From Salinisphaera orenii subsp. halophila YIM 95161 (GTDB lineage: Bacteria > Pseudomonadota > Gammaproteobacteria > Nevskiales > Salinisphaeraceae), in the NCBI RefSeq assembly GCF_003732545.1, contig NZ_AYKF01000074.1, positions 1 through 47,282 of the forward strand: 47,282 nt of DNA, read 5' to 3'. Below are positions 1 through 47,282 of the stretch, piece by piece. Under the pieces are notes generated by a model, which saw only the letters and a program-made list of their open reading frames with translations, made no database searches and was not told the DNA's origin. How positions within the stretch are numbered: position 1 is the first letter of the stretch; the number at the start of each line of letters is the position of its first letter. A program made the position numbers and the translations under genes.

Positions 1-11
1 GAGAAAAAGGG

Positions 12-578
12 TCAAAACCATGGGATGGTCGCGCCACGACTGAGCCCGTATGTGTTGAATTGGCCAGGTTCGGGATTCGGCTGAACGGGGCCGTGCTCGA
101 TGAACAGACTAAAACGTTGGCCGGTGCTTGTACTGCGTATCTGTACGAACGGTAGTGACACGCGTTGTTCGACGCTGTCGGGGATGCGTTCCAGGACGGT
201 GGCTTCTGACTCGTTGTGCCGGCGCATACGCCGTCGCCGCAGACGTTCTGCATTGGTCTTGAACTGCCGCCGCGATACGGTGCGGTGTGAAGCATCCGTA
301 GGGGCCGGCGCTACTTCGCTGATCTCGGCGTATTCCCGCATGCCGCCGAGCCAGGCGGTGTCCATGAGTGAATCCAGGTCTGTTGGCGTGGCATGGATAC
401 GTAATCGGTTGCCAACGTCTCGCGGCTGCAGTCGATGGGCCGGAAAACTCACGCCGATCGCGCTCGCATCGAGCGCGACAAGTCGGCGATGCAGCTTCGA
501 GAACAGGGCGCCCATGAGTTGGCCTGCGGGAAAATCCGGGTCCGGCCGAAGCTGGATGTCGACGTAATGCGATGTCAT
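12..578 (-). CDS. cas6f: Cas6f (Csy4) crRNA endonuclease, type I-F
   Basis: 188 aa, the usual length for Csy4. It processes the type I-F pre-crRNA by cutting at the base of the repeat hairpin and stays bound to the 3' handle of the crRNA in the Csy complex. The N-terminus (HYVDIQLRPDPDFP) and C-terminus (YGLSRG...PWF) match the family closely. The known catalytic residues of Pseudomonas Csy4 have counterparts at His30, Ser149 and Tyr177. An arginine-rich helix for RNA binding lies at about 103-121 (SRRQFKTNAERLRRRRMRR). The start codon overlaps the cas7f stop by one base (TGATG), so the two are translationally coupled. It is the last gene of the operon. Only 11 bases follow it before the window edge, so the expected adjacent array cannot be seen. 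Confidence 0.97.
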   Translation of the reverse strand: MTSHYVDIQLRPDPDFPAGQLMGALFSKLHRRLVALDASAIGVSFPAHRLQPRDVGNRLRIHATPTDLDSLMDTAWLGGMREYAEISEVAPAPTDASHRTVSRRQFKTNAERLRRRRMRRHNESEATVLERIPDSVEQRVSLPFVQIRSTSTGQRFSLFIEHGPVQPNPEPGQFNTYGLSRGATIPWF

Positions 579-1618
579 CAGCCGCCCTCCCCGAAGACGC
601 CGCCACGGATCAAGGTGGCCATGACGAAATGCTGCTGTTCCGGCGCGGGCTTTTCGTCCTTGAGCATCCAGCGATCGAGCAGCGTGTAGAAGTCGACCTT
701 GGCTTTCGGCTGACGGTAGGCGGTGCCTTGCGTCGTGACCGAGCCGTAAGGTTCGACCGCGATCGGGCCGAGCGCGTTGCTGTCGGCGTCCGGGTACCAG
801 GTGTCGACGGTGCGCAGGGCGTTACCGAGTTTCTGTGAATGCATGCCCGCAATGCCGTCGACGGAGTAGAGCGTCTTGGATTTGTCGCCACGGCTGCGAT
901 CGAGTATCAGCTCTTGCGATGGGAATACTTCCTGACCAGCGCCGACGCGGGCGAAGGCGGTAATCTCGAACAGGGCATACTGTTCGCCGGCCAGCCCGTC
1001 CGCGATCTGTGCGGCCAGTGCGTCCACGGATGACTGAGCGGCACCGTGGGCCTCGAAACGGCGAAGATCGAAGGCCAGTGCATCGAATGTCCATTCATGT
1101 TCGGTCTTGCCCTTCACGAGCTGGCGAACACGGACTTCGACTTCTTCTGCCACCAGCCGGTTGCGCCAGAGGAAGCGGCCGTTGGCGATATTGTGGGCGT
1201 AGCGCTGTGCGAGCGTGCCGAAGCCGTGCTCGGATGCGTAGCCGGTTACGGCTTCCGACAGACGTTGTTCGTACGCGGCGTTGTTGCAGGCGGAAGGTTT
1301 GCCGGCCCCGCCGAGCACGCGCAGGCTGAACCGGGCCTTGAGCGTGTCGGCGTCGTGCGGGAGGGTGGCGACGTCCACCGTCTGCAGATTCGGGTTTTCG
1401 ATCGCCGCGTCGAGTTTAGCCGGGTCCTGGTCCTTGGCCTTGAGTCGGTTGGAGATCGTGCCGCGCACGGATTTTTCGCGCAGTGTCACCGCCGGCCAGT
1501 CGGCGCTCTGGCCGCGGGCGTCCCAGTCGCCGGCATGAAACAGGGCGTCGGATGGATCGAGCTTGCGCTCGAAGGCGAGTACGGAAGCGGTCTTGGGTGC
1601 GTCGTCTTTCTTGGCCAT
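578..1618 (-). CDS. csy3: Cas7f (Csy3) backbone subunit of the type I-F Csy complex
   Basis: 346 aa, the normal Csy3 length. Six copies coat the crRNA spacer in the surveillance complex and hold it for target pairing. The family is recognised from the N-terminus ([21 protein letters not shown]) and the internal stretch [17 protein letters not shown]. The start has a good ribosome site, a GGGGGAG run just upstream on the minus strand. It follows csy2 by 13 bases and overlaps cas6f by one base, as expected for a tightly packed csy operon. No frameshift or missing segment was seen. Confidence 0.96.
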
Positions 1619-1631
1619 GATGATTCTCCCC

Positions 1632-2582
1632 CTAGGAGTGTTTGTGGTCGCGATAGTCGTTGTTCAGGCGATACACGCCGTGCTCGAGATCGTTGTCGAC
1701 GTACCAGAGCAGTGACTCGGGTCGATCGAGACGGTGTGGGCTGACCCACTGGCCGATCGAGTACAGGCTTTCGACAAAACGAAACGGTGTCGTGGTGTCG
1801 CGCGCGTTGGCGACTTCACCGGGCTCGTGGGTACTGAGCGTGCCGTAGCCGATCGGAATGGGTACGTGCCACCCCGGTATGCTGCGGACCTCCCAGCGAT
1901 GCGTGCCGTCATCTGCGTCGATGACGCACTGGTGGTGGAGCCGGGCGAAGTCGAGCCAGGCATCGAGACGCGATGCGCCGGGGGCTGTCGTCTGGAGCTC
2001 GTCCAGACGATCGGTCAACGCCTGCTCATTCAGCACGAGCGCAAAGCCGGGCAGTAGTCGGCTGCGGTGCTTTCGAAACATGGCTTCGTATTCGTCGGCA
2101 TCGTCCGGCATGGAGACGAGCTGCGGGTGGCGCTTCGTGTCGTTACGGGGAATCACGCTGCCGCCGGCGATGCGCATGCCGTGCACGATGTCGTCGATGC
2201 CCTCGGCGATGTGTGCGGTGCGAGCCTTGTCTGCCGTGCAATTATCGCCGCTGACGGCGAATACGAGGCTGATGTCCATGTGCATGCGGCCTTCTTCGGC
2301 GATGGCCGCGGTGTCGCCGTCCTTGTTCACGGGGTTGCGGGTTAGATGAAACTGCTGCAGGTTGTAGCCGGCGGATGAGGACAGGATTTCGTGGCTGTGA
2401 CACACCACGCCGATCTGTTCGAGTTGCAGATAGAGATCGTCCGGCAGCTTGCGTTCCAGCGCATGCATGAAGCCCACGAATGCGCTCATGGCCGGAAATC
2501 CCCAGGTCAGCGGGCTGGAAATGGCGTTCGCGTTCTGTACCCGCAGCCGGGGCAGAATCAGAAGGTGGCGGGGCTTACTCAT
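1632..2582 (-). CDS. csy2: Cas5f (Csy2), type I-F Csy complex subunit
   Basis: 316 aa from the ATG at 2582. The frame stays open upstream, but the family N-terminus ([20 protein letters not shown]) begins here, so longer versions are read-through. Csy2 pairs with Csy1 at the crRNA 5' end to form the PAM-recognising tail of the complex. The conserved segment [20 protein letters not shown] lies at about 23-42. The start lies inside the end of csy1 (8-base overlap), which implies coupled translation. The C-terminal region ([23 protein letters not shown]) is also typical of Csy2. Confidence 0.95.
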
Positions 2583-3939
2583 CGTCGAATACCTCGGCGA
2601 GCGCGGCGAGTTCTTTCTCGAGCTGCGCCTGCCAATCCTTGCGAGCGCTCTCGAGTGCATTCCTGATGTTGGTGTCGTTTCCGGCCGCACTCGCGAAGTG
2701 GCGATGTTCCGCATCGCCCATGTGCAGGTTCCGATGGCGGTCGAGGCGCGCGTTCAGCCAGCGGCTGAAGTCCTGGCACATCTCGGGTAGCCATTCGGTT
2801 TCGACCAGGGTCTCGGCGAACTCGCGGTCCATTTCTGCGCGATGCGGGTCGAGCCAGCACTGTTGTTCGATGGGTAGGCGGCACTGCCAGTCGTCGGTCC
2901 AGCCCGGCGGCAGTTGACGCATCTCGCTCGTGAACACGATCAGCTCGTCGACGAGTTCCGCAGTGAGCTGATCGCGATAGTCGCGCGTGTGCATGTTGCG
3001 GGTCGGGTCTTCGGCCAGGAAAGTGCCGAGTTCGCGGATCGTGGCGCGCACGTTGCGGCGTCGGCCATAGGCGTTGAACGCCGAGGGCGAGCGGATCGGT
3101 GCGACGGCGCGGGATCGCCAGAGCGGCGGCGCCGATCCCAACAGATAACTGTTACCGCCGCGTTCGCTGTTCAGCTGTGAAATGTTCTGCGGTTTGCTGC
3201 CGCCGAAACGCTGCACGGCCAGGCCGGGATAGTCGCAATACCCGGTTTCGCTGGGCTGGTCCTTTCGCCGTGCGTCGCGGGCCGCTTTCGCTTCGTCCGA
3301 AAAGCGGTCGCGATTGATGGTCTGGAAGACGCGATGGGCCAGCGAAGTTGCGTAGAGCGGTGCCAGCAGATGGAAGTCGTCGTTCACGGCCGGGTCGTCG
3401 CCGACCAGCCAGAACAGTTGCTTGCCGCGCGTATGCGATGCGTACCGGCCGCCCGGCTCGGTGATCGTCGCGAACTGCTGCATCCGCTCGCGACCGGTCT
3501 GGGGGTCGTCGCTCAGAGCGGCTTCGAGATCCGGATCGGACTGTTCGACGCGTTCCAGGAGCGTGCGACCGTCGACGTCGATCTTCAGGAACTTGAAGAC
3601 GTCCAGAGCGGCGGCGTTGCCGACCACGTCCACCGTGAATTGGTCACCGAGCAGGTCGGTGCCGACGACAGCGCCCGGCCGCGGGGCGCCGGGCGGCGCG
3701 TACACGCTGGAGCCCTTGGCGTCGGGATGAATCGGTTTGAGCGAGTGGGTCACCACCTGGAGCTGGGCCACCCGTCGGGCGGCGTCCGCGAGCCAGTGTT
3801 CGTAATCGAACTGGGCGACCAATGCTTCGTGCTTCGGGTCGTCCTCGGCGAGCTTCTCGACCTTTCCTGCCAGGCGCTCGCTCAAGAATTCCTGGATGGT
3901 CAGACGTAGTTTTTCTGTTTCATTGGTGCTGCCCCGCAT
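2575..3939 (-). CDS. csy1: Cas8f (Csy1), large subunit of the type I-F Csy complex
   Basis: 454 aa from the ATG at 3939; Csy1 proteins are usually about 430-460 aa. An in-frame TTG at 3984 would add 15 residues, but the ATG gives the expected length and has a GAGGGG run just upstream. Csy1 recognises the PAM and, with Csy2, caps the 5' handle of the crRNA. Family-like stretches include the N-terminal helix (LRLTIQEFLSERLAGKVEKL), LLGDQFTVDVVGNAAALDVF, and the NISQLNSERGG segment near the middle. A gap of 92 bases separates it from cas3, the only sizeable break in the operon. A secondary promoter there is possible, but I see no convincing -35/-10 pair. Confidence 0.95.
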   Translation of the reverse strand: MRGSTNETEKLRLTIQEFLSERLAGKVEKLAEDDPKHEALVAQFDYEHWLADAARRVAQLQVVTHSLKPIHPDAKGSSVYAPPGAPRPGAVVGTDLLGDQFTVDVVGNAAALDVFKFLKIDVDGRTLLERVEQSDPDLEAALSDDPQTGRERMQQFATITEPGGRYASHTRGKQLFWLVGDDPAVNDDFHLLAPLYATSLAHRVFQTINRDRFSDEAKAARDARRKDQPSETGYCDYPGLAVQRFGGSKPQNISQLNSERGGNSYLLGSAPPLWRSRAVAPIRSPSAFNAYGRRRNVRATIRELGTFLAEDPTRNMHTRDYRDQLTAELVDELIVFTSEMRQLPPGWTDDWQCRLPIEQQCWLDPHRAEMDREFAETLVETEWLPEMCQDFSRWLNARLDRHRNLHMGDAEHRHFASAAGNDTNIRNALESARKDWQAQLEKELAALAEVFDDE

Positions 3940-4031
3940 ATCCCCTCGCGCACGCGTTGTTGGTCGATGACTCTGTTGTCCCAAGACTAGTCATCGGCTG
4001 GGTCAATGCATGACCTTTGCTTTCTCGCCGA

Positions 4032-7000
4032 TCATGTTTTTCTGAAACCCAGTAGCGGATGCGAGAGCCAACCGTTCTCGGAGGCATCCATCTGAATCGT
4101 TCCGAACAGGCGTGCGCACTGCTCCAGGTCCATGTCGCGTGCCGTGGCAAGGGCCGCGAGCTCGGTCATGTAGTCGGCGTTCGCCCAGGGCGTGATGCGT
4201 TCGGCTGTCAGCGTCTCCTCGCCGATCCGGCGATTGAAGCGACCTTCGACCGCGGTTTCCTTGGGTGGGCCGAACTTCTGCGGCTCGCTTTGTACGAGCT
4301 GATAGTCGGTTTCGTCCTCGTTGGGCAGGAGCACGAGTTCGACTTGCGCGGCGGTCTGCTCACGAAAGCGTTGCTGCTGTGCGAGGACGCCGGTAAGCCA
4401 CAAGTCGGGGCGTGAATAAGCGCTATGGGCGGCGAGTGCCGGCGTGGCGGGTGCGTTGCGTCGGCGGCGACCTCGGCTCGGTTGTGTCGGCTCCGGCGGT
4501 GCCGCGGGCGCGAGCAGGTCGTCGGCCATGCGGGCGTGCTCGAGATCCACGAGGCTGTGGCGGGCATCGAGTGGTTCGCGAGCCACCAGGCGCGGTCGTG
4601 CGTCGACGATGCGGTATTCCTCTTCGGCCAGCAGCTGGGAGAGGGCATGGCTCGCGAGTCGATGGTCGCCGTCCTCGAAGCCGGGGCGGCGGAACACCGG
4701 TTCACCCGGCTCGGCCGTCAGCGCGCGCCAGTTGCGCTCCAGCAGGATGATGTTGTCGTGTTCCGCCTCGCCGAGGCGATGACGGCGCACGCGCCCGGCC
4801 AGCTGGATGATCGAACGCATGGAGGAGGGCTCGACCACGGCCCAGTCGTAATCGTGGTCGCGGCCGACCTCGGTGACTGGGGAGCCGAGCACGATGAACA
4901 GCTGATCGGGTTCGGTGGTGTGGTCCAGATGGCGGCGTATGTCGGCCAGTTCGTAGACGGCGGCCGGGTCTCGGCGATCCAATGCCGCATCCAGCCGGGT
5001 TTCGATGGCCGAGCGCGCCAGTAACGGGAACTGGGCGTGATAGACGCACAAATGAAACCGGACCCCGGGCGGCGCATCGAGGGCATAAAGCGCCCGGGCG
5101 ATATCGAAAAGCGGGCCGATATTCGCCATGCGGATGAGACCGAAGCTCACGCGGTGGCCGGTGTGCGGATCGGTTTCGTGATGGTGCTCGTGCAGGGCCA
5201 TCGCATGGGTTTGAAGCGCTTCGGCGAACTGTCGCGGAAGTTCGTCGCGCTTCGAACGCGCGACACCGAGCTCGGTGATCCTGGCGCGGCGATGTGGCAT
5301 CGCCTTCGACAGCGCGGTGGCGCGACGGACGGCGAATGCGTCGTGCCGGGCGCGGAACGACGCGCTGTCTGAACAGTCGTGGTGCACGCGATCATGCTCG
5401 TCGAACCAGGCGCAGCAGATGTCCAACGGTTGGCCCGGCTCGCCGCGGTTCTTCTGGAGCTCCGCGCGCCCGGCGCGATAGGCGCGAAACAGGCCTTCGA
5501 CCATCGCCGGCGGCAATGTGGCGGAGGACAGGATGAGCCGGGAACCGAGCAGCCCGGTCCAGTAGACCAGCCGACACAGCGCAGGCATGTCGCTCTGGCC
5601 GAAATCGTCCGGTTCATCGAGGATCAGGTCGGCCCCCATCAGGCGGAGCATCGGCGCGATCTGGCCGCCACCGCGGAGGCTCTCGGTGGCCGGCATCAGA
5701 TGATCGATGGTGCAGACCAGAATCGGCGCGGCGATCAGCGACCGTGCATGCGGGGATTTCACCACCCGTGACAGCAGCGGATGCTCGTCGATGCGGCCGT
5801 CGAAATGAACATAGCTGTCGCTATCGAACAGAGGTTCCGCCGAGCTGCGGCCCTGGGTATCGAGTTCGGCTTCGCGATGATGGAACAGCGCGCGGCTGGC
5901 CTGTCCGCCGACGCGAACCGCGAGATCGTCACTCGATAGGTTGAGATCGCGACGATAGGCGCTGCCGGTCTGTAATGTGAGCGTGCGTAGCCCCAGGGCG
6001 ATGGTGAAACGGGTGCCGCGGTCGGGATCTGACAGGGCGTAGCAGATGCGGCCGTTGGCCAACGTCTTGCCGCAGCCGGTCGAAGCCATGTTGATGCCGA
6101 AGAATCCCTGGCGCTCGCTGCGATCGCGCAGAGACGCGCTCAGGTCGAACGCCCGATCCTGCCAGCGAAAGCGTGCGTCCTTGCTGCGCTTTCGAAAGCC
6201 CTTGTGACGGGCGATTCGCGGTAGCGCCGCAATGCTGTCCGGCAGACGATGGCTGATCGCACCGACCTCCCGGGTGACGCCCAGCAAATGATCGTCGAGT
6301 CGCTGTGCCAGCACGTTCTCGCTGTCTGTGTTGGCGAACAGGGGAAAGTCGGTATCGCCCGCCGTCGGGCGATGGCGAGCCTGATCGCTCAGGCTGGAGT
6401 AGTGATGGTCCGCCAGCATCAGACACAGCCGTGCGATATGCAGCGCGTACGGGTTGTGGATATCGACCGCGCCGAGCATCGATTGACGGGCAAGGCTTTG
6501 GCGCGCGATGCGGGTGGCGCGCTTGCACCACGCATGGCTACGGCTCGGCAGACCGTGCGGGAACGTCCAGTACGGCGCGATCGTTGCCGCATCGTCGGGC
6601 GCATCGATTTCATTCCAGCCGGCATGGATACCGTCCGGCAGGTCGGGAATCGAATCGGCGTTGTCCCGAGTGGACTTGCGGCCGATGCGTTGCTGGGCTT
6701 CGTTCTCGTCGTAGCTGGGCAGCACGGGCAGACGGTGATGACCGATCACGAGCCAGCCCACCGTGCGAGCGATGGGCGGCAGGTCGGCTAACGGTAACGG
6801 CGTATTTCTGGTCTGGCCGTCCCTGACGAGGACGCTCAGCCAATGCGCTTCGTCGATGGCCTCGGGATGGCGTAGCCGGGCCAGCCAGTCGGCGTCGTCA
6901 CTGTCGCCCACGAATGCCTGCAGCAGCCTGAGCGATATCCATTCGTGTCGATAGCGATTGCGCTCGGTGTTCTTTCCCGTGAGCTTGTCCTGAAACGCTT

Positions 7001-7388
7001 GGCAGGCCTTGCCGAAATCGTGGAACAGGGCGGCGAGCGAGGCGAGCAAGTGAATGTCGGTGAGGGTATGCCAGTCGTTTTCGTCACGGCTGCGCAGAAT
7101 ATCGCTGCGCGTGGTGTGGGTAGGGACCGCGCCGCGAAAGTTGAATCGCGACGCGTCACCCACGACCCACAGCAGTTCGCTGTGATCGCGTCCGCGTATC
7201 CAGTGACAGGCCACGGCCGTGTTCTTGCGCGCGTTCTTGCGCAGCATCCGGCGCAGGGTGTCGAGGCCCGCTTTCGTGATCGGGGTCTGCCAGGTGCGTT
7301 CGCCGCGGCGCTCGGCGAACTGATCGAGGACCCGGCGAGTCTCCTTGAGCGCGTTCTTGCGACACTGCGAGACGAGGACGACGTTCAT
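4032..7388 (-). CDS. cas3: Cas2-Cas3 fusion: helicase-nuclease of type I-F CRISPR-Cas
   Basis: 1118 aa. Type I-F systems fuse Cas2 to the N-terminus of Cas3, and the first ~95 residues fit the Cas2 part that scaffolds Cas1. The HD nuclease domain follows, with His113, His123-Asp124 (LFHDFGKACQAF), His148 (RHEW) and GHH at 216-218. The SF2 helicase has Walker A ASTGCGKT (435-442), the DExx box as DEPDD (591-595), motif III SSATLPP (621-627), and a C-terminal QLAGRVRRHR motif VI. The protein therefore looks intact for both adaptation and target degradation. The start overlaps the cas1 stop by 4 bases (ATGA). Confidence 0.97.
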   Translation of the reverse strand: MNVVLVSQCRKNALKETRRVLDQFAERRGERTWQTPITKAGLDTLRRMLRKNARKNTAVACHWIRGRDHSELLWVVGDASRFNFRGAVPTHTTRSDILRSRDENDWHTLTDIHLLASLAALFHDFGKACQAFQDKLTGKNTERNRYRHEWISLRLLQAFVGDSDDADWLARLRHPEAIDEAHWLSVLVRDGQTRNTPLPLADLPPIARTVGWLVIGHHRLPVLPSYDENEAQQRIGRKSTRDNADSIPDLPDGIHAGWNEIDAPDDAATIAPYWTFPHGLPSRSHAWCKRATRIARQSLARQSMLGAVDIHNPYALHIARLCLMLADHHYSSLSDQARHRPTAGDTDFPLFANTDSENVLAQRLDDHLLGVTREVGAISHRLPDSIAALPRIARHKGFRKRSKDARFRWQDRAFDLSASLRDRSERQGFFGINMASTGCGKTLANGRICYALSDPDRGTRFTIALGLRTLTLQTGSAYRRDLNLSSDDLAVRVGGQASRALFHHREAELDTQGRSSAEPLFDSDSYVHFDGRIDEHPLLSRVVKSPHARSLIAAPILVCTIDHLMPATESLRGGGQIAPMLRLMGADLILDEPDDFGQSDMPALCRLVYWTGLLGSRLILSSATLPPAMVEGLFRAYRAGRAELQKNRGEPGQPLDICCAWFDEHDRVHHDCSDSASFRARHDAFAVRRATALSKAMPHRRARITELGVARSKRDELPRQFAEALQTHAMALHEHHHETDPHTGHRVSFGLIRMANIGPLFDIARALYALDAPPGVRFHLCVYHAQFPLLARSAIETRLDAALDRRDPAAVYELADIRRHLDHTTEPDQLFIVLGSPVTEVGRDHDYDWAVVEPSSMRSIIQLAGRVRRHRLGEAEHDNIILLERNWRALTAEPGEPVFRRPGFEDGDHRLASHALSQLLAEEEYRIVDARPRLVAREPLDARHSLVDLEHARMADDLLAPAAPPEPTQPSRGRRRRNAPATPALAAHSAYSRPDLWLTGVLAQQQRFREQTAAQVELVLLPNEDETDYQLVQSEPQKFGPPKETAVEGRFNRRIGEETLTAERITPWANADYMTELAALATARDMDLEQCARLFGTIQMDASENGWLSHPLLGFRKT

Positions 7389-8368
7389 TCCGAGGCGGCC
7401 CGGCGTGCCAGCTCTTCGGCGACGCGTTTGATGGTATCGATCATGCCGTCGAGCGCTTCCACCTGGGTCAGGCGCTGGATACAGCCCTGGCGGAACTCCT
7501 GTTCCTCATCCCCGCGTACGGCCGAAATGAATGCCTGCGGCAGGATGACGCCGTCCTTGATCAGGTCGGCGACGTCGAATACCAGGCCGCCACGTCGTGT
7601 CTTGCCGTGGAGCACGGCCAGTCCGTGCGGTAGACCCAGAACCCAGCAAGCGGTTGCGGCCAGCCCGTACGCCAGATAGTTGCCGTGATCGAGAAACCGG
7701 TTCGCCGGATCGATGCCGCTGCCGCGTTTCGCACGGGTGAACTCGCCGTAGTCGACACTCCCGGCAGCGAGCTTGAAAAGCGTGCGGGTCAGGCGAGCCT
7801 CGAGTGTTAGCAGTTCCGTGGTGTCGCGTGCGTTGTCGATCGGCGGAAGCTGCGCATCGACTGCGGCTTCGAGCCGGGCCTTGTCGACGTTGAAGCCGGC
7901 ATCGGGTAAGGCACGGTCGGTGGTCCAGAGCGTGCGGATCGTTGCCAGACGTGACCGCTGAAACGCTTTCGCCGCTTCCAGTCTGAGTGTGTCATCGAAC
8001 CAGAAACGCACCCAGTACTGCAGGTACTCGGTGGGCCGGTATTCGCTCTGCGGCGTCAGCCAGGCAACGTCGACGTCCACTTCCGTCGCCGAGAACAGCG
8101 GTGTGCCTCCGCCGCCGCAGAATCCGACGAGCACGCCGGCCTTGGCGAGTTCCCGCATCGCCGCCTGCGTGATCGATGTGCCCGTGCCGAGGAGAATCGA
8201 CGTCGTATTCGCGATGGGAATATTCCAGTATCTGGATTCACGCCCTTCGTCGGTGACGTACGAAACCCGTCCGCCTTTGACCAGCACACGACAGTGCTGC
8301 AGGTAGTACAGATTCGCGCGCTTGGAGTGCAGGATCGTTTTCAGATCGCTGGGCGCGAGATCTTCCAT
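7385..8368 (-). CDS. cas1: Cas1 integrase, type I-F
   Basis: 327 aa from the ATG at 8368, the same length as characterised type I-F Cas1. The frame is open further upstream, but the conserved N-terminus (MEDLAPSDLKTILHSKRAN) fixes the start, and a GGGGG run precedes it. Cas1 with the Cas2 domain of Cas2-3 inserts new spacers. The metal-binding residues fall at the positions known for this subtype: Glu190 (LLTLEARL), His254 (VLHGKTRRGG) and Asp265/Asp268 (FDVADLIKD). It is the first gene of the operon, 90 bases downstream of the tetR stop on the same strand. Confidence 0.97.
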   Translation of the reverse strand: MEDLAPSDLKTILHSKRANLYYLQHCRVLVKGGRVSYVTDEGRESRYWNIPIANTTSILLGTGTSITQAAMRELAKAGVLVGFCGGGGTPLFSATEVDVDVAWLTPQSEYRPTEYLQYWVRFWFDDTLRLEAAKAFQRSRLATIRTLWTTDRALPDAGFNVDKARLEAAVDAQLPPIDNARDTTELLTLEARLTRTLFKLAAGSVDYGEFTRAKRGSGIDPANRFLDHGNYLAYGLAATACWVLGLPHGLAVLHGKTRRGGLVFDVADLIKDGVILPQAFISAVRGDEEQEFRQGCIQRLTQVEALDGMIDTIKRVAEELARRAASE

Positions 8369-8458
8369 GGTTTTGCCCCCGAGTCCCCTACGGTTACAGC
8401 GTCGCCGCAGAGCCGATGTGCATGCAAATCCCGTTGCCACGACGGCGGCAGGGGCGGA

Positions 8459-9157
8459 TCACGCCGGTGCGTGCTGCAGATACCGCTCGAGGACCTCCCG
8501 CATCGTTTCGGCGTAGGTTGTCACCGACGTGCCCTGGTCGTGATACTTGCCGCGCTTGAGATACCAGTCTTGAAGCATGGCCTTGATCAGCGAGGCCAGC
8601 AGACGGGCGTCGACGGGACGAAATGCGCCGGCCTCGATGCCTTCGGCGATGATGTCGTGGTAGACGCGCTCGGTCTCGCGCTCGATGGCCACGGCGTCGC
8701 GCTTGTGCGACTGCGCCAGGTGCCGCGCCTCCATGTAGGAGAAATAGAACCACGGCCGCATGAGTTCGCTGAGAAAGAGATGGCTCTTGACCGCGACATG
8801 CAGTTTCTCGTGCGGGTCGTCGACGTCGCGGGTGAAGTCGTGGAGCGTGCGCCGGGTGAGCATGAAGCCGTGGCTCTGGATCAGGCCGACGAGATCGTCC
8901 TTGTTGCGGATGTAGGCGTAGAGTCCGCCCATGCTCAGGCCGGCGTCGGTGCACAGATCGCGCAGGGTCATGCCGGTGAAGCCCTTGGCGTTGGCCAGCC
9001 GCAGGGTGGAGTCGATGATGCGCACGAGGTTGCGCACCGCCACGTGTTCCTTCTTGATGCGGATCAGGTCGCGGTTCTGGCGATAGAGCGTCGTGCAGAT
9101 GTCCGTTTTCGAGACGCTGACGATCTCCTTGAACTGGTCGAAATCCAAATCCGCCAC
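8459..9157 (-). CDS. TetR/AcrR-family transcriptional regulator
   Basis: 232 aa from a GTG at 9157. An in-frame ATG at 9247 would add 30 residues but has no ribosome site, so the start is uncertain. The helix-turn-helix is clear at about 64-85 (TLRDLCTDAGLSMGGLYAYI), followed by a helical ligand domain. It lies divergent to the nitronate monooxygenase and upstream of cas1 on the same strand. The sequence does not look like a close PsrA relative. Even so, it is one of two regulators in the window that could read the TGAAAC-type palindromes upstream of the beta-oxidation operons. That link is inference. Confidence 0.88.
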   Translation of the reverse strand: MADLDFDQFKEIVSVSKTDICTTLYRQNRDLIRIKKEHVAVRNLVRIIDSTLRLANAKGFTGMTLRDLCTDAGLSMGGLYAYIRNKDDLVGLIQSHGFMLTRRTLHDFTRDVDDPHEKLHVAVKSHLFLSELMRPWFYFSYMEARHLAQSHKRDAVAIERETERVYHDIIAEGIEAGAFRPVDARLLASLIKAMLQDWYLKRGKYHDQGTSVTTYAETMREVLERYLQHAPA

Positions 9158-9356
9158 GATGGTGCCGCTGCCTCTTTTCTGTACCCGTCGGATGGGCGCA
9201 CAGCCTAGCGTCTGTGGCCCGGCGGCGACACTCGTGCCGTGTGGCATGGGCCGGAAAATGGGCTGGAACGACGGCTGATCGCAGAACGCAATTCCACAAA
9301 GCGCCGCGATTTGCTAGGTTCTCGTCTGCTTTTATCCGTATACAAAAGGAAACAAG

Positions 9357-10319
9357 ATGTCGCTGCTCGAGGAGCTCCGGGGCCAGATGCGCCTGCCCGT
9401 CATCGGTTCGCCGATGTTCATTCTGTCCAACCCGGACCTGGTGATCGCCCAGTGCCGCAGCGGCATCATCGGCGCGTTCCCCGCGCTCAACGCGCGCCCG
9501 GCCGACCAGCTGCCCGTCTGGCTGGAGCGCATCACCACCGAGCTGGCCGCCGCCCGCGAGGCCGATCCGACGGCGAAGATCGCGCCGTTCGCGGTCAACC
9601 AGATCGTGCATTCGTCCAACGACCGGCTGGAGCAGGATATGAAGGTCTGCGCGGATTACCGGGTGCCGATCATGATCACCAGCCTGCGCGCGCCGCACGC
9701 GGCCGTCGAGGTGGCCCACGACTACGGCGGCCGGGTCTTTCACGACGTCATCAGCGTGCGCCACGCGGAGAAGGCGATCGAGGCCGGGGTCGACGGGCTC
9801 ATCGTGGTCTGCGCGGGCGCCGGCGGTCATGCGGGCACGCTCAGCCCGTTCGCGCTGGTCTCGGAGATCCGCCGGTTCTGGGACGGGCCGCTGATCCTGT
9901 CGGGCGCGATCACCCGCGGCGAACACGTGCTCTCGGCCCAGGCGATGGGTGCGGATCTGGCCTACATGGGCACGCGCTTCATCGCCAGCGCGGAGGCCAA
10001 CGCGGCGCCGTCCTACAAGGAGATGGTGACCACTTCGAGTGCGAAGGACATCGTCTACACCAACCTGTTCACGGGCGTGCACGGCAACTATCTGCGCGGC
10101 TCCATCGAGAACGTGGGCCTGGATCCGAACGACCTGCCCGAGTCCGGCAAGGATGCGATGACCTTCGGCTCCGACCGCGACGAGAAGAAAAAGGCGTGGA
10201 AGGACATCTGGGGCGCCGGGCAGGGCGTCGGCAACATCGACGACATCAAGCCGACCGGCGAGATCGTCGATCAGCTCGAGGCGGAATACGAGGGCGCCCG
10301 CGCCCGTCTGTCGCTCTAG
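9357..10319 (+). CDS. Nitronate monooxygenase / 2-nitropropane dioxygenase family FMN enzyme
   Basis: 320 aa. FMN-dependent TIM-barrel enzyme that oxidises alkyl nitronates such as propionate 3-nitronate. Relatives sit in many acyl-CoA gene clusters with unknown substrates. Seen motifs are the N-terminal IGSPMFILSNPDLV, the flavin-binding GAGGHAG at 154-160 with the family histidine at 158, and MGTRFIAS (204-211), which binds the FMN phosphate. The start is supported by AAGGAAAC just upstream. It is divergent from tetR, with about 200 bases between them. No partner gene follows in the next 0.7 kb. Confidence 0.9.
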   Translation: MSLLEELRGQMRLPVIGSPMFILSNPDLVIAQCRSGIIGAFPALNARPADQLPVWLERITTELAAAREADPTAKIAPFAVNQIVHSSNDRLEQDMKVCADYRVPIMITSLRAPHAAVEVAHDYGGRVFHDVISVRHAEKAIEAGVDGLIVVCAGAGGHAGTLSPFALVSEIRRFWDGPLILSGAITRGEHVLSAQAMGADLAYMGTRFIASAEANAAPSYKEMVTTSSAKDIVYTNLFTGVHGNYLRGSIENVGLDPNDLPESGKDAMTFGSDRDEKKKAWKDIWGAGQGVGNIDDIKPTGEIVDQLEAEYEGARARLSL

Positions 10320-11033
10320 AGGCGCCGGCGGGTACGGGGTCGCCTTAGACGCGATCCGTGCCGGCCCGCGTCGAGCGCCGCGGGCCTCGGCCGGCCCTCC
10401 ATCGGCGCAGGGCGGTCTTGGCCGCGCCCGCGTGACAAGACCCGGCGCGGAGAACGTCAGGCGTGATCCGTGTCGCCCCGGCGGCCTTCGCCGCTGCCGC
10501 GGCGAAGGCCGGGCCGAGCGCAGTGCTGTAGTCGCCCCGCGCCGCAAACCTCCGGGCGCGCGGCTGTTCGTGGCGGCGGCAGTCGTTGCACGCCGTGTGT
10601 GCCAGCGCGAGCCCGCCGGCACGCCGAAGCGCGCCGACGGTGACCGGCCCAAGGCGTCCTTCGATGCCGGTGCGGCGCTGGTGTCGCCCTGGAACTGGCC
10701 CGGTCGATGCCGGACTCATGCCGCGTTTCGTCCGGGGCGTCGGCGCGCGGGCGACCGGGCCCGTGACGATCTGCGCCTTGGCCGCTCCAGCCGGCCCGTT
10801 TTGCCGTGGCCGTTCGGCCTGTCATGAGCGCCTTGAGCCAGAGTCCAATGTCCGGCTCCGTAGCACTGCCCATATACCGGCGCGCCGCCCTCGGTTTTCA
10901 TGCCTGCACACGACACGCCGCGGTGGCCGAGCCGCCGCGGCCGAACCACTCGCGGTGCGTCGCTCGGGCGCATCCGCTGCCACGGCACTGCCGAGAACGC
11001 CGGTGGCGTGGCGGCCCATCCAACGGAGTCATC
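10320..11033. other. 0.7 kb stretch with no recognisable gene
   Basis: Open frames exist on both strands (for example 10432-10827 plus and 10345-10719 minus), but they are arginine/proline/alanine-rich translations typical of shadow frames in GC-rich DNA. None resembles a family I know, and none has a good ribosome site. The segment could hold the promoter of the downstream copper protein and possibly gene remnants. No clear terminator, repeat or RNA structure was found. Confidence 0.5.
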
Positions 11034-11432
11034 ATGCAAATCGAAACCATGCACAAGACGCATCCGAAACCGGTGTCCTTCCAGGACCAGCTCGCCGACT
11101 GCCTGTCGGCCTGCCTCGAGTGCGCGCATACCTGCGCCAGCTGCGCCGACGCCTGCCTCGCCGAGGACAGCGTGGCCGATCTGCGCGGCTGCATCCGCAC
11201 CGATCTGGACTGTGCCGACATCTGCACCGCCACCGCCCGCGTGCTGTCGCGCCAGACCGCGTTCGGCGAGTCGCCCGCGGCCACGCAGGTCAAGGCCTGC
11301 CGCGACGCCTGTCAGAAGTGCGCGTCGCACTGCGAGGCGCATCGGAGTCATCACGCGCACTGTGCGCACTGCGCCGATGCCTGCAACGCCTGCGCGGCGG
11401 CCTGCGACCGGCTGCTCGGCGTGATCGACTGA
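11034..11432 (+). CDS. Four-helix-bundle copper-storage protein, Csp3-like
   Basis: 132 aa with 18 cysteines, nearly all in CxxxC or CxxC spacing along predicted helices (DCLSACLECAHTCASCADAC; ACRDACQKCASHC; CAHCADACNACAAAC). In the Csp family the cysteines point into the core of a four-helix bundle and bind many Cu(I) ions. No Tat or Sec signal is present, which matches the cytosolic Csp3 type rather than exported Csp1. The ATG at 11034 is preceded by GGAG. The frame extends upstream, but that part is unlike the family. A strong terminator follows 52 bases after the stop, so it is probably a single-gene unit. Confidence 0.9.
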   Translation: MQIETMHKTHPKPVSFQDQLADCLSACLECAHTCASCADACLAEDSVADLRGCIRTDLDCADICTATARVLSRQTAFGESPAATQVKACRDACQKCASHCEAHRSHHAHCAHCADACNACAAACDRLLGVID

Positions 11433-11483
11433 TCGACCGCTTCGCTGCCTGCGGCGGTCCGGCATCGGGCCGCCGAGCGACAG

Positions 11484-11514
11484 GGCCCCTGCGTGATCGC
11501 GCAGGGGCCTTTTT
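11484..11514 (+). terminator. Rho-independent terminator after the copper protein
   Basis: A perfect 10-bp stem (GGCCCCTGCG at 11484-11493 and CGCAGGGGCC at 11500-11509) with a 6-base loop is followed by TTTTTC. It lies between the convergent copper-protein gene and the enoyl-CoA hydratase gene. Confidence 0.92.
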
Positions 11515-11544
11515 CGTGCGCGTCGTTGCCGTGGCTGTCTCGGT

Positions 11545-12327
11545 TCAGCCCTTGCGCTTGAGGAAGCGGTTCATGATCTCGCGGACTTCATCGGAAATCA
11601 GCCGCTCGCCGAAGACTTTCGCCTCGCGGTCGATCTGACCGTCGACGTCGTCGCTGCCCAGCCCCGCGCGCATGAGCTGCTTGGTCAGGCGCACGGCTTC
11701 CGGCGGCTTGGCGGCGAGCCGCTCGGCGAGCGCCGTGGCGTGCTCGCCGAGCTCGATCGCCGGCACGCGGTAGGCGATCAGGCCCATGCGCTCGGCCTCG
11801 GCGGCGTCGAGGGTGTCGCCGGCCAGCAGCAGGCGCGCGGCGTTCTGTCGACCCACGAGCTGGGGCAACAGCAGGCTGGAGGCGGCCTCGGGCACCAGCG
11901 CCAGGTCGATGAAGGCGGTATAGAAGCGAGCACCGTCGGCGGCGACGACCAGGTCGGCGTGCAGCAGCAGGGTCGTGCCGATGCCGGTCGCCTGGCCCTG
12001 GACGGCGACCACGACCGGCTTGTCCAGCGCGCGCAGCGCCTTGATGAAGGCCAGCGCCGGACCGGCCGCGCCGTCCTCGCGTTCGTGCGGGTCGACGTTG
12101 GCGAAGTCCGCGATGTCGTTGCCGGCGCAGAACATCTCGCCTTCACCGGCGATGAGCACCGCGCGGACGTCGTCGCTGTCCGCGGCGTGATCCATGCACC
12201 GGCGCAGATCGGTGTACATCGCCCGGGTCAGGGCGTTGCGCTTGTCGGCGCGGTCCAGGGACACGTGCAGGACCTGAGACTCGGTCCGGGCGCGGATGTG
12301 GCCGCTTTCGAGTTCGGGTTCGGACAT
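11545..12327 (-). CDS. Enoyl-CoA hydratase/isomerase family protein
   Basis: 260 aa crotonase-fold protein. The first oxyanion-hole segment is FCAGNDI (66-72) and the second lies around ATGIG (113-117). Glu147 in LVPEAAS is the usual single acidic catalytic residue. The glutamate of classical hydratases in the GGG(C/M)E position is replaced here by GIGTTL, so an isomerase-type or variant hydratase activity is as likely as trans-2-enoyl-CoA hydration. It is the last gene of the minus-strand block, 20 bases after the MaoC gene and probably co-transcribed with it. Confidence 0.9.
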   Translation of the reverse strand: MSEPELESGHIRARTESQVLHVSLDRADKRNALTRAMYTDLRRCMDHAADSDDVRAVLIAGEGEMFCAGNDIADFANVDPHEREDGAAGPALAFIKALRALDKPVVVAVQGQATGIGTTLLLHADLVVAADGARFYTAFIDLALVPEAASSLLLPQLVGRQNAARLLLAGDTLDAAEAERMGLIAYRVPAIELGEHATALAERLAAKPPEAVRLTKQLMRAGLGSDDVDGQIDREAKVFGERLISDEVREIMNRFLKRKG

Positions 12328-12347
12328 GGTGATGCGGGCCTCGACGG

Positions 12348-12806
12348 TCAGAGAATGTAGAGCAGCAGACTTTCGGCGATACAGGCGGGCTTGTCACTGC
12401 CTTCGAGCTCGATGGTGACCTCGTTGCAGATCATGTAGCGGCCCTCGCCGCGTTCGTCCACGGATTTCAGCCGCACGCGCGCCCGCACCCGGTCGCCCAC
12501 CGGCACCGGCGCCATGAAGCGCACCTTGTTCAGGCCGTAGTTCACGCGCGTGGACACGCCCTCGACGCGGTAGATGTCGTTGACCAGCGGCGGCAGCAGC
12601 GACAGCGTGAGAAAACCGTGCGCGATGGGCCCGCCGAAGGGCGACTCGCGTTTCGCGCGCTCGACGTCGACGTGGATCCACTGGTGGTCGTCGGTGGCGT
12701 CAGCGAAACCGTCGACGCGCTGCTGGTCGATGGTCAGCCAGTCGCTGGCGCCGATCTCTTCGCCGGCAAGCGCCTGCAGTTGTTCGATGTTGTCCAGGGT
12801 TCGCAT
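12348..12806 (-). CDS. MaoC-like (R)-specific enoyl-CoA hydratase
   Basis: 152 aa single hot-dog domain. The start is the ATG at 12806 with a strong AGAGGAGA ribosome site; the open frame continues upstream only as read-through. The (R)-hydratase catalytic pair is seen as Asp40 and His45 in DDHQWIHVD, followed by [13 protein letters not shown] typical of this group. It would hydrate trans-2-enoyl-CoA to (R)-3-hydroxyacyl-CoA. A hairpin with a T-run separates it from etfA upstream, so it may be transcribed partly on its own, together with the downstream hydratase/isomerase gene. Confidence 0.92.
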
Positions 12807-12862
12807 TGGATTCTCCTCTTTTTTCAGTTCGTTCCGGCGCCCGTCAGGCGGCCGTCGGGCAT

Positions 12863-12916
12863 AAAAAAGCCGGCTGCAGCGCGCCGCGGCCGGACCGCTG
12901 CGCGCCGCCAGCCGGC
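12863..12916 (-). terminator. Probable terminator/attenuator after etfA
   Basis: Read on the minus strand, an inverted repeat GCCGGCTG...CAGCCGGC encloses a shorter nested stem and is followed immediately by TTTTTT. It lies between etfA and the maoC gene on the same strand, so it could end or attenuate the etf transcript. The 32-base loop makes this less certain than a simple hairpin. Confidence 0.55.
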
Positions 12917-12939
12917 GGCTCGTGGCCGGGCGGCCATCG

Positions 12940-13890
12940 TCAGCCGATCTTTTCTTCCAGTTCCGGGATGATCTTGAACAGATCGCCCACGAGGCCGATG
13001 TCGGCAACCTCGAAGATGGGCGCCTCCTCGTCCTTGTTGATCGCCACGATGGTCTGGGCGTCCTTGATCCCGGCCAGATGCTGGATCGCGCCGGAGATGC
13101 CGAAGCACATGTAGAGTTCCGGCGAGATGATCTTGCCGGTCTGGCCGACCTGCATGTCGTTGGGCACGTAGCCGGCGTCGACGGCCGCACGGGATGCGCC
13201 CACGGCGGCGCCGATCTTGTCGGCCAGGTCGTAGATGACCTTGAAGTTCTCCTCGCTGCCGACACCGCGGCCGCCCGAGATGACCTTGGGTGCGGTCTGC
13301 AGGTCCGGCCGATCGCTGGAGGCCTGCTCCAGATTCACGAAACGGGTGTGGCCCGGCAGCTCCGCGTCCAGCGACAGCGTCTCGATCTCGGCGCTGTTGC
13401 CGCCCGGCGCGGCCGGGTAGGAGGCGCAGCGCACCGAGGCGACCAGCACCTGATCCGTGGGGGCGCCGACCGTGATCACGGCGTTGCCGGCATAGATGGG
13501 CCGGTCGAACTCGTGCGCCGAATGCACGCTCATGATGTCGGTGACCATGGCCACGCCGAGCTTGGCGGCCACGCGCGGCATCAAGTCCTTGCCGAAGGTC
13601 GTGTTCGGCCCGAGCACGTGGCTGTATTCGCCCTGCTGGGCGGCGGCCACGATCTGCGGCGTCAGCAGGGCGGCCATCGGATGCGCGTTGGCGGCGTTGT
13701 CGGCCTGCAGCACCCGGGACACGCCCTCGATCTGCGCGGCCTCCGCCGCTACGCTCGCGCCGTCCTCGGCGAGCACCAGCACGTCGATGCCGGTGGGCGA
13801 CATCTGCTGCGCACAGGCCACCGCGCGGGCGGTGGACTCGTTGAGCGAACCGTCCAGATGGTCGGCGATGATCAGAATCTTGTTGCTCAT
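12940..13890 (-). CDS. etfA: Electron transfer flavoprotein alpha subunit
   Basis: 316 aa, the normal size. It binds FAD and accepts electrons from acyl-CoA dehydrogenases. The FAD-binding C-terminal half is well conserved: [12 protein letters not shown], then [34 protein letters not shown] and a final [21 protein letters not shown]. The start overlaps the etfB stop by 4 bases (ATGA), so it is translationally coupled. With etfB and ETF-QO in the same block and five acyl-CoA dehydrogenases elsewhere in the window, it supplies the electron outlet for beta-oxidation. Confidence 0.97.
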
Positions 13891-14633
13891 ACCAGGCCCT
13901 TTTCCTTGAGTTTGGCGACCAGCTCGTCGACGGACTCGACCCGTACGCCCGCCTCGCGCGTGGGCGGCGGGGTGGTCTTGAGCGTCTCCAGCCGGGCGGC
14001 GGCTTCCACGCCGAGATCATCCAGGCTCATGTCCTCGATGGGCTTCTTCTTCGCCTTCATGATGTCCGGCAGCTTGAGATAGCGCGGCTCGTTCAGGCGC
14101 AGATCGGCGGTGATCACGGCCGGCAGGTCGACCTCGAGCGTCTCCAGGCCGGCGTCGATCTCGCGCGTGACCTTGGCGGTCTCGCCGGACAGCTCGATCT
14201 CGGAGGCAAACGTCGCCTGCGGCCATTCCAGCAGCGCCGAGGTCATCTGGCCGGTCTGGTTGGAGTCGTCGTCGATCGCCTGCTTGCCCATCATGAAGAC
14301 CTTGGGCTCTTCCTTCTGAGCGATGGCCTCGAACACCCGTGCGGCGGTCAGCGGCTGGACCGGCTCGTCGGTCTTGATGTGGATGGCGCGATCGCAGCCG
14401 AAGGCCAGCGCGCTGCGCAGCTGTTCCTTGGCCGCGTCCGGGCCAATGGTCACCGCGACCACTTCCTCGGCGGTGCCGGCTTCCTTCCAGCGCATCGCCT
14501 GTTCGACGGCGATCTCGTCGAAGGGGTTCATGCTGTGCTTGACGCCGTTCTCGACCACGCCCGAGCCGTCGGGCTTGATCTGGATGCGCACGTTGTAATC
14601 GATCGCGCGCTTGACGCTCACCAGTACTTTCAT
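13887..14633 (-). CDS. etfB: Electron transfer flavoprotein beta subunit
   Basis: 248 aa, typical length. It forms the ETF heterodimer with EtfA and binds AMP. Family features seen are the N-terminus KVLVSVKRAIDYNVRI, the NPFDEIAVEQAMRWKE segment, and the recognition-loop region LNEPRYLKLPDIMKAKKKP, which in other ETFs docks on dehydrogenases. A purine-rich AAGGACG precedes the ATG. It is 45 bases downstream of ETF-QO and overlaps etfA by 4 bases. Confidence 0.97.
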   Translation of the reverse strand: MKVLVSVKRAIDYNVRIQIKPDGSGVVENGVKHSMNPFDEIAVEQAMRWKEAGTAEEVVAVTIGPDAAKEQLRSALAFGCDRAIHIKTDEPVQPLTAARVFEAIAQKEEPKVFMMGKQAIDDDSNQTGQMTSALLEWPQATFASEIELSGETAKVTREIDAGLETLEVDLPAVITADLRLNEPRYLKLPDIMKAKKKPIEDMSLDDLGVEAAARLETLKTTPPPTREAGVRVESVDELVAKLKEKGLV

Positions 14634-14678
14634 GTGTCGTCCTTTTTGTCGCTGTTTCTCAAAGACATTCGATCGCGG

Positions 14679-16328
14679 CTACATCGCCGAATACTTGGGC
14701 CCGCCGCCGCCCTCCGGCGGCACCCAGGTGATGTTCTGTGCCGGATCCTTGATGTCGCAGGTCTTGCAGTGCACGCAGTTCGCGAAGTTGATCTGGAAAC
14801 GCGGGTTGCCGTCGCCGTCCTCGACCACCTCGTAGACGCCGGCCGGGCAGTAGCGCTGCGCAGGCTCGGCGTATTTGGGCAGATTGTGCTCGATCGGGAT
14901 CGACGGGTCGGTCAGCTTCAGATGGCAGGGCTGATCCTCTTCGTGGCCCGTGTTGGACAGATGCACGGACGACAGGATGTCGAACGACAGCTTGCCGTCG
15001 GGCCGCGGGTAGTCGATCTGCTCGCACTCCTCGGCCGGCTTGGTCGCCGCGTGGTCCGGCGTGGTGTCGTGCATGTTCCAGGGCGCTTTGCCCTTGAACC
15101 AGTTCTGCTCGATGTAGTTGAGCGCGCCGCCCTTGAAGGTGCCGAACTTGTGCAGCGAGGCGCCGAAGTTGCGGCTGGCGTAAAGCTCCTCGTAGGCCCA
15201 GCTGTTTTTGAAAGCGTCCGTGTAGCCGGTCAGTTCGTCGCCGCCTTCGCCGCCACCGGCCAGCGCCTCGGCCGCGGCCTCGGCGGCGAGCATGCCCGAC
15301 TTCATGGCGGTGTGGTTGCCCTTGATCTTGGCGAAGTTGAGCGTGCCGGCGTCGCAGCCGATGAGTGCGGCCCCCGGCAGCGTCATCTTCGGCAGCGAGT
15401 TCAGCCCGCCCTTGGTGATCGCGCGCGAGCCGTAGGACACGCGCTTGCCACCCTCGAGATACCTGGCGATCTCGGTGTGGTGCTTGAAGCGCTGGAATTC
15501 CTTGAACGGCGACAGATAGGGGTTTTCGTAGTTCAGGTCCACGATCAGCCCGACGGCGACCATGTTGTCTTCCAAATGATAGAGGAAGGAGCCGCCGCTG
15601 CCGGACGTATTCAGCGGCCAGCCGGCACCGTGGATCACCAGGCCGGGCTCGTGCTTGTCGGGGTCGATCTCCCAGATTTCCTTGAGGCCGATCCCGTAGT
15701 GCTGCGGATCGACGTCGGCGTCGAGGCCGAATTCGCGGATCAGACGCTTGCCGATATGGCCGCGGCAGCCTTCGCCGAACAGCGTGTACTTGGCGCGCAG
15801 CTCCATGCCGGGCACGTGCCCGTCCTTGGGCTCGCCGTTCTTGTCCACGCCCATTTCGCCGGTGACGATGCCCTTGACCACGCCGTCCTCGACGATCGCG
15901 TCCTGGGCGGCGAAGCCGGGATAGATCTCGACGCCGAGTTCTTCGGCCTGTTCGGCGAGCCAACGGCCGAGCTGGCCCAGCGAGATGATGTAGTTGCCGT
16001 CGTTGTGCATCGGCGCCGGCACGAACGCATTGGGCATCTTCTTCGACTTGGTCTCGCCGGTGAAGAAATACACTTCATCGCGCGTGACCGGTACGTTCAG
16101 CGGCGCGCCTTTTTCTTTCCAGTCGGGGAAGAGCTCGTCGAGTGCGCGCGGCTCGAACACCGCGCCGGACAGCAGATGGGCGCCGACCTCCGAGCCCTTT
16201 TCGACGATGCAGACCTCGAGATCGGGACTTTTCTGCTTCAGTCGGCAGGCTGCGGACAGCCCGGCCGGTCCCGCGCCGACGATCAGCACGTCGTACTCCA
16301 TCACGTCACGTTCGATTTCTTCAGTCAT
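14679..16328 (-). CDS. Electron transfer flavoprotein-ubiquinone oxidoreductase
   Basis: 549 aa, the full length for ETF-QO. It is a monotopic inner-membrane enzyme that passes electrons from reduced ETF to ubiquinone through FAD and one [4Fe-4S] cluster. The FAD motif is VLIVGAGPAGLSAACRL near residues 14-30. Cluster ligands are Cys494 and the C-terminal CVHCKTC (Cys518, 521, 524). It heads the etf block, followed by etfB and etfA. It may belong to one transcript starting at the SDR gene 183 bases upstream or have its own promoter in that gap. Confidence 0.97.
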   Translation of the reverse strand: MTEEIERDVMEYDVLIVGAGPAGLSAACRLKQKSPDLEVCIVEKGSEVGAHLLSGAVFEPRALDELFPDWKEKGAPLNVPVTRDEVYFFTGETKSKKMPNAFVPAPMHNDGNYIISLGQLGRWLAEQAEELGVEIYPGFAAQDAIVEDGVVKGIVTGEMGVDKNGEPKDGHVPGMELRAKYTLFGEGCRGHIGKRLIREFGLDADVDPQHYGIGLKEIWEIDPDKHEPGLVIHGAGWPLNTSGSGGSFLYHLEDNMVAVGLIVDLNYENPYLSPFKEFQRFKHHTEIARYLEGGKRVSYGSRAITKGGLNSLPKMTLPGAALIGCDAGTLNFAKIKGNHTAMKSGMLAAEAAAEALAGGGEGGDELTGYTDAFKNSWAYEELYASRNFGASLHKFGTFKGGALNYIEQNWFKGKAPWNMHDTTPDHAATKPAEECEQIDYPRPDGKLSFDILSSVHLSNTGHEEDQPCHLKLTDPSIPIEHNLPKYAEPAQRYCPAGVYEVVEDGDGNPRFQINFANCVHCKTCDIKDPAQNITWVPPEGGGGPKYSAM

Positions 16329-16511
16329 GCGTTCTCGCTATTGGCTGCCGCGCGGTCTCGCGACGGGCGCCCCGGCTTCCGGCCGCCGGAGCCGCCGCGG
16401 ACGAGACGCGAGAGGTTGCGCAATGATGGCAGCGATGGGCTCAAAACTCCATTTGCGACAGGACCCGTATCGACGACCGGGCCGTTTGTGATGCGGGCGC
16501 GCATCGGTCGG

Positions 16512-17297
16512 CTAGAACTTCATGCCGGGCATGTTCAGCGACGCCGTGTTGCCGCCGTCCACGGCGATCGCCTGGCCGGTCATGAAGCTGGCGTCGTCGC
16601 TGGCCAGGAAGGTGATGACGGCGGCGATCTCCTCCGGCCGTCCGTAGCGCCGCAGCTCGCAGCGCGAGCCCAGCTTGTGGGTCTTGTCATGGGCTTCGGC
16701 GTAGTCGAAGACCGGCTGGGTCATGCCGGTCTTGACCAGGCCGGGGCAGACCGCGTTGACGCGGATGCCGTGCTCGCCCAGATCGCATGCCGTGGTCTGG
16801 GTCAGGCTGATGATGCCGGCCTTGGAGGCGCTGTAGGCGTTGCCGCCGGCGCCGGATCGCAGGCCCGCCACCGAGGCGGTGTTCACGATCGCCCCCGCTT
16901 CGCGCGTGCGCATGTGGCGGGCGGCGGCACGGGTGCAGTGCAGCGTGCCGAACAGGTTGACGTCGATCACCTGGCGCCAGGTGTCGGTCTCGTTGGCGTC
17001 GACCGCGGAATAGTCGCGGCCGGAGATACCGGCGTTGTTGCAGAGCACGTCGATGCCGCCGTGGCGCTCGGCGATGTCGTCGATCAGGGCGGTCGCGGCG
17101 GTCTCGTCACAGACGTCCAGCACGCGGGTCTCGACGTCGCCCGCATCGAGCGCATCGCCGATCCGTTCCAGGGCCTCGGCGTCGCGGTCGACCGCGATCA
17201 CCCGGGCGCCTTCGGCGGCGAACCGCTGCACACAGGCACGGCCGATGCCGCTGGCGGCACCGGTGATCAGCACAACGCGTTGATCGAATCGTTTCAT
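16512..17297 (-). CDS. Short-chain dehydrogenase/reductase (classical SDR)
   Basis: 261 aa from the ATG at 17297; an in-frame TTG at 17357 gives a longer, unlikely version. The nucleotide-binding TGAASGIG lies at 12-19, NNAG at 87-90, and the catalytic Ser142, Tyr155 and Lys159 (YSASK) are present. Asp at the end of beta-2 (IAVDRD) suggests NAD rather than NADP. In this setting it probably oxidises a 3-hydroxyacyl-CoA or a related alcohol, but the substrate cannot be read from sequence. It is divergent from the acyl-CoA synthetase-liv operon across a 598-base regulatory region. Confidence 0.92.
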   Translation of the reverse strand: MKRFDQRVVLITGAASGIGRACVQRFAAEGARVIAVDRDAEALERIGDALDAGDVETRVLDVCDETAATALIDDIAERHGGIDVLCNNAGISGRDYSAVDANETDTWRQVIDVNLFGTLHCTRAAARHMRTREAGAIVNTASVAGLRSGAGGNAYSASKAGIISLTQTTACDLGEHGIRVNAVCPGLVKTGMTQPVFDYAEAHDKTHKLGSRCELRRYGRPEEIAAVITFLASDDASFMTGQAIAVDGGNTASLNMPGMKF

Positions 17298-17363
17298 GGT
17301 GGGAACAGCGCGCTTGGACGGACTCACGGATTCTACTCCTGCGAATCGAGGCGTCAAATTAAA

Positions 17364-17378
17364 TGAAACTGTGTTTCG
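17364..17378. promoter_or_regulatory. Operator-like palindrome, site 1 (TGAAACTGTGTTTCG)
   Basis: Near-perfect inverted repeat GAAAC-N3-GTTTC, 67 bases upstream of the SDR start. It fits the published PsrA-type pattern (G/C)AAAC-N2-4-GTTT(G/C). It is the best-matching member of a family repeated in this window. Confidence 0.65.
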
Positions 17379-17463
17379 CTTGGTGTAATTCCGTTGGCGG
17401 CCAGACCCGAACGGTCAGGTTGACGCCGTTCAGACGGCGAGGCGGCACCTTCAGGCTCGATAA

Positions 17464-17476
17464 GTATACTGTATAC
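17464..17476. promoter_or_regulatory. GTATAC-T-GTATAC palindromic element, copy 1
   Basis: Two GTATAC half-sites separated by one base in the middle of the divergent intergenic region. The core ACTGTATAC recurs at 30968 and in inverted form at 34508. It is likely an operator for a second regulator. Confidence 0.55.
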
Positions 17477-17748
17477 ATAAATAGGGCGCTGTCCAGCCCG
17501 CGCGCCCACTTGTCATCCTTCGGTCCTGCGATGCAGTCGGCGCAAAGTCGGCTGCCGGGGTCAACGCCCGCGGCGATCCCCGTACGCCATCGGATGCTTT
17601 CGAGACAGCGACTGACGCTGGCCGACTGTCTCCGGTCGGCCCGACGGTGCTGATCTAACGACGATAACGCGCCTGAAACGCTCTTTTGCAAGATGCAGCG
17701 ACTGTTGTCGGTGTGAGTGTCTTGTGCGAGAGACACCGATTCGGGAAG

Positions 17749-17763
17749 TGAAATGCGGTTTCA
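17749..17763. promoter_or_regulatory. Operator-like palindrome, site 2 (TGAAATGCGGTTTCA)
   Basis: Perfect outer arms TGAAA/TTTCA around five bases, 133 bases upstream of the acyl-CoA synthetase start. It is the same motif family as site 1, on the side facing the synthetase-liv operon. Confidence 0.6.
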
Positions 17764-17895
17764 AAATACAGTTGACGCCCGTGGGGTGGCGTGGCAGCTT
17801 TGATCGAAACAAGCATAACCAGCGATGGCGGCCCGGGCACTGCGACCCGATAAAACAACAGCCCGCCCATCGTCGATATGAGGAGGAGAGTCGCG

Positions 17896-19572
17896 ATGGC
17901 GGAGCGTCACGTGTCCGCTTGGCCGGCGGGATTGCCACGGCATCTCAGTCTGCCGAGAACGAGCCTGTACACCAATCTCGAGATATCGGCGCGCCGGTAT
18001 CCCGATCAGCCGGCCATCGTTTACTACGGTCGCGTTCTGACCTACGCCGAACTGCATGACGAGGTCGAGGCGCTGGCGGGGCAGCTCCGGCATCTCGGTG
18101 TGGCCCGCGGCGATCGCGTGCTGCTGTTCATGCAGAACGCGCCGCAGTTCGTGATCGGCTACTACGCCATCCTGCGCGCGGACGCGGTGGTCGTGCCGGT
18201 CAATCCCATGAACCGTACCGCCGAACTCGGCCATTACCTGGCCGACACGCAGGCCGCGGTCTGTCTCTGTGGCCAGGAGCTGTTCGATGCGATCGAGCCG
18301 CTGCTGGGCACCGAGGCCCTGACCGACGTCATCGTAACGGCCTATCGCGACTACATCGACCCGCGCGCCGACCTGGACTTGCCGGCCGAAGTCGCCGCGC
18401 CGCGCCGGGCCCTGGAGCGCGCCGGTGTGATCGATTGGCGAGAGGCGATCGCAGCCGGGCACACGCCCGGGACACACACCGCCGGGCCGCAGGATCTGGC
18501 CGTGTTGCCTTACAGTTCGGGCACCACCGGGGCGCCCAAGGGCTGCATGCACACCCACGCCTCGGTGATGGCGACCTGCGTGCACGGCGCCCACTGGATG
18601 CACAGCACCACGGAGTCGGTCACCCTCGCGACGCTGCCGTATTTCCATGTCACGGGCATGCAGGGCGCGATGAACTCGCCGATCTACGGCGGCGCCACCA
18701 TCGTTCTGATGACGCGCTGGGACCGGCGCACCGCGGCCCGCCTGATCGAGCGCCATCGCGTGACCAACTGGACCAACATCGTGACCATGGCCATCGATCT
18801 GCTCTCCGATCCCGAGATCGATCGCTACGACCTGTCCAGCCTGAACAACATCAGCGGCGGCGGGGCGGCGATGCCCGAGGCCGTCTCCGACAAGCTCATG
18901 GCGCTCACGGGGCTGCGCTACATGGAGGGCTACGGTCTGTCCGAGACGATGGCGGCCACGCACATCAACCCGCCGGATGCGCCCAAGAAGCAGTGTCTGG
19001 GCATTCCGGTGTTCGACGTGGACTCGCGCATCATCGATGTGGATACCGGCGCGGAGCTGGGCGTGGGCGAGGTCGGCGAGATCGTCAGCCGCGGCCCGCA
19101 GCTGTTCTCCGGCTACTGGAACCGGCCGGAGGAGACCGAGGCCGCCTTCATCGAACTCGACGGTGCCCGCTTCTTCCGTACCGGCGATCTGGGCTATGTC
19201 GACGCAGACGGCTATTTCTTCATCGTCGACCGCGTCAAGCGGATGATCAACGCCTCCGGCTACAAGGTCTGGCCGGCCGAGGTCGAGGCGCTGATGTACG
19301 GCCACCCGGCCATCCGCGAGGCCTGCGTGATCTGCACCCCGGACCCGCGGCGCGGCGAGACCGTCAAGGCCTGCGTGGTGCTGGCCGAGGGCGCCGATCC
19401 GGTGACGCCCGAACAGATCATCGCCTGGTGCCAGCAGACCATGGCCGCCTACAAGGTGCCGCGGATGGTGGAGTTCCGGGACGCGCTGCCGCGTTCGGCC
19501 ACGGGCAAGGTGATGTGGCGGGTGCTCCAGGAAGCCGAATACGACAACAGCGGCGCCGGCGCCACGGCCTAG
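17896..19572 (+). CDS. AMP-forming acyl-CoA synthetase (paralogue A)
   Basis: 558 aa from the ATG at 17896, which has an AGGAGGAG site 7 bases upstream; an in-frame ATG at 17878 lies before that site. It activates a carboxylic acid to its CoA thioester through an acyl-adenylate. Motifs: phosphate-binding YSSGTTGAPKG (206-216), GYGLSE (345-350), RTGDLGY around 428-434, DRVKRMINASGYKVWP (445-460), and the C-terminal PRSATGKVMW with the catalytic lysine. It begins the operon that continues with livHMGF and the binding protein, so it probably activates what that importer brings in. A second, very similar copy lies at 38849-40513. Confidence 0.95.
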   Translation: MAERHVSAWPAGLPRHLSLPRTSLYTNLEISARRYPDQPAIVYYGRVLTYAELHDEVEALAGQLRHLGVARGDRVLLFMQNAPQFVIGYYAILRADAVVVPVNPMNRTAELGHYLADTQAAVCLCGQELFDAIEPLLGTEALTDVIVTAYRDYIDPRADLDLPAEVAAPRRALERAGVIDWREAIAAGHTPGTHTAGPQDLAVLPYSSGTTGAPKGCMHTHASVMATCVHGAHWMHSTTESVTLATLPYFHVTGMQGAMNSPIYGGATIVLMTRWDRRTAARLIERHRVTNWTNIVTMAIDLLSDPEIDRYDLSSLNNISGGGAAMPEAVSDKLMALTGLRYMEGYGLSETMAATHINPPDAPKKQCLGIPVFDVDSRIIDVDTGAELGVGEVGEIVSRGPQLFSGYWNRPEETEAAFIELDGARFFRTGDLGYVDADGYFFIVDRVKRMINASGYKVWPAEVEALMYGHPAIREACVICTPDPRRGETVKACVVLAEGADPVTPEQIIAWCQQTMAAYKVPRMVEFRDALPRSATGKVMWRVLQEAEYDNSGAGATA

Positions 19573-19656
19573 AGGATGCGGCCGCGAGCGTCGCGGCGAC
19601 GACAATGACAGGAGCGCCGGCGGGCGCCATCGTCGTGAATCGGAGGAGAAACGAGT

Positions 19657-20520
19657 TTGGAACAGTTCATACAGCAGATCCTCAACGGCCTGACGCTGGG
19701 CAGCATCTACGGGCTGGTGGCCCTGGGGCTGACCCTGGTGTACGGCATTCTGCACGTGCCCAACTTCGCCCATGGCGCGCTCTATATGGTGGGGGCATAC
19801 GTGTGCTACTTCGCCATGGTCGAGCTCGGCCTGAACTACTGGGTCGCCATGGCGGCCGCGGCCGCGGTGGTGGCGCTGCTGTCGGTGCTCTGCGAGCGGC
19901 TGGTGTTTCATCCGCTGCGCCACGCGCCGCCGATTCACGACAAGATCGCGGCCATCGGCATCCTGCTGTTTCTCGAGGCGGTGGTGCAGATGCACTGGGG
20001 GGCGGACTTCCGCCGCATACCCACGCCCTATACCGAGATCCTGCGCCTGGGCGAGCTCACGCTGCCGGCCCAGCGCCTGCTGATCATCGGCGGCGCGTTC
20101 GCGCTGATGGGGGCGCTGCATCTGTATCTGAAAAAGACCATGACCGGGCTGACCATCATCGCCATGGCGCAGAACCGTGAAGGCGCCTTCCTGGTCGGCA
20201 TCGACGCCAATCGGGTGGCGATGATGACCTTCGCGATCGCCGGGGCGCTGGCCGCGATCGCCGCGAGTCTGTTCGCGCCGATCAATCTCGTCTACCCGGC
20301 GATGGGGCATCTGGTACTGCTCAAGGCCTTCGTGATCATCATTCTCGGCGGCATGGGCAGCATTCCGGGCGCGATCATCGGCGGTCTGATCATCGGCTTC
20401 GCCGAAGCGCTCGGCGGTTTCTACATCTCGAGCACATACAAGGACGTGATCGCCTTTGTGCTGCTGGTCGTGATCCTGTCGATCAAGCCCACCGGCCTGT
20501 TCACCAAGGGGGTCCGCTGA
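19657..20520 (+). CDS. livH: Branched-chain amino acid-type ABC transporter permease (LivH family)
   Basis: 287 aa from a TTG codon with GGAGGAG 8 bases upstream. No better start exists, and the family N-terminus (FIQQILNGLTLGSIYGLVALGLTLVYG) begins right there. It is an inner-membrane permease with about eight hydrophobic segments. The loop GGMGSIPGAIIGGLIIGFAE is the usual ATPase-contact region. It overlaps livM by one base. LivH-type systems import branched amino acids, but many relatives in catabolic clusters carry aromatic or short carboxylates. The adjacent CoA ligase favours a carboxylate here. Confidence 0.93.
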   Translation: MEQFIQQILNGLTLGSIYGLVALGLTLVYGILHVPNFAHGALYMVGAYVCYFAMVELGLNYWVAMAAAAAVVALLSVLCERLVFHPLRHAPPIHDKIAAIGILLFLEAVVQMHWGADFRRIPTPYTEILRLGELTLPAQRLLIIGGAFALMGALHLYLKKTMTGLTIIAMAQNREGAFLVGIDANRVAMMTFAIAGALAAIAASLFAPINLVYPAMGHLVLLKAFVIIILGGMGSIPGAIIGGLIIGFAEALGGFYISSTYKDVIAFVLLVVILSIKPTGLFTKGVR

Positions 20521-21563
20521 TGAACCGTGCCATCGACTTCTTCCTGAGTTCGACCATGCGCTGGCTACTGCTGGCCCTGGCGGTCGTGTTTCCACTGGTG
20601 GTCACGAGTGAGTATCTCGTTTACGTGATGGCGCTGGCCTTCGTCTGGGCCATCGCGGTCTACGGGATGAACATCATCACCGGCTACTGCGGCCAGCTGA
20701 ATCTGGCCCACGGCGGCTTCTTCGCCATCGGCGCCTATACCGTCGCGATCCTGACCGTCGATCACGGTTGGCCCTTCTGGCCGGCGTTTGCGATGGCGGG
20801 CGTGTTCGGCGCGGTCTTCGGATTACTGGTCGGCGTGGTGTCGCTGCGGCTCAAGGAGCATTATTTCGCCATCTTCACGTTGTCCGTCGGCTACATCATC
20901 TATCTGTTGATCGACAAGTGGGAGGAACTCACCCACGGCTCGCTCGGCATCATCAACATCGCGCCACCGGAAGGCTTCGGCCTGGTCGATTTCACCGAGA
21001 CCGTGCCGTTCTATTACCTGGTGCTGGCCTTTCTCGTGTTCGCGATATGGGTCACGCGACGGATTTCGGAATCGCTGCTCGGGCGGACCTTCCGCGCGAT
21101 CCGCATCAGCGACGATCTGGCCCAGTCGCTGGGCATCAATCTGATGCGCAACAAGATCCTGGCGTTCGTGATCTCCACGGTCTACGCGGCCTTCGCTGGC
21201 GGGCTCTATGCGGGTGTGGTGCGCTTCATCGGTCCGGAGCAGGCGAACTTCATCCACACCTTCGACATGATCGCCTACCTGCTGGTCGGCGGCTTTGGCA
21301 CGCTCATGGGGCCGCTCGCCGGTACGCTCATCATCACCTGGCTCACCCAGGCGGTGCAGGGGCTCGAGGAGTACCGGATGATCGTGTTCGGGCCGATGCT
21401 CGTGCTGCTGGTCATCTTCTTTCCGAAAGGGCTGGTGGGCACCTTCCTGAGCTGGCGGGGCCGCCGCCTGGCGCGCCAGGCGCCGCGCGGCACCCGCGAG
21501 CCCCGTACGGGCGCCTCGGAGCCGGCGGCCGATCAATCGCAGGGAGCGCGCAACAATGCTTGA
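20520..21563 (+). CDS. livM: Branched-chain amino acid-type ABC transporter permease (LivM family)
   Basis: 347 aa. It is the second permease of the importer, with multiple hydrophobic segments and the family motifs GMNIITGYCGQLNLAHGGFFAIGAY near the N-terminus and GGFGTLMGPLAGTLIITWL near the C-terminus. The start overlaps the livH stop by one base (TGATG), and the end overlaps livG by 8 bases. The C-terminal 35 residues after the last membrane segment are charged and probably cytoplasmic. Confidence 0.93.
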   Translation: MNRAIDFFLSSTMRWLLLALAVVFPLVVTSEYLVYVMALAFVWAIAVYGMNIITGYCGQLNLAHGGFFAIGAYTVAILTVDHGWPFWPAFAMAGVFGAVFGLLVGVVSLRLKEHYFAIFTLSVGYIIYLLIDKWEELTHGSLGIINIAPPEGFGLVDFTETVPFYYLVLAFLVFAIWVTRRISESLLGRTFRAIRISDDLAQSLGINLMRNKILAFVISTVYAAFAGGLYAGVVRFIGPEQANFIHTFDMIAYLLVGGFGTLMGPLAGTLIITWLTQAVQGLEEYRMIVFGPMLVLLVIFFPKGLVGTFLSWRGRRLARQAPRGTREPRTGASEPAADQSQGARNNA

Positions 21564-22320
21564 TATCCGCAACCTCACCAAGCGCTTCGGCGGTCTCGCC
21601 GCGGTCAACGACGTGAGCGTCGAGTTCCCGGCGAACCAGATCAACGCCATCATCGGTCCGAACGGCGCCGGCAAGACCACGTTCTTCAACCTCGTGGCCG
21701 GCGCGATGGCGCCGACCGAGGGCGTGATCGAGTACAAGGGCCGGAACCTGGCCGGCGAGGCGCCGGATGCGATCGCCCGTCTGGGTGTCGCACGCACGTT
21801 CCAGACCACGATGCTGTTCGAGGAATCCACAGTCCTCGACAACCTCATCGTCGGCCATCGGCTGCGCACCGGCTCGAACCTCTGGGACGTCATAGTCAAT
21901 TCCAGGCGCCTGAAGGCGGACGAGAAGCGCTGCCGCGAAAAGGCTGCCGAGACGCTTGAGTTCGTGGGTCTGTCGCACATCGGCCATCGCTACATCGCCG
22001 ATACCAGCCAGGAGGAGCGCAAGCGCGTCGCCTTCGCGCTGGCCCTGGCCACCGACCCGGAGCTGGTACTGCTCGACGAGCCGGCCGGCGGGGTGAATCC
22101 TGAGGAGACCGACGGGCTCATCAACCTGATCCACAAGATGGTCGAACACGGCGTCACCGTCTGCCTGATCGAACACAAGATGGACATGATCATGCGCATC
22201 GCCGACAAGATCATCGTGCTGGATCACGGCGAGAAGATATCCGAAGGCACGCCGGACGAGGTCAAGAACGATCCGGTCGTCATCGAAGCCTACCTGGGGA
22301 AGGAAGATGCTGAAGCTTGA
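21556..22320 (+). CDS. livG: ABC transporter ATP-binding protein (LivG family)
   Basis: 254 aa ATPase of the importer. Walker A is GPNGAGKT (34-41), Walker B with catalytic glutamate is LVLLDEP, and the switch histidine is in IEHKMD (206-207). The ABC signature is atypical: where LSxGQ is expected the sequence reads DTSQEERKRVAF (149-160). The next gene begins inside its end (14-base overlap), consistent with coupled synthesis of the two ATPases. Confidence 0.92.
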   Translation: MLDIRNLTKRFGGLAAVNDVSVEFPANQINAIIGPNGAGKTTFFNLVAGAMAPTEGVIEYKGRNLAGEAPDAIARLGVARTFQTTMLFEESTVLDNLIVGHRLRTGSNLWDVIVNSRRLKADEKRCREKAAETLEFVGLSHIGHRYIADTSQEERKRVAFALALATDPELVLLDEPAGGVNPEETDGLINLIHKMVEHGVTVCLIEHKMDMIMRIADKIIVLDHGEKISEGTPDEVKNDPVVIEAYLGKEDAEA

Positions 22321-23014
22321 GGGCGTCGACGCCAAGTACGACAGTTTCAAGGCGCTGGACGGCATTTCGATGTCGGTCGAGCCCGGCGAGCTGGTGGTGC
22401 TGCTGGGTGCCAACGGCGCTGGCAAGACCACTCTGTTCAACACCATCAGCGGCCTGATGAAACCGGCCGCCGGGCGTATCACCATTGATGGCAAGGACGT
22501 GACCGGGCGCAAACCTTCGGCGCTGGTCGCCGCGGGCGTGGTCCAGTGCCCGGAGGGGCGCAAGCTGTTTCCCGGCATGTCCGTGCTCAAGAATCTGCGC
22601 CTGGGCGGCTATGTGCACCGGCGCGATCGTGCCGGCATGAACAGGACGCTGGAGCAGGTGCTCGCGATGTTCCCGATTCTCGATGAGAAGAAGGACGAGC
22701 CAGCCGGTTCGCTCTCCGGCGGCCAGCAGCAGATGGTGGCGGTCGGGCGTGCGCTCATGGGCCGGCCCAAGCTGCTGATGCTCGACGAGCCGTCGCTCGG
22801 TCTGGCGCCGCTGGTGGTCAAGCAGGTCTTCGAGCGGGTGGAGCAGATCAACGCCGAAGGCACCACGATCCTGCTGGCCGAACAGAACGCCTACGCCGCG
22901 CTCAAGATCGCCAACCGGGCCTACGTGATCGAGAACGGCCGCCTGACCATGCAGGGCGACCGCGAGGAAATGCTCGGCAACGAAGCCGTGCGCAAGGCCT
23001 ATATCGGCGCGTGA
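22307..23014 (+). CDS. livF: ABC transporter ATP-binding protein (LivF family)
   Basis: 235 aa ATPase, the partner of LivG. Walker A GANGAGKT lies at 34-41, a standard LSGGQQQM signature in the middle, Walker B LLMLDEPSLGLAP follows, and AEQNAYAAL holds the switch region. All motifs are canonical, in contrast to LivG, so at least one fully standard ATP site pair element is retained. It ends 76 bases before the binding-protein gene. Confidence 0.93.
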   Translation: MLKLEGVDAKYDSFKALDGISMSVEPGELVVLLGANGAGKTTLFNTISGLMKPAAGRITIDGKDVTGRKPSALVAAGVVQCPEGRKLFPGMSVLKNLRLGGYVHRRDRAGMNRTLEQVLAMFPILDEKKDEPAGSLSGGQQQMVAVGRALMGRPKLLMLDEPSLGLAPLVVKQVFERVEQINAEGTTILLAEQNAYAALKIANRAYVIENGRLTMQGDREEMLGNEAVRKAYIGA

Positions 23015-23090
23015 TGCCGTCTGGCCGAGCGCGCGTATCGAATCAACCGCTGTACACAACCAACCCTGGATAGAGAGGGGGAGATCAGAG

Positions 23091-24263
23091 ATGACATTCA
23101 CCAAGACAATCCGCCGCGTGGCGGCGGCCACCGCCCTGGCCATGGGCCTCGCCGGCGGCGCGCATGCCGCTGAAACCGTCAATATCGGCTTCACCGGGCC
23201 ACTGTCCGGCGGCGCGGCGCTCTACGGCGAGAACACGCTCGAGGGTCTGCGCATGGCCGTCGAGGAGATCAATGCCGACGGCGGCATCGATGTCGACGGC
23301 ACGCAGTACGAGATCAACATCGAGAGTCTCGACGACATGTATTCGCCCAGCCGTGCGGCGGTCAACGGCAAGCGCCTGGTCCAGCAGTCCAACACGCCGG
23401 TGGTCTTCACGCCGCATTCGGGCGGCACCTTTGCGCTACAGGCCTTTAACGAGCGCGACGGCTTCCTGATCATGTCCTACACCTCGATCCCCTCGGTGAC
23501 CGAGAAGGGCAACGAACTCACGGTCAAGATTCCGCCGAACTTCACCGACTACGTCGAGCCGTTCACCAAGATCACGATGGAACGCTTCGGCAAGAAGCTC
23601 GGCGTGGCCAACGCCACCCACGACTACGCCAAGTACTGGACCAAGGCGTTCGTGCCGGCCTGGGAAGAGGCCGGTGGTGAGGTCGTGGCGAGCAACCCGA
23701 TGGACTACAACAAGTCCGCGGATTTCTACACCGGCGTGAGCAAGGTGCTGTCGGCCGATCCGGACGTGCTGTTCGTCGGCGGGGCTTCCGAGCCCACCGG
23801 TCTGGTGATTCGCCAGGCCCGCGAACTCGGCTTCGAGGGCGGTTTCGTCATCATGGATCAGGCCAAGATCGACGAGGTGGCCGAAGTGGCCGGCGGCATG
23901 GACGCGGTCGAGGGTGCGGTGGGCGTGACCCCGCTCGCGCATTCGGACAATCCGGGTGCCGCGGACTTCGTCGAGAAGTACAAGCAGGGGCACGACAACG
24001 TCGCCACGTCGGAGACCGCCTACAACTACTTTGCCATGCATCTGGTCGCCCGGGCGATGGAACAGGCGGGCACCGTCGACGACCCGGCCGCGATCCGGAA
24101 GGCGATTCCCGAAGCGCTGGCCGACATCCCGGCCGAGTACAATCCCTACGATGTGCAGGAGATCAGCGACGACGGCGATCTGATCATCGACGCCGAGGTG
24201 GCCGAGGTGGTCGACGGCGAGATTGAGCTTCGCCGCATCTCGGATCTCCAGGACGACGACTGA
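23091..24263 (+). CDS. Periplasmic substrate-binding protein of the Liv-type ABC importer
   Basis: 390 aa with a Sec signal peptide: positively charged start, hydrophobic stretch, likely cleavage after AHA at residue 26. The mature protein starts ETVNIGFTGPLSGGAALYGENTLEG, typical of the type I periplasmic fold of the LivK/branched-chain group. It has a good ribosome site (GAGAGGGGGAGA). It is the last gene of the synthetase-liv operon, with a terminator 25 bases downstream. The ligand cannot be read from the sequence; the operon suggests a carboxylate or acyl compound. Confidence 0.93.
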   Translation: MTFTKTIRRVAAATALAMGLAGGAHAAETVNIGFTGPLSGGAALYGENTLEGLRMAVEEINADGGIDVDGTQYEINIESLDDMYSPSRAAVNGKRLVQQSNTPVVFTPHSGGTFALQAFNERDGFLIMSYTSIPSVTEKGNELTVKIPPNFTDYVEPFTKITMERFGKKLGVANATHDYAKYWTKAFVPAWEEAGGEVVASNPMDYNKSADFYTGVSKVLSADPDVLFVGGASEPTGLVIRQARELGFEGGFVIMDQAKIDEVAEVAGGMDAVEGAVGVTPLAHSDNPGAADFVEKYKQGHDNVATSETAYNYFAMHLVARAMEQAGTVDDPAAIRKAIPEALADIPAEYNPYDVQEISDDGDLIIDAEVAEVVDGEIELRRISDLQDDD

Positions 24264-24287
24264 ACGCGTCCGGTGCAAGGACCGACG

Positions 24288-24313
24288 AGGAGCACCTGCG
24301 GGTGCTCCTTTTC
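24288..24313 (+). terminator. Rho-independent terminator of the liv operon
   Basis: A 9-bp perfect stem (AGGAGCACC at 24288-24296 and GGTGCTCCT at 24301-24309) with loop TGCG, running into a T-rich end (CCTTTTCG). It closes the acyl-CoA synthetase-liv operon. Confidence 0.92.
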
Positions 24314-24372
24314 GTTGAGTGATCGGCGATCGCCGTCCGGCGGCGACCGCCCGCAGCCATGAGGACGCAGCA

Positions 24373-25404
24373 ATGCGCGTGAACCGACAGATCATCCTCG
24401 CCCGCCGGCCCACCGGGATGCCCGACGACAGCAACCTGGTGATGCAGGAGGGTGCCGTTCCCGAGCCCGAAGACGGCGAAGTGCGGGTGCGCACGATCTA
24501 TCTTTCCCTGGACCCCTACATGCGCGGACGCATGAGCGCGGCCAAGTCCTATGCCGCGAGCGTGGCCGAGGGCGCGGTCATGGAAGGGGCGACCGTAGGC
24601 CAGGTCGATGCCTCCCGGCATCCGGACTTCGAGGCCGGCGACTACGTGCTCGCACACGGCGGCTGGCAGGACTATTCGGTCCAGCCCGGCAAGGCCCTGC
24701 GCCGGCTCGACCCGCAGGTCGCGCCCATCACCACCGCCGTGCACGTGCTCGGCATGACCGGTTTCACCGCCTATGTCGGGCTCGACGAGATCGGCCGGCC
24801 CGAATCGGGCGAGACGCTGGTGGTCTCGGCGGCCGCCGGCGCGGTGGGTCAGGTCGTCGGCCAGATCGGCAAGATCCGCGGCGCGCGGGTGGTCGGCGTG
24901 GCCGGTGCCGATGACAAGTGCCGGCACGTGATCGACGCCTACGGCTTCGACGCCTGTGTGAATTACCGCGATGACGACTTCGAGGCGCAGCTGGCCGCGG
25001 CCACGCCCGAGGGGATCGATGTCTACTTCGAGAACGTCGGCGGCGCGGTGTTCGATGCCGTCGCGCCGCGGCTCAACGATTTCGCCCGCATGCCCGTCTG
25101 CGGCCGCATCGCGCACTACAACGACACTGAGGCCCCGCCCGGGCCGGATCGGCTGCCCGGCTTCATGGGCCAGGTGCTGGTCAAGCGTCTGTTGATCAAG
25201 GGTTTCATCCAGTTCGACTATCGCCACCGCCACCGCGATTTCCAGCGCGACATGAGCGCCTGGGTAGCCGAGGGCCGGGTGACCTATCAGGAGGACATCG
25301 TCGACGGCCTGGACAATGCGGTCGACGCTTTCCAGGGGCTGCTGTCTGGCCGCAACCGCGGCAAGATGCTGATCCGCGTCAGCGACGATCCGACCCGCGG
25401 CTGA
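24373..25404 (+). CDS. Zinc-independent MDR-family NADP-dependent oxidoreductase
   Basis: 343 aa from the ATG at 24373. Two upstream in-frame codons are possible but give no better ribosome site. It belongs to the leukotriene B4 dehydrogenase/CurA-like branch of medium-chain reductases: N-terminal LSLDPYMRGRMS, the coenzyme fold SAAAGAVGQVVGQIGKIRGARVVG, and VYFENVGG. Zinc-binding cysteines are absent. Family members reduce the double bond of 2-alkenals or enones with NADPH. In this cluster it might detoxify enals or act on unsaturated intermediates, but that is inference. It ends 13 bases before the MFS gene, so the two are probably co-transcribed. Confidence 0.92.
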   Translation: MRVNRQIILARRPTGMPDDSNLVMQEGAVPEPEDGEVRVRTIYLSLDPYMRGRMSAAKSYAASVAEGAVMEGATVGQVDASRHPDFEAGDYVLAHGGWQDYSVQPGKALRRLDPQVAPITTAVHVLGMTGFTAYVGLDEIGRPESGETLVVSAAAGAVGQVVGQIGKIRGARVVGVAGADDKCRHVIDAYGFDACVNYRDDDFEAQLAAATPEGIDVYFENVGGAVFDAVAPRLNDFARMPVCGRIAHYNDTEAPPGPDRLPGFMGQVLVKRLLIKGFIQFDYRHRHRDFQRDMSAWVAEGRVTYQEDIVDGLDNAVDAFQGLLSGRNRGKMLIRVSDDPTRG

Positions 25405-25417
25405 CCGGACCACGCCC

Positions 25418-26857
25418 GTGAGCGAGGCGTTCGCGGTCGATCGGCTGTTCGCCCGCCACGGGCCGGCCTACCGCTGGTACGCGACCGTCACGGTCATGCT
25501 CGGCACCCTGTCCGTGGTGCTGGCCTCGACCATCATCAACGTCGCCGTGCCGGCGATCATGGCCCGCTTCGCGGTCGCCCAGGACCAGGCCCAGTGGCTG
25601 GTCACGGCGTTTCTGGCGGCCATGACCGTGGGCATGCTGCTCAACGCCTGGGCGATCGCGCGGCTGGGGTCGCGTCGCGCCTTCACGCTGGCGATGAGCG
25701 TCTTCATCGCGGCCTCGCTGGTCGGCGGCCTGAGCCGGCATTTCCCCGTCCTCGTGGCCGCGCGCGCGGTCCAGGGACTGACCGCCGGCATGATTCAGCC
25801 GCATGCACTGATCGTGATCTTCCAGGTGTTTCCGGTGGCGCGCCGCGGCCAGGCGATGGGCATCTACGGCATGGGCGTGATCCTCGGGCCGGCGGTGTCG
25901 CCGGCGCTGGGCGGCGTGCTGGTCGATGCCATCTCCTGGCGGGCGACCTTCTTCGTGGTGCTGCCGGCCTGCGTGCTCGCCCTGGGCATGGCCTGGCGCT
26001 TTCTGCCCGCCCACGGCGGCACCGCCCGCAGCCGGCTCGACTGGCCGGGCGTGGTGCTGCTGGCCGCGGGCATGGTGGCCACGCTCTGGATGCTGGCCGC
26101 CCTGCAGCGCCGCGGGCCGGGCGACGCGCTGGTGCTGGCCGGCATGGTGGGCGGGCCGCTGTTGCTGGTCGCGTTCGTCCTGCGTCAGAGTCGGGCTGTC
26201 GAGCCGCTGTTCGATCTGGCACTGTTCCGGGCGCCGGGCTTCGGGGCCGGTTTCGCGTTGTCGATCGTGATGGGGGCGGGCCTGTTCGCGACGACCTATC
26301 TCACCCCGCTGTATTTTCAGCAGGCCGCTCACATGAGCCCGACGGCGGCCGGTTTCATGCTCTTGCCGGCGGGTATCGCCATGGCGCTGGTGTTTCCGCT
26401 GGCCGGTCATCTCAGCGACGGCCGGGCGTCGATTGCGGTGATCGCCACGGGGCTGGGCCTGTTCATCGGCGCGACGGTGCTGCTCGTGGCCAGCAGCGGG
26501 ACCACGGCCGCGGTCTGGCTGATCGCCTGGGCCGCGCTGGCCCGGGTGGGTATCGGCGCGATGATGCCGCCGGTGACGACCGCGAGCCTGCGCCTGCTGG
26601 AGGGGGCCGCGATGGACCGCGGCTCCGGCATCATCAATTTCGGACGCCAGTTCGGCGGCGCGCTGGGGGTGAACCTGTGTGCGGTGCTGGCCCAGTACGT
26701 CAACGATGCGCAGCTGCACGCGGGTACCGCGGTCAGCCGCGCCGCCGCCCACGAGGCCGGCTTCGACGCCGCGTTCTGGGCCCTGGCCGGCCTGTTCGCA
26801 CTCGCGTTCTGGCCGCTGGCCCATATGCGCCGTTCGCGCCGGCGTGACGCCGGCTGA
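25418..26857 (+). CDS. MFS drug:H+ antiporter, DHA2 (EmrB/QacA-like, 14 TM)
   Basis: 479 aa from a GTG codon; no nearer start is available. It is hydrophobic throughout, with about 14 predicted membrane segments. The DHA2 motifs are visible: the TIINVAVPAIMARF segment in TM1, the WLVTAFLAAMTVGMLLNAW region, and the motif C-like stretch GIYGMGVILGPAVSPALGG. No EmrA or TolC partner is adjacent. It probably exports a toxic compound and shares a transcript with the preceding reductase. The plus-strand unit ends in a strong hairpin. Confidence 0.92.
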   Translation: MSEAFAVDRLFARHGPAYRWYATVTVMLGTLSVVLASTIINVAVPAIMARFAVAQDQAQWLVTAFLAAMTVGMLLNAWAIARLGSRRAFTLAMSVFIAASLVGGLSRHFPVLVAARAVQGLTAGMIQPHALIVIFQVFPVARRGQAMGIYGMGVILGPAVSPALGGVLVDAISWRATFFVVLPACVLALGMAWRFLPAHGGTARSRLDWPGVVLLAAGMVATLWMLAALQRRGPGDALVLAGMVGGPLLLVAFVLRQSRAVEPLFDLALFRAPGFGAGFALSIVMGAGLFATTYLTPLYFQQAAHMSPTAAGFMLLPAGIAMALVFPLAGHLSDGRASIAVIATGLGLFIGATVLLVASSGTTAAVWLIAWAALARVGIGAMMPPVTTASLRLLEGAAMDRGSGIINFGRQFGGALGVNLCAVLAQYVNDAQLHAGTAVSRAAAHEAGFDAAFWALAGLFALAFWPLAHMRRSRRRDAG

Positions 26858-26861
26858 GTGC

Positions 26862-26889
26862 GGCGCGACGGCCGTCTGGCCGTCGCGCC
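26862..26889. terminator. Perfect 12-bp hairpin between convergent genes
   Basis: GGCGCGACGGCC, loop GTCT, GGCCGTCGCGCC, placed between the MFS stop (26857) and the convergent thiolase stop (26900). No T-tract follows on either strand. It may act as a bidirectional terminator or a barrier to read-through, but without a T-run this is less certain. Confidence 0.5.
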
Positions 26890-26899
26890 CGCCGGATCG

Positions 26900-28102
26900 C
26901 TAGAAGACCTCGAACAGGCCGGCGGCGCCGATGCCGCCGCCCACGCACATGGTCACCACCACGTACTTCGCGCCCCGGCGCTTGCCCTCGATCAGGGCAT
27001 GGCCGGTCATGCGGGCGCCCGACATGCCGTAGGGATGGCCGATGGCGATCGAGCCGCCGTCGACGTTGTATAGGTCCGGATCGATGCCGAGGAAATCGCG
27101 GCAGTACAGGCACTGGCTGGCAAACGCTTCGTTGAGCTCCCAGAGGCCGATGTCGTCGACCTTGAGACCGTAGCGCTCGAGCAGCTTGGGCACGGCATAG
27201 ATCGGGCCGATGCCCATCTCGTCCGGGTCGCAGCCAGCCACGGCCATGCCGACATAGGCGCCCAGCGGCTCCAGGCCGCGGCGTTCGGCCTCGGCGGCCT
27301 CCATGAGCACGCTGGCCGACGCGCCGTCGGACAGCTGCGAGGCGTTGCCGGCGGTGATGAAGCGGCCCTCGGCGACCTCCATGCCGTCCTTGAACACCGG
27401 CTTGAGCTGCTGCAGGCCCTCCAGCGTCGTGCTCGGGCGATTGCCCTCGTCCTTGTCGAGGGTGACCTCCTCGTCATGGACCTCGCCGGTCTCCTTGTCC
27501 ATGACCTTCTTGATCGTGGTCAGGGGCACGATCTCGTCGTCGAAGCGGCCGGCCTCCTGCGCTGCGGCGGTACGCATCTGCGACTGATAGGCGTACTCGT
27601 CCTGGGCGTCGCGCGACACGTTGTAGCGGTCCGCCACGACCTCGGCGGTCTCCAGCATCGACATGTAGATGTCCGGACGGTGGTCGACCAGCCACGGGTC
27701 GCGGGCCCGGTGCCGGTTGTAGTGCTCGTTCTGGACCAGGGAGATCGACTCCAGGCCGCCGCCGACGATGACATCCATGCGGTCGTTGACGATCTGCTTG
27801 GCGGCGGTGGCGATGCCCATCAGGCCGGAGGCGCACTGGCGGTCGATGGTCATCCCCGGCACGGACGTCGGCAGGCCGGCGCGCAGCGCGCACTGGCGGG
27901 CGACGTTCTGGCCGGTGGCGCCCTGCTGCAGGGCGGCGCCCATGATCACGTCGTCGATGTTCTCGCCCTCCAGCTTCGCGCGCTTGAGCGCGTGCTCGAT
28001 GGCGTGGCCGCCGAGAGCCTGGGCCTGGGTGTCGTTGAACGCGCCGCGATGGGCCTTGCCGATCGGGGTGCGGGCGGTGGAAACGATAACGGCTTGTCGC
28101 AT
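26900..28102 (-). CDS. Thiolase (acetyl-CoA C-acyltransferase)
   Basis: 400 aa from the ATG at 28102; an ATG 12 bases upstream contains the ribosome site AGGAG and is unlikely to be used. Catalytic residues are present: nucleophile Cys90 in DRQCASG, His356 in GHPYGMSG and Cys386 in CVGGGIG. It cleaves 3-ketoacyl-CoA with CoA or condenses acetyl-CoA. It is the only thiolase in the window, so it is the likely last step for the beta-oxidation genes here, although it is not next to the hydratase/dehydrogenase fusion at 40664. Confidence 0.95.
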
Positions 28103-28330
28103 GGGACTCCTCATTGATGCATCGGAAGCGACGGCACGAGCGCGGTGTCGATGCCGCCGGTGGGCGGGTTCGGGTGGTTTCGGGGCCGCAGCCGGCTGGC
28201 GTCGCGACGACCCGCGGCCGGGTCTCGGTCATCGTGCCACGCGCCGGCGCGCAATCGGGCGCGCAACGATCGGCGCCGGGCGTATCGTGGCCGGCCGCGA
28301 GCCCGGCCGATCGGTCGGAGGCTGGGCAAT

Positions 28331-29431
28331 TCAGTATCCGCGGGCGCGGGCGAAGGCATCGGTGCAGTAGCGGTAATCGCCGAGCGCATGGCCGGCGGCG
28401 CGCGCCCGCTTCATGAACAGGCCGATGTCGAACTCGTCGGTCATGCCCATGCCACCGTGCATCTGAACGCCCTCGGCCGCGGTCAGGCGGGCCACGGCGG
28501 CGGCCTTGGCCTTGGCGGCCGGGACTAGCGCATCGGCGCCCGGCTCGTCGCGGTCGCAGGCCTCGAGCGCCCGGAACGCAAGCGCCTCGGCCATCTCGAT
28601 CTCCACGCTCAGGTGGGCGGCGCGATGCTGCAGGGCCTGGAAACTGCCGATGGCGCGCCCGAACTGGCGGCGTTCGTGCAGATAGCCGAGTGTGCGTGCG
28701 AACACCTCGCGGGCGATGCCGACCAGTTCGGCGGCGAGCACCGCGCGGCCGGCGCGCAGGCTGGCGTCGAGGGCGGGCCGACCCGCGCCGAGCGGCTGCG
28801 CCGGCGTGTGCTCGAGCGTGATGCGGGCGCAGCTGCGGCTGTCGAGCAGCTGCGTCGACTCGATCGTCAGGCCCGCGGCTCCGGCCTCGACCGCGAACAG
28901 GCGCGGCCCGTCGCCGTCGTGGGCGGACACGAGCAGCAGATCGGCCTGGGCGGCGTCGTTGACCAGCGTCTTCTCGCCCTGCAGATGCCAGCCGTCGTCG
29001 CCGCCGGCCTCGGCCCGGGTGGCGAGGTCATGCGGGCGGTGATGGCGGCCCTCGTCACAGGCCAGCGTGGCGATGGCGCTGGCGTCGGCGATGCCGGGCA
29101 GCCAGCGTGCCCGGAGGTCGTCGTCGTCGGCCGCGCCCAGCGCGGTGGCCGCGAGCACGGCGCTGGAGACATAGGGCGTCATCGCCAGCCGACGCCCGGC
29201 CTCGCGGGCCACGAGGCCCGCGCCGACCAGGCCGAAGTCCATGCCGCCGTGGGCCTCGGGCACGAGAATGCCGGTCAGGCCGGCTTCGCCCATGGCCTGC
29301 CACAGCGTCTGGTCGTAGCCGCTGTCGATGCGGCCGTCGCGGATCGCGCGGACGGTGTCCGGGTCGGCCTTGTCGGTGAACAGGCGCGCGGCCAGATCCG
29401 CGAGCATGCGTTGGTCGTCGTTGAGCAGCAT
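28331..29431 (-). CDS. Acyl-CoA dehydrogenase, small-subunit type
   Basis: 366 aa flavoprotein of the ACAD fold. The N-terminus DDQRMLADLAARLF and the C-terminal HERRQFGRAIGSFQALQHRAAHL and QMHGGMGMTDE are clear. The central FAD and substrate loop is poorly conserved, as in the second subunit of alpha2beta2 dehydrogenases such as PimD or the mycobacterial FadE28/29 type. The gene upstream on the same strand (29606) is the matching large-subunit type, so the two probably form one heteromeric enzyme. The gap between them is about 170 bases, larger than usual. Confidence 0.88.
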   Translation of the reverse strand: MLLNDDQRMLADLAARLFTDKADPDTVRAIRDGRIDSGYDQTLWQAMGEAGLTGILVPEAHGGMDFGLVGAGLVAREAGRRLAMTPYVSSAVLAATALGAADDDDLRARWLPGIADASAIATLACDEGRHHRPHDLATRAEAGGDDGWHLQGEKTLVNDAAQADLLLVSAHDGDGPRLFAVEAGAAGLTIESTQLLDSRSCARITLEHTPAQPLGAGRPALDASLRAGRAVLAAELVGIAREVFARTLGYLHERRQFGRAIGSFQALQHRAAHLSVEIEMAEALAFRALEACDRDEPGADALVPAAKAKAAAVARLTAAEGVQMHGGMGMTDEFDIGLFMKRARAAGHALGDYRYCTDAFARARGY

Positions 29432-29605
29432 GGTGGGTGTCTCCAGGGCCCGGTCAGTTGTCGTGTGGCCGCGGCGGGGCGGGGCTCGCGGCGCCGGTGC
29501 GGCGGGGCGTGGGTGATCGACGCGCCGGTCGGCGTCGTCGTGCCTGCCTGCCGGGCCGACTCGCGGCGGTTCGCTCGCGCGGTGTCGATGGCATCGCGAG
29601 TTGCA

Positions 29606-30793
29606 CTAGCCGCGCGGCAGTTCGAGTACGTGGGCGGCCACGATGTCGAGCATGATCTCCGAGGTGCCGCCCTCGATCGAGTTGCCCTTCGAGCGCAGCC
29701 ACTCGCGGGCGTACTGGCCGCCGTGGGTGCGTTCGCCTTCCCACTCGAGCGCTTCCGCGCCCATGACGTCCATCATCAGGTCGTAGCGGCGCTTGTTCAG
29801 TTCGGTGCCGTAGTACTTGAGCATGGCCGAGCGCGCGCCGACGCCCTGGCCGGCCTCGGCCCGGGCGCGCACGTCGTCGACCAGGGCGCGAAAGGCCATG
29901 GCGTCGATCTCCAGGCCGGCGATGTCGTGGCGCAGTGATGGGGCGTCGATGCGGCCCTCGGCGTCGGCGCCGATCGCGGCCAGCGCCATCGTGCCGAGAT
30001 CGCGCCCCTTGAGCAGCCCCGGCGGTTCGCCGCCGATGTTCTCGCGCTCGTGGGTGAGCAGATACTTGGCTATCGTCCAGCCCTGATTGAGTTCGCCGAC
30101 CAGGTTCTCGCGCGGGACCGACACATCGTCGAAGAACGTCTCGCAGAAGGGGGACTCGCCGGAGATCAGCTGGATCGGGCGGGTGGATACGCCCTCGCTT
30201 TCCATATCCAGCAGCAGGAAGGAGATGCCGGCCTGCTTGCGGGCGTCCGGATCGGTGCGCACCAGGCAGAACATGCAGTCGGCGCGGTCGGCGTAGGAGG
30301 TCCAGATCTTGCGGCCGTTGACCACGAAATCATCATCATGGGCTTCGGCGCGGGTCTGCAGGCTGGCCAGATCGGAGCCGGCGCCCGGTTCGGAATAGCC
30401 CTGGCACCAGCGGATCTCGCCGCGGGCGATCGCGGGCAGGTGGCGGCGTTTCTGGGCTTCGGAGCCGAACTTGAGCAGGGCGGGGCCGAGCATCCAGAAG
30501 CCGAAGTTGCTGACCGGTGTGCGCGCACCGATGCGGGCCATCTCCTCGCGGAGAACCGCGTGTGCCTCGGGCGAGAGGCCGGCGCCGCCGTATTCGACCG
30601 GCCATTCGGGCGCGGTCCAGCCCTTCGCGGCCATGCGCTCCAGCCAGAGGCGCTGGGCCTCGGAGGCGAAGACCCAGCGCCGGCCGCCCCAGACGTGATC
30701 GTCGGCCGACCGGACCGGTTCGCGCATGGCATCCGGACAGTTGGCGGCCAGCCAGTCGCGCACGTCCATGCGCCAGGCCTCGAGCTCGGCCAT
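29606..30793 (-). CDS. Acyl-CoA dehydrogenase, large-subunit type
   Basis: 395 aa from the ATG at 30793, which has a strong GGAGGAG site. An ATG at 30808 adds five residues but lacks a ribosome site and touches an operator-like palindrome. Family segments: WPVEYGGAGLSPEAHAV, the FAD-binding WCQGYSEPGAGSDLASL, FVVNGRKIWTSYAD, and the C-terminal GNSIEGGTSEIMLDIVA. It probably pairs with the small-subunit gene at 28331. The control region upstream holds a 23-bp perfect palindrome. Confidence 0.93.
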   Translation of the reverse strand: MAELEAWRMDVRDWLAANCPDAMREPVRSADDHVWGGRRWVFASEAQRLWLERMAAKGWTAPEWPVEYGGAGLSPEAHAVLREEMARIGARTPVSNFGFWMLGPALLKFGSEAQKRRHLPAIARGEIRWCQGYSEPGAGSDLASLQTRAEAHDDDFVVNGRKIWTSYADRADCMFCLVRTDPDARKQAGISFLLLDMESEGVSTRPIQLISGESPFCETFFDDVSVPRENLVGELNQGWTIAKYLLTHERENIGGEPPGLLKGRDLGTMALAAIGADAEGRIDAPSLRHDIAGLEIDAMAFRALVDDVRARAEAGQGVGARSAMLKYYGTELNKRRYDLMMDVMGAEALEWEGERTHGGQYAREWLRSKGNSIEGGTSEIMLDIVAAHVLELPRG

Positions 30794-30807
30794 GGTCTCC
30801 TCCGTCA

Positions 30808-30830
30808 TTTTTGAAATAGTATTTCAAAAA
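30808..30830. promoter_or_regulatory. 23-bp perfect palindrome, operator site 3
   Basis: Arms TTTTTGAAATA and TATTTCAAAAA around a single central G. Its core TGAAATAGTATTTCA belongs to the recurring TGAAAC family. It lies 15 bases upstream of the acyl-CoA dehydrogenase ATG at 30793, a position where a bound repressor would block transcription initiation or elongation. Confidence 0.7.
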
Positions 30831-30967
30831 GTATGTTTAATCGCGTCTGCGCGCGTCAAGAAGGTGGCGGTCGCGCACCGGATCCGGTCGTCTCGTGATC
30901 GTTGCGGCGCCGCGCCCGACACGACCGCCAAGCAGTCGGCCCGCGACGCAGGGCGACTGATTTGGGT

Positions 30968-30978
30968 GTACTGTATAC
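30968..30978. promoter_or_regulatory. GTACTGTATAC element, copy 2
   Basis: Shares the ACTGTATAC core with 17464-17476 and, inverted, with 34505-34520. It directly abuts a CCGAATA/TATTCGG inverted repeat. Confidence 0.5.
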
Positions 30979-31168
30979 CGAATAGTATTTTATTCGGCTC
31001 CGCAGGGGCGCGCGTCGATCATGGCGACTCGTCGGGAAGACGCCAAGCGGTCGCCTTGATCGTCGAACACCGCCGTGCCGCGGCGATTGCGAATGTTCGC
31101 TCGAGGGTGCGACCACTTGCGGGCTCGGCCGCCGGAGCGGCGCAGCTGAATACGCATCAAGGAATACG

Positions 31169-31185
31169 ATTCTGCAAAGCAGAAT
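31169..31185. promoter_or_regulatory. Palindrome ATTCTGC-AAA-GCAGAAT upstream of iclR
   Basis: Perfect 7-bp arms with a 3-base centre, about 250 bases upstream of the IclR start. The size and symmetry suit a dimeric regulator. Autoregulation by the IclR protein is a reasonable guess. I found no second copy in the window. Confidence 0.5.
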
Positions 31186-31212
31186 TTCAGTGCAGATAAC
31201 AACAGAAATAAC

Positions 31213-31227
31213 CGAAACGCCGTTTTG
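31213..31227. promoter_or_regulatory. Operator-like site 4 (CGAAACGCCGTTTTG)
   Basis: Imperfect member of the GAAAC-N3-GTTT family, about 205 bases upstream of the iclR start. Confidence 0.4.
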
Positions 31228-31432
31228 TTTTTCTGACAGTATTAAGACTACAAAATCAGAAACGTGGGCCGCGGCCGCGGCGATGTCCGAGCGCCGGAGC
31301 CGACGAACACGATCGACGACCGCTGGCGAGTGGCTCGATTTGTACGTAGTGTTCCGCCAGGCAACAGGCGGCGGCTCGTCGAGTCCGCCACGGCGTAGCC
31401 GTTCGGCGGCGCCGAGTGCAGGAGTGGGGTGA

Positions 31433-32275
31433 ATGCAGCGAAGCAATCCGGATGCGGCCCAGGCCGAAGACAACAAGAAGAACCACAACTACGTCACCGC
31501 GCTGGCGCGGGGCCTGGAACTGCTGCGCTGTTTCGGCGACGCGGACGAATATCTGGGCAACGCGGAGCTTGCCAAGCGCACGCACATACCGCGGCCGACG
31601 GTCTCGCGCCTCACGGCCACGCTCATGCAGCTCGGCTATCTGGTCTACATGCCGCACATCGAGCGCTATCGCCTGGGCCCGCGGGTGCTCGATCTGGGCT
31701 ACCGCTATCTGGCCAGCGAGGGCGTCGGCACGATCGCCCGGCCGCTGATGCAGGAGCTCGCCGATGCGACCGACTGCTTCATCGCCATCGGCGTCGCCGA
31801 AGGCATCCAGATGACCTACACCCAGACCTGCCAGGGGCCGGGGCCGCTGATCCTGCGCATGAGCACGGGCTCGCGCGTGCCGATCGCGCACACCTCGATC
31901 GGCCGGGCCTTTCTCGCTGCCCTGACGCCGGAGCAGCGCGAGCCCTATTACGCGCTGATCCGCGCCGAGGAGCCGGCCGAATGGCCGCGGATCGAGCGCG
32001 GTCTGGAGCGCACCTTCGCCGACTACGAGCGCGACGGTTTCTGTATCACCGAGGGCGAATGGAGCCGGGAGGTCAGCGGCGTGGGCGTGCCGCTGGTGCT
32101 CGAGAACGGCTATCGCGTGGTCTCGTTCGGCTGCAGCGGCTCCGCCCTGCGCCTGACCCAGCGCGTGATGAGTGAAAACCTCGGCCCGCGGCTGCGCGAC
32201 ATGGTCGGACAGGTTCGACAGCTGGTCGATGGCGCCGATGGCGCCGCCAATCGCGACCTGACGACGCGGGCGTAA
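31433..32275 (+). CDS. IclR-family transcriptional regulator
   Basis: 280 aa. The winged helix-turn-helix is at about 20-82 (VTALARGLELLRCF, then NAELAKRTHIPRPTVSRLTATL), followed by the IclR effector domain with the usual IAHTSIGRAFLAAL segment. IclR regulators bind small organic acids and control catabolic operons. It heads a short plus-strand unit with a thioesterase and faces the acyl-CoA dehydrogenase pair across a dyad-rich region. It is a candidate reader of the palindromes seen around this cluster: the IclR member KdgR uses a GAAA-N6-TTTC box, close to but one base longer than the element here. Confidence 0.93.
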   Translation: MQRSNPDAAQAEDNKKNHNYVTALARGLELLRCFGDADEYLGNAELAKRTHIPRPTVSRLTATLMQLGYLVYMPHIERYRLGPRVLDLGYRYLASEGVGTIARPLMQELADATDCFIAIGVAEGIQMTYTQTCQGPGPLILRMSTGSRVPIAHTSIGRAFLAALTPEQREPYYALIRAEEPAEWPRIERGLERTFADYERDGFCITEGEWSREVSGVGVPLVLENGYRVVSFGCSGSALRLTQRVMSENLGPRLRDMVGQVRQLVDGADGAANRDLTTRA

Positions 32276-32304
32276 CCGTTTCCATTTCCACGACCGACAC
32301 TGCC

Positions 32305-32763
32305 ATGACCGACACCGCCGCCGCCTTCTCCCTGGACCACGCCACCGCGCGCTATGACCGCGGTTTCGCGCTCGAGCTCGGCTTCGAATTTCTCGAATGG
32401 ACGCCGGAACGGGCCGTGCTGGGCATGCAGGTGCAGGACAAGCATCTCAACCTGTCCGGCGTAATCCACGGCGGCATTCTCGCTTCGCTGCTCGATATCG
32501 CCGGTTCGGCGGCCGGTAGCTACTGTCCCTATCCGGGTCGTATTCGCAAGGTCATCACCCTGTCGATGACCACGACCTATACCGCCCAGGGCGGGCTCGG
32601 CTACATTCGTGCGATCGCGCGGCGGCGTGCTGGCGGCCGGCGCATCTTCAACGCGAGCGTCGACATCGTCGCGGCCGATGAGCGGCTGCTGGCGATGGGC
32701 GAGGGCACGTTCCGGCTGCGCTCGGGCAGCGAGGACAGCCGCGGCGTGCCCGTCGAGGACTGA
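32305..32763 (+). CDS. PaaI-like hot-dog acyl-CoA thioesterase
   Basis: 152 aa single hot-dog domain. The family motif GVIHGGILASLLDIAGSAAG lies at about 52-71, with the catalytic aspartate in LLD. It hydrolyses acyl- or aryl-CoA esters and could free CoA when intermediates accumulate. The ribosome site is weak, and the gene starts 29 bases after the iclR stop, so it is probably co-transcribed with iclR. It converges with the MaoC gene on the other strand. Confidence 0.9.
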   Translation: MTDTAAAFSLDHATARYDRGFALELGFEFLEWTPERAVLGMQVQDKHLNLSGVIHGGILASLLDIAGSAAGSYCPYPGRIRKVITLSMTTTYTAQGGLGYIRAIARRRAGGRRIFNASVDIVAADERLLAMGEGTFRLRSGSEDSRGVPVED

Positions 32764-32801
32764 ACGGCGCGGTCACGCGCGCGACCGGCGTCACGGCGCG
32801 A

Positions 32802-33296
32802 TCAGGCGGGCGGGCGTCGGCGCAGCAGATAGCGCTGACGGCCGTCGAGTACGCGTACGCCGTCGCGGTTGTGCACCATAGTGGTCATGACGAGCACGCC
32901 GGTTCGGCGCTGTGGCACGAGCTCGGCCACGGTTAGCGCCGGATACAGCGTATCGCCGGGATAAACCGGCGCCAGAAAGCGCGACGACTGCTCCAGAAAG
33001 GCGACCAGCGCCTCGCCGACCTCGGCTGGGAAGGCGCCCGCGCCGGCCGCGGTGAAGCACAGGACCTGCAATCCGTGCGCGAGCAGGTCGGGGTGACCGT
33101 GGGCCCGGCAGAACGGCCGATCGTAGTGGATCGGGTGATTGTCACCCGACAGCGTCTGGAAGGCGGCGAAATGGGCCTCGGTGACGGTCCGGCCCGGCAG
33201 CGGATAGCGCTCGCCGATCCGGAAATCCTCGAACCAGCGCTGCGGCGTGGTGTCGTGGCCGGCGGGGTCGAAGTCCGGATCGGGCGAGCGGGTCAT
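32802..33296 (-). CDS. MaoC-domain hydratase-like protein
   Basis: 164 aa hot-dog protein. The (R)-hydratase motif is well preserved: SGDNHPIHYD with Asp52 and His57, then LLAHGLQVLCF. It probably hydrates a 2-enoyl-CoA, perhaps a branched or dicarboxylic one. The start lies just 13 bases downstream of the TAXI receptor stop on the same strand, so the two form a short operon read away from the acyl-CoA dehydrogenase gene at 34734. Confidence 0.88.
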   Translation of the reverse strand: MTRSPDPDFDPAGHDTTPQRWFEDFRIGERYPLPGRTVTEAHFAAFQTLSGDNHPIHYDRPFCRAHGHPDLLAHGLQVLCFTAAGAGAFPAEVGEALVAFLEQSSRFLAPVYPGDTLYPALTVAELVPQRRTGVLVMTTMVHNRDGVRVLDGRQRYLLRRRPPA

Positions 33297-33309
33297 GGGC
33301 GGCTACCGC

Positions 33310-34440
33310 TCAAAGGGACTCGATGGCCGCGGCGCGACGCTCGGCCCAGGCCTCGGCGAACGCTTCTTCGGAGGCGTCGGGATTGGCCTCGACGGTCTCT
33401 TTCCAGGCCGACCGCAGCGCGTCAAGTCGCTTGAGCCGCTTGTCGTTCCAGGCCTGATCCTCGTCGGTCCAGATGCCCTTCTCCTTGAGATAGCGGATCG
33501 CGCCGGAGTGGAAGGGCGCGCCCATCGGCGCGTGGCCGGCCTCTTCGAGGTCCCAGCGCGGCATGGCGGCGCTGACGTTGCTGTAGATGTCGAAGGTCTC
33601 GTCCAGCGCCTTGATGATCTCGTAGACCCGCGCCTCGCTGGTGTCGGCCCGCACCACGATCTGCGGGTACCGATAGCCCATGAGTTCGACCGGATCGTCC
33701 TCGGACACGCCCGCGCCGACGGTCTCGGTATAGGGGCTGGCGTAGGGGGCCATCCGGGTCACCCGGGCCCAGGCCTCTTTGTCGGCGGCCGGCATCTCGG
33801 GCCAGTGGATGCCGCGCGGCGATTCCGCCAGCTCGTACATCAGGCTCGGGGTCGTCAGCGTGCAGGTGGCGTCCGCCTTGTCCTGCTTGAGCGCGCTCAT
33901 GGCGGCGGTGTAGGTCGGGAACATGCGCAGGTCGACGTCGTCGCGGGTGAGGCCGGCGAAGGCGAGCACCGCATCGCACTTGACGTTGACCGACGGATTG
34001 CCGGCGACGTAGGCGAGCCGCTTGCCGCGGACGTCGCCGATGGTCTCGATGTCGGCATCGGCCGCGGTCGGCATGCCGAAGGCCGCGGCCTTGCCCGCGA
34101 TCACGCGCAGATCCTGCGGGCCCCAGTCGCGATCGGCGAAGTCGACGATGCCCTCGGTCGCGAAGAAGGTGCCAGAGGACAGAAAGCCCAAGTCGGCGCG
34201 CTCGTTGACCACCGGCCGCAACCGGCCGATCGCGGTGCTCGACGGCTGGATCCGGATGCGCGTGCCGTAGGCCTTGCCGAAGGCATCCGCCACGGCCGAG
34301 GCGTTGGCATAGCCCGCGGAGCCGACGTTGTAGGCCGTCCAGATCATCGTCGAGGGCAGCGTGTCGTCGTCTGCAGCATGGCTGGCGAACGCGCACGTCG
34401 CCAATGCGGCCGCGATGAGCGGCCGGGAAAATACCCGCAT
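33310..34440 (-). CDS. TAXI-family TRAP transporter solute-binding protein
   Basis: 376 aa from the second of two adjacent ATG codons (34443 and 34440), which sits 6 bases after GGAGGAGG. A signal peptide runs to about residue 22 (cleavage after SHA). The mature protein shows the TAXI pattern: IWTAYNVGSAGYANASAVADAF, then DLGFLSSGTFFATEG and RGKRLAYVAGNPSVN. TAXI proteins capture organic acids or amino acids for a TRAP permease, but no TRAP membrane gene is nearby. It is therefore an orphan receptor, or its permease is elsewhere. Confidence 0.92.
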   Translation of the reverse strand: MRVFSRPLIAAALATCAFASHAADDDTLPSTMIWTAYNVGSAGYANASAVADAFGKAYGTRIRIQPSSTAIGRLRPVVNERADLGFLSSGTFFATEGIVDFADRDWGPQDLRVIAGKAAAFGMPTAADADIETIGDVRGKRLAYVAGNPSVNVKCDAVLAFAGLTRDDVDLRMFPTYTAAMSALKQDKADATCTLTTPSLMYELAESPRGIHWPEMPAADKEAWARVTRMAPYASPYTETVGAGVSEDDPVELMGYRYPQIVVRADTSEARVYEIIKALDETFDIYSNVSAAMPRWDLEEAGHAPMGAPFHSGAIRYLKEKGIWTDEDQAWNDKRLKRLDALRSAWKETVEANPDASEEAFAEAWAERRAAAIESL

Positions 34441-34507
34441 CATGAACCTCCTCCGGTTCGCTTGGATCGTTCTGGAAATCGGATGCTCTGTCGGCATCTC
34501 GTTCGTG

Positions 34508-34517
34508 CTGTATACAG
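34508..34517. promoter_or_regulatory. CTGTATACAG palindrome, copy 3 of the GTATAC element
   Basis: A perfect 10-bp palindrome within the near-palindrome GTGCTGTATACAGTAC (34505-34520), between the divergent TAXI receptor and acyl-CoA dehydrogenase genes. It matches the ACTGTATAC cores at 17464 and 30968. Confidence 0.55.
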
Positions 34518-34604
34518 TACCCGGTAGGCGGTTGCAAGATACGGGCTGGGCGCACGGATCGGCCGGGCCTTTTTGGAGGCCTCGTGCTCTCGGCCGCGCC
34601 TTGA

Positions 34605-34619
34605 TGAAACTGCGTTTTA
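34605..34619. promoter_or_regulatory. Operator-like site 5 (TGAAACTGCGTTTTA)
   Basis: Member of the TGAAAC-N3-GTTT family, 115 bases upstream of the acyl-CoA dehydrogenase start at 34734, in the same intergenic region as a GTATAC element. Confidence 0.5.
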
Positions 34620-34733
34620 CAAAATTGACGACCGGGGGCGCCTGTGTCAGGTTGCCTGCCGACTACAACAACCGACCGGCCGCCGGAGGACTCCCGCGGC
34701 GGCCCGGCATGCGTTCTGCACAGGAGATTGCCC

Positions 34734-35951
34734 ATGCTGCCGCTATCCGAGCGCGCCGAAGCGCTGCGTTCCCAGTTGCTCGCGTTCATGGACGCGCACG
34801 TCTATCCCGCCGAGGCGGTCCACGCGCGTCAGCAGGCGGAGGCGACGGATCGTTGGACGCCGCCGCCGATCCTCGACGAGCTCAAGGCCAAGGCGCGCGC
34901 GGAAGGGCTCTGGAATCTGTTCCTGCCGGAAAGCGAGTACGGCGCCGGGCTGTCGAACTACGACTACGCCCATCTCTGCGAGATCATGGGCCGCAGCCCG
35001 ATCGCGCCCATCGTGTTCAACTGCAGCGCGCCGGACACCGGCAACATGGAGGTCCTGGCGCGCTACGGCAGCGAGGCCCAGCAGCGCCAGTGGCTCACGC
35101 CGCTGCTCGAGGGCGAGATCCGGTCCTGTTTCTCCATGACCGAGCCGGACGTGGCTTCCTCGGATGCGACCAACATCCGGACCGAGATCCGGCGCGACGG
35201 CGACGATTACGTCATCAACGGCCGCAAGTGGTGGTCCTCGGGCGCGATGGCCAGCAACTGCAAGATCGCCATCGTCATGGGCAAGACCGATCCGTCGGCG
35301 GCCAAGCATCAGCAGCAGTCGATGATCCTGGTGCCGCTGGACACGCCGGGCGTGAATATCGAGCGGCCCCTGCACGTGTTCGGCTACGACCACGCGCCCA
35401 AGGGCCACGCCGAGATCCACTACGACGACGTGCGCGTGCCCGCCGACAATCTCATTCTCGGCGAGGGCCGCGGTTTCGAGATCGCCCAGGGCCGGCTCGG
35501 GCCGGGACGCATTCACCACTGCATGCGCACCATCGGTGTCGCCGAGCGGGCGCTGGCGGCGATGTGCGCCCGCGTCGAGGAGCGCGTCAGCTTCGGCCGT
35601 CGTCTGGCCGAGTTCGACTCCATCCGCAAGGAGATCGCGCGCTCGCGGATCGAGATCGACCAGGCGCGGCTGATGACGCTCAACGCCGCGCAGATGATGG
35701 ACGAGGTCGGCAACAAGGCCGCCCGTCAGGAGATCGCCATGATCAAGGTGATCGCCCCGGAAATGGCGCTGCGCGTGCTCGACCGGGCCATCCAGGCGCA
35801 CGGGGCCATGGGCGTGTGCCAGGACAGTTTCCTGGCCTCGGCCTGGGCTAACGTGCGCACCCTGCGTCTGGCCGACGGCCCCGACGAGGTGCATCTGGAC
35901 ACCATCGCCAAGCTCGAGCTGCGTGCGCAGCAGAGCGCGGCCGCGCAGTGA
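34734..35951 (+). CDS. ACAD10/11-like acyl-CoA dehydrogenase (LvaC-like)
   Basis: 405 aa from the ATG at 34734 with AGGAG upstream; the frame continues 5' only as read-through. The type is recognised from [61 protein letters not shown] and the C-terminal [20 protein letters not shown], all typical of ACAD11-type proteins. In the levulinate pathway LvaC of this type converts a 4-phospho-acyl-CoA to an enoyl-CoA. The next genes are an SDR and an APH-type kinase, which match LvaD and LvaA. A role in 4-hydroxyacyl-CoA catabolism is therefore the leading guess, not ordinary chain dehydrogenation. Confidence 0.93.
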
Positions 35952-35991
35952 CGCACTGCCCGGCGGCCAGCTACAACAAGAGGAGTTCTCG

Positions 35992-36756
35992 ATGATGAAT
36001 CTGTTCGACATGCAGGATCGCGTGGCCGTGATCACCGGATCCAGCCGCGGCATCGGCCGCGCCATCGCGCGCCAGATGGCCGCCCACGGCGCGAAGGTGG
36101 TCATTTCCAGCCGCAAGGCCGAGGCCTGCGAGGCGGTCGCGGCGGAGCTGCGCGACGAGGGCTTCGAGGCGATCGCGGTGGCCTGCCACATCGGTGACAA
36201 GGCGCAGCTGCAGGGCCTGGTCGACGCCACCCTGGCGGCCTACGGCCGTATCGACGTGCTGGTTTGCAACGCCGCGACCAATCCGGTCTACGGCCCCACC
36301 GCGGACATGACCGACGAGGCCTGGGACAAGATCATGGAAACGAACGTGCGCGGCACGTTCTGGCTGTGCAACATGGTGCTGCCGAAGATGGCCGAGGCCG
36401 GCGGCGGTCGCGTCATCGTGCTGTCGTCGATCGCCGGTCTGCGCGGCAACACCGTGATCGGAACCTACGGCGTGTCCAAGGCCGCCGAGGCCGCCCTGGT
36501 GCGCAATCTGGCGGTCGAGTGGGGCCCGTCCAACATCCGCGTGAACGCGATCGCGCCGGGTCTGGTGCGCACCGATTTCGCCAAGGCGCTGCTGGAGGAT
36601 CCCAAACGTCTCGAGCAGGCCGAGCAGCGCACGCCCGTGCGCCGTATCGGCGAGCCCGACGACATCGCGGGCGTGGCGGTGTTTCTGGCCACCGACGCCA
36701 GCGCCTACGTCACCGGCCAGACCCTCGTCGCCGACGGCGGCGAAACCATCAGCTGA
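35992..36756 (+). CDS. Short-chain dehydrogenase/reductase (LvaD-like position)
   Basis: 254 aa. It starts at the ATG at 35992, 6 bases after AGGAG; a second ATG follows directly. The nucleotide-binding motif is TGSSRGIG (15-22), and the catalytic Ser146, Tyr159 and Lys163 are all present (YGVSK). Arg41 after the second strand (ISSRK) suggests NADP(H). It has NAAT in place of the usual NNAG. It lies between the LvaC-like dehydrogenase and the APH kinase and ends 2 bases before the kinase start, indicating one operon. Confidence 0.92.
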   Translation: MMNLFDMQDRVAVITGSSRGIGRAIARQMAAHGAKVVISSRKAEACEAVAAELRDEGFEAIAVACHIGDKAQLQGLVDATLAAYGRIDVLVCNAATNPVYGPTADMTDEAWDKIMETNVRGTFWLCNMVLPKMAEAGGGRVIVLSSIAGLRGNTVIGTYGVSKAAEAALVRNLAVEWGPSNIRVNAIAPGLVRTDFAKALLEDPKRLEQAEQRTPVRRIGEPDDIAGVAVFLATDASAYVTGQTLVADGGETIS

Positions 36757-36758
36757 CC

Positions 36759-37838
36759 GTGGCGGTGTCCGACGGCGGTGCGCCCGAGCTGGTCCCGGTG
36801 CGCGAGGCGCACCGCTTCGACGAGGCAGCGCTGCGTGCCTATCTGGCGTCGCACGATCTGCTGGGCGAGACCTTCAGGCTGTCGCAGTTCCAGGGCGGCC
36901 AGTCCAACCCCACGTTCTTCATCGAGACCGGCACGGCGGCCGATCCGCGCCACTACGTGCTGCGCAAGCAGCCGCCGGGCGAGATCCTGCCGTCGGCCCA
37001 TCGCATCGACCGCGAATACCGGGTGATGGCGGCGCTGGCCGACGCGCCGGGCGTGCCGGTGCCGACCATGCACTGCTACTGCGACGATGCCGCGGTGATC
37101 GGCACGCCGTTCTACGTCATGGACTACGTGCCCGGGCGGGTGTTCGGCGATCCGGCGTTGCCGGCGCTGGACCCCGACGACCGCGGCGGTGTCTATCACG
37201 CGCTGATCGACAGCATGGCCGCGCTGCACGGCGTGGACGTCGAGGCCGTCGGCCTGTCCGATTTCGGCCGGCCGAACGGCTACGTCGAGCGCCAGATCCG
37301 GCGCTGGCGCAGCCAGTACGAGGCCTCGGCCACCGAAACCGACGCCAACATGGATGCCCTGGGCGCCTGGCTGGCCGATCACGTGCCCGCCGACGACGCG
37401 CCCGCCATCGCCCACGGCGATTTCCGCATCGGCAATCTGCTGCTGGCGCCGGAGGCACCGCGGGTGGCCGCGATCCTGGACTGGGAGCTGGCCACCATCG
37501 GTCACCCGCTGGCCGATCTCGCCTACGCCTGCATGCCCTATTATCTGCCGCACGGGGTCGAGGGCGTACGCGGCATCGAGGGGCTGGACCTGGCCGCGGC
37601 CGGCATCCCGACCGAGGCCGAACAGCTGGCGCGCTATCGCGAGCGTCGCGGTCTCGGGTCGATCGACGACTGGCCGGTATTCGTGGCCTTCGCCCTGTTC
37701 CGGACGGCGGCCATTCTCCAGGGCGTCTACGCCCGGGCCCTGGCCGGCAACGCCAGCAACCGCGATGCGCTGACCGTGGGTCGACGCGCGGGGCTGATCG
37801 CCGAGCGCGGCTGGGCGGTCGCGAAAAGCCATGACTGA
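36759..37838 (+). CDS. APH-fold acyl-CoA kinase (ACAD10/11 N-domain-like, LvaA-like)
   Basis: 359 aa from GTG at 36759; a second in-frame GTG at 36765 is equally possible. The fold is aminoglycoside-phosphotransferase-like. Seen are GGQSNPTF (46-53), Lys70 in YVLRKQPPG, the catalytic loop AHGDFRIGNLLL with Asp221 and Asn226, and the metal-binding Asp241 in DWELATIGHPLADLAY. This exact pattern marks the kinase domain fused to ACAD in human ACAD10/11 and the separate LvaA protein, which phosphorylate the 4-hydroxyl of acyl-CoAs. It should not be read as an antibiotic-resistance gene. Confidence 0.9.
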   Translation: MAVSDGGAPELVPVREAHRFDEAALRAYLASHDLLGETFRLSQFQGGQSNPTFFIETGTAADPRHYVLRKQPPGEILPSAHRIDREYRVMAALADAPGVPVPTMHCYCDDAAVIGTPFYVMDYVPGRVFGDPALPALDPDDRGGVYHALIDSMAALHGVDVEAVGLSDFGRPNGYVERQIRRWRSQYEASATETDANMDALGAWLADHVPADDAPAIAHGDFRIGNLLLAPEAPRVAAILDWELATIGHPLADLAYACMPYYLPHGVEGVRGIEGLDLAAAGIPTEAEQLARYRERRGLGSIDDWPVFVAFALFRTAAILQGVYARALAGNASNRDALTVGRRAGLIAERGWAVAKSHD

Positions 37839-37900
37839 GGGCGCAGTGTACGGCGGCGATCGGGTAGGCTGCGCCGGGCAGCCATCAACCGCGTGATTCC

Positions 37901-38704
37901 ATGACAGCCTTTCCGCGCATTCTCGTGACCAATGACGACGGCATCGACGCCCCCGGCCTGGTCGAGGCCGAGCGGATCGCGGCCGCGCTGGCCGACGAAG
38001 TCTGGACCATCGCGCCGCTGGGCGACCAGAGCGGCGTCGGTCAGGGCATCTCCATGCACCAGCCGCTGCGGCTGTCGCGCTACGGCGAGCGCCGCTATGC
38101 GGTGTCGGGCACGCCCGCGGACTGCGTGATGTACGCGATGGCGGAGTTCTTCGCCGACGAGCCGCCGGACCTGGTGCTGTCCGGGGTCAACTGGGGCGCG
38201 AACCTGTCCGACTCGGTGATGTACTCGGGCACGGTCGGGGCGGTCCTGGCGGCCAACCACCTGGGCATCGACGCGATCGCGCTCAGCCAGGCATTCCACG
38301 CCCGCAGCGCGGTCGACTTCGCGGTCACCCGTGCCTTCGCGGTGCCGGCGATCGAGACGCTCGCGGCGCGCCGGTCGGCCGACGGCAGCTGTTGCTGGAA
38401 CGTCAATTTCCCCATGCAGGCGGTCGAGAGCGTGCGCGGGCTGCGCTTCACCCGCCAGGTCGGTGGGGCGATCCGGGCGCCGCAGCTCATTGCGGGCGCG
38501 GACGGCCGCGGTCTGGCCTATCACTGGCTGAGCTTCGAGCGCGATACCGGTGCCATCAGCGCCGCGGATGCCGACGTGGTCGCCCTGCGCGATCACTGGG
38601 TCTCGGCCATGCCGCTGCACGGCACGCGCTGCGACGAAGCGCTGTTCCAGCGCGCGTCGGCCGAAGGCGAGCATCGGCTGCAGCCGGCGGCCGAATCCGC
38701 CTGA
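37901..38704 (+). CDS. SurE-family 5'/3'-nucleotidase or phosphatase
   Basis: 267 aa. Metal-binding and catalytic residues of SurE are all visible: Asp12-Asp13 in VTNDDGIDAPG, Ser44 in DQSGVGQG and Asn97 in SGVNWGANLSDSVMYSGTVGAA-like context. SurE removes phosphate from nucleoside monophosphates and, in E. coli, from short polyphosphate. The usual surE neighbours (pcm, rpoS, truD) are absent. Here it is embedded after an acyl-CoA kinase and before an acyl-CoA synthetase, so the phosphatase may serve that pathway. The specific substrate is unknown. Confidence 0.92.
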   Translation: MTAFPRILVTNDDGIDAPGLVEAERIAAALADEVWTIAPLGDQSGVGQGISMHQPLRLSRYGERRYAVSGTPADCVMYAMAEFFADEPPDLVLSGVNWGANLSDSVMYSGTVGAVLAANHLGIDAIALSQAFHARSAVDFAVTRAFAVPAIETLAARRSADGSCCWNVNFPMQAVESVRGLRFTRQVGGAIRAPQLIAGADGRGLAYHWLSFERDTGAISAADADVVALRDHWVSAMPLHGTRCDEALFQRASAEGEHRLQPAAESA

Positions 38705-38725
38705 CCGCGTCGATACGCGAAAAAT

Positions 38726-38740
38726 TGAAACAGTATTTCG
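38726..38740. promoter_or_regulatory. Operator-like site 6 (TGAAACAGTATTTCG)
   Basis: Strong member of the palindromic family, between surE and the second acyl-CoA synthetase, 109 bases upstream of the synthetase start. It implies a separate promoter for the synthetase. Confidence 0.62.
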
Positions 38741-38848
38741 AAAACCGTTGACGCGCCGGTACGGCGGTGCGACAGTCAGGCACCGCCCGGCCCGGCACGC
38801 CGCACCAGGAGCCTCCGGGTTTGCTGGACGACGAGGAGACCGCACGCC

Positions 38849-40513
38849 ATGTTCGATCGGCACCATGCGGTGTGGCCGGATCGCCTGCCGCATCATCTGC
38901 CGCTGCCGCAGACCAGCCTGTTCACGAATCTCGCGATCTCGGCGCTGCGCTATCCCGCGCGTGATGCGCTGATCTACTACGACACGCCGCTGACCTACGC
39001 CGAGCTCGAGCGCCAGGTGCTGGCACTCGCCGGCTATCTGCAGGCCCGTGGCGTGGCCCGCGGTGACCGGGTGCTGCTCTACATGCAGAACGCGCCGCAG
39101 TACGTGGTGGCCTACTACGCGATCCTGCGCGCGGACGCGGTGGTGGTGCCGGTCAACCCGATGAACCGCGCCGCGGAACTGGAACACTACGCCGACGACA
39201 CCGGCGCGTCGCTGTGCATCTGCGGCCAGGAGCGCCTGGCCGACGTGCAGCCGCTGTGCACGGCGGACCGGCTGGACGAGATCATCGTCACCGCCTACAG
39301 CGAGTACGCCACCCGGGCCACGGATCTGGATCTGCCGACGGAGGTCGCGGCCCCGTTCGAGGCGCCGACGGCCGCGGGCGTGACCGCCTGGCGCGACGCG
39401 CTGGCGGCCGGCCACGAACCGGGTCCGCACACCGCGGCCCCGGACGATCTGGCGGTACTGCCCTACAGCTCCGGCACCACCGGCCAGCCCAAGGGCTGCA
39501 TGCACACGCATGCCAGCGTCATGGCCACGGCCGTGCACAGCGTGGTCTGGGGCAGCGGCACCGCGGAGACCGTCACGCTGGCCAGCCTGCCGTACTTCCA
39601 TGTCACCGGCATGCAGAACGGCATGAACGCGCCGATCTACGCCGGCGCCACGGTGGTCATCATGACGCGCTGGGACCGGCGTACCGCCGCGGAGCTGATC
39701 CAGCGCTATCGCATCCGCCGCTGGACCAACATCGTGACGATGGCGATCGACATGCTCTCGGATCCGGAGATCGAGCGTTTCGACCTGTCCAGCCTGACCT
39801 ATATCGGCGGCGGCGGCGCGGCCATGCCCGAGGCCGTCTCCGAGAAACTGTTCAAGCTGACCGGCCTGCGCTATATCGAGGGCTACGGTCTGAGCGAGAC
39901 CATCGCGGCGACCCATATCAATCCGGTCGACGCGCCCCGCGCCCAGTGCCTGGGCGTGCCGGTGTTCGACGTCGACTCGCGCATCGTCGACACCACCACC
40001 CAGGCCGAGCTCGGCGTCGGCGAGGTCGGCGAGATCGTGGTTCGCGGACCGCAGGTCTTCGCCGGCTACTGGAATCGGCCGACCGAGACCGCCGAGGCCT
40101 TCATCCCGCTCGACGGCGCCGACTTCTTCCGGACCGGCGACATCGGCTATTACGACGAGAACGGCTATTTCTTCATCGTCGACCGCGTCAAGCGGATGAT
40201 CAACGCCTCCGGCTACAAGGTGTGGCCGGCCGAGGTCGAGGCGCTGATGTATCGCCATCCCGACATTCGCGAGGCCTGCATCATCTCGACGCCGGACCCG
40301 CGCCGCGGCGAGAGCGTCAAGGCCTGTGTGGTGCTGGAGGCCGAGGCGAGCGCCGACGAAGCCGCGATCCTGGCCTGGTGTCGCGAGAACATGGCCGCCT
40401 ACAAGGTCCCGCGCGAGATCGAACTCTGCGAGGCGCTGCCGCGCTCGCCGACGGGCAAGGTCATGTGGCGTCATCTGCAGGAACAGGCCTGGGCCGATTC
40501 GGCCGACGCCTGA
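38849..40513 (+). CDS. AMP-forming acyl-CoA synthetase (paralogue B)
   Basis: 554 aa. It has the same domain order and motifs as the copy at 17896: YSSGTTGQPKG, GYGLSE, FFRTGDIGYY, DRVKRMINASGYKVWP and a C-terminal PRSPTGKVMW with the catalytic lysine. The two proteins are alike over their whole length, and some DNA stretches are nearly identical. It begins the unit that continues with the hydratase/dehydrogenase fusion and an acyl-CoA dehydrogenase pair. That order recalls the dicarboxylate pim operon (PimA ligase with PimF, PimC and PimD). Substrate range cannot be set from sequence. Confidence 0.95.
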   Translation: MFDRHHAVWPDRLPHHLPLPQTSLFTNLAISALRYPARDALIYYDTPLTYAELERQVLALAGYLQARGVARGDRVLLYMQNAPQYVVAYYAILRADAVVVPVNPMNRAAELEHYADDTGASLCICGQERLADVQPLCTADRLDEIIVTAYSEYATRATDLDLPTEVAAPFEAPTAAGVTAWRDALAAGHEPGPHTAAPDDLAVLPYSSGTTGQPKGCMHTHASVMATAVHSVVWGSGTAETVTLASLPYFHVTGMQNGMNAPIYAGATVVIMTRWDRRTAAELIQRYRIRRWTNIVTMAIDMLSDPEIERFDLSSLTYIGGGGAAMPEAVSEKLFKLTGLRYIEGYGLSETIAATHINPVDAPRAQCLGVPVFDVDSRIVDTTTQAELGVGEVGEIVVRGPQVFAGYWNRPTETAEAFIPLDGADFFRTGDIGYYDENGYFFIVDRVKRMINASGYKVWPAEVEALMYRHPDIREACIISTPDPRRGESVKACVVLEAEASADEAAILAWCRENMAAYKVPREIELCEALPRSPTGKVMWRHLQEQAWADSADA

Positions 40514-40537
40514 GTGCACGGCGCTTGTTCTGCTTGG

Positions 40538-40552
40538 TAAAACAAGATTTCG
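40538..40552. promoter_or_regulatory. Operator-like site 7 (TAAAACAAGATTTCG)
   Basis: Weaker member of the same family, 112 bases upstream of the hydratase/dehydrogenase fusion start. Confidence 0.45.
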
Positions 40553-40663
40553 AAAAATTGATCCGCAGGGTCGTTCTGGTTTAGTTTCACGCCCCTGTCC
40601 CCGCTCGCCGCGCGTGCCCGAAAGCGCAATGCGAGCGCACAACGAACCATTCGAGGAGCCGCT

Positions 40664-42751
<2,088 letters not shown>

Positions 42752-42773
42752 TCTTTCAGGATAGAACACCGCG

Positions 42774-43952
42774 ATGGATATCGAATACAATGCCGAGGAA
42801 CGCGCCTTTCGTGACGAAGTGCGCGCGTTTCTCAGGGACAACCTGCCGGCGGACGTAGCCGAGAAGGTCAAGCAATACAAGCGGCTCACGCCCGAGGAGA
42901 TGGTGCACTGGCACCGCGTGCTCGGCGAGAAGGGCTGGCTGGCCATGCACTGGCCCGAGGAATACGGCGGTCCGGGCTGGAGCCCGGTGCAGAAGCACAT
43001 CTTCGAGGAAGAGGCCGCCGAGGCCGGTTCGCCGCGGCTGCTGCCGTTCGGCATCAACATGGTGGCGCCGGTCATCATCAAGTTCGGCACCCAGGCGCAG
43101 AAGGACTACTATCTGCCGCGCATCCTGCGCACCGACGACTGGTGGGCCCAGGGGTATTCCGAGCCGGGTGCGGGCTCCGATCTGGCCAGCCTGAAGACGC
43201 GCGCCGAGCGCCAGGGCGATCATTACATCGTCAACGGCCAGAAGACGTGGACCACGCTCGGCCAGCACGCGAACATGATCTTCTGTCTCGTGCGCACCGA
43301 CCCGACGGTCAAGAAGCAGGAGGGCATCTCCTTCCTGCTGATCGACATGAACAGCCCCGGCGTCACCGTGCGCCCGCTGATCACGCTCGACGGCGAGCGC
43401 GAGGTCAACGAGGTGTTCTTCGACGACGTCAAGGTGCCGGTCGACAACCTCGTGGGCGAGGAGAACAAGGGCTGGACCTGCGCGAAGTACCTGCTGACCT
43501 TCGAGCGCACCGGCATCGCCGGGGTGGGCATCTCCAAGGCCGCGCTCGCGCATCTCAAGACCATCGCCCGCGAGACGGTCGTCCGCGGCACGCCGCTGAT
43601 CGAGCAGCCGGCCTTCGCCGAGCGCCTGGCCGAGCTGGAGGTCGAGCTGATGGCCGTCGAGATGACCAACCTGCGCGTGGTCGCGGCGGCCGAGGCCGGC
43701 GGCGTGCCGGGCGCGGAGAGTTCGTTTCTCAAGATCATGGGCACCGAGGTGCGCCAGAAGATCTCCGATCTCTATCGCGAGGCCGCCGGGCCCTATGCGC
43801 TGCCGTTCATCGACGAGTCGGAGCCGGCGGTGGGGCCCGAATTCGCGAACGTGGCCGCGCCGACCTACTTCAACCTGCGCAAGCTCTCCATCTTCGGCGG
43901 ATCGAACGAGATCCAGAAGAACATCATTTCCAAGGCCATCCTCGGCCTTTAA
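42774..43952 (+). CDS. Acyl-CoA dehydrogenase, large-subunit type (PimC-like)
   Basis: 392 aa. ACAD fold with WPEEYGGPGWSPVQKHIFEEE, the flavin-binding WWAQGYSEPGAGSDLASLKTR, YIVNGQKTWTTLGQHANMIFC and the C-terminal SIFGGSNEIQKNIISKAILGL. It resembles the large subunit of pimeloyl-CoA dehydrogenase and related two-subunit enzymes. It follows the hydratase/dehydrogenase fusion by 22 bases and precedes the small-subunit gene by 18 bases. The three are surely one operon. Electrons would go to the ETF encoded at 12.9-14.6 kb. Confidence 0.94.
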   Translation: MDIEYNAEERAFRDEVRAFLRDNLPADVAEKVKQYKRLTPEEMVHWHRVLGEKGWLAMHWPEEYGGPGWSPVQKHIFEEEAAEAGSPRLLPFGINMVAPVIIKFGTQAQKDYYLPRILRTDDWWAQGYSEPGAGSDLASLKTRAERQGDHYIVNGQKTWTTLGQHANMIFCLVRTDPTVKKQEGISFLLIDMNSPGVTVRPLITLDGEREVNEVFFDDVKVPVDNLVGEENKGWTCAKYLLTFERTGIAGVGISKAALAHLKTIARETVVRGTPLIEQPAFAERLAELEVELMAVEMTNLRVVAAAEAGGVPGAESSFLKIMGTEVRQKISDLYREAAGPYALPFIDESEPAVGPEFANVAAPTYFNLRKLSIFGGSNEIQKNIISKAILGL

Positions 43953-43970
43953 CGATCAGGCGGACGCGTC

Positions 43971-45122
43971 ATGGATTTTTCGTACAGCGATGAGCAGCGG
44001 ATGCTCAAAGACATGGTGGACCGGCTGGTCGCCGATCAGTACACCTTCGAGGCCCGCGAGAGCATCCGCACGTCCGAGGCCGGCTTCTCGGCCGAGGTCT
44101 GGCAGCAGTTCGCCGAACTCGGCCTGCTGGGCGTGCCGTTCTCCGAGGCCGCCGGCGGCTTCGACGGCGGCGGCGCCGAACTGATGGTGGTGTCCGAAGG
44201 CTTCGGGCGGGGTCTGGTGCTCGAGCCCTATCTGTCCACGGTCGTGCTCTGCGGCAGCCTGATCGACCGGCTCGCCGACGAGACGCGCCGGGCCGAGCTT
44301 GCCGAGGGCATCATCGGCGGCGAGACGCGCTACGCGCTGGCCAGCCACGAGCCGGACGGCGGTTACGACCCGCACTGGGTCCGGACCACGGCGCGCGCCG
44401 AAGGCGACGGCTTCGTGCTCGACGGCCACAAGGCCGTGGTCGTCCACGGCGACAGCGCCGACCGGGTGATCGTGATCGCCCGCTCCAGCGGCGAGATCGA
44501 CAGCGCCGAGGGGCTGAGCGCCTTCATCGTGGAAGCTGATGCCGACGGCGTGCATCGGCGCGGCTACGAGACGATCGACGGCCACCGCGCCGCCGAGATC
44601 ACCCTCGAGGCCGTGCACGTCGACGCCGACGCCCTGCTGGGCGAGGTCGGCGGTGCCGGTGACGCGCTCGAGTCGGCGCTGGAGCGCGGCGTGGTCGCCC
44701 TCTGCGCCGAGGCCGCCGGGGCGATGGAGATCGCCTGCGATCTGACGCTGGACTATCTCAAGGAACGCAAGCAGTTCGGCGTGCCGATCGGCAGCTTCCA
44801 GGCGCTGCAGCATCGCATGGTCGACATGCGCATGGCGCTGGAGAAGGTCCGCTCGCTGACCTTCTGGGCCGCCTGCTCGCTCGAGTCCGACCCGGCCGAG
44901 CGCCGCCAGCGCATCGCCGCGGCCAAGGTCATGGTCGGCAAGGCGGGGCGTCTGGTGGCCGAGGAAGCCATCCAGCTGTTCGGCGGCATGGGCATGATGG
45001 AGGAATCCGCGATCGCCCACTACGCCAAGCGCATCGTCATGATCGACCATTATCTGGGCGATCGGACCTGGCATATGGCCGCGCTGCGCGAGACCCTCAC
45101 CGACACGGCACGCGCCGCCTAG
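43971..45122 (+). CDS. Acyl-CoA dehydrogenase, small-subunit type (PimD-like)
   Basis: 383 aa. It starts DFSYSDEQRMLKDMVDRLV and carries the small-subunit signature LKERKQFGVPIGSFQALQHRMVDM and EAIQLFGGMGMMEES. The middle domain lacks the usual TEPxxGSD flavin loop, replaced by ALASHEPDGGYDPHW, which fits the non-catalytic or half-site subunit of alpha2beta2 dehydrogenases. It pairs with the preceding gene. The residues HERRQFG/KERKQFG and GSFQALQHR are shared with the protein at 28331, so the window has two such heteromeric pairs. Confidence 0.9.
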   Translation: MDFSYSDEQRMLKDMVDRLVADQYTFEARESIRTSEAGFSAEVWQQFAELGLLGVPFSEAAGGFDGGGAELMVVSEGFGRGLVLEPYLSTVVLCGSLIDRLADETRRAELAEGIIGGETRYALASHEPDGGYDPHWVRTTARAEGDGFVLDGHKAVVVHGDSADRVIVIARSSGEIDSAEGLSAFIVEADADGVHRRGYETIDGHRAAEITLEAVHVDADALLGEVGGAGDALESALERGVVALCAEAAGAMEIACDLTLDYLKERKQFGVPIGSFQALQHRMVDMRMALEKVRSLTFWAACSLESDPAERRQRIAAAKVMVGKAGRLVAEEAIQLFGGMGMMEESAIAHYAKRIVMIDHYLGDRTWHMAALRETLTDTARAA

Positions 45123-45210
45123 GCGAAACGGCGGCCGGGACATCCGGGCGCGGCCGGCGGTATCATGCCGGCGGCCCGGTTCCCGGCATTCATCACAAAG
45201 GCAGGTGGTC

Positions 45211-46152
45211 ATGGCGGACATGCCCCATGTACTCGTTGTCGGCGCAGGCGCGATCGGCAGTTTCTACGGCGCCATCGCCAAGCGCGCCGGCTGTGCGGTC
45301 AGCGTGGTGCTGCGCTCGGAATACGACGTCGTGCGCGAGCGCGGCTTCGCCATCAGCAGCCCGCTGGGCGATCTGTCCTACCGCCCGGATCACGTCTATC
45401 GCGACGGCGACACGCCCGTCGCCACGCCGGACTACGTGATCTGCTGCGTGAAGGTGCTGCCCGGCATCGACCGCGCGGCGCTGCTCGCGCCCTGGGTCGG
45501 TCCGGACACGGGCATCGTGCTCATCGAGAACGGCATCGACATCGAACCGGCGGTGGCCGAGGCCTTCCCCGACAATCCGCTGATCAGCTGTCTCGCCTTC
45601 ATCGCCGTCAGCCGGACCGACGAGCCGGCGGTGATCGAGCACAAGGCCTTCGGGCGTCTGACCATGGGCGCCTGGCCGGCGGGCGTGACCGACGACTGCC
45701 GTGCGCTCGAGGCCCTGTTCACCGACGGCGGCATCAACGTCAAGCTGGCCGATCAGGTGGTGGGCGAGCGCTGGGCCAAGAGCCTCTGGAATACACCGTT
45801 CAACCCGCTGTCGGTGCTGGCCGACGGCGCGGATACCGTCACGATGCTCGACACGCCCGGCGGCGAGGCGCTGGCGCGCGAGATGATGGCCGAGGTCAAG
45901 GCGGTCGCGGCGGCCGACGGCCATCCGCTGCCGGATGACGCCATCGACAAGAACATCGCCGGCACCCGCAAGATGCCGGCCTATCGCAACAGCATGGCGC
46001 TGGACTATCTCCACGGCCGACCGATGGAGATCCAGGCGATTCTCGGCAACGTGGTCGCCCTGGCCGAACGCTACGGTGTGGCCGTACCGCGGCTGTCCAC
46101 GATGGCCACCATACTGGCCATGCGCGATCGACTGGCCGAAGGCGACGCCTAG
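45211..46152 (+). CDS. Ketopantoate reductase family protein (PanE/ApbA-like)
   Basis: 313 aa from the ATG at 45211; a GTG at 45205 is a weaker option. The N-terminal Rossmann motif is VLVVGAGAIGSFYGAIAKRAG, and the C-terminal domain has the conserved lysine in GERWAKSLWNTPFNPLSVL. True PanE reduces 2-dehydropantoate to pantoate with NADPH, feeding CoA synthesis. Many paralogues of this family have other 2-keto or 3-hydroxy acid substrates. It may add to CoA supply for the acyl-CoA genes next to it, but paralogue function is uncertain. Confidence 0.88.
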   Translation: MADMPHVLVVGAGAIGSFYGAIAKRAGCAVSVVLRSEYDVVRERGFAISSPLGDLSYRPDHVYRDGDTPVATPDYVICCVKVLPGIDRAALLAPWVGPDTGIVLIENGIDIEPAVAEAFPDNPLISCLAFIAVSRTDEPAVIEHKAFGRLTMGAWPAGVTDDCRALEALFTDGGINVKLADQVVGERWAKSLWNTPFNPLSVLADGADTVTMLDTPGGEALAREMMAEVKAVAAADGHPLPDDAIDKNIAGTRKMPAYRNSMALDYLHGRPMEIQAILGNVVALAERYGVAVPRLSTMATILAMRDRLAEGDA

Positions 46153-46244
46153 CCCGGATTCGGCCGGCGCGTCACGACGCTGATGCGTCGTCACCCCGGC
46201 GCCGGCGCGTTATGCTGCTCGCGGATTCCCATGGAGGCCCGTGC

Positions 46245-47282
46245 GTGACTGGCGATCGAGATGTACTGGTGATCTACGACGAGCGGGTGCTGTTGCATCG
46301 GCCCGAGGCCGAGGAGCCGTTCCTGCCGGGCCGTATGGACAAGCGCATCCGCAGCATCCTCGACGGCCTGGGGCTGAGCGCCGACGCGAAGTGGAGCTAT
46401 CCGGAGCATCCCGGTCGGGTGACGGCCATCCGCGATCTGCTGGTCGGCGATCCGGTGCCGGGCGTGCGTTTCGCCGGCGCCGAGCCGGCCACCCGGGAAC
46501 AGCTCCAGCGCGTGCACACCACCTCCTATCTGGAGAACCTCTACGAGCTCGAGGGCAAGCAGGCCTGGCTCGACGTCGACACCACGGCGATCTCCGCAGG
46601 CAGTCTCGATGCCGCCGAGGTCGCCGCCGGTTCGGCGATCGCCGCGGTCGATGCCGTGTTCGAAAAGCGGGCGCAGTCGGCGTTCGCCATCAGCCGGCCG
46701 CCGGGACACCACGCCAACGCGGTCCGGGCGCGCGGCTTCTGCCTGTTCAACAACATCGCGGTGGCCGCCGCCCACGCCCAGTTCCACTGGGATATCGAGC
46801 GGGTGCTGATCATCGACTGGGACGCCCATCACGGCAACGGCACCCAGGACATCTTCGCGGCCGATCCCAGCGTGCTGTTCTTCGACACCCACCGCGCCGC
46901 GCCGTTCTACCCGGGCACCGGCGACGTCGAGGAGATCGGCGACGGCCTGGGCGAGGGCACCACGGTCAACGTGCCGCTGCCGGAGGACGCCGGCGATCGC
47001 GCGGTGGTCGCGGCCTTCGAGGACATCCTCGTGCCGGCCGCCGAATGGTTCCAGCCGGAGCTGATCCTGGTCTCGGCGGGCATGGACGCGCATCGCAACG
47101 AGCTGTGTCTGCAGATGAGCTACGACGGCTACAGCGCGCTCACGGGCATCGTCCAGCGCCTGGCCGACACCTACTGCGACGGCCGGCTGGTTATGAGTCT
47201 GGAAGGCGGCTACAACCCGGACACGCTGGCCCGTTGCACTCGCCGGGTGCTCGAGGTCATGGCCGGCGGCGAGCCGGCCACG
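46245..47282 (+). CDS. Histone deacetylase-like amidohydrolase (partial, runs off the right edge)
   Basis: 346 codons visible from a GTG at 46245 with GGAGG 7 bases upstream; the 3' end is outside the window. Zinc-dependent deacetylase fold with all key motifs: RPPGHHA (151-157, the tandem catalytic histidines), zinc ligands Asp193 and His195 in DWDAHHGNGTQ and Asp281 in SAGMDAH, and the C-terminal LEGGYN (319-324). Bacterial members deacetylate polyamines, acetoin-related or acyl-lysine substrates. It is annotated from the ATP-free class II/IV-like pattern, and the exact substrate is open. Confidence 0.92.
   Translation, partial: MTGDRDVLVIYDERVLLHRPEAEEPFLPGRMDKRIRSILDGLGLSADAKWSYPEHPGRVTAIRDLLVGDPVPGVRFAGAEPATREQLQRVHTTSYLENLYELEGKQAWLDVDTTAISAGSLDAAEVAAGSAIAAVDAVFEKRAQSAFAISRPPGHHANAVRARGFCLFNNIAVAAAHAQFHWDIERVLIIDWDAHHGNGTQDIFAADPSVLFFDTHRAAPFYPGTGDVEEIGDGLGEGTTVNVPLPEDAGDRAVVAAFEDILVPAAEWFQPELILVSAGMDAHRNELCLQMSYDGYSALTGIVQRLADTYCDGRLVMSLEGGYNPDTLARCTRRVLEVMAGGEPAT

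Follow-up and report, generated by a model that had tools for sequence, protein, structure and literature searches.

Palindromic boxes conserved at acyl-CoA promoters of Salinisphaera are probably operators of a local IclR-family regulator

Regulators of fatty-acid degradation described in a survey of Proteobacteria comprise FadR of the GntR family and PsrA and FadP of the TetR family (PMC5343134); their target genes are of the same type as those considered here, whereas the protein proposed below belongs to the IclR family. The PsrA site of P. aeruginosa is GAAAC-N4-GTTTC, and the general form of the PsrA site is given with a spacing of N2-4 (PMC13104628). Regulons of the IclR family are described as devoted mainly to aromatic compounds, a further set being that for sugar acids, and two operator types were defined for them by Suvorova and Gelfand in 2021, group 2 having the consensus TGRAACAN1-2TGTTYCA (PMC8222616). 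Group 2 regulons, with sites of the KdgR, IclR and AllR types, resemble the present locus in their palindrome arms, their odd-length spacing and the regulation of neighbouring operons, and subunits of Liv transporters, as encoded here, are named among the co-regulated sets of the family (PMC8222616). The KdgR consensus has been published as AAATGAAACAnTGTTTCATTT (PMC5559549) and in a second form as RWWGAAACGNCGTTTCAKKA (PMC8222616). PcaR, PcaU and PobR bind group 1 sites of the GTTCGAT type (PMC8222616), and in Ralstonia the loss of the IclR-family PcaR gave slight growth on glutarate (PMC12543098). The terms ‘Salinisphaera’, ‘fatty acid’ and ‘acyl-CoA’ do not occur in the available main text of the survey of IclR operators (PMC8222616). 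A literature search found no paper combining ‘Salinisphaera’ and ‘IclR’ and, judged by title, none among the matches listed dealt with an IclR regulator of fatty-acid degradation.

The stretch of DNA analysed here (the window, 47,282 nucleotides) had been reported in a first-pass annotation to carry seven copies of a TGAAAC-N3-GTTTCA palindrome, all intergenic and upstream of beta-oxidation operons, with weaker look-alikes at 16443 and 9348. Each of the seven 15-mers was recovered at its reported position and occurs a single time in the window. They are intergenic when gene starts are corrected by eye (SDR at 17297, one dehydrogenase at 34734, the other at 30793), and six of them precede beta-oxidation operons, the seventh (31213) preceding the iclR gene instead. 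They form one operator family at acyl-CoA promoters. The literal palindrome has no exact match in the 3.79 Mb genome. The consensus of the window sites is TGAAAY-N3-RTTTCA, which broadens to TGRAAY-N3-RTTYCA with the relatives added. The former occurs exactly at two places in the genome, 17749 and 30812, both within the window. With at most one mismatch it has 14 genome places, five of them in the window against about 0.17 expected from its length, and with at most two mismatches 125, six of them in the window against about 1.6 expected; site 31213 departs from it by three mismatches. Of the nine one-mismatch places outside the window, all but one fall within stop-to-stop ORFs 100 codons or longer.

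A matrix was built, with the window excluded, from 41 boxes of eleven other Salinisphaera genomes, hand-picked as non-coding sites with at most two mismatches adjoining a target class. The boxes left out were, among others, the middle boxes of G010, G011 and G013, the EtfQO box of G004, the thiolase and SDR35923 boxes of G002 and the distal sites; the near-duplicate genome G012, with a near-identical IclR protein and the same composite sites of box plus TTGAY, was excluded from both the training and the locus set. Since the 41 boxes came from a pattern close to that of the first-pass annotation, this matrix is partly dependent on it in origin. It places the seven window sites at ranks 1 to 7 in the window, and at the weakest of their scores 100 order-1 Markov windows give a mean of 0.06 hits and a maximum of 1. 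The two look-alikes fall outside the top 20 scores in the window and find no support, the best additional candidate being at 17674.

Two of the boxes share a divergent intergenic region. On the minus strand, CGAAACACAGTTTCA (17364..17378, read towards the SDR gene) lies 6 bases before TTGACG-N16-TAGAAT, the promoter of an SDR-etfQO-etfB-etfA-maoC-ech run (11545..17357, minus strand) that encodes an SDR (16512-17297, in an ORF extending to 17357), ETF-QO, EtfB, EtfA, MaoC and an enoyl-CoA hydratase. On the plus strand, TGAAATGCGGTTTCA (17749..17763) lies 8 bases before TTGACG in the promoter of the fadD1-Liv run (17878..24263, plus strand), which encodes a long-chain acyl-CoA ligase and a Liv-type ABC transporter of two permeases, two ATPases and a binding protein. 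Both runs are proposed targets of predicted operon structure, and both boxes recur in relatives, at the orthologous SDR promoters and upstream of LivH, respectively. The weaker candidate TGAAACGCTCTTTTG (17674..17688; score 13.8, rank 8) is located in the same region. Further along, TGAAATACTATTTCA (30812..30826, minus strand) is directly upstream of a proposed target gene for an acyl-CoA dehydrogenase (29606..30808, minus strand, likely start 30793), PimC-like with 271 bits, below the cut-off. A weak box, CGAAACGCCGTTTTG (31213..31227, plus strand; score 16.0, rank 6), stands about 205 bases upstream of iclR. The box TGAAACTGCGTTTTA (34605..34619, plus strand) is 5 bases before TTGACG and upstream of a proposed target pair of acyl-CoA dehydrogenase (start 34734) and SDR genes (34734..36756, plus strand). 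The last two precede genes of a further proposed target set, fadD2, a FadB-like multienzyme and a PimC-like dehydrogenase (38849..43952, plus strand): TGAAACAGTATTTCG (38726..38740, plus strand), 7 bases before TTGACG and upstream of fadD2, and the weak TAAAACAAGATTTCG (40538..40552, plus strand; score 15.9, rank 7), 5 bases before TTGATC and upstream of fadB.

Conservation was assessed in relatives' upstream regions of at least 40 bases with a matrix made from the seven window sites alone. Boxes were found in the promoters of SDR16512 (9/10), LivH (7/9), fadD2 (7/8) and the 34734 dehydrogenase (5/11), and in the weaker classes of thiolase (2/7), etfQO (2/11), FabK-like (1/4), fadD1 (1/2), iclR (1/10), fadB (1/9 usable relatives, G004) and SDR35923 (1/9). 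The fadB and SDR35923 counts are given after removal of one hit each (FadB in G002, SDR35923 in G006), where the gene sits at the end of the stretch and most of the locus had been taken as promoter. In three of the SDR hits (G004, G011 and G013) the box scored is the divergent one of LivH in the shared intergenic region, the SDR gene's own box being also present in each of these genomes, and one of the two thiolase hits (G004) concerns a distal 3-oxoadipyl-type thiolase which is not an orthologue. The matrix does not hit other upstream regions equally: 17 other gene classes of the same loci gave a box in 0 of 83 upstream regions, some of which are short intra-operon gaps, and palindrome-keeping permuted matrices applied to the identical regions averaged at most 0.13 hits per class. 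From these target-class counts, the conservation anticipated for all seven sites is firmly supported for four (17364, 17749, 34605 and 38726) and weakly for 31213 and 40538; for the dehydrogenase gene behind 30812, a separate orthologue was not found in the relatives' loci. Boxes are present in all 11 relatives with loci examined, the dehydrogenase of G006 and of G008 having none at up to two mismatches. With a single boxed iclR promoter among ten relatives, the case for auto-regulation is weak; this, the conservation of 40538 in one of nine and the missing dehydrogenase boxes of G006 and G008 sit uneasily with the assignment of the boxes to the IclR protein.

The boxes often occupy a near-fixed place relative to the promoter. 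A TTGAC or TTGAT starts 3-8 bases from the box on the gene side in 32 of the 41 relatives' boxes and on the opposite side in one, the background in seven intergenic window pieces being 42 of 2442 positions; in the window, five of the seven boxes show this arrangement. By class, it is found in relatives for 11/11 SDR, 8/8 LivH, 9/9 dehydrogenase, 1/1 fadB, 0/1 iclR and 0/2 FabK/thiolase boxes. For fadD2 it is found in only 3/9, a point on the debit side of the reading preferred here. The gap between box and -35 measures 8 bases in each of the eight LivH promoters; in the 12 SDR promoters, counting that of the window, it is always 6 or 7. The 37 TTGAY-linked boxes among 48 (41 from relatives and seven from the window) are wholly upstream of the -35 element, with an implied centre at -46 to -51 which follows by construction from the 3-8 base spacing if the start is placed 7 bases past the -10. 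The SDR promoters have a good -10 (TAGAAT or TAAAAT, 5 of 6 matches) at 16-18 bases in 12/12, and the best -10 in 23 LivH/fadD1, dehydrogenase and fadD2 rows is poor (2-3 of 6 matches). A box just before the -35 suggests the layout expected of an activator. At 30812, TTGAC/T is absent 3-8 bases downstream; in a promoter read by eye as TTGACG-N18-CATACT, this box would span roughly -3 to +12, and, like the box before a thiolase gene on contig C80 of the same genome, it appears to cover the start region, which is a repressor position.

The IclR-family protein encoded in the window (31433..32275, plus strand, 280 aa), which is the proposed box-binding protein, exceeds the Pfam cut-offs for HTH_IclR (PF09339, 62.4 bits) and IclR_C (PF01614, 56 bits). 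It scores 50.2 bits with the KdgR model, for a cut-off of 275. Salinisphaera orenii MK-B5 has the identical protein (100%), and a homologue is found in 13 of the 14 genus genomes, with 60-75% identity in 11 relatives and 100% in G012; a single TGA inside five of the homologue matches is the natural gene end, at about query residue 266-273. The recognition stretch PTVSR[LI]T[AS]TL is present in all 11 relatives aligned. Among 369 class genomes, only the own genome, G003 and G013 matched at E<=1e-75, so that at this cut-off and in this sample the orthologue looks limited to the genus. In the window and in relatives, the form TGRAAY-N3-RTTYCA falls within the group 2 operators, the A and T on either side of the group 2 consensus centre being hardly conserved (0.28 bits per position). 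The KdgR operator TGAAAC-N3-GTTTCA is equal to the present boxes in arms and spacing save for C/T and G/A variation, a likeness of sites and not of membership; the earlier remark that the boxes resemble the KdgR box except for spacing was thus mistaken, the published KdgR consensuses having the same three-base spacing. Because the boxes fit the group 2 consensus and the KdgR spacing, and the gene is retained by 13 of the 14 genus genomes, the operators very probably belong to the IclR protein, as a local regulator of the Salinisphaera acyl-CoA catabolic cluster.

The distribution of composite sites points in the same direction. The own genome has five, of which four are in the window, and across 61 genomes there are 36 in the 13 IclR-bearing genus genomes vs 20 in the other 48, the latter being scattered and taken as background. 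Without G012, 31 sites remain in 12 IclR genomes, 25 of them in the cluster, to which G002 and G008 contribute none; three composite-site loci away from the cluster (L088, L089 and L090, of G013, G008 and G002) have no match to window proteins. The sole genus genome without the IclR gene, G001, is also devoid of composite sites and, at E<=1e-60, of any match to the 34734 dehydrogenase. In another genus, G015 has a dehydrogenase match of 63%; the IclR is missing from it at E<=1e-40, and its locus (L092) is free of boxes even when three mismatches are allowed. Two of the 48 other genomes, G035 and G043, show IclR matches of 42-43%, and the loci around these are free of boxes when two mismatches are allowed. 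The bare palindrome TGRAAY-N3-RTTYCA speaks against specificity: four genomes lacking the IclR gene (G001 and G014-G016) have 3-5 copies apiece, and of its 46 places in the 11 IclR-bearing relatives, 26 fall within the cluster and 20 elsewhere.

That the boxes result from chance or promoter composition has hardly any probability: they are A/T-rich spots within a window of 67% GC, but seven were found where Markov windows predict 0.06, permuted palindromic matrices do not reproduce the hits by gene class, the spacing from box to -35 is conserved, and the conservation in relatives alone already contradicts it strongly. The source of the window is presumably a gammaproteobacterium, and its genome has no match to PF17939, which we take to be the PsrA C-terminal domain; as this model matched only in Caulobacter among 14 control genomes, its absence weighs little either way. 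Recognition by PsrA or another TetR-type fatty-acid repressor, the former suggested by the first-pass annotation, appears improbable. The GAAAC/GTTTC arms and the acyl-CoA targets agree with it, fatty-acid degradation is under PsrA in several gammaproteobacteria (PMC5343134), and the N3 spacing by itself leaves PsrA possible because the general form of its site allows N2-4; the P. aeruginosa sites have N4 where all seven window sites have N3, and this spacing leans against PsrA. Moreover, the close matches gather in one cluster instead of being spread over the promoters of the genome, and the composite sites, four out of five in that cluster, travel with the IclR gene in the genus, which argues against a PsrA box. 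The TetR protein of the window (8459-9157), another candidate of the first-pass annotation, is rejected on its distribution: it has matches of at least 64% identity in five of the 14 genus genomes (own, G012, G009, G011 and G013) and none at E<=1e-15 in G001 or in the box-bearing G002, G006, G008 and G010. A different IclR-family protein, for example a 43%-identical paralogue at C90, is a very unlikely owner of the boxes. The genome has six IclR-like proteins at E<=1e-5, the cluster one included, with similar recognition stretches, and the C90 copy is the nearest to the cluster IclR; against this, a second match of 42-43% at E<=1e-40 is found in only three of the 14 genus genomes (own, G012 and G004), and the three paralogue loci (3.8 kb) have no box of up to two mismatches, whereas all 11 relatives' loci examined are boxed. 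Among the candidates named earlier for a common regulator, the IclR protein of the cluster is therefore the most probable binder, judged by operator type and by the composite sites that track its gene in the genus.

The mode of action is a separate question, for which repression at every promoter, relieved by the ligand of the IclR protein, seems rather doubtful. The family contains repressors such as HmgR and IclR, the boxes at 30812 and at the C80 thiolase operon cover the start region in our own reading, and the SDR promoter keeps a good -10 throughout; conversely, the TTGAY-linked boxes are all wholly upstream of the -35, and 23 of them, those belonging to neither SDR nor fadB, have a poor -10, the remaining 11 boxes being without such a promoter. 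At most promoters the IclR protein probably acts as an activator from a position near -48; a search for precedents of activator positions in the IclR family returned nothing useful. An IclR dimer would bind the palindrome, whose centre would lie some 46-51 bases ahead of the start at most promoters, where the poor -10 outside the SDR operon would provide a setting for activation. With a pathway intermediate bound (an acyl-CoA or a beta-keto acid), it would recruit RNA polymerase, and it would repress where the box covers the start region.

The conserved 15-bp TGRAAY-N3-RTTYCA at orthologous promoters of IclR-carrying genomes thus allows a probable operator, a target set and a promoter geometry to be assigned to an uncharacterised protein. 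We tentatively suggest that the Salinisphaera IclR could hold the role of PsrA, FadR or FadP for one local regulon of acyl-CoA uptake, activation, beta-oxidation and ETF supply, activating near -48, repressing over the start and responding to an acyl-CoA or beta-keto acyl ligand. The newness lies in the regulon and not in the kind of regulator, which the first-pass annotation had thought might be new, and a likely IclR-run regulon of acyl-CoA catabolism joins those already known for TetR and GntR regulators.

The cluster contains acyl-CoA ligases, PimC/PimD-like dehydrogenases, the Liv-type ABC transporter and a TAXI binding protein, and its substrate could be fatty, dicarboxylic or aromatic acids. 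The best NCBIfam match of the IclR protein is PcaR/PcaU/PobR (TIGR02431), below the family cut-off with 130.3 bits for 284.75, and these regulators of the beta-ketoadipate pathway differ in binding group 1 sites, unlike the present group 2 type boxes, an observation unfavourable to the assignment. The two systems are alike in that the distal box on C80 stands before a 3-oxoadipyl-CoA thiolase and dehydrogenase pair, the thiolase reaching 687.6 bits, over the cut-off of 622.

Besides the proposed IclR boxes (15-base palindromes TGRAAY-N3-RTTYCA at acyl-CoA gene promoters), the intergenic regions of the window contain a second repeated element, GTATACTGTATAC or a near-variant of it, which is located between the SDR and fadD1 genes (17464-17476), between the dehydrogenase gene and iclR (30967-30978) and between the TAXI and dehydrogenase genes (34510-34520). 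A single GTATAC is also present at 9338-9343, upstream of the FabK-like gene adjoining TetR. The GTATACTGTATAC-like element is a possible second operator, at which TetR is perhaps the acting regulator.

Among the other Salinisphaera genomes, another palindrome, YGAACGATCGTTCR, not found in the window, lies close to the IclR box in the SDR and dehydrogenase promoters of G003, G005, G007 and G009, and also upstream of the FabK-like gene in this set. Its copies were located in the fetched loci L067 (7095), L068 (2067, 2136), L072 (16794, 16874), L073 (11905, 19839), L076 (1305, 1374), L077 (8307), L081 (3627, 7773) and L096 (4407), the copy at L081 7773 preceding fadD2 and falling in the 3'-terminal part of surE. 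This palindrome may be read as a second, lineage-specific operator, possibly of TetR type.

In G010, G011 and G013, the SDR/LivH intergenic region displays three boxes, 109-114 bases apart (L082 19427, 19537, 19651; L084 10313, 10427, 10536; L086 8818, 8932, 9043), of which the middle one could serve looping.

Outside the window, the sole composite box of the own genome, a palindrome with TTGAY just downstream (contig C80:7716-7738, L030), precedes a pair of genes for 3-oxoadipyl-CoA thiolase and acyl-CoA dehydrogenase, and G004 presents a similar site upstream of a similar thiolase (L071 1192). This genome's only one-mismatch palindrome outside both the window and any 100-codon open frame is TGAAATAGTGATTCA, close to a contig end (C106:18215, L010 2001).

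The window also carries Type I-F CRISPR genes at 12-8440, where Csy4, Csy3, Csy2, Cas3 with a Cas2 domain and Cas1 were recognised by Pfam; the ORF at 2575-3984 lies where Csy1 would be expected.
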